The notes under the pieces: model-generated
Told to the model about the DNA's origin: nothing
The model's database searches: none
Seen by the model: the letters and a program-made list of their open reading frames with translations, nothing else
Shown: positions 1 to 50,342 of the stretch, in pieces
Position numbering within the stretch: position 1 is the stretch's first letter
How the letters are laid out: the number at the start of each line of letters is the position of its first letter
Program-made: the position numbers and the translations under genes
Source of the DNA: Chloroflexota bacterium
GTDB lineage: Bacteria; Chloroflexota; Dehalococcoidia; SM23-28-2; RBG-16-64-32
NCBI GenBank assembly: GCA_022561635.1
Contig: JADFQV010000013.1
Location: 1 to 50,342 of the forward strand
Reading direction: 5' to 3'
Length of the DNA: 50,342 bases

Positions 1-745
1 CCTGGCGCTCCGTCGTGCGGTCGATCGCCTGTACCTGGTCTCTCAGGCGGGCGGCGCGCTCGTACTCGAGGTCGGCGGATGCTTTCTGCATTTGGCGGCG
101 GAGGTCGCGCGTGATCTCGTCCGTGCGTCCCTCGAGGAACATGATCGTCTGGCGGATGACGGTGTCGTACTCCTCCTTCGAGCAGAGGGAGGCACAGGGG
201 CCGATGCAGCGGTGGATAAAGTACTCCAGGCAGGGCCGTGGGTCGTCGCCCGTGATCTCTTTTGTGCACGAGCGCCAGGGGAAGAGCTTCTTCACGAGGT
301 CCAGCGTTCGCCTCACCGATCCGGCCGAGGCAAAGGGCCCGAAGTAGCGCGAGCCGTCGCTGCTGATGCGGCGCGTGATCTGGACACGCGGCCAGTCCTC
401 AGTGACGTCGATCTTGAGGTAGGGGTAGTGCTTGTCGTCCTTGAGGCGCACGTTGTAGAACGGCTGGTGACGCTTGACCAGCGTGGCTTCGAGCAGCAGA
501 GCCTCTTGCTCGGAGCCGGTGAGGATGAACTCGATGTCGGCGATCTGGGCGACCAGGCGGCGCGTCTTCGCCTCGAAGGCGTGCGTCGACCCGAAGTATG
601 AGCGCACGCGGTTGCGCAGCAGGGCGGCTTTGCCCACGTAGATTATGCGGCCGTTGGCGTTCTTAAAGATGTAGACGCCGGGCTTCGCCGGCAGCGCCTT
701 CAGCAGCGCGGCAAACTTCTTCACTGGGGCAGCTTTCGGGGACAT
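1..745 (-). CDS. uvrC: UvrABC system protein C, N-terminal part (runs off the window)
   Basis: Excision nuclease subunit of nucleotide excision repair; with UvrB it cuts both sides of a lesion. Reading the minus strand from the ATG at 743-745 gives a GIY-YIG nuclease domain within the first 100 residues (PGVYIFKN, then IIYVGKA, then RSYF), followed by typical UvrC text (YPYLKI, RYFGPF, a cysteine-containing CIGPC) and the start of the UvrB-binding (UVR) region rich in Glu/Arg. About 248 codons are visible; the usual protein is about 600 residues, so the 3' half lies left of base 1. No Shine-Dalgarno precedes the ATG; a TAGAAT hexamer ends 10 bases upstream, so a leaderless or near-leaderless message is possible. 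The next gene is also on minus, about 50 bases away. Confidence 0.95.
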   Translation of the reverse strand, partial: MSPKAAPVKKFAALLKALPAKPGVYIFKNANGRIIYVGKAALLRNRVRSYFGSTHAFEAKTRRLVAQIADIEFILTGSEQEALLLEATLVKRHQPFYNVRLKDDKHYPYLKIDVTEDWPRVQITRRISSDGSRYFGPFASAGSVRRTLDLVKKLFPWRSCTKEITGDDPRPCLEYFIHRCIGPCASLCSKEEYDTVIRQTIMFLEGRTDEITRDLRRQMQKASADLEYERAARLRDQVQAIDRTTERQ

Positions 746-755
746 CGTAGCTACA

Positions 756-761
756 ATTCTA
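756..761 (-). promoter_or_regulatory. Possible -10 hexamer of uvrC
   Basis: TAGAAT on the minus strand, ten bases before the uvrC ATG. The gap is longer than in the best leaderless candidates of this window, so this one is weaker. Confidence 0.4.
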
Positions 762-798
762 CAGCGCGCCGCCTCTGCCGCTATTGAAGGGTGGAGGA

Positions 799-1842
799 TC
801 AGTCGGTGGCAGCCGGGGCCGCGGGCGGGTTTGACTGCGCTGGGAGCGTCAGGGAGTAGAGGATGTCGACGTGGTGGTGATGGAACTCAAACGACTCGTA
901 CAGTGCGACCGCGCGCTCGTTCGACTGGTCGACGTAGACTGCGACGGCATCAACGTCGCGCTTGCTGAGGTGCGTAAGGCCCGTCGCCAGGAGGAAGCGG
1001 CCCAGTCCGCGGCCGTAGTACTCGGGCGCTGCGCCGATGATGTATACCTCGCCGACGCGGCCCTCGCCCTCGCGCTCCTCGACCTTTAGCCAGTGGAAGC
1101 CGGCCGGGATGCCGTCGATCTCCAGGATCAGCAGGTCCTCGGGTCTGAACCAGGGCTGGCGCAGGCGGGCACTGAAATCGTCCATCGTCCACTCGCCGTT
1201 CTCCGGGTGGCCGGCGAAGACGCGGTTGTTGAGGTCCAGCCACATCTCTTCGTCCGCGCCGGGGTGGAAGGGGCGCACGGACGCTCCCTCCGGCGGTGCG
1301 GGGATCGGCGCTGGCCCGGGATGGCGGTGCATGTGCAGGAGACGCCGCGTCTCCGCGAACGCGAAGTCGCTCGCTATGGCGCGGCTGGCGGGCGAGTCGT
1401 TGTAGGCCCACAGCTCCACCCGCAACGCGCCTTGAGACCGGGCGTGTTCGATGATGTGTGAGAGGAGCGTCCGGCCGATGCCCTTTCGCCGGAACTGCGG
1501 GTGCACTGTCAGCTCGCAGGAGACGCGACGCTCGCCGGCGGCGTCGAACGTCAACGTGTGCGCATATCCGACGAGTCGTTTGTCTTCGTAGGCCATGAAG
1601 CCGACGGCCAGGTCGGCGCCGCGCTTGAGGCGCAGGAACTTGTGCTCGCCGAACGGCTCGTGGCCGTCGGCCGCCTTCGCCGCCACGATCAGGGATTCGA
1701 GCTCCTCCATGTGCTCGTCTTCGAGGCGGGAGATCACTTCAACGTTCTGCATGGGGGTCAGCGGGTTACGCCAGTCGGGCGATTGACTGATTTCGCGCAC
1801 AGGCCGCTTCGTACTCTCTCCTGTCATCCTCACTTCTTGCAA
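799..1842 (-). CDS. Tandem-GNAT acetyltransferase, mycothiol synthase (MshD)-like
   Basis: 347 residues with two GNAT folds. The first (about 35-172) carries the acetyl-CoA loop QFRRKGIG at 116-123; the second (about 188-332) carries YGRGLG at 276-281. The second half shows the text I associate with MshD: HPE near 212, WF at 231-232, GFHWLK at 248-253, GEVYIIG at 264-270 and an LYESF-type end. MshD acetylates Cys-GlcN-Ins in the last step of mycothiol synthesis. No other msh gene is in the window, so the true substrate is open; a tandem GNAT with another amine substrate is the alternative. Start: TTG at 1840-1842 has a GGAG seven bases upstream; an ATG five codons later is the alternative. 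Divergent from the hydrolase gene. Confidence 0.75.
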   Translation of the reverse strand: MQEVRMTGESTKRPVREISQSPDWRNPLTPMQNVEVISRLEDEHMEELESLIVAAKAADGHEPFGEHKFLRLKRGADLAVGFMAYEDKRLVGYAHTLTFDAAGERRVSCELTVHPQFRRKGIGRTLLSHIIEHARSQGALRVELWAYNDSPASRAIASDFAFAETRRLLHMHRHPGPAPIPAPPEGASVRPFHPGADEEMWLDLNNRVFAGHPENGEWTMDDFSARLRQPWFRPEDLLILEIDGIPAGFHWLKVEEREGEGRVGEVYIIGAAPEYYGRGLGRFLLATGLTHLSKRDVDAVAVYVDQSNERAVALYESFEFHHHHVDILYSLTLPAQSNPPAAPAATD

Positions 1843-1961
1843 ACTGACTCTCCAATTCTAAACGCAGACCCGTGGCTGCCACCACGTAACCGGCAGCGAG
1901 GTGGTGTCGTAAGATTGGAGGAGATCGCCCGCCGCTTCGTTACTGACCTGAGGAGGCCATT

Positions 1962-2951
1962 GTGCGCAAGTTCACCGTTCTTCTCGCTGCCATCGCTGCT
2001 GCTGCGGTGGTGGCCGCCGTGCCTGCCCGGAAGTTCTTCCGCAGCCGCGAGGACACAGCCTGGCGCGACGCCGAGCGCCCCGGCCGCATCGTCACGGTTG
2101 ATGGCGTCGGCCTGCACTACGTCGAGCAGGCGCCGCCGGTTGGCGGAAACGCACCCGCGATCGTGATGATCCACGGCTTCGGCGGGAACACCTACAGCTT
2201 TCGTCACCAGATCGTCGATCTGGCGCAGGACTACCGTTGCGTGGCGATCGACCTCAAGGGCTTCGGCTACAGCGAGCGGCCCGACGGCGGCGACTACTCC
2301 TTGACTGCGCAGGCGCGCCTTGTCCTGGGGGCCATGGACGGTCTGGACATCGGCAAGGCGACACTGATCGGACAGTCGATGGGCGGCGAGGTCGTGATGC
2401 GCATCGCCGAGATGGCGCCCGAGCGTGTCGAGCGGATCATTCTCGCCGCGTCGGTGCCGGGGAGGAAGGTGCCGATCGCGCCCAGGTTGTCGTTCATGCG
2501 GCGCCTGGTCGATCCGATAGCGAGGCTCGTTTCCGTGCGTTCCTGGAAGCGGCTCTTCTACGACCAGAACCGCGCCGATCTCGAGCAGGTCCGGGCTGAG
2601 TATCAGAAGCCGGGACGCATTTATGGCACGACGAGGACGTTCTGGGAGATGTGGGAGGGCATCCGCCACGATGAGCAGATCGACTTCACGCGACTGACGC
2701 AGCCGGTGTTGATCCTGTGGGCGGAGAAGGAGCGAATCCTGCTGCTGCCGGGTCAGTCTTTGCGCTGGCTCCAGGCGCAGCTCCCGCACGCCGTCACGGA
2801 GCACATACCGTTGTCCGGCCACATGCTGCTGGAGGAACAGCCGGCAGTGGTGAACGCGGCGATCCGGCGCTTCCTCGATAGCACCGGGGAGGAAGCCATC
2901 GCTCCGAAGCCGAAACTTGCAGGATTGGGCCAGCCTCAGCGCCAATCCTGA
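1962..2951 (+). CDS. Alpha/beta hydrolase, membrane-anchored or exported
   Basis: 329 residues. Residues 3-21 form one hydrophobic helix behind an MRK start, so a signal anchor or signal peptide is likely. The hydrolase fold follows: oxyanion motif HGFGG at 71-75, nucleophile elbow GQSMGG at 137-142 (Ser139) and His287 in SGHMLLEE. Where this family usually has the acidic Asp (as in GEKDRI), the protein reads AEKERI, so Glu257 may replace it. GTG start with a strong AGGAGG eight bases upstream. Substrate unknown; similar folds include esterases, haloalkane dehalogenases, epoxide hydrolases and C-C bond hydrolases. lhr follows after 36 bases. Confidence 0.85.
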   Translation: MRKFTVLLAAIAAAAVVAAVPARKFFRSREDTAWRDAERPGRIVTVDGVGLHYVEQAPPVGGNAPAIVMIHGFGGNTYSFRHQIVDLAQDYRCVAIDLKGFGYSERPDGGDYSLTAQARLVLGAMDGLDIGKATLIGQSMGGEVVMRIAEMAPERVERIILAASVPGRKVPIAPRLSFMRRLVDPIARLVSVRSWKRLFYDQNRADLEQVRAEYQKPGRIYGTTRTFWEMWEGIRHDEQIDFTRLTQPVLILWAEKERILLLPGQSLRWLQAQLPHAVTEHIPLSGHMLLEEQPAVVNAAIRRFLDSTGEEAIAPKPKLAGLGQPQRQS

Positions 2952-2975
2952 CATGGAAGTGTCAGTAGCAGGCGA

Positions 2976-2981
2976 TAAACT
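2976..2981 (+). promoter_or_regulatory. -10 hexamer of a probable leaderless lhr transcript
   Basis: TAAACT followed by exactly six bases (GTCCCC) and the GTG start. There is no Shine-Dalgarno. The same CTGTCCCC string precedes the start of the aldo/keto reductase gene at 15466. Confidence 0.5.
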
Positions 2982-2987
2982 GTCCCC

Positions 2988-5900
2988 GTGAGCATCGTCG
3001 ACTCGTTCCACCCCGTTGTCCGGGCCTGGTTCACCAGGCGTTTCGACGCGCCCACGGACGCTCAGACGGACGGCTGGCCTCATATTTTCGCCGGCCGCGA
3101 CACCCTGATCTCGGCTCCCACCGGCTCCGGTAAGACGCTCGCCGCTTTCCTCGTTGCGATCGACCGGCTCGTGCGCAAGGCGGAGGCCGGCGAGCTGGAG
3201 GACGGTGTCGAAGTCGTCTACGTCTCGCCGCTGAAGGCGCTCTCCAACGACATCCAGCGCAACCTGGACGAACCGCTGGAGGAGATCAACGAGATCGCGC
3301 GGGAGATGGACTACGACCTGCCCGAGATCCGCACGGCGCTTCGCACGGGCGACACGACTCAGAAGGAGCGGCAGCAGATCCTCAAGACGCCGCCGCACAT
3401 CCTGATCACGACGCCCGAGTCCCTCTACCTGATGATCACGGCCGAGCGCAGCCGCGCGATCCTGTGCAACGTCAAGACGGTGATCGTCGACGAGGTCCAT
3501 GCGCTGATCCGAGACAAACGCGGCAGCCACCTGGCGCTGACGCTGGCCCGGCTGGATCACATCTGCGACAAGCGGCCGGGGCGCATCGGCCTCTCGGCCA
3601 CCGTGAAGCCGATCGAATACGCCGCGCAGTTCCTCGTCGGCGCCGGGCACGTGTCCGGAGACGGCAAGGCAGACTGTGCGATCGTCGACTCCGGGCACCA
3701 GCGCGACCTGGACATCTCGATCGAAGTACCGCCAACCGACCTCGAGGCGGTCGCCTCCGGCGAGCAATGGGCTGACATCTACGACCGGCTGACGGAGCTG
3801 GTCGAGACGCACCGCACGACGATAGTCTTCGTCAACACACGCCGGTTGGCTGAGAGGGTCGCCTTCAAGCTGGCGGAGCGCATCGGCGAGGAGCACGTGG
3901 GAGCCCACCACGGCAGCCTCTCGAAGGAGCGGCGCCACCGCATGGAGCAGCGGCTCAAGGCGGGCGAGATGAAGGCGCTCGTCGCCACCGCTTCGCTCGA
4001 ACTGGGGATCGACATTGGCTCCATCGACCTCGTCTGCCAGCTGGAGTCGCCGCGCAGCATCACGACGTTCTTGCAGCGCGTCGGGCGCTCCGGACACGCG
4101 CTCGGCCTGACGCCCAAGGGCAAACTATTCCCGGCCAGCCGCGACGAGCTTGTGGAGTGCGCGGCGCTGATCCGGGCCGTGCGCGAAGGGCGGCTCGACC
4201 GCGTCTTCCCGCCCGAGGCGCCGCTCGACATCCTGGCGCAGCAGATCGTCGCGGAGACGGCCTGCGAAGCGTGGATCGAGGACGACCTGTTCGCGCTCGT
4301 CCGCCGCGCCTGGCCGTATCAAGCGCTCGCGCGAGAGTCGTTCGACCAGGTCGTCGAGATGCTGAGCGAGGGCATCGCTGTCGGCAGCGGGCGCGCATCG
4401 CACTTCCTGCACCGAGACCGCATCAACGGAGTCGTGCGCGGCCGCCGCGGCGCGCGCAGCACGGCGATCCAGTGTGGCGGCGCGATCCCCGAGATCGCCG
4501 ACTATCGCGTCATCGCGGAGCCCGAGGGCACCTTCGTCGGCACGCTGGACGAGGACTTTTCGATCGAGTCGATGGCCGGCGATATCGTGCTGCTGGGCAC
4601 GACGTCGTGGCGCATCAAACGGATCGAGTCAGGCGGTGTCATCCGCGTCGAGGACGCCCACGGCGCGCCACCGACGATCCCCTTCTGGAACGGCGAAGCG
4701 CCCGGACGCACACTCGAACTCTCCGAGGAAGTCTCCCGTTTGCGCATCGACATCTCGCAGCGCCTGGAGGCATCCGACAACGGGACGAACGGTTCGTCCG
4801 ATTCGGGCGCCAACGTCACGAAGTGGGTGCAGGACGAGTGCGCGCTGAGTCCGGAGGCGGCAGAGCAGGTCGTGAGCTACATCCGGGTGCAGAAGGAGAT
4901 GATGGGCCTTGTCCCGTCGCAGGAAGACATCGTCTTCGAACGCTTCTTCGACGAAAGCGGTGGCATGCAGGTGATCCTCCATGCGCCGTTCGGAGCGCGC
5001 ATCAACCGGGCGTGGGGCTTCGCGCTGCGAAAGCGGTTCTGCGTCAGCTTCGACTTCGAGCTACAGGCCGCGGCCAGCGATGACGCGATGCTGCTCTCCA
5101 TAGGGCCGAACAATAGCTTTCCGCTGGAGGACATGTTCGGCCTCGTCAACCGGCCGACGTTGCGTGAGTCGATCGAGCAGTCGCTGCTCATCGCCAACGC
5201 GCCCGTCTGGCAGGCACGCTGGCGCTGGAACTCGACGCGCTCGCTGGCCATCTTGCGCCAGCGCAACGGCAAGCGCGTGCCGCCGCCGCTGCAGCGGATG
5301 CGGTCGGACGACTTGATGGCCGCGGTCTTCCCCAGGCTCGTCGCCTGCCAGGAGAACGTTACCGGCGCGATCGATCTGCCCGACCACCCGCTGATCAACC
5401 AGTCGATGCACGACTGCCTCACCGAGGCGATGGACATCGACGGCCTGGACGGCGTTCTGGAGCGCATCGAGCGAGGCGAGATACGCGTTCACGCTCGCGA
5501 CACCACTGAGCCCTCGCCGTTCAGCCACGAGATGCTCAACTCCAAGCCGTACACGTACCTGGACGATGCCCCCCTGGAGGAGCGCCGCGCCCGCGCCATC
5601 TCCTTGCGCCGGACGCTGCCCCAGAGCGGCCGAGACCTCGGCATCCTCGACCCTGACGCGATCGAGATCGTGAGCGCCGAGGCCCAGCCTCAGCCGCGCG
5701 ACCCCGAGGAGGTGCACGACGCCCTGCTGGGCCTGGTCGCCGTGCGCCCGGAGTACGTCCCGGAGTGGGGCGAGTGGTTCGACGAGCTGGTTTCCCAGCG
5801 CCGGGCGGCCACGTTCGAGAGCGACGGTGAGCGCTTCTGGTTCGCGGTGGAGAACCTGCCGCTGATCGAACGGTTGTACCCGGCCGCGACGATCCGGCCC

Positions 5901-7310
5901 CGCGTTAACCTGCCGCCCGAGTTGCGGCGTGAGGTCGACGAAGAGGAGGCCCGCCGGACGGCCGTCCGCGGGCACCTCGAGGTGCTCGGCCCGACGACGG
6001 TGGGCGAAATCTCGGAGCGCACAGGGATGGCGCCGGGCGCGATCAGCTCGGCGCTGGCGTTCCTGGAGGGCGAGGGTGGCATGGCGATGCGCGGCCGCTT
6101 CAAGGTTGGGGACGATGACGAGCAATGGTGCGACCGTCGCCTCCTGGCGCGCATCCACCGTTTCACGCTCGACCGTCTGCGCGCCGAGATCGAGCCCGTT
6201 TCGGCGCAGGACCTGATGCGCTTCCTTCTGCGCTGGCAGCACGTTGCGCCGGGGACGCAGCTCGAGGGCAAGCGCGGCCTGCTGGAGGCGATCGCGCAGC
6301 TCCAGGGCTACGACATCCCGGCGGTCGCTTGGGAGCGGCATATCCTGCCGGCGCGCGTCGCTGCTTACAAGGGCACGTGGCTGGACGAACTTTGCCTGAC
6401 CGGAGACGCCGCCTGGGCCCGCATGATGCCGCGAAAGAACGGTGACAACGGCGACGGATCGGGCCCTTCCCGGCGCTCGGCTGCTTCTTCGGCCACGCCC
6501 GTTTCGCTGGCTCGGCGCGTCGACCTGCCGTGGCTGCTCGCCGGCGTGCGCAACGGCAGCCAACCGGAGCCCCCAAGCCGTGGTGCGGCGGCTGAGATCT
6601 TCGAGCTGCTGCAGTCGAAGGGCGCGCTCTTCCACGACGACATCGCTTCTGCCACACGCCGCTTGCCGACGGACGTTGGGCGCGGCCTATGGGACCTCGT
6701 CGCGCGCGGCCTGGCGACCGCCGACGGCTTCCAGGCGTTGCGCTCGCTCATGGCCTCGAACAAGAAGCGCGGCTTCCGGCGCCCGCAGAGGGCGCGCCTC
6801 TTCCGCACGCTGGCCGTGAGCGGCGTGCCGTCCGGCCGCTGGTCGCTGCTGCCGGAGTGGGAGATGGCCGGTGACAGCCTGGCGAGCGAGGAGCTGGCCG
6901 CGGCCTGGGCGGAGCAGCTGCTCTTCCGCTACGGCGTCGTCTTCCGCGATCTGGCGCGTCAGGAGAGTATGGGCGTGCCCTGGCGGGACGTGCTCAAGGT
7001 GCTGCGGCGGATGGAGGCGCAGGGCGTCGTCCGCGGCGGCCGCTTCGTCGCCGGTTTCTACGGTGAGCAGTACGCACGCCCCGAGGCTGTGGAGTCGATG
7101 CGCACGGTCCGCCGCAGCGAGAAGGAAGGCGAGCTGGTCCGCGTCTCCGCCGTCGACCCGCTGAACCTGACCGGCGTCATCACGCCCGGCGATCGAGTGC
7201 CGTCGATCCACACGAAGTCGGTCGTTTACCGCGACGGAATCCCGCTGGCCGAAGAAGAGGCGGAAGTGGCGTTGAGCGAGCGCCGGGCGCTGGTTGTGAC
7301 GACAGGTTGA
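2988..7310 (+). CDS. lhr: Large ATP-dependent helicase, Lhr family
   Basis: 1440 residues, close to the full-length bacterial Lhr proteins (about 1500). Superfamily 2 helicase motifs are clear: Q-motif-like start near residue 23, Walker A APTGSGKT at 43-50, DEVH at 168-171, SATVKP near 203, and a C-terminal RecA domain ending in a QRVGRSGHA arginine-finger motif near 365. After it comes the winged-helix/beta-barrel Lhr core and a long C-terminal region (about 900-1440) of the full-length type. Lhr is a 3'-5' DNA/RNA-DNA translocase, linked in mycobacteria to DNA-damage responses. A short Asn/Gly/Ser-rich spacer lies near residues 600-615. The gene has its own probable -10 and appears leaderless; a weak terminator-like hairpin follows at 7316-7331. 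Confidence 0.93.
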   Translation: MSIVDSFHPVVRAWFTRRFDAPTDAQTDGWPHIFAGRDTLISAPTGSGKTLAAFLVAIDRLVRKAEAGELEDGVEVVYVSPLKALSNDIQRNLDEPLEEINEIAREMDYDLPEIRTALRTGDTTQKERQQILKTPPHILITTPESLYLMITAERSRAILCNVKTVIVDEVHALIRDKRGSHLALTLARLDHICDKRPGRIGLSATVKPIEYAAQFLVGAGHVSGDGKADCAIVDSGHQRDLDISIEVPPTDLEAVASGEQWADIYDRLTELVETHRTTIVFVNTRRLAERVAFKLAERIGEEHVGAHHGSLSKERRHRMEQRLKAGEMKALVATASLELGIDIGSIDLVCQLESPRSITTFLQRVGRSGHALGLTPKGKLFPASRDELVECAALIRAVREGRLDRVFPPEAPLDILAQQIVAETACEAWIEDDLFALVRRAWPYQALARESFDQVVEMLSEGIAVGSGRASHFLHRDRINGVVRGRRGARSTAIQCGGAIPEIADYRVIAEPEGTFVGTLDEDFSIESMAGDIVLLGTTSWRIKRIESGGVIRVEDAHGAPPTIPFWNGEAPGRTLELSEEVSRLRIDISQRLEASDNGTNGSSDSGANVTKWVQDECALSPEAAEQVVSYIRVQKEMMGLVPSQEDIVFERFFDESGGMQVILHAPFGARINRAWGFALRKRFCVSFDFELQAAASDDAMLLSIGPNNSFPLEDMFGLVNRPTLRESIEQSLLIANAPVWQARWRWNSTRSLAILRQRNGKRVPPPLQRMRSDDLMAAVFPRLVACQENVTGAIDLPDHPLINQSMHDCLTEAMDIDGLDGVLERIERGEIRVHARDTTEPSPFSHEMLNSKPYTYLDDAPLEERRARAISLRRTLPQSGRDLGILDPDAIEIVSAEAQPQPRDPEEVHDALLGLVAVRPEYVPEWGEWFDELVSQRRAATFESDGERFWFAVENLPLIERLYPAATIRPRVNLPPELRREVDEEEARRTAVRGHLEVLGPTTVGEISERTGMAPGAISSALAFLEGEGGMAMRGRFKVGDDDEQWCDRRLLARIHRFTLDRLRAEIEPVSAQDLMRFLLRWQHVAPGTQLEGKRGLLEAIAQLQGYDIPAVAWERHILPARVAAYKGTWLDELCLTGDAAWARMMPRKNGDNGDGSGPSRRSAASSATPVSLARRVDLPWLLAGVRNGSQPEPPSRGAAAEIFELLQSKGALFHDDIASATRRLPTDVGRGLWDLVARGLATADGFQALRSLMASNKKRGFRRPQRARLFRTLAVSGVPSGRWSLLPEWEMAGDSLASEELAAAWAEQLLFRYGVVFRDLARQESMGVPWRDVLKVLRRMEAQGVVRGGRFVAGFYGEQYARPEAVESMRTVRRSEKEGELVRVSAVDPLNLTGVITPGDRVPSIHTKSVVYRDGIPLAEEEAEVALSERRALVVTTG

Positions 7311-7331
7311 CCTTCACCCTCACGTAAGGGT

Positions 7332-7360
7332 TTTACTTCGCGGCGCTACAGGCATATCAT
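7332..7360 (+). promoter_or_regulatory. Predicted sigma70-type promoter of the 7.4-11.6 kb cluster
   Basis: TTTACT at 7332-7337, a 17-base spacer and TATCAT at 7355-7360. The predicted start near 7367 leaves a leader of about 47 bases that contains the Shine-Dalgarno of the next gene. It sits just after a short ACCCT/AGGGT hairpin and T-run (7316-7334) that may end the lhr message. Confidence 0.5.
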
Positions 7361-7413
7361 GGCCCCGGAAAACGATAATCTCAGCGTCACTGCGCTGACT
7401 TCAGGAGAGCCCT

Positions 7414-8403
7414 ATGCACAGCCCACTGCACACACCGATCTGCGACCTCCTCGATATCGAGTATCCGATCTTCCTCGCTGGAATGGGCGGCGTCTCGATG
7501 TCCAAGCTCGTGGCCGCCGTCTCCAACGCCGGCGGCCTCGGCATCCTCGGCGCGGCGACGCTCGACCCGCCAACGCTGCGCGAGGAGATCCACAAGACGC
7601 GCGAGCTTACCGATAAGCCGTTCGCCGTCGACCTCCTGGCGCCCGACCCGGAGATGATCCGGCCGCATATGCAGGTAGTCTTCGAGGAAGGCGTCAAGAT
7701 CTTCGTCGCCGGACTGGCCGTGCCGGAAGCGTTCATTGCGGAGATGCACGAGCGCGACATGCTCGTGATGGTGATGTGCGGCCGCGTGCGCCACGCCCAG
7801 AAGTCGGTCGCCGCCGGTGCCGACATCGTCGCCGCGCAGGGCACGGAGGCCGGCGGACACACGGGCGAAATCGGCGGCATGGCTCTGCTGCCGCAGGTCG
7901 TCGACGAGGTGAACGTGCCCGTAATCGCGGCCGGCGGCCTGGCTGACGGCCGCGGACTCGTGGCGGCGCTGGCGCTTGGCGCGGAGGGCGCGATCTTCGG
8001 CACGCGCTTGATCGCCACGCCAGAGGCGCAGGCGGCGCCGGGCTATCGTGACGCCATCGTCCGCGCCACCGAGGCGGACACGATGCGCACGCGCGCCTAC
8101 ACCGGCAAGACCGCCCGCACGATCAAGACTGCCTACGCTGAGGAGTGGGAGAAGAGAAGCGACGAGATACAGCCGTTCCCGATGCAGGCGATGACCTCTA
8201 TCCAGAACGATGTTATGGACTACCCTGGCCTAACCGAGTCGTTCGACCCGTCGCGCACGTTCATGCCCGCCGGTCAGGGCGCCGGCATGATCCACGAGAT
8301 TAAGCCGGCCGCCGAGGTCGTCCGCGACATCGTCCGTGAGGCTGAGGCGGTGATCGACAAGCGCTTCGTCCAGCCGTCTCTCGAAGCGCAGAAGAGCAAG
8401 TAA
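7414..8403 (+). CDS. Nitronate monooxygenase / FabK-like FMN enzyme
   Basis: 329 residues, a TIM-barrel flavoprotein of the 2-nitropropane dioxygenase family. Seen: N-terminal YPIFLAGMGGVS, the conserved GTEAGGHTG at 143-151 with the candidate catalytic His149, and the FMN-phosphate loop AAGGLADGRG at 172-181 followed by ALALGAEGAIFGTR. The family includes true nitronate monooxygenases and the enoyl-ACP reductase FabK; the window has its own fabI, so a catabolic oxidase/reductase seems likelier than FabK. ATG start with AGGAGAG eight bases upstream. First gene of a same-strand run with gaps of 22, 18, -1 and 16 bases; substrate not predictable from sequence. Confidence 0.8.
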   Translation: MHSPLHTPICDLLDIEYPIFLAGMGGVSMSKLVAAVSNAGGLGILGAATLDPPTLREEIHKTRELTDKPFAVDLLAPDPEMIRPHMQVVFEEGVKIFVAGLAVPEAFIAEMHERDMLVMVMCGRVRHAQKSVAAGADIVAAQGTEAGGHTGEIGGMALLPQVVDEVNVPVIAAGGLADGRGLVAALALGAEGAIFGTRLIATPEAQAAPGYRDAIVRATEADTMRTRAYTGKTARTIKTAYAEEWEKRSDEIQPFPMQAMTSIQNDVMDYPGLTESFDPSRTFMPAGQGAGMIHEIKPAAEVVRDIVREAEAVIDKRFVQPSLEAQKSK

Positions 8404-8425
8404 GGGAAGCTCCGGTCAGCGTGCC

Positions 8426-9490
8426 ATGGCAGCGACCTCCCGCGCCGTCGTCCAGACCGCCCCGCGAACGCTAGAGATTCGCGAGCTGCCGCTGCCCGAG
8501 ATCGGGGACGACGACGGCCTGCTGCGCATGGAGGCCTGCGGCATCTGTGGCTCCGACTACGAGCAGTACGAGGGCGTGTTGCCGGTGCGCCTGCCGGTTG
8601 TTCCCGGCCATGAGCCGGTCGGCCGGATCGAGCAGATCGGCCCGCGCCTGGCAGAACGCTGGGGCGTCAAGGTGGGCGACCGCGTGGCCGTTGAGACGCT
8701 GCTCCCGACCGCTGAGGGGCTGATCAGCCGCGGTGGCCTGTCGGCGTACGGCTACCTGAGCGTCGATCGCCCGCCGGGGCTCTGGGGAGGATTCGCGGAT
8801 TATCTGTACCTGGCGCCTAACTGTGTCCTTCACCGCATCAGCGAGTCCGTGTCGCCGGAGATCGCGACGCTGTATAACCCGCTTGGCGCCGGCTTCCGTT
8901 GGGCGGTAGCGATGCCGCAGCTGAAGCCCGGCGAAACGATCGTCATCCTGGGGCCGGGTCAGCGTGGCCTGGCCAGCGTGATCGCGGCCAAGGAGGCGGG
9001 AGCCGGGCAGGTGATCGTCACGGGGCTTTCGGGGGATGGGCACAAGCTGGCGCTGGCCCGTGAGTTCGGCGCAGATCTGACCGTGAACGTCGAGACCGAT
9101 GACCTGCGCGGCGTAGTGCGCGAGGCGACAGACGGTCGCGGCGCCGACGTTGTGATCGACGTCACGGCCTACGCGACGGAAGCCGTGACGCAGGCGATCG
9201 ACCTCGCGCGGCAGGGAGGCCGCGTCGTGCTGGCCGGGACGAAGGGACAGAAACCGGTCGCCGACTTCTTTAGCGACCGCATCGTGATCAAAGAGCTGAC
9301 GATGCTGGGCGCGCTCGGAGTAGACTACGACGGCTACGACCGGGCCGTGCGCCTGATCGAGTCGGGGAAGTACCCGCTGGAGAAGATGCATACTCACACG
9401 ATGCCGCTGGAGGAGGCGGAGCGGGCGATCGATATGCTCGCCGGCAAGATCCCGGGCGAAGAGGCGATCCACATCGCCCTTGTGCCCTGA
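8426..9490 (+). CDS. Zinc-type medium-chain dehydrogenase (MDR family)
   Basis: 354 residues. GroES-like N-terminal domain with catalytic-zinc ligands Cys41 (GICGSD) and His62-Glu63 (GHE), then a Rossmann domain with GPGQRG at 176-181. The lobe that normally holds the four-cysteine structural zinc has no cysteine at all, and the usual EP motif near residue 151 reads NPLG, so the zinc site is not standard. It probably oxidises or reduces an alcohol, polyol or threonine-like substrate with NAD(P). Follows the FMN enzyme by 22 bases and precedes a thioesterase by 18. Confidence 0.85.
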   Translation: MAATSRAVVQTAPRTLEIRELPLPEIGDDDGLLRMEACGICGSDYEQYEGVLPVRLPVVPGHEPVGRIEQIGPRLAERWGVKVGDRVAVETLLPTAEGLISRGGLSAYGYLSVDRPPGLWGGFADYLYLAPNCVLHRISESVSPEIATLYNPLGAGFRWAVAMPQLKPGETIVILGPGQRGLASVIAAKEAGAGQVIVTGLSGDGHKLALAREFGADLTVNVETDDLRGVVREATDGRGADVVIDVTAYATEAVTQAIDLARQGGRVVLAGTKGQKPVADFFSDRIVIKELTMLGALGVDYDGYDRAVRLIESGKYPLEKMHTHTMPLEEAERAIDMLAGKIPGEEAIHIALVP

Positions 9491-9508
9491 GCGACGGAAA
9501 GAGGGAGC

Positions 9509-9949
9509 ATGGACGAAGAAGCGATGCAGAAGAACCTGGACAGGATGGCCAAGGTCATCGACGCTATACCGTTTATGAAGCACCTGGCGATGGAGTTCGT
9601 CGAGGGCGGCGAGGGCTTCGCTACCCTCCGCATGCGCTATCAGGACGAGAACTCGACCGCGGGCAAGGCTCTGCACGGCGGAGCGATCGCCTCGCTCATT
9701 GATACGACGGGCGCCATGGCCGCCTGGACGACGGCGATGATCGCCAGCCCCAAGTACTTCGGGTCGACGGTCGGCGTCAACGTGAACTACCTTTCGGGGG
9801 CGATCGGCGAAGACGTGATTGCGGAAGGGCGCATCCTGAAGCGTGGCAAGGAGATCATCTACACCGACGTGCGCGTGACGAACGAGGCCGGCAAGCTTCT
9901 CGCCCAGGGGACAGTCGTGTACCGCATTGTGGAGACGGGGCAGGGCTAG
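9509..9949 (+). CDS. PaaI-type hotdog thioesterase
   Basis: 146 residues with the hotdog fold signature of PaaI/YbgC-like acyl-CoA thioesterases: HGGAIASLIDTTGAMA starting at residue 56, with Asp65 as likely active-site acid, then a GVNVNYL strand and a C-terminal strand. It would hydrolyse an acyl- or aryl-CoA, which fits a catabolic operon that handles CoA intermediates. Its TAG stop shares one base with the GTG start of the next gene (TAGTG), so translation is probably coupled. Shine-Dalgarno AGAGGGAG before the ATG. Confidence 0.82.
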   Translation: MDEEAMQKNLDRMAKVIDAIPFMKHLAMEFVEGGEGFATLRMRYQDENSTAGKALHGGAIASLIDTTGAMAAWTTAMIASPKYFGSTVGVNVNYLSGAIGEDVIAEGRILKRGKEIIYTDVRVTNEAGKLLAQGTVVYRIVETGQG

Positions 9950-10521
9950 TGGCGGTAATCGCGAAGATCGAGAGTCCTGACTCCGACGAACTGAAAGAGC
10001 TGTACGAGCGCCTGGGGCAGGCCGGCCTGGGCCTCGGCGTCCTCAACATCTTCAAGACGATGGCGCACAATCCCAAGCTCTTGCGTGATTGGGTGACGAT
10101 GGCGACGCCGCTTCTCACCGGCAGTTTGGCGCTCTCGCCGCGGCTGCGCGAGCTGGCGATCCTGCGCGTCGGACAGGTGAGCGGCAGCGAGTACGAGTTC
10201 GGGCAACACATCCGCATCGCTAAAATGGCCGGCGTTTCATACGAAGACATGGCCGCGCTCAGGGACTATGACAACGGCGATCACTTCAGCGACCTTGAGC
10301 GCGCGGTGCTCGCCTATACCGACGACTGCGCGCGCCTGGACGCCGGCGCTGCCGACCGGGCGCGTGACCTCAAACGCTGGCTCTCGGACCGTGAGTTGCT
10401 GGAGCTAACCTTCTGCATCGGCCACTGGGGCATGGTAGCTCGCCTGCTCGTGCCGCTTGAGGTCGAGCTGGACGAAGCGCTCCTCGCAGAGCTGCCTGAC
10501 GAGTGGCGACAGTGGCTGTGA
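9949..10521 (+). CDS. Carboxymuconolactone decarboxylase / AhpD-like protein
   Basis: 190 residues, all-helical CMD fold. The core stretch around residues 55-95 (RLRELAILRVGQ, YEFGQH, AGVS) matches the family. The redox CxxC of AhpD peroxidase partners is absent: where it would lie the protein reads SGSEYEFGQH. It is therefore more like the decarboxylase-type or uncharacterised CMD proteins that often travel with flavin monooxygenases in aromatic or terpenoid degradation clusters. GTG start inside the upstream stop codon. Confidence 0.82.
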   Translation: MAVIAKIESPDSDELKELYERLGQAGLGLGVLNIFKTMAHNPKLLRDWVTMATPLLTGSLALSPRLRELAILRVGQVSGSEYEFGQHIRIAKMAGVSYEDMAALRDYDNGDHFSDLERAVLAYTDDCARLDAGAADRARDLKRWLSDRELLELTFCIGHWGMVARLLVPLEVELDEALLAELPDEWRQWL

Positions 10522-10537
10522 AGTACTGGGAGGAAGC

Positions 10538-11617
10538 ATGAAGTTCGGACTGCTCTACGAGATCGAGGTTCTGCAGCCGTGGGACGAGAACAGCCACCGC
10601 AACGCCTTTATGGAAGCGCTGGAACAGATCAAGCTCGCGGAAGAGGTGGGGTTCGACTACGTCTGGGAGGTGGAGCACCACTTCCTGGGTGAGTTTTCGA
10701 TCTCGTCGGCGCCCGAGGTGTTTCTCTCGGCCGTCGCGCAACACACGAGCCGCATTCGTATCGGCCACGGCGTCGCTCTTTTGCCTTTCGGCTACAATCA
10801 CCCGATCCGTGTGGCCGAGCGGGCAGCCGTGCTGGACATCATGAGCAACGGGCGTCTTGAATTCGGAACGGGGCGGTCGGCGACGCAATACGAGATGGAG
10901 GCGTTCGGCGTCGACCCGGAGACGAATCGCGCAGAGTGGGACGAGGCCGTGCGCATGATCCCGAAGATGTGGACGCAGGACGAGTTCTCGTGGGATAGCG
11001 AGCTGATGCGCATTCCGACGCGCAACGTCCTGCCCAAGCCGCTGCAAAAGCCGCACCCGCCGATGTGGATGGCCGGGACGCAGCCGTCGTCCGCGATCCT
11101 GGCAGCGGAGCGGGGCCTGGGCTTCCTGCACTTCACCTTCGCCGATCCTGAAGCGCTGGACGAGAAGGTGCAGGGCTATCGCGATGGCATCGCCAAAGCA
11201 GAGCCCGTCGGCTCGTTCGTCAACGAGAACTTCGCCGCGTTTACGCTGATGCACTGCGGCGAGACCGACGATGAGGCGATGCGCGAAGGCGGGGGCGGCG
11301 CTGACTGGTACGTGCGGGCGAGCAACCTGCTGTACTCGATCTGGGCGCACTCCAGCTCGAAGTCCTATGCCTGGTACGCTGAGCAGTTCGCGAAAGGTCG
11401 CGGTGGCGACACCGAAGACGTGAACGTCCAGAAGATGGCCGACGAGGGAATCATCTGTCTGGGCGGGCCGGAGAAGTGCGCGCAGGTCGTTCGCCACTAC
11501 GAGGAGCAGGGCATCGATCAGATCATCTTCCTCGTGCAGGCCGGCGGCACTTCAGACGACGCGATTCAGCGCTCTTTGCGGCTTTTCGGAGAGAAAGTCA
11601 TTCCGCAGTTCAAGTAG
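10538..11617 (+). CDS. LLM-class (luciferase-like) flavin-dependent oxidoreductase
   Basis: 359 residues from the ATG at 10538, chosen because GGGAGGAAG lies directly upstream; the open frame extends 27 codons further back without a better site. Seen: N-terminal MKFGLLYE, WEVEHHFLGEFS near residues 44-55, GVALLPF near 78, and the family's GRLEFGTGRSATQYE segment near 107. These enzymes use reduced F420 or FMN; many are monooxygenases acting on alkanes, sulfonates or terpenoids. Expansions of this family with CMD and thioesterase neighbours are known from marine SAR202-type Chloroflexota. Last gene before an 88-base gap. Confidence 0.85.
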   Translation: MKFGLLYEIEVLQPWDENSHRNAFMEALEQIKLAEEVGFDYVWEVEHHFLGEFSISSAPEVFLSAVAQHTSRIRIGHGVALLPFGYNHPIRVAERAAVLDIMSNGRLEFGTGRSATQYEMEAFGVDPETNRAEWDEAVRMIPKMWTQDEFSWDSELMRIPTRNVLPKPLQKPHPPMWMAGTQPSSAILAAERGLGFLHFTFADPEALDEKVQGYRDGIAKAEPVGSFVNENFAAFTLMHCGETDDEAMREGGGGADWYVRASNLLYSIWAHSSSKSYAWYAEQFAKGRGGDTEDVNVQKMADEGIICLGGPEKCAQVVRHYEEQGIDQIIFLVQAGGTSDDAIQRSLRLFGEKVIPQFK

Positions 11618-11640
11618 GCGCGCTTTCGGCGAATCTCCTG

Positions 11641-11670
11641 TTGACCGCGCGATAGGGGCGATGCTAGGGT
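11641..11670 (+). promoter_or_regulatory. Predicted promoter of the TetR-oxidoreductase pair
   Basis: TTGACC at 11641-11646, an 18-base spacer and TAGGGT at 11665-11670, about 36 bases before the regulator start. An imperfect inverted repeat GTTAAC-agt-GGTAAC spans the start codon at about 11700-11714 and could be an operator, but the match is weak. Confidence 0.45.
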
Positions 11671-11705
11671 GCTGAGGGGTGATCTAAGCGGTTGATAAGT
11701 TAACA

Positions 11706-12359
11706 GTGGTAACGAAACGCAAGAATCCTGACCGAACCAACGGAAAGCGCACGCGGCGTGGCCCGTACACGCGCCAGCTGATCCTCGACGCCTCGCTCAG
11801 CCTCTTTTCCAAGCGTGGCTTTGCGCGCACGACGGTGCGTGACATCGCCCGCAGGGCGGGAATCACGGACGCCGCGATCTACTACCATTTCGAATCGAAG
11901 CGAGAGCTGCTCGAGGCGCTCGTGGAGGAGCGCGGTTTCGTCACGAGCCTCGAGAATCTGGAGCGCGTGAGCGCCGATCTGCCCCTGCGGGAGTTCGTTC
12001 TTTGGATGTCGGCGGGCGCCGTCAACCTGATGGACGAGAACCGCGACTTCCTGCGCCTGATCATCATGGAGGGGCTCGGTGGCGACGAAGCCGCCCTTGA
12101 GCAGTACACGCGTCTCGTCGATCTCTGGGAGCGGGCGCTGATCATCAACTTCAGGCGCTACGAGAAGAAGGGCGAGCTAGAGGTCGGTGTGGCGGAGGGG
12201 CTGGCGCCGCACATAATCTACACGATCTTGATGGCGTTCCAGGACAGCCTCATCGGCCGTCATGGCTTTGACAGCCCGACGCCGGCGCAGCGTCAGGAAG
12301 CGCTGAGGGCGTTCCTCGGCCCCAGCCTCGACCGGCTGCTGCGCGGCATCAAGAACTAG
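11706..12359 (+). CDS. TetR/AcrR-family transcriptional regulator
   Basis: 217 residues. N-terminal helix-turn-helix at about 22-68: RQLILDASLSLFSKRGFA, TTVRDIARRAGIT, then the YYHFESKRELL recognition-helix end typical of TetR. The C-terminal ligand domain is unassigned but family-like. GTG start; no convincing Shine-Dalgarno, and a TAAGTT lies only four bases upstream. It most likely represses the flanking catabolic genes or its own pair with the Gfo/Idh gene nine bases downstream, released by an organic ligand. Confidence 0.9.
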   Translation: MVTKRKNPDRTNGKRTRRGPYTRQLILDASLSLFSKRGFARTTVRDIARRAGITDAAIYYHFESKRELLEALVEERGFVTSLENLERVSADLPLREFVLWMSAGAVNLMDENRDFLRLIIMEGLGGDEAALEQYTRLVDLWERALIINFRRYEKKGELEVGVAEGLAPHIIYTILMAFQDSLIGRHGFDSPTPAQRQEALRAFLGPSLDRLLRGIKN

Positions 12360-12368
12360 CAGGCGCTC

Positions 12369-13433
12369 ATGACCGTCCGGGTCGCGCTCATCGGCTGCGG
12401 CTTCATCGGGCGCTTTCACTCCGCGGCCATCCGCGCCGTTGTTAGCCGCGGGCTGCTGGACGTCGAATACGTCGCCGTCTGCGACAAAGACGCGGAGCGG
12501 GCCCGCTCCTTCGCCAGGATCACGGGCGCCGAGGCTACTACCGACGCCGCGGCGGTCATCGACTCCCCCGACATCGACGCCGTCTACATCTGCGTGCCGA
12601 CGGCTCATCACAAGGAGCTGGTGCTGCGTGCTGTCGCTCAAGGCAAGCACATCTTCTGCGAGAAGCCGTTGGCGACCAACCTGGCGGATGTCGAAGAGAT
12701 GGTTACGGCCGTCGATGAGGCGAGCGTGAAAGCGGCGGTCGGCCTCGTCCTCCGGCACTCGCCGATACTGACGGTCTTGCATGAGCTGATTCAGGACGCG
12801 ACGCTGGGCCGGCTGATGGCGGTCGTTTTCCGCGACGACCAGTTTTTCCCCGTCATGGGCCAGTATGCGTCCGATTGGCGCAAAGACGTGACGGTCGCCG
12901 GCGCGGGCACGCTGCTGGAGCATTCGATCCACGACATCGACATCCTCCACTGGCTGGCCGGGCCGGTGCGAAGCGTGCGGGGCACGACGCGAAACTTCGC
13001 CGGCCACGAGGGCATCGAGGACCTGGTGGTCGCCACCCTGGCCTTCGAGAGTGGAGCGCAGGCCTCGTTGACGTCGATCTGGCACAGCGTCATCGGTCGG
13101 CCGTCGACGCGGCTGATCGAGCTGTTCTTCGAGAAGGGGATATTTCATCTCGACCACGATTATCTGGGGCCGATTCAGCTGCAGAAGCACGCTCTCAGCG
13201 CCGAGACGATTCCCGAGGAGGAAGTCCAGCGCCGCTACCTTGAGCTGCTGGGACTGGACGGGGACGAGTTCCAGGGGATGCTTCGCTACTCCCTCGAGGA
13301 TTACGCATTCCTCAAGGCGCTGACGGAAGACCGGGCGCCGTTTCCGGACTTCCACACGGCGCTCGAGGCGCATCGGGTCGTTGATGCGATCTACCGCTCA
13401 GGCCAGGGCGGCGGTCAGGACGTCGTGCTCTAG
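12369..13433 (+). CDS. Gfo/Idh/MocA-family NAD(P)-dependent oxidoreductase
   Basis: 354 residues. N-terminal Rossmann domain with GCGFIG at 9-14, the family EKP motif (HIFCEKPLATN) near residues 96-106, and the C-terminal alpha/beta domain with EHSIHDIDILHWL in place of the usual GGG-D-GxHxxD segment. Members oxidise sugars, inositols or related hydroxy compounds. ATG start nine bases behind the TetR stop, so the two are one transcription unit. Substrate not predictable. Confidence 0.88.
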   Translation: MTVRVALIGCGFIGRFHSAAIRAVVSRGLLDVEYVAVCDKDAERARSFARITGAEATTDAAAVIDSPDIDAVYICVPTAHHKELVLRAVAQGKHIFCEKPLATNLADVEEMVTAVDEASVKAAVGLVLRHSPILTVLHELIQDATLGRLMAVVFRDDQFFPVMGQYASDWRKDVTVAGAGTLLEHSIHDIDILHWLAGPVRSVRGTTRNFAGHEGIEDLVVATLAFESGAQASLTSIWHSVIGRPSTRLIELFFEKGIFHLDHDYLGPIQLQKHALSAETIPEEEVQRRYLELLGLDGDEFQGMLRYSLEDYAFLKALTEDRAPFPDFHTALEAHRVVDAIYRSGQGGGQDVVL

Positions 13434-13555
13434 CAGGCAACGCGCCGCTGCGAACTTCTCCAAGCGCTAACCGGAGTTACCCCCGAACGTTCACGGCGTG
13501 TCACTGCAACGTAGGGCCGAAGCGCGTCTATGTACGTGAAGGAGGCCCAAGCCCC

Positions 13556-13744
13556 ATGCACTATGCGAAATTCACACGCGCGCTACTGGTTTGGACGCGC
13601 GAAGCTGAGGGACAGGCCCTCGCCGAGTACGGCCTGATTCTGGCAGTCGTGGCTATTGCCGCGGTCGGCGGTCTGGTTCTCATCGGCAGTGCTGTCTCCG
13701 CGTCGTTCACGGACTTCGTCGACGCGGCCGGCATCGGCGGCTAG
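13556..13744 (+). CDS. Flp/Fap-type pilin, orphan
   Basis: 62 residues: a short leader ending in the class III pilin motif EGQALAEYGLIL (Gly19 and the Glu at +5), then one hydrophobic helix and a short soluble end. Flp pilins are cut after the Gly by a TadV-like prepilin peptidase and assembled by Tad machinery. None of the Tad genes (ATPase, secretin, peptidase) is in the window. Strong GAAGGAGG before the ATG. The stop codon shares CTAG with the stop of moeA on the other strand. Confidence 0.85.
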   Translation: MHYAKFTRALLVWTREAEGQALAEYGLILAVVAIAAVGGLVLIGSAVSASFTDFVDAAGIGG

Positions 13745-15090
13745 ACAGAGCGGTCCGCCGGGCCGATCACCGTCGTTCCGGGCAGCGGTGTGTCGCCCTC
13801 GCTATCGTCTGTCCAGGAGCCCCACTCGTCGCCGAGGCTCCAGTCAAGCATCAGCACGTCTATCTCTTCGCCTTCTTCCACCGCGTCGACTTCGGCCGGG
13901 ATCAGCGTCAAGCCGTTCGCTTTGGCCATCGAAGTGAGTATCCCCGACCCCTGAGAACCCGTCAGCGACGCGTAGTACCGGCCATCGCGGCGGGTCACGG
14001 AGCAGCGCGCCAGGAACAGGCGAGGGTCATCGACGTTCGTGATGCGGTCTGTCGTGATCGCTCGGACGACCGGACGCAGCCACCCTCGCTTGCCCATCAT
14101 CTTCATGATCGCCGGCCGCCCGAACAGTTCGAAGGCGACCATCGAGCTGACGGGGTTGCCGGGCAGGCCGATGTGCGGGATGCGCCGGCCGTCGCGCTCG
14201 AAGGTGCCGAAGGCCAGCGGTTTGCCAGGCTTCATCGCTACCGTCCAGAAGGCGACTTCGCCTTCCTTGGCCAGCACGTCCTTAACGACGTCATAGTCGC
14301 CCTTCGACACGCCCGCCGAGGTGATCAGCATGTCGGCCGCCAGCCCCTCCTGGATCTTCGCCGTCAGAGCCTCGACCGTGTCGGGGGCGATGCCCAGTAG
14401 CAGCGGCTCGCCGCCGAAGCGCCGAACTTGCGCCGCGACGCTGTAGGCGTTGGCGTCGTAGATGCGTGCACCCTGGCGGGGCTGCCCCGGTTCCAGCAGC
14501 TCGTCGCCCGTCGAAAGGACGGCGACGACCGGTCGCCGTATGACGCGTACCTCATTGCGGCCGAGTGAGGCGATGACGCCGATCTCCTGTGGGCGAAGCA
14601 CCGTCCCGCGCTGCAGGACGCCGTCGCCCGCGCGGACATCCTCGCCTGCGCGCCGGACGTTGGCCCCCGTCACGGCTTCTTTGAGCACGTGAACCGTACC
14701 TGAGAGCGATCTGGCCCCTTCTGGCGGGCGCGTGAACGGCTCGTCCGTCTCCTCGAACGGCACGACGGCGTCGGCGCCCTCGGGGATCGGGGCGCCCGTC
14801 ATGATGCGCACCGCGGTGCCGGGCGCGAGCGCGCCCTCGAAGACGTAGCCAGCCGCCACCTCGCCGATCACGCTTAGCTCGCGTGGCGACGCCTCGGCGG
14901 CACCCGCCGTGTCCTCGGCGCGCACGGCGTAGCCGTCCATCGCTGTGTTGTCGAGCGGTGGGATGTCGAAGTCGGCGGCGACGTCCTCGGCCAGCACCTG
15001 GCCGAGCGCCTGCAGCGGGTGCTTCGTCTCCTCGGGCAGCGCTTGGACGTGGGCGAGGAGCTGCTGAAGGGCTTCTTCGATGCTGATCAA
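13741..15090 (-). CDS. moeA: Molybdopterin molybdenumtransferase MoeA
   Basis: 449 residues. MoeA inserts molybdate into adenylated molybdopterin. Seen: N-terminal DIPPLDNTAMDGYAVR, then GEVAAG and the RIMTGAPIPEGADAVVP segment, the MogA-like domain with STGDEL, GVSKGDYDVVKDVL, MKPGKPLAFG and LPGNPVSS, and a C-terminal beta domain. All family landmarks are present. The start must be the TTG at 15088-15090: going upstream in frame, a TAG is reached after five codons and no ATG or GTG intervenes. That TAG is the stop of the upstream Lrp-like gene, so both genes are in one frame. No clear Shine-Dalgarno; translation may depend on the upstream gene. Confidence 0.93.
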   Translation of the reverse strand: MISIEEALQQLLAHVQALPEETKHPLQALGQVLAEDVAADFDIPPLDNTAMDGYAVRAEDTAGAAEASPRELSVIGEVAAGYVFEGALAPGTAVRIMTGAPIPEGADAVVPFEETDEPFTRPPEGARSLSGTVHVLKEAVTGANVRRAGEDVRAGDGVLQRGTVLRPQEIGVIASLGRNEVRVIRRPVVAVLSTGDELLEPGQPRQGARIYDANAYSVAAQVRRFGGEPLLLGIAPDTVEALTAKIQEGLAADMLITSAGVSKGDYDVVKDVLAKEGEVAFWTVAMKPGKPLAFGTFERDGRRIPHIGLPGNPVSSMVAFELFGRPAIMKMMGKRGWLRPVVRAITTDRITNVDDPRLFLARCSVTRRDGRYYASLTGSQGSGILTSMAKANGLTLIPAEVDAVEEGEEIDVLMLDWSLGDEWGSWTDDSEGDTPLPGTTVIGPADRSV

Positions 15091-15105
15091 GCGGGAGTGG
15101 TCGGC

Positions 15106-15351
15106 CTAGCCGAGCTTGACGACGAGGCAGGTGGTCGTGCGCTGGACGCCGCTCACCTGCTGGATGGTGTCGGTGATCGCCCGGCCCAGCTTGTCCAAGT
15201 CGTCCGACTCAAGCAGAGCGATAACGTCGAAGGGGCCGGTGACCGCGTCAACGGACACGACGTTGGCATCCTTCAGCTTCACCTTCTTGACGCCCTTGGC
15301 GATATCGCTGGCTCTGCCGACCGCGGATTCAATCAAAACGTACGCACGCAT
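15106..15351 (-). CDS. Stand-alone Lrp/AsnC effector-binding (RAM) domain protein
   Basis: 81 residues from the ATG at 15349-15351, chosen because AGGAGGAGG lies about 11 bases upstream; a longer frame exists but adds unconserved residues. The whole protein is the beta-alpha-beta RAM domain (MRAYVLIES, then GPFDVIALLES, then GVQRTTTCLVV) without a DNA-binding helix-turn-helix. Such proteins bind amino acids or modulate Lrp-family regulators. It is upstream of moeA by 15 bases in the same frame and divergent from the aldo/keto reductase. Confidence 0.85.
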   Translation of the reverse strand: MRAYVLIESAVGRASDIAKGVKKVKLKDANVVSVDAVTGPFDVIALLESDDLDKLGRAITDTIQQVSGVQRTTTCLVVKLG

Positions 15352-15453
15352 GTCCTGGGCTGCCTCCTCCTGCTTCTTGTCTCCTGACGGGGCAAAGCAT
15401 AGCGCGAACGAGGGGCCTGTCAACACGTCTGTACGCAGGCCGCCGCACGCTGC

Positions 15454-15459
15454 TAGTCT
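15454..15459 (+). promoter_or_regulatory. -10 hexamer of a probable leaderless aldo/keto reductase transcript
   Basis: TAGTCT followed by six bases (GTCCCC) and ATG; no Shine-Dalgarno. Same layout and same CTGTCCCC string as lhr. Confidence 0.5.
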
Positions 15460-15465
15460 GTCCCC

Positions 15466-16431
15466 ATGAAGACAACTTCCTTTGGCTCCACCGACCTTAA
15501 AGTCACGAACCTCTGCCTCGGCACGATGCAGTTCGGCTGGACGGCCGATGAGGCGGCTTCTGTGTCGGTCCTCGACGGCTATGTTGGGGCCGGCGGCAAC
15601 TTCATCGACACCGCCGACATCTACAGTCGCTGGGCGCCCGGCAACCCCGGTGGCGTCTCAGAGGAAATTATCGGACGCTGGATGAAGGAGCGCGGCAACC
15701 GCAGCGACCTGGTCGTAGCGACGAAGTTGCGCGGCCAGATGTGGGAAGGCGCGGACGGTGAAGGGCTGGGCCGCGCGCACATTGAGCGGGCCGTCGAGGA
15801 CAGCCTGCGCCGACTGCAGATCGAGACGATCGACCTCTACCAGACGCACTGGCCGGACGATGACACGCCTTTGGAGGAGACGCTGACGGTCTTCGGAGAG
15901 CTTGTGAAGTCGGGGAAAGTTCGCTACGTCGGTCTCTCGAACTCGCCGACGGAGCACATGTCGGAGGCGCTGCGCCTGGCCTCCGAGAGCGGCCTGCCGA
16001 GCTTTGTCTCGTTGCAGCCCCACCACAACCTCGTCTGGCGCAAGGAGTATGAGGCACGCAAGGCGGCGTTCTGCGAAGAGAACGGCATCGCCGTGATCCC
16101 GTACAGCCCGCTGGAAGGCGGTTTCCTGACCGGCAAGTACCGCCGCGGTGAGCCGCTCCCCGACAGCCAGCGCGCCGGCGGCGTAAAGCGGTTCCTCACG
16201 GACGACGGATTCGCCGTCATAGACGCGCTCCAGGAGATAGCCTCGGCGAGGGACGCGACGACCGCTACGGTGGCGCTGGCGTGGTCGCTGACGCGGCCGG
16301 CGATCGTAGCACCGATCATCGGCGCCAACAGCACGGAGCAGCTGGCCGACCTGCTGCCGGCGGGCGACCTGTCTCTGTCCGCCGACGAAGTACGAGCGCT
16401 GGACGAGGCCAGCGCCTGGGCCGCGAACTGA
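15466..16431 (+). CDS. Aldo/keto reductase
   Basis: 321 residues, (beta/alpha)8 NADPH-dependent carbonyl reductase. The catalytic tetrad is visible: Asp48, Tyr53 (FIDTADIYS), Lys87 (VVATKLRG) and His128 (YQTHWPD). C-terminal APIIGANSTEQL is the cofactor-phosphate loop. It resembles the potassium-channel-beta/YajO-like subgroup with the GNPGG insertion near residue 59. The start is the only ATG next to the -10 hexamer. pheS starts 13 bases after its stop, so pheST could be read from this promoter. Confidence 0.9.
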   Translation: MKTTSFGSTDLKVTNLCLGTMQFGWTADEAASVSVLDGYVGAGGNFIDTADIYSRWAPGNPGGVSEEIIGRWMKERGNRSDLVVATKLRGQMWEGADGEGLGRAHIERAVEDSLRRLQIETIDLYQTHWPDDDTPLEETLTVFGELVKSGKVRYVGLSNSPTEHMSEALRLASESGLPSFVSLQPHHNLVWRKEYEARKAAFCEENGIAVIPYSPLEGGFLTGKYRRGEPLPDSQRAGGVKRFLTDDGFAVIDALQEIASARDATTATVALAWSLTRPAIVAPIIGANSTEQLADLLPAGDLSLSADEVRALDEASAWAAN

Positions 16432-16444
16432 GATCAGTCCGGCC

Positions 16445-17488
16445 ATGGCATCAGACACCGACATCAAGCAACTCGAAGCGTCCGCGCTCAAAGACCTCGA
16501 CGCCGCGTCCGACGGCGCCGCGCTCGAAGAGTGGCGCGTCACCTATCTCGGTCGCAAGGGCCGTCTGACAGGACTCCTGCGCAGCCTCGCGTCGCTCTCG
16601 ATCGAAGAGCGTCGCACTGTTGGCCGCTCAGCCAACGACCTGAAGAAACGCCTTCAGGAGGCATACGATTGGCGCATAGAGCACGCCACCAAAGCGCGCG
16701 TCGAGCAGGTTATCGCGGGCGAGCGTCGCGACGTTACGCTGCCGGGGCCGCCGCTGCCCAGGGGCCGGCTGCACCCGATAACGCAAACCATGCGGGACAT
16801 CGTCGCTTCGCTCTCCGGCATGGGTTTCCAGGTGGCGGAAGGGCCGGAGATCGAGTGGGACCGCTACAACTTCGAGGCGCTGCGCATTCCGCAGGACCAT
16901 CCGGCGCGCGATATGTGGGACACGCTGTGGATCGACTACGAGAAGGACGGGCGTCATCCGATGCTCATGCGTACGCATACATCGCCCAACCAGATCCGCG
17001 TGATGGAGCAGCGCGAACCGCCAATCCGGATCATCGTTCCCGGCAAGTGCTATCGCTTCGAGGCCACCGACGCTACACACGAATGGATGCTGACGCAGGT
17101 CGAGGGCCTGGCGGTGGACGAGGGCATCAGCCTGACGGACCTTAAGGGCACGCTGGCCGAGTTTGCTCGGCAGATGTTTGGCCGGGACCGCAAGGTGGGT
17201 TTCCGTTGCGACTACTTTCCGTTCGTCGAGCCCGGCATGGAGTGCCGCATCGACTGCTTCATCTGTCGCGGCGATGGCTGCCGCACTTGTCATCACAGCG
17301 GTTGGATCGAGATCCTCGGCGCGGGCATGGTGCACCCGGAGATACTGGCCAACGCTGGCTACGATCCGGAGCGTTACACGGGCTTCGCTTTCGGGATGGG
17401 CGTCGAACGGATCGCGATGCTGCGCTATGGGGTCGACGACATCCGCCACTTTTACAGCAACGACCTGCGATTCCTGAGACAGTTCTGA
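16445..17488 (+). CDS. pheS: Phenylalanyl-tRNA synthetase alpha subunit
   Basis: 347 residues. Class II catalytic subunit of the (alpha-beta)2 PheRS. Seen: N-terminal coiled-coil tRNA arm (about 1-90), HPITQTMRDI, GFQVAEGPEIE, the DHPARDMWDT segment, and motif 2/3 text including RTHTSPNQIR and GMGVERIAMLRYG. Between them a small cysteine cluster (DCFICRGDGCRTCHHSGW, residues about 277-294) of the zinc-ribbon type seen in many Gram-positive and deep-branching PheS proteins. Its TGA stop lies inside the Shine-Dalgarno of pheT. Confidence 0.97.
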   Translation: MASDTDIKQLEASALKDLDAASDGAALEEWRVTYLGRKGRLTGLLRSLASLSIEERRTVGRSANDLKKRLQEAYDWRIEHATKARVEQVIAGERRDVTLPGPPLPRGRLHPITQTMRDIVASLSGMGFQVAEGPEIEWDRYNFEALRIPQDHPARDMWDTLWIDYEKDGRHPMLMRTHTSPNQIRVMEQREPPIRIIVPGKCYRFEATDATHEWMLTQVEGLAVDEGISLTDLKGTLAEFARQMFGRDRKVGFRCDYFPFVEPGMECRIDCFICRGDGCRTCHHSGWIEILGAGMVHPEILANAGYDPERYTGFAFGMGVERIAMLRYGVDDIRHFYSNDLRFLRQF

Positions 17489-17497
17489 GGAGGCCCT

Positions 17498-19900
17498 GTG
17501 CGAGTACCACTGCGGTGGTTGTCCGAATACGTTGACCTCGTCCTCGAACCGGAGGAGCTGGCGCGTCGTCTGACGACGGCCGGCGTCGAGGTCGGCGAGA
17601 TTATTACCGCGGGCGACTGGCAGAACATCGTGGTCGGTGAGGTAGTGAAGGTGGACAAGCACCCGAACGCCGACCGCCTGACGCTGCCGACGGTCGATAT
17701 CGGGGGCGGTGAGAAGCGCCAGGTCGTGTGCGGCGCGCCGAACATTGCCGTCGGCCAGAAGATCGCCTACGCCGCGGTCGGCGCGCGCCTGCTCGACGGC
17801 CATAGTGGTGACGCCATCGTCCTGCGCACGGCCAAGATACGTGGCGTAGAGTCCCAGGGCATGGTCTGCTCGGAGAAAGAGCTGGGTCTGGGCGAGGCGC
17901 ACGAGGGCATTCTCGTCCTCTCGCCGGAGGCGCCGGTCGGTGCACCGCTTTCGGAGGTGCTCGGCGACACGGTGTTCGACTTCGACCTGACACCCAACCG
18001 GCCCGATCTCTTCTCGATCATCGGAATCGCGCGAGAGGTCGCGGCGCTAACGGGGCAGAAGGTGCGCGATCCGTCGATTCAGTACGAGGAAAAGGGCGCC
18101 GCGGTGAAGGGGCGCGCGAAGGTCACCGTCGCCGACCCGGACCTCTGCCCGCGATACGTCGGCGCTCTCATCGAGGGCCTCAAGGTCGGTCCGTCGCCTG
18201 ACTGGATGCAGGAACGTCTGAGCGCTGCGGGCCTGCGTCCGATCAACAACATAGTCGACATAACTAACTACGTGATGCTGGAGATGGGCCAGCCGCTGCA
18301 CGCTTTCGACTATGACCGGCTGGCCGACCACCACATCATCGTCCGCCGCGCCGAGGCCGGCGAGAAGATGGAGCTGATCGACGGCAGCAAGCACACGTTC
18401 ACGAACGAGATGCTGCTGATCGCGGACGCCGAGCGTTCGGTGGCCGTGGCGGGGGTGATGGGCGGCTTCGACAGCGAGGTCACCGAGGACACGAAGGCGG
18501 TGCTGCTAGAGGCGGCCAACTTCAGCGGGCCGAACATCCGCCGCACGAGCAACGCTCTGAAGGTGCGGACCGACGCCTCGACGCGGTTCGAGAAGGGTCT
18601 GAGCCAGCACCTGCCGCCGGTCGCGGCCGCTCGGGCCATCAAGCTGATGGTCGATCACGCCGGTGGCGAAGCGGCGAAGGGCGTGATCGACCAGCACCCC
18701 GGGAAGGCGAAGGAAGGGCGCGTGACCGTGACGATGGAGCGCATCGTCCGCGTGCTGGGGATCGAGCTGTCGACGAAGCGCATCCGCGAGATACTGACGG
18801 CCCTCGGCTTCGGCGCACGCTGGATGCCGCCGGACCGCTTCGTCGTGCGGGTGCCTTACTGGCGCACTGACGTTAGCATCGCTGACGACGTGATCGAGGA
18901 GATTGCGCGCATCGAGGGCTACGATCAGCTGCCGACGAGCCAGCTCCGCGGCCAGATCCCGGAGCTCGTGCCGCAGCCTCGCCGCGACCTTCGCGAACGG
19001 GTGCGCGATGCGCTGGCCGACGCTGGGATGCAGGAGATCATCACGTATTCGCTGACGGACCTTGAGTCGCTGCGGAAGGTGCTGCCGAAGGAGGAGCTGG
19101 CGGTTGCGCCCCCCCTGCGCGTCTCCAATCCGCTGAGCCGGCAATGGGAGTACGCGCGCACGACGCTTCGCCACGCGCTGCTGGAAACGCTCGCTTCGAA
19201 CCTGCGCGGCGATCAGTCGCTGATAAGCCTCTTCGAGATGGCGCGCGTTTACCTGCCGCGTGAGGACGATCTGCCTAACGAGGTCGAGATGGCGTTCGGC
19301 ATCGTCTCAGGCCGCGAGCCCGACCGCTGGGGCCGGCCAACCGGCGAGCCCGCCGGCTTCTTCGCGGCCAAGTCGCGGCTCGACCACGTCTTCGCGGCCC
19401 TTCGCATGACTGCGGACTATCGTGAGGCGACGGTCTCCGCGTACCTTCCTGGTCGCACCGCCGAGGTCATCGTGGGCGGCGACCGCGTTGGTCTCATCGG
19501 CGAGGTCCATCCACAGGTGGTCGAAAGCTTCGATATCGGCCGCGAGGTGGGGATGTTCGAAGTCGATCTCGACGCCCTGTTGCCGCACGTCGGCGAGATC
19601 GTTCACTTCCAGCCGGTGTCGCCTTATCCGGCGGTCGAGGAGGACATGGCGATCGTTGTTGCCGAGGACGTCGCCGCTGGCCGCGCGCTGGAGCTGATCC
19701 GAGCGTCGAAGCTGGTCGCCAACGTGTCAGTCTTCGACGTCTACAGTGGCGAGCCGATAGCGGCTGGAAAGAAGTCGCTGGCCTTCGCGATCTCGTACCA
19801 GGCCGAGGGGAAGACGCTAAGCGACGCCGACGTGGCTAAGGAGCGTAAACGGATCGTTGAGCGCTTGAAGCGTGAGCTGAACGCCGAACTGCGCGCTTAG
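17498..19900 (+). CDS. pheT: Phenylalanyl-tRNA synthetase beta subunit
   Basis: 800 residues, full length. Order: EMAP/Trbp111-like tRNA-binding domain (about 40-155, VVKVDKHPNADRLTL), B3/B4 editing domain (about 210-390), B5 domains, catalytic-like core and the C-terminal FDX-ACB anticodon-binding domain (about 705-800, FQPVSPYPAVEEDMAIVV). Starts at GTG with TGAGGAGG upstream, nine bases after pheS. Converges on rplT with only six bases between the two stops. Confidence 0.97.
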   Translation: MRVPLRWLSEYVDLVLEPEELARRLTTAGVEVGEIITAGDWQNIVVGEVVKVDKHPNADRLTLPTVDIGGGEKRQVVCGAPNIAVGQKIAYAAVGARLLDGHSGDAIVLRTAKIRGVESQGMVCSEKELGLGEAHEGILVLSPEAPVGAPLSEVLGDTVFDFDLTPNRPDLFSIIGIAREVAALTGQKVRDPSIQYEEKGAAVKGRAKVTVADPDLCPRYVGALIEGLKVGPSPDWMQERLSAAGLRPINNIVDITNYVMLEMGQPLHAFDYDRLADHHIIVRRAEAGEKMELIDGSKHTFTNEMLLIADAERSVAVAGVMGGFDSEVTEDTKAVLLEAANFSGPNIRRTSNALKVRTDASTRFEKGLSQHLPPVAAARAIKLMVDHAGGEAAKGVIDQHPGKAKEGRVTVTMERIVRVLGIELSTKRIREILTALGFGARWMPPDRFVVRVPYWRTDVSIADDVIEEIARIEGYDQLPTSQLRGQIPELVPQPRRDLRERVRDALADAGMQEIITYSLTDLESLRKVLPKEELAVAPPLRVSNPLSRQWEYARTTLRHALLETLASNLRGDQSLISLFEMARVYLPREDDLPNEVEMAFGIVSGREPDRWGRPTGEPAGFFAAKSRLDHVFAALRMTADYREATVSAYLPGRTAEVIVGGDRVGLIGEVHPQVVESFDIGREVGMFEVDLDALLPHVGEIVHFQPVSPYPAVEEDMAIVVAEDVAAGRALELIRASKLVANVSVFDVYSGEPIAAGKKSLAFAISYQAEGKTLSDADVAKERKRIVERLKRELNAELRA

Positions 19901-19906
19901 GCCTGG

Positions 19907-20272
19907 CTAGGCAGCGGCGGCGGCAGCAGTCTTCGCCTTTTCGGCGATTGCTGCGAAGGCCGCTTCGTCGCGAACGGCTAGATCGGCGAGGACCTTGCGA
20001 TCTATTTCGACGCCGGCCGTGGCGAGGCCGTGGATCAGCTTCGAGTAGGTGAGGCCGTGCTGGCGGGAGGCGGCGTTGATGCGCTGGATCCAGAGCCGCC
20101 GGAAGTCGCCCTTGCGGTCGCGGCGGTGCTGGTAGGCGTAGCGCAGCGCGTGCATGACAGACTGGTTAGCCTGCTTGAATATCTTATGACTGAGGCCGCG
20201 GTGGCCCTTCGCCATCTTGATGATCTTCTTGTGGCGGCGACGTGTTACGCCTCCACCCCGTGCTCGTGTCAT
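19907..20272 (-). CDS. rplT: 50S ribosomal protein L20
   Basis: 121 residues. Early assembly protein of the large subunit. The basic N-terminus (RRRHKKIIKMAKGHRG) and the core RDRKGDFRRLWIQRINAASR are diagnostic. It ends in an Ala-rich tail (KTAAAAAA). Last gene of the infC-rpmI-rplT unit, 21 bases behind rpmI. Confidence 0.97.
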   Translation of the reverse strand: MTRARGGGVTRRRHKKIIKMAKGHRGLSHKIFKQANQSVMHALRYAYQHRRDRKGDFRRLWIQRINAASRQHGLTYSKLIHGLATAGVEIDRKVLADLAVRDEAAFAAIAEKAKTAAAAAA

Positions 20273-20293
20273 CTGCTGGAAGTCTCCTTGGGA

Positions 20294-20500
20294 TCAGGCG
20301 TACGGCAGCAGCTTCTTGAGTCGCCGGGCGTCGCCCTTCGCAACCGCAAGCTTACCAGAGATGTCCCGTAGGGTCTCGCCGCGCTTCTTGCGCCGGAAGT
20401 TGTTGATGCCGATCTTGCGGCGCAGGAACTTGCCCTTGCCTGTCACGTAGATCCGGGCCTTGGCGCCGGAGTGTGTCTTCATCTTGTATTTTTTAGCCAC
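20294..20500 (-). CDS. rpmI: 50S ribosomal protein L35
   Basis: 68 residues with the L35 pattern: MKTHSGAKARIYVTGKGKF, then a basic helix (FRRKKRGETLRDISG) and the C-terminal KKLLPYA. GTG start; GACGAGG for ribosome binding lies inside the end of infC, whose stop is two bases away. Confidence 0.97.
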   Translation of the reverse strand: MAKKYKMKTHSGAKARIYVTGKGKFLRRKIGINNFRRKKRGETLRDISGKLAVAKGDARRLKKLLPYA

Positions 20501-20502
20501 TT

Positions 20503-21411
20503 CTATGCCTCGTCCTTCTTCGCGCTGGTCGCCGCTTCCGCCTTCTTCGCGGCAGAAGCATCGCCGTCTTCGGCGGGCGTTGGCTTGGTCTCCACCTTGG
20601 CTTCGACCGCCGCGTCTGCTTTCGCCGGCGCCTTCTTGTCGTCTTCGGCGGGCGCTGCCTTGGCCTCCACCTTGGCTTCGACCGCCGCGTCTGCCTTCGC
20701 CGGCGCCTTCTTGTCGTCTTCGGCGGGCGCTGCCTTGGCCTCCACCTTGGCTTCGACTGCCGCGTCTGCCTTCGCCGGCGCCTTTTTGTCGTTTTCGGGC
20801 GCAGCCTTGGCCTCGATCGCCTTTTCGGCCTTGACTGCCTTCTTGCCGCCGCCGGCTCCGTTTGCCGGCCTTGCTTTGGCCCCGTCCTTCGCCGTCGGCT
20901 TCTTGGCCGTCGGCGTCAGAATCACGGTCAGGAAGCGACCCTCCATCCCTGGGGGCTTCTCAATCGTGGCCGTGTCCCCGAGGCCGTTTATCGCCTTGTT
21001 CAGCACTTCCCGGCCGACTTCCGGATGCGAAATCTCGCGTCCCCGGAACATCACCGAGAGCTTGACCTTGTCTCCCGTGGCCAAGAGCCTGGTGGCGATC
21101 CTGACCTTGAGGTCGATGTCATGCTGGCCGGTTCGTGGCCGCAAGCGCACCTCGTGGATCATCGTCCCGCGCTGATGCTTGCGGGCGTCCCGTTCGCGCT
21201 TCGACTGCTCGTACTTGAACTTGCCGTAGTCCAGGATGCGGCAGACGGGCGGCTTGCCGTTGGAGTCTACCTCTACGAGGTCGAGGCCGGCTTCACGAGC
21301 CCGTGCCATCGCTTCAGCGAACGGGATGATCCCGTAATTCTCGCTGCCCTCGCCTATGACGCGTACCTCGCGTGCGCGTATGCGCTCGTTGATACGGAGC
21401 TCGCGAGCGAT
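20503..21411 (-). CDS. infC: Translation initiation factor IF-3 with long Ala/Lys/Glu tail, ATC start
   Basis: 302 residues if started at the ATC (21409-21411). The frame is closed by a TAG one codon upstream of that ATC. From it the protein reads IARELRINERIRAREVRVIG, the true IF-3 N-terminus; the first in-frame ATG is 34 codons later, inside the N-domain. AAGGGGA sits eight bases before the ATC. E. coli infC uses AUU and IF-3 represses its own rare-codon start, so the same control is likely here. IF-3 N-domain to about residue 75, linker, C-domain to about 175 (GREISHPEVGREVL, the FLTVILTP end). Then an unusual tail of about 125 residues with three 25-residue repeats. Confidence 0.93.
   Translation of the reverse strand: MARELRINERIRAREVRVIGEGSENYGIIPFAEAMARAREAGLDLVEVDSNGKPPVCRILDYGKFKYEQSKRERDARKHQRGTMIHEVRLRPRTGQHDIDLKVRIATRLLATGDKVKLSVMFRGREISHPEVGREVLNKAINGLGDTATIEKPPGMEGRFLTVILTPTAKKPTAKDGAKARPANGAGGGKKAVKAEKAIEAKAAPENDKKAPAKADAAVEAKVEAKAAPAEDDKKAPAKADAAVEAKVEAKAAPAEDDKKAPAKADAAVEAKVETKPTPAEDGDASAAKKAEAATSAKKDEA
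20566..20790 (-). repeat. Three tandem 75-bp units inside the 3' end of infC
   Basis: Units at 20566-20640, 20641-20715 and 20716-20790, nearly identical, with a diverged partial copy continuing to about 20830. Each encodes 25 residues built from KKAPAKADAAVEAKVEAK and an APAEDD link. Being an exact multiple of three and in frame, copy-number change would leave IF-3 intact. Confidence 0.9.
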
Positions 21412-21453
21412 GGGCTAGTTCCCCTTAGAAATGCACTGCGCCACTACCGAAAA

Positions 21454-21481
21454 AGCATAGCACATCTCATAGCGCTTTCAA
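21454..21481 (-). promoter_or_regulatory. Predicted promoter of infC-rpmI-rplT
   Basis: On minus: TTGAAA (21476-21481), a 16-base spacer and TATGCT (21454-21459). The predicted start near 21447 leaves a leader of about 36 bases ending in the ATC start, too short for an L20-type leader. So infC can be made independently of the upstream thrS T-box. Confidence 0.55.
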
Positions 21482-21504
21482 ACGCCGCTCGAGTTCGACT
21501 TGCG

Positions 21505-21705
21505 TCAAGAATTCGGCACCCGGTCACCGGGTCCGGGCGCCGTTCGTTCGTATCCCTCGCACGTCAGCACCGGCAGCTGCGGGTAGCGGCGAAAACGCTT
21601 GTCGGACTCCGCGAGGCGGCAGCGAAAGAAGCGGCTACCGCGGGCCGTCTCGACGACGTGCGCGAAGGCGCAGTCCGCGCAGAGGCCGGCGTTCTCGTCG
21701 CTCAC
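21505..21705 (-). CDS. Small conserved-looking four-cysteine protein
   Basis: 66 residues with Cys9, Cys12, Cys29 and Cys49 (CxxC-16-C-19-C), RGSRFFRCRLAESD in the middle and YPQLPVLTCEGY near the end. The spacing suggests one bound metal. GTG start eight bases behind the thrS stop, so it is made with thrS. I do not recognise a named family; function unknown. Confidence 0.7.
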   Translation of the reverse strand: MSDENAGLCADCAFAHVVETARGSRFFRCRLAESDKRFRRYPQLPVLTCEGYERTAPGPGDRVPNS

Positions 21706-21713
21706 CCTAGAAG

Positions 21714-23483
21714 CTAGCCTGCCGCCTTTGGTGCGACGTACGTCGGCACCTCCGACTCGCCCCGCATGCGCTCGATGATCTCCGTCACCGGCAGCGCCTT
21801 CAGGTCTTCGCCACTGCGCAGGCGCACGGCGGCGGCGCCTGAATCTGCCTCGCGGTCGCCGACGACGAGCATGTAAGGCACCTTCTGAAGCTGGGCGTCG
21901 CGGATCTTGGCCTGCATGCGCTCTCCCCGCTCGTCGACCTCGACGCGCAGTCCGGCGGCCCGCAAGCTCTCCGCGACCTCATTACCGTAGGGTATGTGCC
22001 GGTCGGCGATCGGGATGACGACGGCCTGGACGGGTGCCAGCCACATAGGGAAGGCGCCTGCGTAGTGCTCCAGGAGGATGCCGAAAAAACGCTCCATCGA
22101 TCCCAGGATGGCGCGGTGAACCATGAACGGCCGGTGTTGCGCGCCGTCTTCGGCGACGTAGTTGATGTCGAATCGCTCCGGCAGGTTGAAGTCGAACTGG
22201 ATCGTCGTCGTCTGCCACTCGCGGCCGAGCGCGTCGATCATCTTGATGTCGATCTTTGGCCCGTAGAAGACGGCGCCACCCTCGTCGATGTCATACGGCA
22301 GGTCATGCGATTCGATGACCTCGCGCAGGATGTTCGTCGACATCTCCCAGTCCTCAAGCGAGCCGGCGTACTTGCCCTTTTCATCCCGAGTCGAGAGGTA
22401 GACGTGGAACTTGTCGAAGCCGAACGCCCCCAGGAAGAACATCGTGAAGTCGACGATGCGCTCGATCTCCGCTTTCACTTGATCGGGGCGGCAGAAGATG
22501 TGGGCGTCGTCCTGGGTGAAGCCGCGGACGCGCATCAGGCCGTGCAGGACGCCTGAGCGTTCGTAGCGGTAGACGGTGCCCAGCTCGCCCATCCTGATCG
22601 GCAGGTCGCGATAGCTGCGCAGGTTGGTCTTGTAGATCTGGATGTGGAAGGGGCAGTTCATCGGCTTGGCGTAGTAGTCCTGTCCGTCGATGTCCATCGG
22701 CGAGTACATGTTCTCTTTGTAGAAGTCCAGGTGCCCGCTCTTCTCCCAGAGCGTCGCCTTGCCGATGTGCGGCGTGTAGACGAGGTCGTAGCCCGCCGCG
22801 AAGTGAGCCGCGCGCCAGAAATCTTCGATGATTGTGCGCACTCGCCCGCCCTTCGGGTGCCAGTAGACCAGGCCCGGGCCGAATTCCTCGTGGAAGGAGA
22901 AGAGGTCCAGCTCGCGTCCCAGGCGGCGGTGGTCGCGCTTCGCTGCCTCTTCGATAGCCTCGAGATGGGCGTCGAGCTCCTCCTGCGTGTCGAAGAGAGC
23001 GCCGTAGATGCGCTGCAACATCGGGTTGTTCTCGCTGCCACGCCAGTAAGCGCCTGCCACACTCATCAGCTTGAACGCCGGCACCTGGCCGGTCCGCTCC
23101 ACGTGTGGCCCCTGGCAGAGGTCGACGAACTCGCCTTGTTTGTAGAGGCCGACCTCTTCGTCGCCGATCTCGTCGATCAGCTCGAGCTTGTACGGCTGGT
23201 CCTTGAACAGCTTTCGTGCCTCGTCTTTCGAGATCAACGACTGCTCGAACTCGACGTCGGAGGCGATCCGCTTGCGCATGCGCTCTTCGATCTCCGGCAG
23301 ATCGTCGAGCGTGAGCGCGCGCGGCAGTTCGAAGTCGTAGTAGAAGCCGGTATCGATCGGTGGACCGATACCGACGCGGGCGTCCGGGAACATCTCGACG
23401 ACGGCCTCCGCCATGACGTGCGCGGCGGAGTGACGGAAGCGATCGAGTCGCTCCTCCTTTGACATCTCTTTCAGATTCGCCAT
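21714..23483 (-). CDS. thrS: Threonyl-tRNA synthetase, form without TGS domain
   Basis: 589 residues from the ATG at 23481-23483, chosen for GAGGAAA directly upstream; the open frame continues upstream but overlaps another gene. The protein begins at the editing (N2) domain: HSAAHVMAEAV near residue 17, GPPIDTGFYYDF, and the SAD region with cysteine. The catalytic core follows: AKPMNCPFHIQIYK (zinc-ligand Cys), HGLMRVRGFTQDDAHIFC, MVHRAILGSMERF, and the anticodon domain from about 480. The N-terminal TGS domain of E. coli ThrS (642 residues) is missing. Its start overlaps the end of the upstream membrane-protein gene by 13 bases; expression is governed by the T-box at 24071-24345. Confidence 0.95.
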   Translation of the reverse strand: MANLKEMSKEERLDRFRHSAAHVMAEAVVEMFPDARVGIGPPIDTGFYYDFELPRALTLDDLPEIEERMRKRIASDVEFEQSLISKDEARKLFKDQPYKLELIDEIGDEEVGLYKQGEFVDLCQGPHVERTGQVPAFKLMSVAGAYWRGSENNPMLQRIYGALFDTQEELDAHLEAIEEAAKRDHRRLGRELDLFSFHEEFGPGLVYWHPKGGRVRTIIEDFWRAAHFAAGYDLVYTPHIGKATLWEKSGHLDFYKENMYSPMDIDGQDYYAKPMNCPFHIQIYKTNLRSYRDLPIRMGELGTVYRYERSGVLHGLMRVRGFTQDDAHIFCRPDQVKAEIERIVDFTMFFLGAFGFDKFHVYLSTRDEKGKYAGSLEDWEMSTNILREVIESHDLPYDIDEGGAVFYGPKIDIKMIDALGREWQTTTIQFDFNLPERFDINYVAEDGAQHRPFMVHRAILGSMERFFGILLEHYAGAFPMWLAPVQAVVIPIADRHIPYGNEVAESLRAAGLRVEVDERGERMQAKIRDAQLQKVPYMLVVGDREADSGAAAVRLRSGEDLKALPVTEIIERMRGESEVPTYVAPKAAG

Positions 23484-23806
23484 CTGTTTCCTCTCATCTC
23501 TTCGTCGTCCTCGTTTGTGTCTTCGTCCCGCCGCGCAGTCGTGCTGCTGCGCGGCGCCGTAGTGGCGGTGGACATCATCCGTTTCCCGGTCGGTGCGCTT
23601 TCTCCCGACAGCAACTGATTCGCCGCAGGCAGTACGATCTGCGCTTCGGCGTACCAGCCCCAGGCCGAGAAAATGATGACCGGCAAGCCAAGCAGCATCG
23701 CCCACCACGGTACGTTTAGCGCCACGATCACGACGACTGCGCAGAACAGGAGACCATGGGCGATGTGCACGAAGTAGATCTCCGCGCCCATCCAGCGGTT
23801 GATCAC
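23471..23806 (-). CDS. Small membrane protein B of the thrS operon
   Basis: 111 residues from a GTG at 23804-23806 that overlaps the stop of the preceding gene (GTGA). Two hydrophobic helices, about 14-30 (GLLFCAVVVIVALNV) and 34-50, then a hydrophilic Ser/Thr/Arg/Glu/Asp-rich tail. Charge pattern puts a short MINRWMGAE start before helix 1. No recognised family. Coupled to thrS, whose start lies inside its last codons. Confidence 0.7.
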   Translation of the reverse strand: MINRWMGAEIYFVHIAHGLLFCAVVVIVALNVPWWAMLLGLPVIIFSAWGWYAEAQIVLPAANQLLSGESAPTGKRMMSTATTAPRSSTTARRDEDTNEDDEEMRGNRWRI

Positions 23807-24036
23807 GACGTTGGCCCTCTGCCGAATCGGTAAAGGAGCCAGTAGTGAACGGCCATCAGCCCGATGGCGAGGAGACCCAGTCCGAACATCGCGCCCGCCA
23901 GGGCCCAGCGCCCGTCCGCCGCGGCGATGCCGCCGAAGATGACGGCCGCAGCGAGCATGGCGATGGGCACAGCCAACATCCAGACGCGTAAGAGTAGCAT
24001 CGTCAGGCTGTTGTCGTCGATCGATCCCTGTGCCAT
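23803..24036 (-). CDS. Small membrane protein A of the thrS operon
   Basis: 77 residues with two hydrophobic helices (about 13-38 and 44-66) separated by an ADGRW turn, ending in YRFGRGPTS. First gene behind the T-box terminator. ATG at 24034-24036 with GGAAGGAAG about eleven bases upstream. No recognised family; with gene B it looks like a two-protein membrane pair. Confidence 0.7.
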   Translation of the reverse strand: MAQGSIDDNSLTMLLLRVWMLAVPIAMLAAAVIFGGIAAADGRWALAGAMFGLGLLAIGLMAVHYWLLYRFGRGPTS

Positions 24037-24070
24037 CAGGCTGTCGCTTCCTTCCTCGTGTCGCCTGCCA

Positions 24071-24345
24071 ACAGAAGAAGCCCCCGCCCAACGTTGGGAC
24101 GGGGGCTTCCCGTGGTTCCACCCAGCTTCTCCGCCCGGCGGCGATGCATCGCTCGTCCGGCGGACTCATTTGGCCGCTAACGGGTGCCTCCGGGCCGCTT
24201 ACGTCCGACAGGTGGACATCGCGACCGGCTCGCGGGTGGTTTCGCCGTGGCAGTGGACCGGCTCGCTCTCAGTCCCCCTCGGGGGTGCTCGCCTCCCTGT
24301 TGCCGTGCGCCGGCTACTGTTCCCGGTCAGCGCCTTTCGTATTCA
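24071..24345 (-). ncRNA. Threonine T-box riboswitch (leader of the thrS operon)
   Basis: Minus-strand RNA with the T-box layout. A stem I base pairs GACCGG (about 24327-24322) with CCGGTC (about 24228-24223). The 5' side of the specifier loop reads GAACAGTA, the 3' side GAA-ACC-A, giving specifier ACC (24240-24238), a threonine codon. A distal arm with GACTGAGAG text follows, then linker stems. The T-box sequence GGGTGGAACCACGG is at about 24123-24110 and then the terminator. Bulge TGGA predicts a tRNA-Thr with U at the discriminator position. Uncharged tRNA-Thr would allow read-through into the two membrane genes and thrS. The specifier was placed by eye; the T-box and terminator are clear. 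Confidence 0.9.
24076..24109 (-). terminator. T-box terminator hairpin
   Basis: GAAGCCCCC pairs with GGGGGCTTC around an inner CCCAACGTTGGG palindrome, then CTTCTGTT. The pyrimidine tail is poor in T, but stem and position right after the T-box sequence make it the regulated terminator. Confidence 0.85.
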
Positions 24346-24348
24346 GAG

Positions 24349-24425
24349 TGGTGGGCGATGTAGGATTTGAACCTACGACCTCAGCGATGTCAACGCTGCG
24401 CTCTAACCAACTGAGCTAATCGCCC
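24349..24425 (-). tRNA. tRNA-Val (anticodon GAC)
   Basis: 77 bases including encoded CCA. Acceptor GGGCGAT pairs with ATCGCCC; D arm GCTCAGTTGGTTAGAGC; anticodon stem CAGCG/CGCTG around loop TTGACAT; T arm AGGTTCAAATCCT. Discriminator A. The 3' end lies only about 25 bases before the first recognisable T-box element, so the two are probably one transcript. Confidence 0.97.
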
Positions 24426-24437
24426 ACGCTCTGGAAC

Positions 24438-24467
24438 ATCGTATCAATCGATGAGGAAGGTGGTCAA
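24438..24467 (-). promoter_or_regulatory. Promoter of tRNA-Val (and probably the T-box/thrS unit)
   Basis: On minus: TTGACC (24462-24467), an 18-base spacer and TACGAT (24438-24443), 12 bases before the tRNA. It is the only promoter-like pair I see upstream of the T-box. Confidence 0.7.
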
Positions 24468-24565
24468 CGAAACGGCGGATGGCGCTGTTGCCCTTGATTC
24501 GTTGGCGCGCTTCCTGAGACAATGTAATGGCGATGGCCCCAGTCCGTTGCGGAGGGGTCGTTTCG

Positions 24566-24595
24566 TTGCCTTGCTTTTCGGGTGCGTGCTATACT
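24566..24595 (+). promoter_or_regulatory. Promoter of tRNA-Lys
   Basis: TTGCCT (24566-24571), an 18-base spacer and TATACT (24590-24595); predicted start about 27 bases before the tRNA. No terminator is seen after tRNA-Leu, so tRNA-Lys, tRNA-Leu and the two ABC ATPase genes may share it. The 24426-24565 stretch between the divergent promoters holds nothing else I recognise. Confidence 0.65.
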
Positions 24596-24628
24596 GCGCG
24601 AACCTGATAAAACGAGGCCAAATAGGAT

Positions 24629-24704
24629 GGGCCACTAGCTCAATTGGCAGAGCAAGCGACTCTTAATCGCTAGGTTCAAGGTTCGAGTCCTTGGTGGCCC
24701 ACCA
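24629..24704 (+). tRNA. tRNA-Lys (anticodon CTT)
   Basis: 76 bases including encoded CCA. GGGCCAC pairs with GTGGCCC; D arm AGCTCAATTGGCAGAGC; anticodon stem AGCGA/TCGCT around loop CTCTTAA; T arm CAAGGTTCGAGTCCTTG. Discriminator A. Confidence 0.97.
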
Positions 24705-24797
24705 GGTTAAGAACAAACGATGTTGGCACTTCAACCCGCACGGCAAGATACGGACTACGTGGACGGAGTTCCGCATCGGCTTGACGTAGTACGCGCC

Positions 24798-24882
24798 GGG
24801 GAAGTGTCGGAATTGGTAGACGAGCGTGATTTAGGTTCACGTGCCGAAAGGCGTGGGGGTTCGAGTCCCCCCTTCCCCACCA
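24798..24882 (+). tRNA. tRNA-Leu (anticodon TAG)
   Basis: 85 bases including encoded CCA. GGGGAAG pairs with CTTCCCC; anticodon stem CGTGA/TCACG around loop TTTAGGT; a long variable arm (TGCCGAAAGGCG) as in class II tRNAs; T arm GGGGGTTCGAGTCCCCC. A GC hairpin (24891-24904) follows without a T-run. Confidence 0.97.
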
Positions 24883-24926
24883 GGCGAGCGGGGCCCGGCG
24901 GCCCTGTCGGAACTAAGGAGGGTTAG

Positions 24927-25943
<1,017 letters not shown>

Positions 25944-25956
25944 AACGAGGAACGTA

Positions 25957-27006
25957 ATGACGACCGAACAAGCGACTTCATCACCGGTGCCAGGCACTCC
26001 TGGCGAGACGATCGTCCAGGTGACGGACCTGAAGATGTACTTCCCGGTGACTTCCGGGATCATCTTCCAGCGCAAGGTCGCCGACGTTAAGGCTGTTGAC
26101 GGCGTCACCTTCAGCATCAAGCAGGGCGAGACGCTGGGCCTCGTCGGTGAGAGCGGTTGTGGGAAGACGACGCTCGGCCGGGCCGTGCTCCTCCTCTACA
26201 AGCCGACCGCCGGCTCGATTACGTTCCGTGGGCAGGAGCTGACGACGATGAAAGGCGGCACCCTTCGCCGCATGCGCCGCAACATGCAGATGATTTTCCA
26301 GGACCCGTACGCGTCGCTGAACCCGCGCATGACCGTTGGCAGCATCATCGCTGAACCGCTGGTCATTCACGGCCTGGCGAAGGACCGCAAGGAGCGCAAG
26401 AAGAAGGTTCAGGACCTGATGGAGACAGTCGGCCTGAACGCGTACTACGCCAACCGCTACCCGCACGAGTTCTCCGGTGGGCAGCGCCAGCGCATCGGCA
26501 TCGCGCGCGCCCTGGCGGTGAGGCCGGACTTCATCGTCGCAGACGAGCCGGTTTCGGCGCTCGACGTCTCGATCCAGGCGCAGATCATCAACCTGCTGGA
26601 GGACCTGCAGAACGAGCTTGGCCTGACGTATCTCTTCATCGCCCACGACCTCTCCGTCGTCCGCCACATCAGCGACCGCGTCGCCGTGATGTACCTCGGC
26701 AAGCTAATGGAGCTGACGGGCCGCCGCGAGCTCTACGAGGAGCCGCTGCACCCGTACACGCGCGCGCTTCTCTCCGCCGTGCCGATCCCCGACCCGGCCC
26801 TTGAGGCGACGCGTGAGCGCATCATCCTCACCGGGGACGTTCCCAGCCCGCTGAACCCCCCGTCCGGTTGCGTCTTCCACACGCGCTGTCCGCTGGCGAT
26901 CGACCAGTGCCGCGAGGAAGTCCCGGAATGGCGCAACGTCGGCACCACGGACAACGAGCACTGGGTCGCCTGCATCCGCGTCGGCGAACCCGGCCTCTAC
27001 GACTAG
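25957..27006 (+). CDS. Oligopeptide/dipeptide ABC transporter ATPase, OppF type
   Basis: 349 residues. [12 protein letters not shown] near 69-80, [14 protein letters not shown] near 123, [15 protein letters not shown] near 177, [12 protein letters not shown] near 198, then the OppF C-terminal domain with [18 protein letters not shown] and ACIR cysteines. ATG 13 bases after the OppD-type gene. Together they would form the heterodimeric motor of a peptide-class importer encoded elsewhere. Confidence 0.92.
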
Positions 27007-27086
27007 CGCGCGGCGACGTCGTCCGGCTGAAGCCTGATCTCCGAGTGGCCTGAGCGCCTGACCGCGCGCCTGTAACGTCGAACCTG

Positions 27087-27092
27087 TAACCT
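27087..27092 (+). promoter_or_regulatory. -10 hexamer of a probable leaderless lepA transcript
   Basis: TAACCT ends seven bases before the GTG; the gap (GAAACCC) has no Shine-Dalgarno. Confidence 0.45.
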
Positions 27093-27099
27093 GAAACCC

Positions 27100-28923
27100 G
27101 TGGACCAATCTCACATACGCAACTTCTGCATCATCGCGCACATCGACCACGGCAAGTCGACGCTGGCCGATCGCCTGCTCGAAGCGACGGGCACGATATC
27201 GGAGCGGGACATGGCTGAGCAGGTGCTGGACACGATGGACCTGGAGCGCGAGCGCGGCATCACGATCAAGGCGGCCGCGGTGCGCATGGCTCATACGGCA
27301 GACGACGGCGGCGACTACCAGCTCAACCTGATCGATACACCGGGCCACGTCGACTTCACCTATGAGGTCTCGCGCGCGCTCGCGGCCTGTGAGGGCGCGC
27401 TGCTGGTCGTCGACGCCTCGCAGGGGATCGAGGCGCAGACGCTGGCCAACGTCTACATGGCGCTCGACCTCGACCTCCAGATCATCCCCATCGTCAACAA
27501 GATCGACCTGGCGTCCGCGGAGCCCGAGCGCGTCGCCCTCGAGGTTTGCGAGGTCATCGGCTTCGAGATGGACGAGGTGCTGTTCGTCTCGGCCAAGGAT
27601 GGCACCGGTATCGACTCGCTATTGCAGGCGATCGTGGATCGCGTGCCGCCGCCGGCGGGCGATCCGGAGGCGCCGCTGCGAGCTCTGATCTTCGACTCGA
27701 AGTATGACTCCTACAAGGGCGTGATCGCCTACGTGCGCGTCGTCGACGGCCAGGTCAGCGGCCAGGCCCGCCTGCGCTTGGTCGCCACGAAGCGAACGAT
27801 CGAGCCGCTTGAGACTGGCGCCTTCCGGCCTTCGTTCAGCCCGACCGACGGCCTCGGCACGGGCGAGGTCGGCTACATCGCGACCGGGTTGAAGACTGTG
27901 CGTGACAGCCGGGTCGGCGACACCGTCACTGACGACGCCGAGCCGACGTCCGCTCCGTTGCCCGGCTACAAGCCCGCGAAGTCGATGGTCTTCGCCGGCC
28001 TCTACCCGTCGAACTCGGAGCAGTACGAGGAGCTGCGGGACGCCATGGAGAAGCTGCAGCTCAACGACGCCGCCCTGCACTACGCGCCGGAGACCTCAGT
28101 CGCGCTGGGGCCGGGATTTCGCGCCGGCTTTCTGGGTCTCCTGCACATGGACATCGTCCAGGAGCGCCTGGAGCGGGAATACGATCTCGATATCCTGGCG
28201 ACGGCGCCGTCGGTGGAGTACGAAGTGCACCTGACGGACGGCACCGTCCTCGAGGTGGATTCGCCGGCGGAGATGCCGGATCCGAGCAAGATCGAAGATA
28301 TTCGCGAGCCGTGGATGAACCTCTCGATCGTGGCGCCAGACCGCTACATCGGGGCGATCATGGATCTCGTGACGGGGCGTCGAGGCTCGTTCGTGAAGAT
28401 GGACTACCTGGAGCACGACCCGCACTTGAAGGCAGGTGAGCGTCGCGTGCTGCTCGAGTATCAGATACCGCTGTCCGAGATGCTGGTCGACTTCTATGAC
28501 CAGCTGAAGTCGAAGACGCAGGGCTACGCCAGCCTCGACTACTCGTTCGCGGAGTACCGGCCGGACAAGCTGGTGAAGGTCGACATACTCGTCAACGCTG
28601 TGGCCGTCGACGCCCTCAGCGTCCTCGTCCACGCGGATCGGGCGCAGCAGGTCGGGCGGTCGCTTGTCGAGCGGCTGCGATCGCTGATTCCGCGCCAGAT
28701 GTTCGAGGTGCCGATCCAGGCGGCGATCGGTGGCCGCGTGATCGCTCGCGAGAGTGTCAAGGCGCTGCGCAAGAACGTGCTGGCGAAGTGCTACGGCGGC
28801 GACGTGACGCGCAAGCGCAAGCTGCTCGAAAAGCAGAAGGCAGGCAAGAAGCGGATGAAGCGCGTGGGCAACGTGGAGATTCCGCAGGAGGCTTTTATGT
28901 CGCTGCTGCGCATCGGCAAATAG
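27100..28923 (+). CDS. lepA: Elongation factor 4 (LepA), ribosome back-translocating GTPase
   Basis: 607 residues, full length. G domain: [14 protein letters not shown] at 12-25, [20 protein letters not shown] near 81, NKID near 135. Then domain II, the EF-G-like domains III and V and the LepA-specific C-terminal domain (SYVNAL-type, here [25 protein letters not shown] variant reading KCYGGD). EF4 acts on the ribosome in elongation and assembly. GTG start chosen because the [18 protein letters not shown] reading begins there. Confidence 0.97.
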
Positions 28924-28963
28924 CCGCATGGCGACGCTCGGCGAAACGTCTGGCGCACTTGCT

Positions 28964-28991
28964 TTGTTTACGTAACGAGGGGGCGTAGAAT
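28964..28991 (+). promoter_or_regulatory. Possible promoter of the Pro/Glu-rich protein gene
   Basis: TTGTTT (28964-28969), 16-base spacer, TAGAAT (28986-28991), 27 bases before the TTG start; a GGGGGGAAG follows as ribosome-binding site. Confidence 0.4.
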
Positions 28992-29018
28992 AGCGGCCGA
29001 AGGCGACCGGGGGGAAGC

Positions 29019-29456
29019 TTGGACGAAGATAAGACTCGGAACATAGATCGACAGGTGCTGCGGCGGTTAGCGGGCTCGTCGCGAGCGACGCAGCGCTGGC
29101 TCAAGACCGCGCTTCAGACGATCCGTACGATGCCGCCTGCGGGTGAGGCTGCTTTCAAGGTTCGTCGGGCCCGGCCCGAGCCCATGCCGGAACCGACGCC
29201 GGAACCCGCGCCGGAACCGGCGCCGGAGCCCGAGCCCGGACTGCCGGATCTCGACGATCTGCTCACGGGCCGGCGGTCGCTGAAGGAGCAACTGGAGGCG
29301 CGGCCGGAGTTGGCTGACGAGCTTGAGGAGCTGGCCGACGTGATCGGCATGCTGCGCGAACTGGGCGAGGAGCGGCGCAAGAAGGGCGAGAACATCCTGA
29401 GCGACGACTTCCTCAGTCCGGCGGACGACGACGAAGAACCGGACGAAGACGTCTAG
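29019..29456 (+). CDS. Hypothetical protein with Pro-Glu-Pro repeat linker
   Basis: 145 residues from a TTG with GGGGAAG six bases upstream. A basic N-terminal third (about 1-50, RRLAGSSRATQRWLK), then a linker of PEP(M/T/A)PEPAPEP repeats (about 53-73), then an acidic, helical C-terminal part rich in Glu/Leu (LEELADVIGMLRELGEERRKKG) and a DDDEEPDED end. No membrane segment. No family recognised. Its TAG overlaps the fabI stop on the opposite strand in one CTAG. Confidence 0.65.
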   Translation: MDEDKTRNIDRQVLRRLAGSSRATQRWLKTALQTIRTMPPAGEAAFKVRRARPEPMPEPTPEPAPEPAPEPEPGLPDLDDLLTGRRSLKEQLEARPELADELEELADVIGMLRELGEERRKKGENILSDDFLSPADDDEEPDEDV

Positions 29457-30286
29457 CGGGCGTCTTCGCTAGGCTGCGGAAGCGCGGCGACCTGCGAACC
29501 GAGGACGGACGTGCCGCTGTCTACGAAGATCGTGTTGCCGGTGATCATTCGCGACATGTCGCTGGCGAGGAAGACTGCCGTGTTGCCGATGTCCTCCAGC
29601 GTGACGTTCTCTCGCAGAGGCGAGGCGGTCTCCGTCCAGCGCCGAAGCAGCGAGATACCCTTGACGGCGCTGGCCGAAAGGGTGCGCACCGGTCCTGCCG
29701 AGATCGCGTTGACGCGAATCTTGCGCGGGCCCAGCTCGACGGCGAGGTAGCGCACGCCGGCCTCCAGCGCAGCCTTCGCCGGGGCCATTGCGCTGTAGCC
29801 CGGGACGGCCTTCTCCGCGGCGTTGTAGGTTAGCGTCATGATGCTGCCGCCGCCGGCCTCTTCCATTAGCGGCGCGGCGACGCGGGCGACGGCGCTAAGC
29901 GAGTAAGCGCTGATCTCCATCGCCATCTTGTAGCCTTTGCGGGAGATCTCTGAGAACGGGCGGTTCAGGTCTTCACGGTCGGCGTAGGCGATCGCGTGGA
30001 CCAGCGTGTCCAGCCCACCGAGGGCCTCTGCTGAAGTGCGGAGCGCATTCTCGATGTCATCGTCGCTTGCCACGTCGCAGTCGGTCAGCGGAAAGTCCTC
30101 CGGATTACCGAGTTCGCTCAGCAGCTTGCGAACGTTACGCTCGATGCGGCCCTTCGGCTCGTGCTGAAAGGTGAAGGCGAGTCGCGCGCCCTCGCGGTGC
30201 ATCGCCTGGGCGATTCCCCAGGCGATGCTGTGCTTGTCAGCGACGCCCATGATGAGGGCGCGTTTTCCCTTGAGCAGTCCGTTCAC
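29453..30286 (-). CDS. fabI: Enoyl-[acyl-carrier-protein] reductase (NADH), FabI
   Basis: 277 residues from the GTG at 30284-30286, which has AAGGAGG seven bases upstream and overlaps the previous stop (GTGA). SDR fold specific to FabI: start MNGLLKGKRALIMGVADKHS with the FabI-type cofactor loop, Tyr164-x6-Lys171 active site (PGYSAMAPAKAALEA), and INAISAGPVRTLSAS substrate loop text. Last step of each fatty-acid elongation cycle. Third gene of galU / unknown / fabI. Confidence 0.95.
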   Translation of the reverse strand: MNGLLKGKRALIMGVADKHSIAWGIAQAMHREGARLAFTFQHEPKGRIERNVRKLLSELGNPEDFPLTDCDVASDDDIENALRTSAEALGGLDTLVHAIAYADREDLNRPFSEISRKGYKMAMEISAYSLSAVARVAAPLMEEAGGGSIMTLTYNAAEKAVPGYSAMAPAKAALEAGVRYLAVELGPRKIRVNAISAGPVRTLSASAVKGISLLRRWTETASPLRENVTLEDIGNTAVFLASDMSRMITGNTIFVDSGTSVLGSQVAALPQPSEDAR

Positions 30287-31011
30287 GATGCCTCCTTGCG
30301 AATGAACTCTGGTGGCCGTTCGCCTGCCGCATCCGCGTCCCACGCTTCCAGGCACTCGGCGACGACTTCTGCTACCTGCATGCGGATCGCCTCCGGCTTC
30401 TCAAGCGCCGGCAGGAAGATGAGGTGTCCGCCCGCCAGCGGCAGATCGAAACCGACAGCGGAGCCGCCTGCGCTGCGCGCGAAAACGCGGCCGTGCTGGC
30501 TCACCGCCGGCGCGTCGTCGACGTGCACGCGGTAGGCGATGTTCTTCTCAAGCGTCCGGACGAACGAAGCGAACGGATGATCCGTAACGGTCAGGGCGGC
30601 CCCTTTCGTGCCGAATCCCGGGAGCAGGTGCGTGGCCGGCGCGAAGCCCTCGTCTTCGGGCAACCACGAGTAGCGGCTCCAGGCGACGTCGGTGTGCACG
30701 GCGTCCGGGTGACCGAGGCAGACGATGAGGCCGCCTCGTTCGAGGAGCCGCGCCGTCTCACGCCGGCGCATCTGTAGCAGCTCGGCGAGTCCGAAGGCGA
30801 ACGAGCTGCCCTCGCCATTAACGATCGCCTGGCCGCCGTACGTCTGGTGGGCGCCCGTCTCTTGCGCGACCTCGTCGATTACACGGGACGCGGCTGCCGG
30901 GTCGATGAACAGGCGGCTGTATTCGCTGAAGGAAGGTGCTGAGAGGAAAGAGGCGTTGTCGAACGTCGCGTTCGGCAGCGGGATGCCCGTCACCAACGTG
31001 CGAGGCGTCAT
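30283..31011 (-). CDS. Unknown protein between galU and fabI
   Basis: 242 residues, soluble, no clear membrane segment. Recognisable runs: SYSRLFIDP-like text near 31, GGLIVCLGHPDA near 92, then a beta-rich second half (ALTVTDHPFASF, GSAVGFDLPLAGGHLIFLPAL). The first half could be a Rossmann-like domain and the whole resembles proteins that estimate or store a value, but I cannot name a family. Both ends overlap neighbours by four bases: ATGA with galU and GTGA with fabI, so the three are translated as a block. Confidence 0.7.
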   Translation of the reverse strand: MTPRTLVTGIPLPNATFDNASFLSAPSFSEYSRLFIDPAAASRVIDEVAQETGAHQTYGGQAIVNGEGSSFAFGLAELLQMRRRETARLLERGGLIVCLGHPDAVHTDVAWSRYSWLPEDEGFAPATHLLPGFGTKGAALTVTDHPFASFVRTLEKNIAYRVHVDDAPAVSQHGRVFARSAGGSAVGFDLPLAGGHLIFLPALEKPEAIRMQVAEVVAECLEAWDADAAGERPPEFIRKEAS

Positions 31012-31871
31012 GCCGGCACGTTCAGGGCGCGCAGGAACTCCGCCAGCTCCGGCGCGATCTCGGGGCGGCGCAGTGCGGTGTAGATTGACGCCTTGAGGAG
31101 TCCGATGGGGCGACCCGTGTCGAAGCGCTGGCCTTCATACTCATAGGCGAAGACCTCGCCGCCCTTCTCCATCAGCATCGTCATCGTGTCTGTGAAGAAC
31201 ATCTCGCCGCCGATGCTTGGGGGCGTCTTTTCGAGCAACGGCCAGATGTCCGCCGAGAGGACGAAGCGGCCGACGCTGCCGAGATTTGATGGTGCCTCAT
31301 CGGCTGCTGGCTTTTCGACGATGCTGCGCACGCGCCAGACGCCCTCCTCCAGTGGTTCGCCATCGATCGCGCCGTAGTGGACGATCTCTTGCTGCGGGAC
31401 GCGCTGCACGGCGATCACGCTGCCGCCGTGGCGCTCCTGCACGTCGAGCAGCTGTCCGATGGCGGGCTTGTCGGAGAAGATGACGTCGTCGGGATAGAAG
31501 AGGGCGAACGGCTCGTCGCCCATGAAGCGGCGCGCGCCGAGGATGGCGTGCGATTGGCCCTTCATCTCCTTCTGGCGCACGAAAGCGATTTCGATACCGC
31601 TGATCCGCTGCACCTCTTCAAGGTAGTCGGGTTTCTTGGCCAGTGCGGCCTCGAGGTCCGGGTTGCGGTCGAAGTGATCCTCGATGGCACGCTTGCTCAT
31701 GGCGGTGACGATGACGATCTGGTCAAGGCCGGCGGCGAGCGCCTCTTCGACGATGTACTGGATGACCGGCCGGTCCACGATGGGGAGCATCTCCTTGGGG
31801 ACGGCCTTGGTGGCAGGGAGAAAGCGGGTGCCATAGCCGGCGGCAAGTATGAGGGCCTTGCGGATTCGCAC
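31008..31871 (-). CDS. galU: UTP-glucose-1-phosphate uridylyltransferase
   Basis: 287 residues. Makes UDP-glucose for envelope glycans. Nucleotidyltransferase motifs: LILAAGYGTRFLPATKAVPKEMLP at the N-terminus, FVRQKEMKGQSHAI near 100, YPDDVIF near 128, IVEKP near 168, and the RFDTGRPIGLLKA end. GTG start with AAGGAG nine bases upstream. Confidence 0.95.
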   Translation of the reverse strand: MRIRKALILAAGYGTRFLPATKAVPKEMLPIVDRPVIQYIVEEALAAGLDQIVIVTAMSKRAIEDHFDRNPDLEAALAKKPDYLEEVQRISGIEIAFVRQKEMKGQSHAILGARRFMGDEPFALFYPDDVIFSDKPAIGQLLDVQERHGGSVIAVQRVPQQEIVHYGAIDGEPLEEGVWRVRSIVEKPAADEAPSNLGSVGRFVLSADIWPLLEKTPPSIGGEMFFTDTMTMLMEKGGEVFAYEYEGQRFDTGRPIGLLKASIYTALRRPEIAPELAEFLRALNVPA

Positions 31872-31906
31872 GCCGGGCTCCTTTCCACTGAAGAGGCTAA
31901 GCGCAG

Positions 31907-31934
31907 TCTATAGCAGCGAGAAGAAGAGCATCAA
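31907..31934 (-). promoter_or_regulatory. Predicted promoter of galU-fabI operon
   Basis: On minus: TTGATG (31929-31934), 16-base spacer, TATAGA (31907-31912), about 35 bases before the galU start. Confidence 0.5.
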
Positions 31935-31959
31935 GGCGGCCATCGGGTGACATCTCCGT

Positions 31960-31988
31960 TTGACACCCACCCTTAGCACTAATAGGAT
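31960..31988 (+). promoter_or_regulatory. Promoter of the SRP RNA gene
   Basis: TTGACA (31960-31965), 17-base spacer, TAGGAT (31983-31988). The predicted start, six to eight bases on, coincides with the 5' end deduced from the RNA's own closing helix. Confidence 0.85.
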
Positions 31989-31994
31989 TGTCTC

Positions 31995-32267
31995 TTGGTC
32001 GTGCTAGACGGGGAGCTAGCGGTGCCCTGAACCCGCAATCCGCTACAGCGGGGTCGAATTCCCGCTCGAGGTCGAGGCTCCGCAGAGACTACCCGTAACA
32101 AGTGGCATTGATGGTCTGGCCCTGCGCGGCAGGCCGCCACCAACCCCGCCAGATCCGGAAGGAAGCAACGGTACGTGGTTAGGTCTGGGTGCCGTAGGTA
32201 AACCGGACCGGAGCTGGCTATTACGGGCAAGACTGAGGACTGAGATCGACAGCGGGTGCACGACCGG
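31995..32267 (+). ncRNA. ffs: Large-type signal recognition particle RNA
   Basis: About 273 bases. Closing helix GGTCGTGC (31997-32004) with GCACGACC (32258-32265). The Alu-type 5' domain shows GGGGAGCTAGCGGTGCCCTG and AACCCGCAATCCGCTACAGC followed by an AGCGGGG/CCCGCT stem. Central helix pairings include CCCGTAA with TTACGGG (32221-32227) and GTCGA with TCGAC. The Ffh-binding domain IV is AGATCCGGAAGGAAGCAACGG at about 32151-32171 with the GGAA tetraloop at 32157-32160. A GCGCC-GAAA-GGCGC hairpin (about 32271-32284) without T-run follows and may help end the transcript. This fills most of the 440-base gap between galU and the next gene. Confidence 0.95.
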
Positions 32268-32310
32268 ACTGCGCCGAAAGGCGCCGCCCCATCGGCCAGA
32301 TAATCCAGGA

Positions 32311-33252
32311 TTGGGAGATATTAGAGGCGAACAGCTAAGGTTTCGGGGGAGGGGATTCCCGCCGCAGGCGCGGTTACCGCTAGGGCGGTTTCTGATCGCG
32401 GTTCCCAACGGGCACCTACATATTCCCATTCTGGTCGCCATGCTGGCGGCCCTCGTTGTCGTGCTCGCCGTCCCCATTTCCAGCACCGACGCCGACGACG
32501 GCCCGCCGGTGTTCGTCGTAGCGTCATCAACAGAAGAGCCGACGACGCCCGTCCGGCTGCGTTTCGGCGGTGAGGAGCGGCCGGTCGAGACGCGTGCGGC
32601 CACCATTGGTAGTCTGCTGATCGAGCAGGGTATCGTGGTGCAGCCCGGTGACAGCGTAAACCCGGCCACCTCCACGGCGATCAAGCAGGGCCTGGTGATC
32701 AGCCTGCGGCTCGTCCGGGACGCGGTGGTTCACGAGGAAGAACCGATCTTACACCGAAGCGAGATGCGGTACGACAGCACGATTCCGCTTGGACAGAAGG
32801 TCGTGCTCCAGGTGGGCGCGAACGGTGTGACACGACGAAGTTACGAGGTGCGCACCGTGAACGACGATGAGATCTGGCGGAACCTCATCTCGGAGGAGAC
32901 AGTCGTGCCCACGAACGAGATTGTCCTCGTCGGTCTGAACATCGAGCAGCCGCTTGCTCCGCCCGGAGAAGGGCAGTGCCGCTCGACTATGGGGATCTGG
33001 GCGACGTACTACACAGCCGCGAGCGCCGGTGGAACCGTGACGCGAACGGGCACGGGCGTCTTCAAGGGTATCGTCGCGACCGATCCGAACGTGATAGCGC
33101 TCGGTTCGCGCATGTACATACCGGGCTACGGGTATGGTGTGGCGGCCGATACGGGCGGCGGCGTCATCGGTGCTCACATAGACCTCGCGTACGGAGTCGG
33201 CGACGTCTACGACTGGGGCTCTCGGAACGTCGAGATCTGCCTCCTCGACTGA
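32311..33252 (+). CDS. YabE-like cell-wall protein with DUF348, G5 and 3D domains
   Basis: 313 residues. A basic start, one membrane/signal helix (about 40-58, ILVAMLAALVVVLAVP), DUF348-like ubiquitin-fold repeats (about 80-140: ETRAATIGSLLIEQGI), a G5 domain (about 155-215) and a C-terminal 3D domain (about 225-313) with GIWATYY, VIALGSRMYIPGYG, VAADTGGGVIGAHIDL and VYDWGSRNVEI. The 3D fold and its three Asp residues mark a lytic transglycosylase-like (Rpf2/MltA-type) peptidoglycan enzyme acting outside the membrane. The TTG start is uncertain. Order 3D protein, rsmA, ispE resembles yabE-ksgA-ispE of Bacillus. Confidence 0.85.
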   Translation: MGDIRGEQLRFRGRGFPPQARLPLGRFLIAVPNGHLHIPILVAMLAALVVVLAVPISSTDADDGPPVFVVASSTEEPTTPVRLRFGGEERPVETRAATIGSLLIEQGIVVQPGDSVNPATSTAIKQGLVISLRLVRDAVVHEEEPILHRSEMRYDSTIPLGQKVVLQVGANGVTRRSYEVRTVNDDEIWRNLISEETVVPTNEIVLVGLNIEQPLAPPGEGQCRSTMGIWATYYTAASAGGTVTRTGTGVFKGIVATDPNVIALGSRMYIPGYGYGVAADTGGGVIGAHIDLAYGVGDVYDWGSRNVEICLLD

Positions 33253-33288
33253 CACGACGGCGGTACTGATCGTCACAGCCGGTTGCCG

Positions 33289-33294
33289 TATCAT
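33289..33294 (+). promoter_or_regulatory. -10 hexamer of a probable leaderless rsmA transcript
   Basis: TATCAT, six bases (CGCCGT), GTG. No Shine-Dalgarno. Confidence 0.5.
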
Positions 33295-33300
33295 CGCCGT

Positions 33301-34119
33301 GTGACACCACCGGGCAGCGCGCGCGGCAAGAAGTCCCTCGGCCAGCACTGGCTTGCTGACGGTCGCGTCCTCGAACGAATCGCCGATGCCGCCGGGATCG
33401 AACCGGCTGACACCGTCGTCGAGGTCGGGGGTGGCACCGGCCTCCTCACGAGCCGCCTCGCCGAGCGCGCTGAGCGGTTGATCGTCGTCGAGAAGGACGA
33501 CGCTCTGGCGGTCGACCTGGCGCGGGAGTACGGCGGCTCGGATGCCGTAACGATCGTTCACGCTGATGTTCTGACGACGCCGTCGGCGGACATTCTCCGG
33601 CGCGGCGGTGGCGCACCGCCGTACGTCGTCGTCGGCAACTTGCCGTATAACATCGGCACGGCGATCCTGCGCGCGTTTCTGCGCTCGCCGGCGCCACCGC
33701 GGACGCTGGTCGGCACGCTACAGGCAGAGGTTGCCGAACGCATCGCCGCCGGCCCCGGCCGCCTGACGTACCTCGGCGTCGAGACGCAGGTGTACGCGGA
33801 GGCCAGCGTGTTGTTCAAGGTGCCGGCGCGCGCCTTCCGCCCGCCGCCGAAGGTGCACTCGGCCGTGGTGCGGCTCAAGGTGCGTGCCTCGCCGGCAGTG
33901 GCCGCCGAAGATGTGGATGCCTTCCTTCAGTTCGTGCACGCGGGGTTCGCGGCGCCGCGTAAGCGCTTGCGTAACTCGTTGGCGGTTGGGCTGGCAGTCA
34001 AGGCGCCGGAGGTGGATGCTCTGCTGGAGGGGTGCGGGATCGACGGGGCTCGACGGCCGGCGATGCTCGACCTCGACGACTGGCGCGAGCTCTTCGCCGC
34101 GCACCGGCGGGCATCGTGA
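33301..34119 (+). CDS. rsmA: 16S rRNA dimethyladenosine transferase RsmA (KsgA)
   Basis: 272 residues from the GTG at 33301; an in-frame TTG six codons upstream lies inside the -10 region and is less likely. Dimethylates the two adenosines near the 3' end of 16S rRNA late in 30S assembly. Seen: KKSLGQHWL start, SAM motif VEVGGGTGLL, acidic EKDD, catalytic NLPYNI near 115, and FRPPPKVHSAVVRL. Its stop overlaps the ispE start (GTGA). Confidence 0.95.
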   Translation: MTPPGSARGKKSLGQHWLADGRVLERIADAAGIEPADTVVEVGGGTGLLTSRLAERAERLIVVEKDDALAVDLAREYGGSDAVTIVHADVLTTPSADILRRGGGAPPYVVVGNLPYNIGTAILRAFLRSPAPPRTLVGTLQAEVAERIAAGPGRLTYLGVETQVYAEASVLFKVPARAFRPPPKVHSAVVRLKVRASPAVAAEDVDAFLQFVHAGFAAPRKRLRNSLAVGLAVKAPEVDALLEGCGIDGARRPAMLDLDDWRELFAAHRRAS

Positions 34120-35015
34120 TCAGCACGGTCGCACCGGCGAAGATCAACTGGACGCTGGAGGTGCTGGGTCGCCGAGACGACGGCTATCACGAGGTGAGAA
34201 CGGTGATGCAAGCGGTTGATCTGTGCGACGAAGTGTCAGTAGGCCTGGCAGATAGCCTAACGGTAGCGCGCAATCTAAACGCCTACGCAGCCGACGACGA
34301 AGACATCGTGCTGCGCGCGGCGCGGGCGCTGGCGGCGGCATCCGGACGAAAGGCCGAAGCTGCTATCAGCGTCACCAAACGCGTGCCGGCGGCAGCGGGC
34401 CTGGGCGGTGGCAGCTCCGACGGCGCGGCGACGCTGCGTGCCCTCGACCGCCTGTGGGAGACGGAGGCGACGGAAGATCGTCTTCACGAGGTGGCGGCGG
34501 GGCTTGGCTCAGACGTGCCGTTCTTCCTCACCGGCGGCACCGCGCTTGGTGAAGGGCGGGGCGAGCGAATGACGCCGCTGGCCGACGTCGGCCCAACCTG
34601 GCTGGTGATCCTCGTGCCAGCGCTGACGATGTCCGAAAAGACGAAGCAGATGTACGCCGCGCTGAGGCCAGGCGACTTCACCAGAGGATTGCAGACCGAC
34701 GACTTCGTGGCTCAGCTGTCGTCCGGGCGGCCTGTCGCGGGCGACAGCTTGTTCAACGCCTTCGAGCGGGCGGCGTACGAGTCGTTCGACGGCCTGGCTT
34801 CATTCCGGGACTCGCTGGTGCAGGCTGGGGCGCCGTCGGTTCACGTCTGCGGAGCCGGGCCGGCGCTGTTCTGCGTGGCCAGCGGTGAGTCAGAGGCGCG
34901 GGCGATCCGCTCTCGCGTGGCACGCGTTCGGCGGGGGGAGAAGGTACACGTTGTTCGTACGTTGACGGGAGCGGAGTCTACGGCGGTGTGGTCTGACGGT
35001 GAGGCATCCGGATAA
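34116..35015 (+). CDS. ispE: 4-diphosphocytidyl-2-C-methyl-D-erythritol kinase
   Basis: 299 residues from the GTG overlapping the rsmA stop. GHMP kinase of the MEP isoprenoid pathway. Seen: APAKINWTLEVLGRRDDGYHEV at the N-terminus, ATP loop PAAAGLGGGSSDGAA near 92-106, GSDVPFFLTGG near 136 and a C-terminal GAGPALFC motif. The presence of ispE means isoprenoids are made by the MEP route. The TAA stop lies inside the -10 hexamer of the next gene. Confidence 0.95.
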   Translation: MISTVAPAKINWTLEVLGRRDDGYHEVRTVMQAVDLCDEVSVGLADSLTVARNLNAYAADDEDIVLRAARALAAASGRKAEAAISVTKRVPAAAGLGGGSSDGAATLRALDRLWETEATEDRLHEVAAGLGSDVPFFLTGGTALGEGRGERMTPLADVGPTWLVILVPALTMSEKTKQMYAALRPGDFTRGLQTDDFVAQLSSGRPVAGDSLFNAFERAAYESFDGLASFRDSLVQAGAPSVHVCGAGPALFCVASGESEARAIRSRVARVRRGEKVHVVRTLTGAESTAVWSDGEASG

Positions 35016-35018
35016 CAT
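35013..35018 (+). promoter_or_regulatory. -10 hexamer of a probable leaderless PHP-protein transcript
   Basis: TAACAT, overlapping the ispE stop codon, then six bases (GAACGC) and ATG. Confidence 0.5.
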
Positions 35019-35024
35019 GAACGC

Positions 35025-35735
35025 ATGACTGGCACGATCGTCGACATGCACGTGCACACGGTGCGTGGCGCAGCCGACTCTTCCCTCAAGCCCGAGCAGC
35101 TGAGCGACGTGGCGAAGGAGATCGGCCTCACCGGTGTCAACATCACTGAGCACGACCGAATGTGGGATGAGCACGTTCTCAAGGAGTTCCGCGAGGAGAG
35201 TGGCCTCTTCGTGAACCGGGGCATGGAGGTCTCGACGGACATGGGCCACATCCTGGCTGTCGGGCTGACGGGGTACGTGCCGGGCATTCGCAAGGCGAAG
35301 GAGCTGAGATTGGTGCTGGATGACCTCGGCGGATTCATGATCGTCGCCCACCCCTTCCGCCACTTCTTCGACCCGATCCACTTTCGGCGCGAGGGCCGCC
35401 CTCCGTTCGACATGACGCCCGAGGAGGCAGCCGAGCGGATGTCGATCTTCGGTCTGGTCGACGACATCGAGGTGGCGAACGGCGGCACGCATGCGAAGGA
35501 GAACCAGTTCGCGCTTAAGGTCGCACGCGTGCTCGGCAAGCGGGGCGTTGGTGCCAGCGACTGCCATTCGACGCAGGGCGTTGGCTACTTCGTTACGGTG
35601 TTCGAAGAAGAGCTGCGCGACGAGGCGCACATGCTGGAGCAGTTGCACGCGGGCCGTTACTACGCTGGCCAAGGGTTGCCGGAAGGCCAGCTTCGGATGT
35701 ACGAGCTCGAAGAAGAAGTATCCACAACCGGCTGA
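35025..35735 (+). CDS. PHP-domain metal-dependent phosphoesterase
   Basis: 236 residues. PHP motifs in order: DMHVHT at 7-12 (HxH), TEHD at 41-44, an internal Glu (GMEVST), AHPFRH near 107 and GASDCHS near 177. These bind a trinuclear metal site. Stand-alone PHP proteins include histidinol phosphatases, nucleases and nucleoside 3',5'-bisphosphate phosphatases; which one cannot be told here. Confidence 0.85.
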   Translation: MTGTIVDMHVHTVRGAADSSLKPEQLSDVAKEIGLTGVNITEHDRMWDEHVLKEFREESGLFVNRGMEVSTDMGHILAVGLTGYVPGIRKAKELRLVLDDLGGFMIVAHPFRHFFDPIHFRREGRPPFDMTPEEAAERMSIFGLVDDIEVANGGTHAKENQFALKVARVLGKRGVGASDCHSTQGVGYFVTVFEEELRDEAHMLEQLHAGRYYAGQGLPEGQLRMYELEEEVSTTG

Positions 35736-35768
35736 CGGGTTCCTCCCTCCTTCGGACTGTCCCGGTGC

Positions 35769-35774
35769 TATGAT
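35769..35774 (+). promoter_or_regulatory. -10 hexamer of a probable leaderless dinG transcript
   Basis: TATGAT, nine bases, GTG; no Shine-Dalgarno in the gap. Confidence 0.45.
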
Positions 35775-35783
35775 TGCGCCACC

Positions 35784-38558
35784 GTGTCCCTGGAATACGT
35801 AGCCTTCGACCTCGAGACGACCGGACTCGACATAAAACAAGACACAATCATCGAGATCGGCGCCGTGCGGTTCACTCGTGACGAGGTGCTGGGAACGTTC
35901 GAGACGCTCGTCCGGCCGCAGCGCGAGGTGCCAGAGGTTGTCCAGCAGCTGACGGGCATCCGCGAGGAAGAGCTGCGAACGGCGCCGCCGCTGGAGTCCG
36001 TCGCCGGTGGCTTCGAGCGGTTCATCGAGGGCAGCATCCTCGTCGGGCAAAACATCGTCCGCTTCGACGCCCCGATCCTCGATCGCGAGGGCATTCGCCG
36101 GCCGGAGCGACTTTACGACACGGCCGATCTCTCGTACATCCTGATGCCTTCGCTCGGCGCGTGGAGTCTAGCGAAGCTGGCGGAGCGATTCGGCGTCGTG
36201 TTCGACACGCAGCACCGTGCGCTTTCCGACGCGGACGCTGCACGCGGCGTGTTCCTTGCTCTGAGTGAGCTGGCGATTGAGCTTCCGAACGACGTGCTGG
36301 GGCAGATCGCCCAGTGGTTGACGCCGACGGCGCTTCCCTGGAGCGGCTTCTTCCGCGATGCGTTCGACAGGGCAGCGTCGCTGCCACCGGTGAAGCGTCC
36401 GGTTCTCCGTCCGCCCGAGAACGTCGACCTGCGGCCGCTCAAGCCGAGCGCGGACCCGGCACCAGTCGATCCGCAGACGGCGCTGGCGGTGCTGGGGTCG
36501 GCGGCCCAGCGGCCTGACCTCTTTCCCGGGTACGAACGACGCCCGCAGCAAGAGGCGATGACGGAGGCCGTTGCCGCGGCGTTCAACGACGGAACGCGGC
36601 TGATGGTTGAGGCTGGTACTGGCGTGGGCAAGAGCCTGGCGTACCTGATTCCGGCAGCCTGCCACTCGCTGGCGAACCAGGGCCGCGTCGTTGTCTCCAC
36701 TTCCACGATCAACCTCCAGGAACAGCTCACGAAGAAAGACCTGCCGGCGGTGAAGTCGCTCTCGCCGGACTCCGGTCTGCGTTCCTGCCAGCTCAAGGGG
36801 CGGCGTAACTACCTTTGCCTCAAGCGGTTCAACGCGCTGCGGACGTCGGCGGCGCTATCCGATGACGAGGCCTACCTGGCGTCGAAGATACTCGTCTGGC
36901 TCGGCGAAACCGACACTGGCGATCGCGGCGAGCTGCGGATCTCTCCGCAGGAGGACGCCCTCTGGTCGCGGCTGAGCGCCGACGGCGCGTCCTGCACGTC
37001 CGACAACAGCCCGTTTGTGGTTGACGGCTCGTGCTTCATGCTGCGCGCGCGCAAGGAGGCGGAGGCGTCGCACATCGTCGTCGTCAACCACGCCTTGCTG
37101 CTCGCGGACATCGGCACCGGCGGCCGGGTGATCCCGCCCTACGAGCACGTGGTCATCGACGAGGCGCACAACCTGGAGGCCGAGGCGACGCGCCAGTTCG
37201 GCTTCACCTGCCGCGAGCGCGAGCTGCACCAGCTCTTCGATGCCAGCGAGGGGATCGTTTCCGCGCTCGGCAAGGCCCTGCGAACGGCGCCTGTGCTGCT
37301 CGAGGCGGGCCGTGAGATGGAGGAGGAGGCGACGGCTCTGAGAGAGGCGGCGAAGAGCGCTCGACCGCGTCTCCAGCAGCTCTCCGACTTGCTGAAGGCG
37401 TTTCTGGCGCAGCAGGCCGCCCCTAACGCCGACCGTGACTCCAGGCTGCACGTGACCAAAGCGACGCGCGTGCAGCCGGATTGGTCGGACGTCGAGATCG
37501 CCTGGGAGAACTGCCGTCTCGTCCTCAGCGACGTGGCGGCGCATCTCGGCCGGCTGCACGAATCGTTGCTCAGCGCCGAGGAGCTGGGGATGCTGAACCA
37601 GGAGATAATCATCGCCACTGTAGGGCAGTCGCTCGAAGCCGCCAACGGCTTCCTCAGCGGGCTGGCGGCGGCGCTGGCGGAGGACGACCCTAGCCGCGTC
37701 GTCTGGCTCGAGATCGACCGCGGCGATGGCGGGATCATCGTCTCCTGGGTGCCGCTTGAGGTCGACGGCCTCTTGCAGAGCGGCCTCTACGAAGACCGCC
37801 GTTCGGTCGTGCTGACAGGGGCGACGCTGCGCACGCAAGACAGCTTCGCATTCCTACAACGCCGCGTTGGCCTTCGGGACTGCGAGACGCTCGCGCTGGG
37901 CTCGCCGTTCGACTTCGAGAAGGCGGCGCTCGTCCTGATCCCGCGTGACATGCCGGATCCCGGCTCGCCAGACTACGTTGACGCTCTCGCCCACGCCGTT
38001 ATCGGCCTGGCACGTGCTTCACAGGGGCGGGCGCTGGTGCTCTTCACGTCGCACGCCACCCTGCGCGCCTCTCACCGGCTCGTCGCCGATGCGCTCAAGC
38101 GCGACGGGATCGAGGCGCTGGGGCAGGGGATCGACGGCTCGCCGCGTCAGCTCGTGCGCGCGCTGCGGGGCAAGACCAAGACAGTCGTGCTGGGAACGTC
38201 GAGCTTCTGGGAGGGCGTCGACCTACCGGGCGATGCTCTCTCGCTGTTGGTGATGGCGCGCCTGCCGTTTGCGGTGCCGACGGATCCGGTCTTCGCGGCG
38301 CGCTCGGAGGCCTACGAAGATCCATTCAACGAGTACGCGTTGCCGCAGGCGGTGGTCCGCTTCAAGCAGGGCTTCGGCCGTCTGATCCGCACGACGGCCG
38401 ACCGTGGTGTGCTCGTCGTGCTGGACCCACGGATCGTGACGAAGCAGTATGGCCCCGAGTTCTTGCGCTCGCTGCCGGGCTGCACAGTGCGACAGGCCGC
38501 GATGCGAGAGATGCCCGGCCATGTTGGGCAGTGGCTGGCCCGCGCCACAGCGCAGTGA
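35784..38558 (+). CDS. dinG: DnaQ-like exonuclease fused to DinG-family helicase
   Basis: 924 residues. N-terminal DEDDh exonuclease (1-165) with Asp9, Glu11, Asp95, His144 and Asp149 all present. Then an XPD/DinG superfamily 2 helicase: Walker A EAGTGVGKS near 276-283, DEAH at 458-461, and the arginine-rich QGFGRLIRT motif near 868. Between Walker A and DEAH lie the cysteines that would hold an iron-sulfur cluster: Cys345 (NYLC), Cys404 and Cys417, but where I expect the third ligand (five residues after Cys404) the protein has Ser409. So the cluster may be incomplete. The fused exonuclease is the layout of Firmicute-type DinG proteins. Probable role in DNA repair or R-loop/flap processing. 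Confidence 0.93.
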   Translation: MSLEYVAFDLETTGLDIKQDTIIEIGAVRFTRDEVLGTFETLVRPQREVPEVVQQLTGIREEELRTAPPLESVAGGFERFIEGSILVGQNIVRFDAPILDREGIRRPERLYDTADLSYILMPSLGAWSLAKLAERFGVVFDTQHRALSDADAARGVFLALSELAIELPNDVLGQIAQWLTPTALPWSGFFRDAFDRAASLPPVKRPVLRPPENVDLRPLKPSADPAPVDPQTALAVLGSAAQRPDLFPGYERRPQQEAMTEAVAAAFNDGTRLMVEAGTGVGKSLAYLIPAACHSLANQGRVVVSTSTINLQEQLTKKDLPAVKSLSPDSGLRSCQLKGRRNYLCLKRFNALRTSAALSDDEAYLASKILVWLGETDTGDRGELRISPQEDALWSRLSADGASCTSDNSPFVVDGSCFMLRARKEAEASHIVVVNHALLLADIGTGGRVIPPYEHVVIDEAHNLEAEATRQFGFTCRERELHQLFDASEGIVSALGKALRTAPVLLEAGREMEEEATALREAAKSARPRLQQLSDLLKAFLAQQAAPNADRDSRLHVTKATRVQPDWSDVEIAWENCRLVLSDVAAHLGRLHESLLSAEELGMLNQEIIIATVGQSLEAANGFLSGLAAALAEDDPSRVVWLEIDRGDGGIIVSWVPLEVDGLLQSGLYEDRRSVVLTGATLRTQDSFAFLQRRVGLRDCETLALGSPFDFEKAALVLIPRDMPDPGSPDYVDALAHAVIGLARASQGRALVLFTSHATLRASHRLVADALKRDGIEALGQGIDGSPRQLVRALRGKTKTVVLGTSSFWEGVDLPGDALSLLVMARLPFAVPTDPVFAARSEAYEDPFNEYALPQAVVRFKQGFGRLIRTTADRGVLVVLDPRIVTKQYGPEFLRSLPGCTVRQAAMREMPGHVGQWLARATAQ

Positions 38559-39034
38559 GCGCGGTGCTAGCCGGCTCGCGAGTAACTCTCCGGCCCGTCA
38601 CCGCCGCCGACTGGGCGGCCATCGAGGACTGGTGGCCCGAGGCTGCGGCGGCCGTTCGCGGCGTCCGGGAGCCGGTGGCCATCGATGAACTGTCGCGGAT
38701 GATCGACGAGGCCGGCGGTGAGACGCTCGTCATCGCGATGGCAGGTGAATTGGCGCCGATCGGTCTTCTCGTCTACCGGCCAGCGGCCAATGGTTGGTTG
38801 GAGGTTCGGTTCCTTGCGCTGGCGAAGGGGCTTCGCGGCTGGGGCTACGGGTCCGAGGCGGTGAGGCTGATCGAGGAGTCGGGCCGGGCCCAGCGATTCG
38901 TGGCGCGGGTGAGCGCCGGCAACGGGCTCGGCCTCTACTTCTGGCTGCGGATGGGTTATCGGCCCGGGGAGTTGCCGTGGCGGGAGCGAGAGCCCGAAGA
39001 TAAGATCGCGATGATGCGAGAGCAGAAGGAGTGA
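38555..39034 (+). CDS. GNAT-family N-acetyltransferase
   Basis: 159 residues from the GTG that overlaps the dinG stop (GTGA); an in-frame GTG eight codons upstream would overlap dinG further. RimJ/RimL-like GNAT: VTLRPVTAADW at the start, PIGLLVYR strand, and the acetyl-CoA loop near residues 95-105 (AKGLRGWGYGSEA). Ends YFWLRMGYRPGE. Substrate unknown. Confidence 0.83.
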   Translation: MSAVLAGSRVTLRPVTAADWAAIEDWWPEAAAAVRGVREPVAIDELSRMIDEAGGETLVIAMAGELAPIGLLVYRPAANGWLEVRFLALAKGLRGWGYGSEAVRLIEESGRAQRFVARVSAGNGLGLYFWLRMGYRPGELPWREREPEDKIAMMREQKE

Positions 39035-39038
39035 GCGC

Positions 39039-40394
39039 GTGGACGACGTTCTGAAGTACTGCGACGAGCACCACGACGAAGCAGTGGCGAAGCTCGTCGA
39101 GCTGTGCCGCTTCGAGACGGTGAGCGCGCAGGGCCGGGCGATTGAGGAGACGGCGGACTGGGTTGCCGGTGAGCTGCGCGATCTCGGCTTCGATGTGCAG
39201 ATCTTGCCGAAGCCGGAAGGCCCGCCGGCGCAGCCAGTCGTTTACGCGGAGGCGAAGGGCACGTCCGCGAAGACGGTGCTCTTCTACGACCATTACGACG
39301 TGCAGCCTGAGGAGCCGCTCGATCTCTGGCAGACGCCGCCGTTCGAGCCGGTGCGAAAGGACGGCAAGCTGTACGGTCGCGGCACGTTCGACAACAAGGG
39401 CAACATCGCGGCGCGCTTCGCGGCGATCCGAGCGTGGCGGGAGGCCCGGGGCGAGCTGCCGTGCGGGGTCAAGTTCTGCATTGAGGGAGACGAGGAGATC
39501 GGCTCGCCGTTCATGGAAGAGTTCGTCGAGCGGCACCGGGAACTCCTGGCAGCGGATGCCTGCATCTGGGAGGGTGGCGGCGTCACGTGGGGGGGCCTGC
39601 CGATGGTCACGCTGGGCGTGAAGGGCCTCCTTTACGTACAGCTGGAATGTCAGGCGATCAGCCACGACGCCCATTCGTCGTACGGCACGGTCCTACCGAA
39701 CGCTGCCTGGCGTCTCATCTGGGCGCTCTCGACGATCAAGGGGGACGACGAGCGCGTCATGATCGAAGGCTTCTACGACGACGTCCGCCCGCCGACCGTC
39801 GACGAGCGCGCGGCAGTGGAGAAGCTGCCCGACGATGCCGCCGAGACGCTGAAGTTGTACGGAATCGAGCGCTCGACGACCGGCGTCAGCGGCTTCGAGT
39901 ACAACATCCGGCACCTGTTCGAGCCGACGGCCACTATCGACGGCCTGTCTTCGGGTTATGAGGGTGAGGGCCCGAAGACGGTGCTGCCGGCGAAGGCGAT
40001 GGCGAAGGTGGACTTCCGCCTCGTAAACGACCAGGATCCGAGCGATATCGAGCGCAAGCTGCGCGCCCACTTGGATAAGCACGGCTTCGAGGACATCAAG
40101 ATCACGACGCACGGTGGCGAGCACCCGGCGCGAACGCCAGTGACCGATCCACTCGTGGCGACGATGATGGAGGCCTGCCGCGAAGTGTACGGCAAGGAGC
40201 CGGTGCTTCTGCCGACGATGGCCGGCACGGGGCCGCTGTATCCGTTCGTGGTGACGCTCGGCCTGCCGAACGTCGACATCGGCATCGGCTACCCCGACGC
40301 CGCGATCCACGCGCCGAACGAGAACATCCGCCTGGAGGACTTCCGCGCCGGCACGAAGGCGATAGCGGTGTTCCTGGGCAAGTTCGGGAGCTAG
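39039..40394 (+). CDS. M20-family metallopeptidase (dipeptidase / DapE-ArgE-like)
   Basis: 451 residues. Di-zinc site: His85 and Asp87 (HYDVQP), Asp118 (GTFDNKG), Glu152-Glu153 (EGDEEIGS) and the C-terminal IHAPNE His. The lid/dimerisation domain sits at about 195-310. Closest in style to M20 dipeptidases (carnosinase-like CNDP subgroup, text such as EGGGVTWGGLPMVTLGVKG). GTG start four bases after the GNAT stop. Its TAG overlaps the stop of the zinc-finger gene on minus (CTAG). Confidence 0.9.
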   Translation: MDDVLKYCDEHHDEAVAKLVELCRFETVSAQGRAIEETADWVAGELRDLGFDVQILPKPEGPPAQPVVYAEAKGTSAKTVLFYDHYDVQPEEPLDLWQTPPFEPVRKDGKLYGRGTFDNKGNIAARFAAIRAWREARGELPCGVKFCIEGDEEIGSPFMEEFVERHRELLAADACIWEGGGVTWGGLPMVTLGVKGLLYVQLECQAISHDAHSSYGTVLPNAAWRLIWALSTIKGDDERVMIEGFYDDVRPPTVDERAAVEKLPDDAAETLKLYGIERSTTGVSGFEYNIRHLFEPTATIDGLSSGYEGEGPKTVLPAKAMAKVDFRLVNDQDPSDIERKLRAHLDKHGFEDIKITTHGGEHPARTPVTDPLVATMMEACREVYGKEPVLLPTMAGTGPLYPFVVTLGLPNVDIGIGYPDAAIHAPNENIRLEDFRAGTKAIAVFLGKFGS

Positions 40395-40621
40395 TGCGCT
40401 TCGCCGATGGCCGGCTCTTCGCCCGCCTTGCCCAGGCAGACGTTGCAGACGAACTCCAGCGATAGATACTGGTCGTTGATCCAGACGTTGCCGCAGTCGT
40501 CGCCGTCCTGGTCCTGTCGCGTGCGCAGGTGGAACGGCTCCTGGCAGTTGTCGCAGGTGGCGGCGCGGTCCGGTGTGATGGCTTCGCCGCAGACGCGGCA
40601 GGGTGTAGTAGTCTCGGTCAT
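40391..40621 (-). CDS. Small C4HC3 zinc-finger protein (RING/PHD-like)
   Basis: 76 residues with eight potential metal ligands: Cys8, Cys11, Cys23, Cys26, His31, Cys43, Cys59, Cys62. The order C4-H-C3 is that of cross-brace RING-variant/PHD fingers, though the gap between His31 and Cys43 is longer than in PHD. No other domain. ATG at 40619-40621 overlaps the stop of the CCA-enzyme gene (ATGA), so the two are co-translated. Function unknown. Confidence 0.72.
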   Translation of the reverse strand: MTETTTPCRVCGEAITPDRAATCDNCQEPFHLRTRQDQDGDDCGNVWINDQYLSLEFVCNVCLGKAGEEPAIGEAH

Positions 40622-41859
40622 TCGTCGTTCCGGGCAAGGCCGCGGACGAGGCGCTCTTCGTCGGCGCGCGTCCTGACCTCTCCATCCAGCTTAGCAGCGC
40701 GCAGGCGGGCCAGCACCTCACCGACGGCCTTCCCCGGTGGGACGCCGAGCGCAGGCAGGTCGTCGCCGCGGAGGAGCGGGTGGACGCTTCGATACGTCAC
40801 CATGTAGGCGTGTGCCTGCTCTCGCACCGCGCCGGACGCTGCGGCTGCAAGCGCCCAGACCGCGGCCGCCGGCTGAGCCGCGAAGATCGAGGCGGTCTCG
40901 CTGGGGCTCGCCCCGGGCCGCGGCGCGTTCCCGCGGAGCTCGCGAAGGGCGCGAGCCGCATCGGCCTGGCGCCGGGTGAGCGCGAGGCGTGTGATCACGC
41001 GCTCGATCGCCGGCTGGGCGACTTGCCAGGTGACGAGTGGCCAGTAGGCGGTGAGGACGGCGCGCGGCCCGATCTCTCGCAGGCGTCCGAAGGCGGCACC
41101 CAGCTCGCTATCGAAGTGAAGAGATGGGTGCAGCGTGCGCAGGGCGCCAAGGTCCGCCAGGCGAAGCAGGGCGCGTTCGGGCTCGCGTTCGAGAAGCGTG
41201 CGGGCCAACTCGCGGTGGACGCGCGCGGGACTGATCGTCTCCAGAAAGGGGAGGTCGCGGACGAGCAAGTCGTGAGTTGCCTCCTCGATGCGAAAGCCGA
41301 GGCGGGCTTCGTAGCGAGCGGCTCGCAGGATGCGCGTAGCGTCGTCCTGGAAGCTTGCGTCGTGCAGGACGCGGATGAGGCCGGCGTCGAGATTGGCGCG
41401 GCCGCCGGCGGGGTCGAGCAGCCGCCCGACAGCATTCCCGTTGAGAGCGAAGGCCATCGCGTTGACTGTGAAGTCGCGGCGATGGAGGTCGTCGTCGATC
41501 GACGAGGGATGGACGGTGGGCAGCGCGCCGGCAGCCTCGTACGTCTCGCTGCGCGCGGTGGCGAGGTCGATGTGGGCGCCGTCGCCGGAGACGGTGGCCG
41601 TGCCGAAGCGGGCATGGCGGACGATCCGGAGGTCAGCCGCTGCCGCCAGATGCGTGGCAAGGTCGATGGCGTCGCCTTCTACGGCCACGTCGAGGTCGCC
41701 CGGCAGGAGATCGAGGAGGAGGTCGCGCACCGGTCCGCCGACAAGGTAGATGGCGGTGCCGCGCTGGTTTGCAAGCTCGATCAGGCGCGATAGAGCGTTG
41801 ACCTGCTCCTTCGGCAGCGAGGCCAGCAATTTATCGATGAGTTTAGGGCTTCCTGGCAT
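40618..41859 (-). CDS. CCA tRNA nucleotidyltransferase / poly(A) polymerase family (class II)
   Basis: 413 residues. N-terminal palm: YLVGGPVRDLLL near 38-49 and the catalytic DLDVAVEGD, then RRDFTVNAMA near 127 and the neck/body RILRAARYEARLGFRIE. No HD domain is evident. All three tRNA genes in the window already encode CCA, so repair of tRNA ends (or A-adding only) may be its main work; poly(A) polymerase activity is the alternative. ATG start with no Shine-Dalgarno; TAAACT ends six bases upstream. Confidence 0.9.
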   Translation of the reverse strand: MPGSPKLIDKLLASLPKEQVNALSRLIELANQRGTAIYLVGGPVRDLLLDLLPGDLDVAVEGDAIDLATHLAAAADLRIVRHARFGTATVSGDGAHIDLATARSETYEAAGALPTVHPSSIDDDLHRRDFTVNAMAFALNGNAVGRLLDPAGGRANLDAGLIRVLHDASFQDDATRILRAARYEARLGFRIEEATHDLLVRDLPFLETISPARVHRELARTLLEREPERALLRLADLGALRTLHPSLHFDSELGAAFGRLREIGPRAVLTAYWPLVTWQVAQPAIERVITRLALTRRQADAARALRELRGNAPRPGASPSETASIFAAQPAAAVWALAAAASGAVREQAHAYMVTYRSVHPLLRGDDLPALGVPPGKAVGEVLARLRAAKLDGEVRTRADEERLVRGLARNDE

Positions 41860-41865
41860 GTTGCG

Positions 41866-41871
41866 AGTTTA
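41866..41871 (-). promoter_or_regulatory. -10 hexamer of a probable leaderless CCA-enzyme transcript
   Basis: TAAACT on minus, six bases (CGCAAC), ATG. The same hexamer and spacing as lhr. An overlapping TACAAT lies five bases further upstream. Confidence 0.5.
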
Positions 41872-41886
41872 TTGTAGAGTTGTCTG

Positions 41887-41916
41887 TTGACACGTGGTTT
41901 GGGGCCGTCCTATGAT
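41887..41916 (+). promoter_or_regulatory. Strong promoter upstream of rnc
   Basis: TTGACA (41887-41892), 18-base spacer, TATGAT (41911-41916): the best consensus match in the window besides ffs. Predicted start near 41923, about 76 bases before rnc. Confidence 0.7.
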
Positions 41917-41948
41917 TTGCCTGTAATTCCTCGCAAACTTGTGAAAAC

Positions 41949-41975
41949 GAGCCGCTTAACCGCGGCTCTCTTCGT
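41949..41975 (+). terminator. Hairpin in the rnc leader (attenuator or small-RNA end)
   Basis: GAGCCGC and GCGGCTC pair around TTAACC, preceded by GAAAAC and followed by TCTTCGTC. It could terminate a transcript of about 50 bases from the 41887-41916 promoter, or be a processing stem in the rnc leader. Confidence 0.5.
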
Positions 41976-41986
41976 CAAAGGGCACG

Positions 41987-41992
41987 TATTCT
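41987..41992 (+). promoter_or_regulatory. -10 hexamer of a probable leaderless rnc transcript
   Basis: TATTCT, six bases (AGCGCT), ATG. No Shine-Dalgarno precedes rnc, so this second start site would give a leaderless message. Confidence 0.5.
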
Positions 41993-41998
41993 AGCGCT

Positions 41999-42721
41999 AT
42001 GGTTAGACCTGAGCAGACTTCCGTCTCCCGCTCCGCCGAGCACCTCCAGGCACAGCTCGGCGTCTCCTTCAAGGACATCGCCAACCTCAAACAGGCCCTT
42101 TACCATCGTTCGTACCTCAACGAGGCAGACGAGGACGTCGAGTCGAACGAGCGCCTCGAATTCCTCGGCGATGCCGTGCTCGGCTTGATCATCTCGGACA
42201 GGCTGTTCAAGGATTACCCGGCGATGACCGAGGGACAGCTGAGCGTCGTGAGGGCGATCCTCGTTCGCTGGGATGCGCTGGCTCACGCCGCCGAACGCAT
42301 CGACCTGGGGCAGTACCTGGTGCTCGGGCGGGGCGAAGAGATGTCCGGCGGGCGGGAGCGTCCGTCGAATCTGGCAGGAGCGCTGGAGGCCCTGATCGGC
42401 GCGGCCTTCATCGACAGCGGGATGGCGCTGGCGAGCAAGATCGTGCTGGAGCAGCTGAAGCCGGAGCTGGACGAGATCCAGGCCAGCGGCTTCACAGTCG
42501 ATAGCAAGTCCGAGCTGCAGCACCTGGCACAGACGCAGTACCACGAGATCCCGCGGTACACACTGGTATCGAGCGAAGGACCGGATCACGCTAAGCTGTT
42601 CACTGTGGAAGTATCGGTGGGTGATCGAGAGATGGGTCGCGGCCAGGGCCGGAACAAGAAGCAGGCGGAGTTGAACGCCGCGCGGCAGGCTCTGGAGACG
42701 CTGGCGGCGACGGGCTCGTAG
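41999..42721 (+). CDS. rnc: Ribonuclease III, with one catalytic Asp replaced by Gly
   Basis: 240 residues. Double-stranded-RNA endonuclease for rRNA and mRNA processing. RNase III domain with NERLEFLGDAVLG at 50-62 (Glu51, Glu54, Asp58 matching E. coli E38, E41, D45), and the second acidic cluster at NLAGALEALIGAAFIDSG. In E. coli this cluster supplies D114 and E117; here E117 is Glu130, but the D114 position is Gly127 (codon GGA at 42377-42379). Double-stranded-RNA-binding domain at about 169-238 (SKSELQHLAQ, GRNKKQAELNAA) is intact. smc follows after six bases. Confidence 0.95.
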   Translation: MVRPEQTSVSRSAEHLQAQLGVSFKDIANLKQALYHRSYLNEADEDVESNERLEFLGDAVLGLIISDRLFKDYPAMTEGQLSVVRAILVRWDALAHAAERIDLGQYLVLGRGEEMSGGRERPSNLAGALEALIGAAFIDSGMALASKIVLEQLKPELDEIQASGFTVDSKSELQHLAQTQYHEIPRYTLVSSEGPDHAKLFTVEVSVGDREMGRGQGRNKKQAELNAARQALETLAATGS

Positions 42722-42727
42722 CACGCC

Positions 42728-45700
42728 GTGTACCTGAAGCGTCTCGATCTCTACGGCTTCAAGAGCTTCGCCTCTCGAACAACGTTCGACTTTGGTCAGG
42801 GCATCACCGCCATCGTTGGCCCCAACGGGTCTGGTAAGTCGAACATCGCCGACGCCCTGCGCTGGGTGCTAGGCGGGCAGTCGAACAAGCTGATCCGGGC
42901 CAAGAAGATGGAAGATGTCATCTTCACCGGCTCGAGCAAACGCTCTCGCTCCGACAAGGCGGAGGTGACGCTGACGCTGGACAACTCCGACGGCTGGCTG
43001 CCGATAGACAGCGAAGAGGTGTCGATCAGGCGTCGAGGCTCCCGCTCCGGTGACAGCGACTACTATCTCAACGGCAAGAAGGCCAAGCTGCGGGACATCC
43101 ACGTCCTGCTGGCCACGGCCAGCGTCAGCCAGAGTTCGTACGCCATCATCGGCCAGGGCCTCGTCGAGAGCGTGCTCAGCCTGCGCCCGGAAGAACGCCG
43201 CGAGATGATTGAGGAGGCGGCGGACATTCAGCGCTACCGGCTGAAGATCGGAGAAGCTGAAGACCGCCTGAAGTCCGCACACGAGAACATCCAGCGTGTG
43301 AAGCTGTTGATCAAGGAGATCGCCCCGCGGTTGCAGCAGCTCGAGCGGCAGGCCACCCGCGCCGGAGAACACGCGCGTCTGTCGCTGAGGCTGAGCCAGA
43401 GCCTGCAGGTGCACTACGAGCAGCGTTGGCGTCACGCAGAGGAGTCGCTGACGGTGGCCCGTGCGGGGCACGATCAGGCGCAGGCCGAGTTCACGCAGTC
43501 GCGCGTGGGCCTGGAGACGCTGCAGAAGGAACTCGACGATCTGACGAAGCAGCTTGATGAGAGCCGCAAAGCCGCCTCGGCCGCGCTCCAGGACAAGGAG
43601 CGTCTGTCGGAAGCGGTGCTTGAGGTCGAGAGCCGCCAGACGATCGCAATCGAACGGCGGACGATCCTTCAGGCGCGGCAGGAAGAGCTGGGCGAGGAGC
43701 TTGCTGGGGCCGAAGCAGAGCGAGAGCGGGCCACGACGTTCGTAGCCTCTGAAGACAGCGAACGCGAACGACTGGAGCGGGAGGTGGCGGCGGCGCGCAA
43801 GGTTCTGGCCGAGCGCCAGGGCGAGCTGACGACAGCGGAACAGGAGCTGCGCGATTCGCACGTCCAGGCCGCCGACGTCGATGCTAAGGCACACCGGCTG
43901 CAGGCGGCCGCCGCGGAGATGAAGGTGCGCATCAACCGGCTGGCAGAGGCCGGCAGGGCACTCGGCAAAGAGGCGTCAGGCCTCGATACGCGGCGCAAGT
44001 CGCTCGTGACGCAGATGGGCGAACTAGTGCGCGTGCTGCGCAGCCTGCGTACGCAGGACGCACAGTTTCTCGCGGAGAACTCGGAGACGGGCGCCCGACG
44101 GCAGAAACTGGATGCAGGCGTGCGCGAGCTGCGCGAGGCGTTGGCAGAGGTGGAGACGGCGCAGCACGCCCGACGCGGCAAGCTGGAGGGGCTGGAGGCG
44201 CGGCTGGCGGTGCTCTCCGCGGCACAGAAGCAAGCAGCCGCCGAGCCGACCGAAGAGGTGATGATCGAAGGCGCAGTGGGCACGATCTTCGATGGCCTAC
44301 GCGTACCGAGAGGCCTTGAGGACGCGATCGCGGCCGTTCTGCAGGAGCACCTGGAGGCCTTCGTCTTCGAGCGCCAGGCCGACGCCATCGCGGCGATCGA
44401 GGGCCTGATGGCGCAGAACGGGGCGCGGGCGCTGACGATACCGATCGACGCGGTCAAGCAGGTCTATCCGCTGACGTTGCTCAAAGAGAAGGGGGTGCTG
44501 GGCGTAGCAGCCAACCTGGTCAAGTTCCCTGCGCGCTACGAGAAGGTGATGAACACGCTGCTCGGGCGGGTCATCGTCGTCCAGGATATCCCGACGGCCG
44601 AGCGGCTGCTGAAGCGACGGCTTGGCACGATCGTTACCGTGGACGGCGTCGTCTTCGATCAGTCCGGCGTTATCTCCGGCGGACGGCACGTCGAGGCCCG
44701 TGGCCTCGTGATCGAATACGAGCGTGACGTGGCCGCGCTGCCCAAGGAGATCGAGCGGATCACGAAGACGGTTGAGACGACCGAAGCGGAAGCCGAAGGC
44801 ATCCGAGAAAAGCTGCGGGCTGCCGAAGGCGCGCTGACGGAGCTGAGCAGCGAGGGCGATCAAACGCTGGACAAGAGGGTTCAGCTGCAGGATTCGGTCG
44901 CAGGGCGCCAGGAGAAGTTGGCGCAGCTGCGAGGCGAGATGCGCAGCCTGATGGCCACGGTCGCCAACGCGCGAGAGCAGCAGGCCTCGTACCGAGCCCA
45001 GGCGGAGACGCTCGAAGAGGAGCGGCAGGCGCTGATAGACGAAGCGAAGGAGGCGGCTGCGACGGCGAAGACTCTGGGCCGCGCCGACGCGATCTTCGCC
45101 GACCGACGGAAGGCCTTCAACAAGAACGTCAATGAGGCGGCCGATGCCCTGGGACACGTCGATGCCGAACTGCGCTCGCTCAGAATGCAGAGAGAGAACG
45201 CCGAAGCAGCGCTGGCGCGAGTCGAGGCTCAGGCCTCGGCCAAGGGCGTACAGCTGAGTGGCATCGAGATGGAGGTCTCGACGCTGGACGAGTCGATCGC
45301 GCGCGACGAGAAAGAGCTGAAGAGTGCGCGAGCGGAGCTGGAGAAACTGCTGGAAGGTCTCCCGAGCCGGGAAGGGACGCATCACCTGGAAGCGCGGGAG
45401 CGAGACCTGAACAGCCAGGTGTTGAGCAGCCAATCGCGACTCTTCGACGCCGAGCGACGGACGCTGGAGGCCGAGGCCGAAGTGCGGAAGTGGGAGACGG
45501 AGACAGAAGTGCTGCGCACGCGCATCGCCGAAGACGGCCTGGTGCTCACAAAGGACGGGGAAGTCCGGCCGGATAAGGCGACTGCCGACGTGCAGCTGCC
45601 GTCCTGGATGGCGGAGGCCGAGGGCGAAGACAAGGGCGAAGGCCGGCGGCCTCCATTGGCCGGCGGTCAGCATGTCGAGCCGGACGCGCTGGCCAAGGAG

Positions 45701-46366
45701 ATCGAGGGGCTGCGCTCGCAGATTCGCGCGCTGGGGCCCGTCAACGTCGAAGCGCTGGGCGACTACGAGTCGCTACGCGAGCGTCACGACTTCCTCGCTG
45801 GCCAGGTTGAGGATCTGGCGGGCGCCGAGCAGTCTCTGAAGCGGGCGATCACAGAGCTGACTGCTCTCATGCAACGCAAGCTGGAGACGACGTTCAAAGA
45901 AGTGGCGAAGGGCTTCGAGTCCTACTTCAAGATGTTCTTCGGAGGAGGTCACGCGCGATTGCGCCTGACCGACCCGAAGCACCCGATGGACTCCGGCGTC
46001 GACATCGAGGCGCGTCCGCCGGGCAAGAGGACGAAGAGCTTGAGTCAGCTTTCCGGCGGCGAGAAGGCGCTGACGTCGGTGTCGCTGCTGTTTGCGCTGC
46101 TGCAGGCGAATCCCTCGCCGTTCTGCGTGCTGGACGAGGTAGACGCCATGCTGGACGAGGCGAACGTCGATCGCTTCGCGAGCGCGATTCACGATATTTC
46201 TCAGCGCACTCAGTTCATCGTGATCACGCACAACCGCCGCACGATAGAGGTCTCCGACAGCATCTACGGCATCTCGATGGCTCCCGACGCCGCGTCGCGC
46301 GTGCTGTCGATGAGGTTGGCCGACGTGCCGGTCGAGGCCGTCAAGAAGCCCGGCTCGCAGAACTAG
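42728..46366 (+). CDS. smc: Chromosome segregation protein SMC
   Basis: 1212 residues, full length. N-terminal ATPase lobe with Walker A GPNGSGKSN at 31-39 and QGLVESVLS, long coiled coil (about 165-500), hinge (about 515-640 with AIAAVLQEHLEAFVFE and GVIFDQSG-like text), returning coil (about 670-960), then a Glu/Gly/Arg-rich loop near 965-985, and the C-terminal lobe with signature LSGGEKALTSVSLLFAL near 1108-1124 and Walker B CVLDEVDAMLDEAN near 1133-1146. GTG start. Condensin core for chromosome organisation. Confidence 0.97.
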   Translation: MYLKRLDLYGFKSFASRTTFDFGQGITAIVGPNGSGKSNIADALRWVLGGQSNKLIRAKKMEDVIFTGSSKRSRSDKAEVTLTLDNSDGWLPIDSEEVSIRRRGSRSGDSDYYLNGKKAKLRDIHVLLATASVSQSSYAIIGQGLVESVLSLRPEERREMIEEAADIQRYRLKIGEAEDRLKSAHENIQRVKLLIKEIAPRLQQLERQATRAGEHARLSLRLSQSLQVHYEQRWRHAEESLTVARAGHDQAQAEFTQSRVGLETLQKELDDLTKQLDESRKAASAALQDKERLSEAVLEVESRQTIAIERRTILQARQEELGEELAGAEAERERATTFVASEDSERERLEREVAAARKVLAERQGELTTAEQELRDSHVQAADVDAKAHRLQAAAAEMKVRINRLAEAGRALGKEASGLDTRRKSLVTQMGELVRVLRSLRTQDAQFLAENSETGARRQKLDAGVRELREALAEVETAQHARRGKLEGLEARLAVLSAAQKQAAAEPTEEVMIEGAVGTIFDGLRVPRGLEDAIAAVLQEHLEAFVFERQADAIAAIEGLMAQNGARALTIPIDAVKQVYPLTLLKEKGVLGVAANLVKFPARYEKVMNTLLGRVIVVQDIPTAERLLKRRLGTIVTVDGVVFDQSGVISGGRHVEARGLVIEYERDVAALPKEIERITKTVETTEAEAEGIREKLRAAEGALTELSSEGDQTLDKRVQLQDSVAGRQEKLAQLRGEMRSLMATVANAREQQASYRAQAETLEEERQALIDEAKEAAATAKTLGRADAIFADRRKAFNKNVNEAADALGHVDAELRSLRMQRENAEAALARVEAQASAKGVQLSGIEMEVSTLDESIARDEKELKSARAELEKLLEGLPSREGTHHLEARERDLNSQVLSSQSRLFDAERRTLEAEAEVRKWETETEVLRTRIAEDGLVLTKDGEVRPDKATADVQLPSWMAEAEGEDKGEGRRPPLAGGQHVEPDALAKEIEGLRSQIRALGPVNVEALGDYESLRERHDFLAGQVEDLAGAEQSLKRAITELTALMQRKLETTFKEVAKGFESYFKMFFGGGHARLRLTDPKHPMDSGVDIEARPPGKRTKSLSQLSGGEKALTSVSLLFALLQANPSPFCVLDEVDAMLDEANVDRFASAIHDISQRTQFIVITHNRRTIEVSDSIYGISMAPDAASRVLSMRLADVPVEAVKKPGSQN

Positions 46367-46423
46367 TAACGTCCGGCGCGTGTAACGGCGCCGGGCCTAA
46401 GGCGATACAATAGGTGGAGACCT

Positions 46424-46801
46424 ATGTCTGCTTCTCCCGTAGTCCTCGCGCTCATATCCGAGCTGATCACCTTCGTCCGCGTGGAAAGCGGCGTGCAGCG
46501 GCTGGGCGGCCAGCTGCGTGCCGCCGAGACAGAGGAGGCGTTTCTGCAGCAGCTGGCGTCGTCCCCGGCTCTTGCTGTGATCGACCTGGGCCAGCAGGGG
46601 CTGGACATCATGGGTCTCGTCGCGGCCTGCCGAGAGGCCCGCGTGCCGGTGCTGGCGTTTGGGCCGCACGTAGACCTTGGCCTCCGGCGCGACGCCGTGA
46701 GGGCCGGTGTGGACTTCGTCTATCCGCGCAGCAAGTTCATGGCCGATCCCACTACCTGCATGCGCGGCGCCATCGCCAGCACTCGCGCGCAGACGACCTG
46801 A
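46424..46801 (+). CDS. Degenerate receiver-like (pseudo-REC) protein
   Basis: 125 residues. The pattern of alternating strands and helices, with ALAVIDL near 52, PVLAFGPHVD near 74 and AGVDFVYPRSKF near 93-104, fits a CheY-like receiver. The Asp in VIDL could be the phosphoacceptor, but the switch Thr/Ser (here FG) and the KP motif (here PRSK) are not conserved, so phosphotransfer is doubtful. GGTGGAG before the ATG and a TACAAT (46406-46411) upstream. Sits between smc and ftsY; no kinase nearby. Confidence 0.65.
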   Translation: MSASPVVLALISELITFVRVESGVQRLGGQLRAAETEEAFLQQLASSPALAVIDLGQQGLDIMGLVAACREARVPVLAFGPHVDLGLRRDAVRAGVDFVYPRSKFMADPTTCMRGAIASTRAQTT

Positions 46802-46862
46802 ACGGCGATCTGCCAGCTGATGCCTGAGCGACTTCTGCTTGTCCTTCGCGAACGCTCGCCCA

Positions 46863-46868
46863 TATCAT
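46863..46868 (+). promoter_or_regulatory. -10 hexamer of a probable leaderless ftsY transcript
   Basis: TATCAT ends seven bases before the ATG at 46876 (four before the in-frame GTG at 46873), which favours the ATG. Confidence 0.45.
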
Positions 46869-46875
46869 CGGGGTG

Positions 46876-47964
46876 ATGGTCAGATTTTTCCGCCGCAAGA
46901 AGGACGACGAAGCAGCCGGCGAACAGGGCGCGCCAGAGGAAGAGGCCGTCGCCGAAGACGGGGCTGAGGAAGCCCGGGAAGCGGCAGCCGCCGCGGTGGC
47001 AACGACTGAGGACGCCCCACCCGAGCGGGACGAAGAAGAGGCAGCTCCTGTCGAAGAGGCGGTCGAGCGGACGCGCAAGACGTGGTTCGGACGCATTGGC
47101 GGCATCTTCAAGCGCGGCCTCGATGACTCGCTCTGGGAGGAGCTGGAGGAGACGCTGATCGCGGCCGACACCGGCGTGCAGACGACGATCCGCATCATTG
47201 AGGACGTGCGGGCGCGCGTGAAGGAAGAATCGATCCGCGACCCGGAGCAGGCCCTTGACGTGCTAAAGGAAGAGATGATCGAAGTGCTGGACGTGGACAC
47301 CGACCGAGGCAAGATATGGGGTCCGGACGGCGACCGGGAACTGCCTGAGGGGATAGCCGTGATCCTCGTCGTCGGCGTGAACGGCACCGGCAAGACCACG
47401 AGCATCGGCAAGATGGCGCACGCCTACAAGGCGCGGGGCAAGAAGGTCGTGCTCGCCGCCGCTGACACGTTTCGTGCCGCCGCGATCGAACAGCTCAAGG
47501 AGTGGGGTGAGCGCGCGGGCGTCGATGTCGTCGCCCACCAGCAGGGCGCCGATCCGGGCGCCGTAGCCTTCGACGCGCTGACGGCGGCCGAGAAGCGCGA
47601 GGCGGACGTTGTAATCATCGACACAGCGGGCCGCCTGCACACGAAGGCGAACCTTATGGAGGAGCTGCGAAAGGTCGATCGTGTGATCCAGCGGAAGATT
47701 CCGGGTGCACCGCACGAGGTGCTCCTGGTACTCGATGCAACCAGCGGCCAGAACGCGATGCAGCAGGCGAAGTACTTCACGGACGCCGTCGGCGTCTCGG
47801 CAGTCCTCCTCGCGAAGCTGGACGGCACAGCCAAAGGCGGAGTCGTCTTCTCGATCTGTGATCAGCTTCGCGTTCCGGTGCGCTTCGTCGGTACCGGCGA
47901 GCGGCCGCAGGATCTGGCTCGGTTCGAGCCGCGGACCTTCGTGCAGGCGCTCTTCGCCGGCTAG
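46876..47964 (+). CDS. ftsY: Signal recognition particle receptor FtsY
   Basis: 362 residues from the ATG at 46876 (363 if the adjoining GTG is used). A basic start ([11 protein letters not shown]), an acidic Ala/Glu-rich A domain (about 10-65), then the NG core: N-domain [19 protein letters not shown]1 [15 protein letters not shown] near 167-181, [15 protein letters not shown]3 DTAGRLHT near 250, and G4 reading AKLDG near 313 in place of the usual TKLDG. Docks SRP-ribosome complexes at the membrane; its RNA partner ffs is 15 kb upstream. Confidence 0.96.
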
Positions 47965-48000
47965 CGGCCGAAGAGTGGCCACCGGGCTGCGACTGGTCTG

Positions 48001-48285
48001 CTAGTCGCTGTCGATCGTCGGGGTGTCCTCCGGCTGGACCGGCGTCGCGGGCTCGACGTTGTGAGCGATGGCCGGGGTCTCCGGCGGTTCTTCATCCGGG
48101 TAGTCGCCTTCGTCCGCCTCTTCGCGGGCTTCCTCGCGGCCGTAGAAGAAGACGGCGAGGGTGGCGATGCCGCCGGTGGCAAGGACTGCGGTGATGGTGA
48201 GGTTCAACTGCTGGCCGGTCGCCAGGAAGATGACGAGCATGACGACGCTGAGGCCGGCGACGATGGCAAGTGAGGCAGGGTTCAC
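48001..48285 (-). CDS. Small two-helix membrane protein with acidic tail
   Basis: 94 residues. Two hydrophobic helices (about 6-24 and 29-48) with a short QQLNLT turn, then a Glu/Asp/Pro-rich cytosolic tail from REEAREEADEGD to the end. GTG start at 48283-48285 without Shine-Dalgarno. No family recognised. Converges on ftsY with 36 bases between stops. Confidence 0.65.
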   Translation of the reverse strand: MNPASLAIVAGLSVVMLVIFLATGQQLNLTITAVLATGGIATLAVFFYGREEAREEADEGDYPDEEPPETPAIAHNVEPATPVQPEDTPTIDSD

Positions 48286-48291
48286 CGGGTC

Positions 48292-48297
48292 AATTTA
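48292..48297 (-). promoter_or_regulatory. -10 hexamer of a probable leaderless small-membrane-protein transcript
   Basis: TAAATT on minus, six bases (GACCCG), GTG. Confidence 0.45.
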
Positions 48298-48309
48298 ACA
48301 GGCGCTGGC

Positions 48310-48657
48310 TCAGGCGACCAGCGCGACGCGACCGTCGACGGACACGAAGAGGATGGCTGTGGGCTCCTCTCGCCGGAACAGCACCTCGACGCCGGGATAC
48401 ATTTCCACTTCGTCGATCGCCTTTAGTGTCCACGTGGACTTGCCGAGGCGCACGTCGGCGCGATCGAGCGAGGGCCAGATGAGGAGAAGGATCTCAGCCT
48501 CATGCTCGCGGCTGCGGAGCCGCAGTTCGTAGACAGGTGCCCCGTCGCTACTGTCGCCGGTGGCTTCCTGGTCCGGCACCCGGAACGGTGCCTCCGTCAG
48601 CTCGGCGGCGAGAAGCCGGGCGATGGCCTCCGGCGCCCCCGCGTCTGAGAGGCGCAT
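48310..48657 (-). CDS. Hypothetical protein, beta-rich
   Basis: 115 residues. A helical start (SDAGAPEAIARLLAAELTEAP) and then alternating strands (PVYELRLRS, EAEILLLIWPSLDRADVRLG, TAILFVSVDGRVALVA). No cysteine or His cluster, no membrane segment. Its ATG shares one base with the TAA of the cupin gene (TAATG), so it is coupled to it. No family recognised. Confidence 0.65.
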   Translation of the reverse strand: MRLSDAGAPEAIARLLAAELTEAPFRVPDQEATGDSSDGAPVYELRLRSREHEAEILLLIWPSLDRADVRLGKSTWTLKAIDEVEMYPGVEVLFRREEPTAILFVSVDGRVALVA

Positions 48658-48965
48658 TAGGCCGAGGCCTCGACGCAGGTCACGCCGTCCGGGCCGACGA
48701 CGGCCGCGTGGGTCGTTCCGGGCGGGATGTCCAGGCGATCGCCAGGACGAAGCCGGAAGTCATCGGCGTCCGGCACGACGAACGTGATATCGCCGCGAGC
48801 GCAGTAGAGCACTTTGTGATACGGGTGCGAGTGAGGGCTGTAACGGTCGTGTGGCGCGTTGGACCACCAGCTGGGCGTAAGGCCGGCCTCGGCGAAGAGT
48901 CGTTCGAGCGACCGGCGAGAAGGCGCCTCGTCTTGCGGCCACGTGGTGAGAGTGGGCTGTGGCAT
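48657..48965 (-). CDS. Small cupin-domain protein
   Basis: 102 residues. Cupin motif 1 with HDRYSPHSHPYHKVLYCARGDITF near 39-62 (metal-binding His residues in HSHPYHK) and motif 2 RPGDRLDIPPGTTHAAVVG near 72-90. The pattern of a single cupin barrel with three His fits a metal-dependent binding or isomerase/dioxygenase role; substrate unknown. ATG with no Shine-Dalgarno; TAGACT ends nine bases upstream. Divergent from the citrate synthase gene. Confidence 0.83.
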   Translation of the reverse strand: MPQPTLTTWPQDEAPSRRSLERLFAEAGLTPSWWSNAPHDRYSPHSHPYHKVLYCARGDITFVVPDADDFRLRPGDRLDIPPGTTHAAVVGPDGVTCVEASA

Positions 48966-48974
48966 CTGTTGGGC

Positions 48975-48980
48975 AGTCTA
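48975..48980 (-). promoter_or_regulatory. -10 hexamer of a probable leaderless cupin transcript
   Basis: TAGACT on minus, nine bases, ATG; no Shine-Dalgarno. Confidence 0.4.
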
Positions 48981-49104
48981 GCAGGCCTTCCTCTGCTGTG
49001 GTGAGTCTCCCGGCTGCAGCGGCGTCCCTGTGTCACGTAAGATACAGGTGATGCGTGCCACAGACCGGCGCCGCCCACAACGACGCTCAGATTCAAGGAG
49101 CACG

Positions 49105-50342
49105 ATGGCCAAAGATTCTCTCACTGTTACCGACAACCGGACCGGCCGATCGTATGACATGCCGATCAGCGGAGGCGCCGTGCGCGCCATCGATTTCCGC
49201 GACATCAAGGTCGATGACGACGACTTCGGGCTGCTCGTTTACGATCCCGGTTTCACCAACACGGCTTCCTGCCGCAGCGCCATCACGCGCATCGACGGCG
49301 AGGCCGGCATCCTGGAGTACCGCGGGTACCCGATCGAACAGCTCGCGGAAAAGAGCACTTACCTGGAGACCGCCTATCTTCTGATCCACGGCGAGCTGCC
49401 CACGCAGCGGCAGCTAGACGACTGGAACGAGGAGATCAAGTTCCACACTTATCTCCACGAGAATGCCAAGAAGTTCATGGAGGGCTTTCAGTACGACGCC
49501 CACCCGATGGGGATGCTCGTCGGCACGGTCGCCGGGATGTCGACCTTCTATCGAGATTCGACGGCGGTCATGGACCCAAAATCCCGGCACGACCAGATCG
49601 TTCGCTTGATCGCGAAGATGCCTACGATAGCGGCGTTCGCCTACCGGCACAACCTGGGCAAGCCCTACGTCTATCCAGATAACGAGCTGTCCTACCCGGG
49701 CAACTTTCTCTCGATGCTCTGGAAGATGTCCGAGCCGAAGTACGAACCGGACCCCGTGCTGCAGCGGGCGATGGACGTGCTCTGGATCCTGCACGCGGAC
49801 CACGAGCAGAACTGCAGCACTAACGCGATGCGCTCGGTCGGCAGCTCACACGTCGACCCCTACTCGGCGACGGCTGCCGCAGCGGCGGCACTCTACGGTC
49901 CGCGGCACGGCGGCGCCAACGAAGAAGTGATCAACATGCTCCTGCGCATCGGCGACAAGAGCGCCATTCCGGAATTCCTTAAGGGAGTGCGCGCCGGCGA
50001 CGAACGGCTCATCGGCTTCGGCCACCGCGTCTACAAGAGCTACGACCCGCGCGCCCGGATTATCAAGCAGACGGCCGATGAAGTATTCGACCTTGTCGGC
50101 CACAACCAGCTCTTGGACATCGCCCTCGAGCTTGAGCGCATCGCTCTTGAGGACGAGTACTTCATCGAGCACAAGCTCTACCCCAACGTCGACTTCTACT
50201 CGGGGATCATCTACCAGGCGCTTGGCTTCCCGGTCGGAATGTTCCCCGTGCTCTTCGCGATCCCGCGGACGTCCGGCTGGCTGGCGCAGTGGGTCGAGAT
50301 GCTGACCGACGAAGATCAGCGCATCGCCCGTCCGAGGCAGAT
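49105..50342 (+). CDS. gltA: Citrate synthase, N-terminal part (runs off the window)
   Basis: About 412 codons visible of an expected roughly 430. Condenses acetyl-CoA and oxaloacetate at the entry of the citric acid cycle. Seen: N-terminal VYDPGFTNTASCRSAITRIDG, YRGYPIEQLAE, ILHADHEQNCST (first active-site His), the GPRHGGANE loop (second His), FGHRVYKSYDPRA, and VDFYSGIIY (the catalytic Asp). The sequence is cut just after RIARPRQ, the last conserved C-terminal segment. ATG with AAGGAG four bases upstream, so this gene has a normal leader. No clear -35/-10 pair is seen in the 139-base gap to the cupin gene (TAAGAT at 49038-49043 is only a weak candidate). Confidence 0.96.
   Translation, partial: MAKDSLTVTDNRTGRSYDMPISGGAVRAIDFRDIKVDDDDFGLLVYDPGFTNTASCRSAITRIDGEAGILEYRGYPIEQLAEKSTYLETAYLLIHGELPTQRQLDDWNEEIKFHTYLHENAKKFMEGFQYDAHPMGMLVGTVAGMSTFYRDSTAVMDPKSRHDQIVRLIAKMPTIAAFAYRHNLGKPYVYPDNELSYPGNFLSMLWKMSEPKYEPDPVLQRAMDVLWILHADHEQNCSTNAMRSVGSSHVDPYSATAAAAAALYGPRHGGANEEVINMLLRIGDKSAIPEFLKGVRAGDERLIGFGHRVYKSYDPRARIIKQTADEVFDLVGHNQLLDIALELERIALEDEYFIEHKLYPNVDFYSGIIYQALGFPVGMFPVLFAIPRTSGWLAQWVEMLTDEDQRIARPRQ

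What the first reader, a model, noticed from the sequence alone, without database searches (positions are those of the whole stretch)
756..48980. Recurrent leaderless-gene architecture: TANNNT six to nine bases before the start codon
At least eleven genes have a TANNNT hexamer ending 6-9 bases before ATG/GTG and no Shine-Dalgarno in the gap: lhr (TAAACT, 6), aldo/keto reductase (TAGTCT, 6), lepA (TAACCT, 7), rsmA (TATCAT, 6), PHP protein (TAACAT, 6), dinG (TATGAT, 9), CCA enzyme (TAAACT, 6), rnc (TATTCT, 6), ftsY (TATCAT, 7), the 48001-48285 membrane protein (TAAATT, 6) and the cupin (TAGACT, 9); uvrC (TAGAAT, 10) is borderline. In this layout transcription would start at the first base of the start codon. 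Genes inside operons and others (galU, oppD-type, gltA, LLM, pheT, hydrolase) keep strong Shine-Dalgarno sites, so both modes coexist. Leaderless initiation through a -10 next to the start codon is established for Deinococcus-Thermus and Actinobacteria; its extent in this lineage is the open point.
Basis: partly seen in the sequence, partly recalled or inferred. Interest (0 to 1): 0.72.

Follow-up and report, generated by a model that had tools for sequence, protein, structure and literature searches.

The report
Promoter boxes abutting start codons
In this uncultured Chloroflexota bacterium roughly one gene in ten has its promoter touching the start codon, so its messenger RNA should begin at the start codon or exactly three bases before it; the first layout is known from other bacteria, the exact three-base version looks like a family-specific variant.

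Summary
In 1.02 Mb of the same genome with motif-blind gene starts, TANNNT six bases before the start is the strongest of 64 comparable patterns (47 against about 8). About 9-11% of genes, mostly operon-leading, carry it beyond background, similar to Deinococcus deserti plasmids handled identically. The boxes have real -10 composition, and conservation in relatives supports them (lepA in 22 of 29 genomes). So this is known leaderless transcription in a Chloroflexota lineage, where an earlier survey put it at 4-6% in 4 of 12 genomes.

A pyrimidine-purine step 7-8 bases after the box predicts mRNAs starting at the start codon (0-nt leader; ATG or GTG, no TTG) or three bases upstream (3-nt leader, GNN-ATG; TTG tolerated). 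Whole-genome counts in 14 family members confirm spacing 9 over 8 (239:122); other families of the order do not (100:116), nor does D. deserti. No RNA 5' ends exist to prove transcription starts.

The parts
2976..2981 (+). TAAACT, -10 box, spacing 6 to lhr GTG 2988
   Evidence: Lhr by Pfam
15454..15459 (+). TAGTCT, -10 box, spacing 6 to aldo/keto reductase ATG 15466
   Evidence: PF00248
27087..27092 (+). TAACCT, -10 box, spacing 7 to lepA GTG 27100
   Evidence: box and spacing identical in three other genomes of the genus, boxes at spacing 6-10 in 22 of 29 genomes of the class, own included
33289..33294 (+). TATCAT, -10 box, spacing 6 to rsmA GTG 33301
   Evidence: PF00398; no relatives' upstream DNA could be obtained
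35013..35018 (+). TAACAT, -10 box, spacing 6 to PHP protein ATG 35025
   Evidence: kept in G002; spacing 9 or 10 in three other loci
35769..35774 (+). TATGAT with TGC extension, -10 box, spacing 9 to dinG GTG 35784; predicted 3-nt leader
   Evidence: spacing 9 in eight genomes and 10 in two more, mostly with TTG start
41866..41871 (-). TAAACT, spacing 6 to CCA enzyme ATG 41859; box assignment uncertain
41871..41876 (-). TACAAT, spacing 11 to the same CCA start, the likelier -10 box
   Evidence: TACAAT/TATAAT kept in relatives outside the genus
41987..41992 (+). TATTCT, -10 box, spacing 6 to rnc ATG 41999
   Evidence: kept in two of three other genomes of the genus
46863..46868 (+). TATCAT, -10 box, spacing 7 to ftsY ATG 46876 (4 to GTG 46873)
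   Evidence: PF00448
48292..48297 (-). TAAATT, -10 box, spacing 6 to GTG 48285 of the small ORF
   Evidence: no Pfam match
48975..48980 (-). TAGACT, -10 box, spacing 9 to cupin ATG 48965; predicted 3-nt leader
   Evidence: PF07883
756..761 (-).
49038..49043 (+).

Best explanation
The TANNNT boxes are -10 elements of the housekeeping (sigma-70 type) promoter placed so that RNA polymerase, starting 7 or 8 bases downstream, begins the mRNA at the start codon (spacing 6/7, 0-nt leader) or three bases before it (spacing 9/10, 3-nt leader). Neither mRNA has room for a Shine-Dalgarno site, so ribosomes must load on the 5' end itself. The mode serves about a tenth of genes, mostly first genes of transcription units, next to a larger SD-led set. 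Shown here: box position, composition, initiator step, operon bias, conservation. Inferred: actual transcription starts and how ribosomes engage these mRNAs.
For: TANNNT is the top pattern of 64 at spacing 6 (47 against 7.9) and second at spacing 9 (34 against 7.9) with motif-blind starts. Free positions of adjacent boxes resemble -10 boxes: A 0.50 at position 4 and A/C 0.87 at position 5, against 0.31 and 0.69 in distant TANNNT. Pyrimidine-purine step at nt 7 in 83% (spacing 6) and 65% (spacing 9), at nt 8 in 56-57% (spacings 7 and 10), against about 32-37% in distant boxes. Boxes lead operons: 90 of 578 first genes against 12 of 335 inside operons, p 4e-9. No TTG among 65 spacing-6/7 starts, as in mycobacteria where leaderless needs ATG/GTG (PMC4633059). 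Conserved for lepA, dinG and, within the genus, rnc and CCA. D. deserti run through the same pipeline peaks at spacing 6; E. coli shows none.
Against: No RNA data. Gene starts come from a home-made codon-usage caller. 200 kb of a same-genus genome (G002:C22) shows no enrichment, cause unknown. A small S. meliloti sample shows a weak excess, so the box is not exclusive to classic leaderless phyla. A -35 element is not evident.
Confidence: 0.9

Rival explanations
1. Only one leaderless mode exists; at spacing 9-10 RNA polymerase still starts at the start codon, with a longer discriminator, and the 3-nt leader is not used.
For: Pyrimidine at -1 is also enriched in spacing 9/10 genes (37 of 55 against 223 of 479). 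RNA polymerase start choice is flexible (general knowledge).
Against: The Y(-4)R(-3) step is more strongly enriched (34 of 55 against 144 of 479, p 7e-6). A start 10-11 bases past the box is unusual, and a dip at spacing 8 is not expected from simple flexibility. TTG starts occur at spacing 9/10 and are conserved in dinG, while a 5'-terminal TTG does not work in mycobacteria (PMC4633059).
Confidence: 0.25
2. The boxes are chance hits or a by-product of AT-rich upstream sequence.
For: TANNNT is short; whole-genome counts of TANNNT-N6-ATG without gene context barely exceed the control.
Against: Sharp peaks at 6 and 9, no peak at internal ATG/GTG codons, conservation in relatives.
Confidence: 0.02
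3. Spacing 9/10 genes have wrongly chosen starts, the true start being three bases upstream.
For: The offset is exactly one codon.
Against: The triplets at -3 to -1 are varied (gcc, gac, gat, gct, agc and so on) and are not start codons; in dinG the start column is GTG or TTG in ten genomes with the box.
Confidence: 0.03
4. The adjacent promoters are secondary; main transcripts start further upstream and the genes are translated by an SD-independent but leadered route.
For: Some genes lie less than 50 bp behind a same-strand gene (lhr, rsmA, PHP, dinG in the window) and are probably also read from upstream.
Against: No SD in these genes; boxes are enriched in operon-first genes and conserved.
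Confidence: 0.12

Closest known systems
TA-led (leaderless) genes of bacteria, Zheng et al. 2011 (PMC3160421)
   Same: TANNNT about 12 bp (first T) before the start, no SD, -10 identity; Chloroflexi included in the survey.
   Different: Chloroflexi there: 4 of 12 genomes, average 4.7% of genes, TAtaaT-like boxes. Here about 9-11% by a cruder method, a degenerate TANNNT in a 65.6% GC genome, and a second peak at spacing 9/10. The methods are not interchangeable.
-10-motif adjacent to ORFs in Deinococcus-Thermus (PMC12340547)
   Same: TANNNT at spacing 6-7, coexistence with SD genes; shown there by mutation to act as the promoter.
   Different: There the motif sits about 6-7 bp upstream; my run on D. 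deserti plasmids has one peak (6:19, 7:5, 8:3, 9:2). The 9/10 peak is lacking.
Mycobacterial leaderless mRNAs (PMC4633059, PMC3898074)
   Same: ATG or GTG at the 5' end, never TTG, matching the spacing 6/7 class.
   Different: The TSS study counts everything within 5 nt of the start as leaderless, so a 3-nt class would not be separated there.

Membership tests
TA-led leaderless genes (PMC3160421) | TANNNT signal enriched at about 12 bp (first T) before the start | tested here: met
   spacing 6 means first T at -12
TA-led leaderless genes (PMC3160421) | no Shine-Dalgarno site in the same genes | tested here: met
   0 of 65 spacing-6/7 genes; partly forced by geometry
TA-led leaderless genes (PMC3160421) | mRNA 5' end at the start codon | not testable with these tools
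   no RNA data; the initiator step supports it
-10-motif promoters of Deinococcus-Thermus (PMC12340547) | box 6-7 bp from the ORF | tested here: met
   lhr, aldo/keto reductase, lepA, rsmA, PHP, rnc, ftsY, 48001-48285
-10-motif promoters of Deinococcus-Thermus (PMC12340547) | box 6-7 bp from the ORF, for dinG, cupin and uvrC | tested here: not met
   spacing 9, 9 and 10; a separate peak genome-wide
-10-motif promoters of Deinococcus-Thermus (PMC12340547) | box required for transcription when mutated | not testable with these tools
   needs reporter assays
Mycobacterial-type leaderless translation (PMC4633059) | start codon ATG or GTG only | tested here: met
   spacing 6/7: 34 ATG, 31 GTG, 0 TTG
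Mycobacterial-type leaderless translation (PMC4633059) | start codon ATG or GTG only, for the spacing 9/10 class | tested here: not met
   43 ATG, 8 GTG, 4 TTG (at least one TTG is a mis-called start, the window CCA gene); dinG TTG conserved in seven genomes

The most novel reading that the evidence does not exclude
This family uses two discrete leader lengths, 0 and 3 nt, and avoids 1 and 2. The 3-nt class (GNN-AUG, tolerant of UUG) would be a second SD-independent initiation mode, in which one in-frame triplet ahead of the start codon is accommodated by the ribosome, and it would have arisen at about family level within the Dehalococcoidia-type Chloroflexota.
Probability: 0.45. Interest if true: 0.7.

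Novelty: new variant of a known kind. Interest (0 to 1): 0.5.

Why it matters
It extends a quantified leaderless gene set to an uncultured Chloroflexota lineage in which gene starts are only predicted, and improves start annotation there. The two-peaked spacing makes a testable prediction about how short a leader a bacterial ribosome tolerates: 0 and 3 nt favoured, 1-2 nt disfavoured. It also gives natural pairs (lepA at spacing 7 or 9 in sister lineages, dinG with TTG at spacing 9) for measuring this.

Tried and rejected
Whole-genome counting of TANNNT-N6-ATG without gene context: coding background swamps it; replaced by gene-aware counts and by extended -10 patterns. A -35 element was looked for at spacers 14-21 and was not convincing. 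The idea that spacing-9 starts hide a start codon three bases upstream was rejected from the triplets. The idea that the empty 200 kb of G002 is foreign DNA was not supported: its tetranucleotide profile matches G000 at 0.90-0.94, and a joint gene model does not restore the signal. S. meliloti proved a poor negative control (weak excess in 86 genes).
Full report
What and where. The window is contig 51 of a 1.81 Mb, 83-contig metagenome-assembled genome, 84% complete, 65.6% GC. Its LepA is 96% and 90% identical to Chloroflexi/Chloroflexota MAGs B46T1L10 and OFTM284 and 68% to Dehalococcoidia UBA1123. The lineage is therefore Chloroflexota, near Dehalococcoidia and SAR202; genomes searched as relatives are unnamed.

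Checking the claim. The gene names I tested agree with Pfam: Lhr, aldo/keto reductase, RsmA, PHP-associated, DinG-like exonuclease-helicase, CCA/poly(A) polymerase, RNase III, FtsY, cupin; the 48001-48285 ORF has no match. About 1.6 such boxes are expected in the window.

Genome-wide test. I took 60 stretches of the same genome (with the window, 1.02 Mb) and called genes with a codon-usage model that ignores upstream sequence (1028 genes, 88% of bases). Among all XYNNNZ patterns at spacings 6, 7, 9 and 10, TANNNT at 6 ranks first and at 9 second. ATG/GTG codons inside genes show a flat profile. The excess over decoy spacings is 9-11% of all genes and 11-14% of genes that lead a transcription unit, but only 3-4% inside operons. 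It is even across five random samples of the genome (8-10%) and across contigs (dispersion p 0.22). An exact TANNNT is required, so this is a floor. D. deserti plasmids put through the same procedure give 10-13%; E. coli gives none.

Are they -10 boxes? Bases not used for selection are A at position 4 (0.50) and A or C at position 5 (0.87), as in -10 elements, compared with 0.31 and 0.69 in distant TANNNT. Many carry an upstream TG, the extended -10.

Two spacings. The profile has peaks at 6/7 and 9/10 and a dip at 8 (8 against 9: p 0.0008, chosen after looking). Counting from the box, the pyrimidine-purine step that RNA polymerase favours lies at base 7 for spacings 6 and 9 and at base 8 for spacings 7 and 10. 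This places the predicted start at the start codon for 6/7 and three bases upstream for 9/10. At 9/10, Y(-4)R(-3) occurs in 34 of 55 against 144 of 479 genes with neither SD nor TA signal (p 7e-6). The classes also differ in start codons: 34 ATG, 31 GTG, 0 TTG against 43 ATG, 8 GTG, 4 TTG (GTG share p 0.0002). One of those TTG calls is the window CCA gene, whose likely start is ATG 41859.

Independent support. In whole genomes of 14 other members of the family, TGMTANNNT followed by ATG at spacing 9 occurs 239 times (reversed-pattern control 78), at spacing 8 122 times (control 104), at spacing 6 134 times (control 76) (sums). Ten genomes from other families of the order give 100, 116 and 66, so the spacing-9 excess is largely a family trait (p 3e-6). 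The genomes share ancestry, so this shows conservation rather than many origins. The spacing-8 background is probably inflated by codon phase, which makes the comparison conservative (inference). D. deserti has a single peak (9/10 to 6/7 ratio 4:24 against 55:65, p 0.002).

Conservation at single genes. lepA has a box at spacing 6-10 in 22 of 29 genomes of the class, own included: spacing 7 in the genus and elsewhere, 9 in eight genomes, 10 in two, 8 clearly in one. Two of the lepA genes without a box have an SD site instead. dinG has a box preceded by TGC or TGA at spacing 9 in eight genomes and 10 in two more, with TTG as the start codon in seven; family f2 and several class members have an SD site instead. 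PHP shows spacing 6 in the genus and 9 or 10 elsewhere. rnc keeps its box in two of three other genus members.

Literature. Zheng et al. 2011 report leaderless signals in 4 of 12 Chloroflexi genomes, 4.0-5.7% of genes (PMC3160421). Deinococcus-Thermus boxes lie about 6-7 bp upstream and act as promoters when tested (PMC12340547). Mycobacteria translate leaderless mRNAs only from ATG or GTG at the very 5' end, not TTG (PMC4633059). In M. tuberculosis a TSS within 5 nt of the start is counted as leaderless (PMC3898074). I found no paper on leaderless genes in Dehalococcoides or SAR202, and none describing a 0/3-nt split in bacteria; the library is partial, so this is weak evidence of novelty.

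Limits. No RNA 5' ends; predicted gene starts; 56% of an incomplete genome read; relatives unnamed. One same-genus contig of 370 kb, read over 200 kb, shows no TA-led starts beyond background (3 of 160 genes with a box at 6-10); sampled genes there are molybdopterin oxidoreductases, Fe-S and signalling proteins, so leaderless usage may differ between core and accessory genes. That is unexplained.

Verdict. The part that deserves a specialist's attention is the second, three-base class.

Noticed in passing
L176-L185 (G002:C22:1-200000): 200 kb of a same-genus genome has no TANNNT enrichment next to starts although its composition matches the lineage; sampled genes are molybdopterin oxidoreductases, Fe-S proteins, PAS/GGDEF signalling. 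Core and accessory genes may differ in leaderless usage.
   Followed up: partly
lepA loci L033, L038, L050, L058, L059, L060, L065: lepA also has TATAAT/TATACT-type boxes 6-7 bp before ATG in other Chloroflexota MAGs, in Gastranaerophilales and in a record labelled only uncultured bacterium (L059); lepA may be a widely leaderless gene.
   Followed up: no
window 41866-41876: The CCA gene has two overlapping -10-like boxes, TACAATAAACT, at spacings 11 and 6.
   Followed up: partly
window 49038-49043: TAAGAT 7 nt before ATG 49051 of an ORF running off the window end, divergent from the cupin; an additional leaderless candidate.
   Followed up: no
window 31999-32263: Bacterial large SRP RNA (Rfam RF01854) in the 568-bp gap between genes.
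   Followed up: no
window 24349-24882: Three tRNA genes: Val(gac) on -, Lys(ctt) and Leu(tag) on +.
   Followed up: no
G116, G143, G148, G158: The spacing-8 extended -10 pattern is far above the reversed-pattern control in several class members; probably codon phase (NTG MTA), not checked with gene context.
   Followed up: no

Follow-up and report, generated by a model that had tools for sequence, protein, structure and literature searches.

The threonine T-box leader of thrS in this Chloroflexota bacterium very probably belongs to a single minus-strand transcription unit which, judging from sequence comparison, would start at a tRNA-type promoter (24467-24438) and proceed via tRNA-Val(GAC), the T-box and two small open reading frames (ORFs) into thrS-infC-rplT. 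The analysed stretch of 50,342 nucleotides, here called the window, is contig C51 of an assembly of 1.8 Mb (83 contigs, 84% complete). By its ThrS the organism belongs to Chloroflexota, with Dehalococcoidia as the likely class: the nearest named record was that of Chloroflexi bacterium B46T1L10 (96%), and a MAG named Dehalococcoidia gave 80%. On the minus strand the elements are arranged in the following order:

24438..24467, minus strand: sigma70-type promoter-like site TTGACC-18-TACGAT with a TG before the -10 element, 12 nt 5' of tRNA-Val (promoter scans; 15 of the 18 adjacent tandems share this type of site before the tRNA)
24349..24425, minus strand: tRNA-Val(GAC) with encoded CCA and discriminator A73 (ARAGORN and Rfam, 75 bits)
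24336..24348, minus strand: 13-nt spacer (tRNA trailer) from the CCA to stem I of the T-box, too small for a promoter or a terminator
24111..24335, minus strand: threonine T-box leader, stem I through T-box sequence (RF00230 match and orthologue alignment)
24238..24240, minus strand: ACC specifier for Thr, unchanged throughout the 30 aligned orthologues
24123-24111, minus strand: T-box sequence GGGTGGAACCACG
24117..24120, minus strand: T-box bulge UGGA, which pairs with UCCA of the organism's own tRNA-Thr(GGU) and not with ACCA of tRNA-Val
24071..24108, minus strand: T-box terminator hairpin AAGCCCCCGTCCCAACGTTGGGCGGGGGCTTCTTCT, probably the sole terminator of the tRNA transcript as well
23803..24036, minus strand: ORF A, small hydrophobic protein of 77 aa
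23471..23806, minus strand: ORF B, small membrane protein of 111 aa, which overlaps ORF A at GTGA and also the start of thrS
21714..23483, minus strand: thrS, threonyl-tRNA synthetase (TIGR00418, 738 bits)
20503..21309, minus strand: infC, translation initiation factor IF-3
19907..20272, minus strand: rplT, ribosomal protein L20

No Pfam match above cut-off was obtained for ORF A and ORF B (23471-24036), and the genomes G011, G015 and G019 have no space for them between the T-box and thrS. The 35 tRNA hits of the 84% complete assembly include no second tRNA-Val(GAC). Elsewhere in the window a bacterial large SRP RNA was detected on the plus strand (31999-32263, 183 bits).

The match of the window leader to RF00230 (24339-24092, minus strand) was full-length (model positions 1-219, E=4.7e-6) but reached 36 bits against a gathering score of 93, so that its identity as a T-box rests on the higher-scoring orthologues and on an alignment of 30 orthologous leaders. 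The former scored between 55.8 and 93.0 bits, with L189 at the 93-bit gathering score. In the alignment the ACC specifier and the UGGAACC T-box are invariant and the terminator is present. Furthermore, 16 of the 23 predicted consensus pairs are kept through two-sided changes in at least one sequence, stem I and the terminator helices being supported by covariation. The terminator in the window carries a weak uridine tail. The specifier fits the regulated gene thrS and the UGGA bulge is complementary to the UCCA end of tRNA-Thr(GGU); specifier, UGGA and U73 of tRNA-Thr are thus concordant, and the T-box should read tRNA-Thr. The upstream tRNA-Val was ruled out as its ligand, given the threonine specifier and the mismatch between UGGA and the ACCA end of tRNA-Val.

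A scan of the region 23500-25200 revealed two promoter-like sites on both strands together, compared with 0.3 expected in shuffled sequences, one before each of two divergent tRNA units. The only one on the minus strand is TTGACC-18-TACGAT before tRNA-Val, and a separate minus-strand scan from 24600 to thrS gave no further site with at least 8 of 12 matches, in agreement with the preliminary description, which had named this pair as the only one upstream. These calls are consensus matches, which unusual promoter types may escape. No promoter was detected either for the separate start at 24325-24348 that the preliminary description had named as contradicting its proposal. An independent promoter between the T-box terminator and thrS was considered and dismissed, as the scan offered no candidate site there. 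The preliminary description had also placed the T-box closely 3' of the tRNA, which is correct; its spacing of about 25 bases counts to a later conserved element, stem I beginning 13 nt after the CCA. At this locus tRNA-Val and the T-box lie on the same strand, the promoter-like site is found only before the tRNA and no terminator separates the two, as expected of a tRNA-mRNA unit.

Most relatives of the same family or order in which the region is assembled have tRNA-Val(GAC) upstream of thrS, as do many others of the class, and the retention of the pair in so many genomes excludes a chance arrangement. The comparison set comprised 40 Chloroflexota thrS T-boxes. In 18 of them tRNA-Val lies directly 5' with a gap to stem I of 3-51 nt, confirming the conservation among relatives on which the preliminary description had made its proposal depend; the other 22 have the tRNA flipped, at a distance or not at all. 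The shortest gap (about 3 nt) is that of G027; here the T-box match of Rfam begins on the tRNA CCA. Promoters were counted if they scored at least 8.5 within 75 nt before stem I, the anchors of which were set by hand, or before the tRNA. None of the 18 adjacent tandems has such a site before stem I, and 15 have one before the tRNA. In G002 and G003 the promoter is located 62-77 nt before the tRNA behind an insert of about 65 nt, and G023 has no site by this score before its tRNA. Among the 22 non-adjacent T-boxes, 13 are directly preceded by a promoter of this score and nine are not. The difference between 13/22 and 0/18 corresponds to a Fisher p of 4e-5 (12/20 vs 0/14, p=2e-4, when collapsed by lineage), values to be taken as a guide rather than a pre-planned test since the score, the 8.5 cut-off and the collapse, made by hand because genomes share ancestry, were chosen while viewing the loci.

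The same contrast can be followed within one family. The adjacent tandems of G011 and G013 carry TTGACT-17-TAGCAT before the tRNA, whereas in G009, G012 and G014 tRNA-Val is reversed and TTGACG-17/18-TACGAT precedes the T-box. In G008, a member of the genus of G011 and G013, the tRNA is flipped and a weaker site (8.0, TTGTCG-17-TAGTAT) lies before the T-box. At locus L185 a gene intervenes between tRNA and T-box, and the latter is preceded by TTGACA-18-TAGAAT. Co-transcription of tRNA-Val and T-box is well supported by the sequence comparison: the gap leaves no room for a promoter and no site was found in it, the arrangement recurs in the phylum, and a promoter mostly precedes the T-box where the tRNA is not adjacent. 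On the same grounds there is strong support for the suggestion of the preliminary description that the T-box RNA is born joined to a tRNA. An exact-pattern scan for tandems in 150 genomes of the phylum yielded a single match (L250), the pattern being too narrow to recover even the window.

Several loci show rearrangements around the tRNA. The insert of about 65 nt between promoter and tRNA-Val was observed in L033 (G002) and L093 (G003); in G003 it carries a repeat of the first bases of the tRNA (CGTGGGCGATT) and resembles a small element with target duplication. In L049 (G021) just the 3' part of tRNA-Val is left before the threonine T-box, beside AT-rich DNA, as if an element had integrated by way of the tRNA gene and severed the T-box from its promoter.

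Nothing resembling a terminator was found in the gap between tRNA and T-box in 18 of 19 tandems, mostly for want of room; the exception is L194, in which a terminator-like hairpin lies inside the gap. In several Dehalococcoidia without a recognised threonine T-box (L042-L045 and L061) tRNA-Val is soon followed by a plain hairpin and T-run. The hairpin in L061 is similar to a T-box terminator and is perhaps a remnant of one. In the tandems, the T-box terminator probably doubles as the terminator of the tRNA transcript.

A second tandem was detected in the same genome (L082, G000:C4, 709-1548), where tRNA-Ala(GGC) is followed after about 12 nt by a leucine T-box (specifier CUC, bulge UGGU), mgtC and leuS. 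This tandem is present in all four members of the genus (L082, L084, L089 and L091), and the promoter-like sequence ahead of its tRNA is conserved. Elsewhere in the family and order, tRNA-Ala often remains upstream of the leucine T-box, at a distance of 44-176 nt. As the specifier CUC reads as Leu, tRNA-Ala was ruled out as ligand. In L018 (gap 1376-1500) and L097 (gap 503-677) a palindromic repeat (TGTCATTCTGAG...CTCAGAATGACA) is inserted between tRNA-Ala and the T-box. Two further candidates were rejected. In L024 (G027, 1372-1725) tRNA-Arg(GCG) lies 54 nt before the leucine T-box of an ilvN-like gene, but the gap holds TTGACA-17-TAGGCT (read by eye). The "tRNA-Tyr(ata)" before a T-box in L005 was taken as a false positive of ARAGORN since Rfam finds no tRNA there. 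In the Bacillota control a tRNA was found within 60 nt of a T-box in none of 30 cases. The nearest case, L228 (G064) with a distance of 293 nt, consists of tRNA-Val(GAC), a terminator, a promoter, the T-box and a pheS-like gene (read by eye), i.e. of insulated neighbours.

Alternatively, the T-box could possess its own promoter, either concealed within the tRNA gene or of an unrecognised type, with the tRNA adjacency being merely positional. The promoters of the 13 non-adjacent thrS T-boxes and the separately promoted T-box behind a terminated tRNA in L228 speak for this reading, and unusual promoters would be invisible to consensus scans. We nevertheless consider this highly unlikely, as a site before stem I is missing in all 18 adjacent cases with gaps down to 3 nt, the tRNA sequence is under functional constraint, and the contrast with the flipped relatives speaks against a generally hidden promoter. 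Unlikely too, though somewhat less so, is a regulatory coupling in which folding or stability of the T-box requires its cleavage from the tRNA, so that tRNA processing would be a second input to thrS expression. The very short spacer would indeed place an uncleaved tRNA next to stem I, and two tandems occur within one genome. However, the predicted fold keeps most T-box helices with or without the tRNA, and the T-box persists in genomes whose tRNA is flipped, distant or missing, which indicates that, in general, a T-box works without such processing.

An obligatory coupling between tRNA and T-box hence seems unlikely on sequence grounds; since flipped genomes retain the T-box, the link is better regarded as a default supply of a promoter than as a requirement. 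The dependence of thrS on the tRNA promoter and on RNase activity, as proposed in the preliminary description, therefore holds only as far as this default supply is concerned and not as an obligatory link. Compatible with co-transcription is a historical reading, according to which the T-box entered an ancient tRNA-Val-thrS unit and read-through from the tRNA is simply inherited thrS transcription without added function; to us this appears just as likely to be right as wrong. It would account for loci titled Nitrospirae, Acidobacteria, Spirochaetes, Planctomycetota, Elusimicrobia and Aminicenantes, in which tRNA-Val(GAC) lies directly upstream of thrS and no T-box is present, and for flips of the tRNA without loss of the T-box, but it leaves the second tandem with tRNA-Ala, the leucine T-box and leuS unexplained. 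Taken together, the adjoining tRNA probably supplies the promoter, being convenient rather than essential, in a layout inherited from an older tRNA-Val-thrS unit.

In the co-transcribed unit, RNA polymerase would initiate at the tRNA promoter and produce a tRNA-T-box precursor. With charged tRNA-Thr the T-box terminator would end the transcript, serving the tRNA as well, and binding of uncharged tRNA-Thr(GGU) to the specifier ACC and the bulge UGGA would permit read-through into thrS. Ordinary 5' and 3' tRNA maturation would excise tRNA-Val, and the 5' end of the remaining T-box RNA or thrS mRNA would be generated by processing; the release by tRNA 3' processing that the preliminary description had proposed is expected from general tRNA maturation.

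Co-transcription of tRNA and mRNA is classical, the E. coli thrU-tyrU-glyT-thrT-tufB operon being a polycistronic unit of this kind. As in that operon, a tRNA promoter would drive a downstream translation gene and processing would be expected to excise the tRNA, but in the present locus tRNA and mRNA are separated by a riboswitch that senses tRNA and carries a conditional terminator. With the T-box-controlled thrS-infC-rpmI-rplT operons of Bacillota the locus shares a specifier for the regulated synthetase, the UGGN bulge, the terminator/antiterminator and the operon itself. It differs in the non-cognate tRNA gene before the leader, which is the sole recognisable source of a promoter, and in the single T-box; for Clostridium, tandem T-boxes before thrS-infC-rpmI-rplT are described (PMC12452182). 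The tRNA-Val(GAC)-thrS loci of other phyla have the same tRNA on the same strand upstream of thrS and lack the T-box, which suggests that the tRNA-Val-thrS neighbourhood is probably the older arrangement and the T-box an element inside it.

T-boxes of Dehalococcoides (ile, trp) are reported in T-box surveys and reviews (PMC2494555, PMC7778990, PMC7583486, PMC12452182, PMC3766115), and term searches within them gave no tRNA genes before T-boxes. More generally, the literature searched, the scope of which excluded most subscription papers, contained no description of a T-box immediately preceded by a tRNA gene; in these papers the impression of the preliminary description that the context is a new one was borne out. 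What appears to be new, measured against these papers, is the T-box with a tRNA gene directly 5', T-boxes before thrS and tRNA-mRNA co-transcription being already known.

Tentatively, and with slightly less than even confidence, the reading may be extended to ThrRS T-boxes of Chloroflexota and to the LeuRS T-box in the source genus, each of which would routinely be transcribed as the 3' trailer of an unrelated tRNA. The T-box would then act as the regulated terminator of the tRNA gene, with the 5' end of its RNA arising from tRNA processing and synthetase supply being scaled to tRNA transcription ahead of amino-acid sensing. Where a T-box is annotated from stem I onward, the actual site of transcription initiation can be overlooked, and the flipped relatives represent natural controls. 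If the proposed unit is real, a tRNA gene would have the T-box as its conditional terminator, and a tRNA promoter would govern expression of the synthetase together with IF3 and L20. Growth-rate control of the tRNA and amino-acid sensing would then act in series on one RNA.
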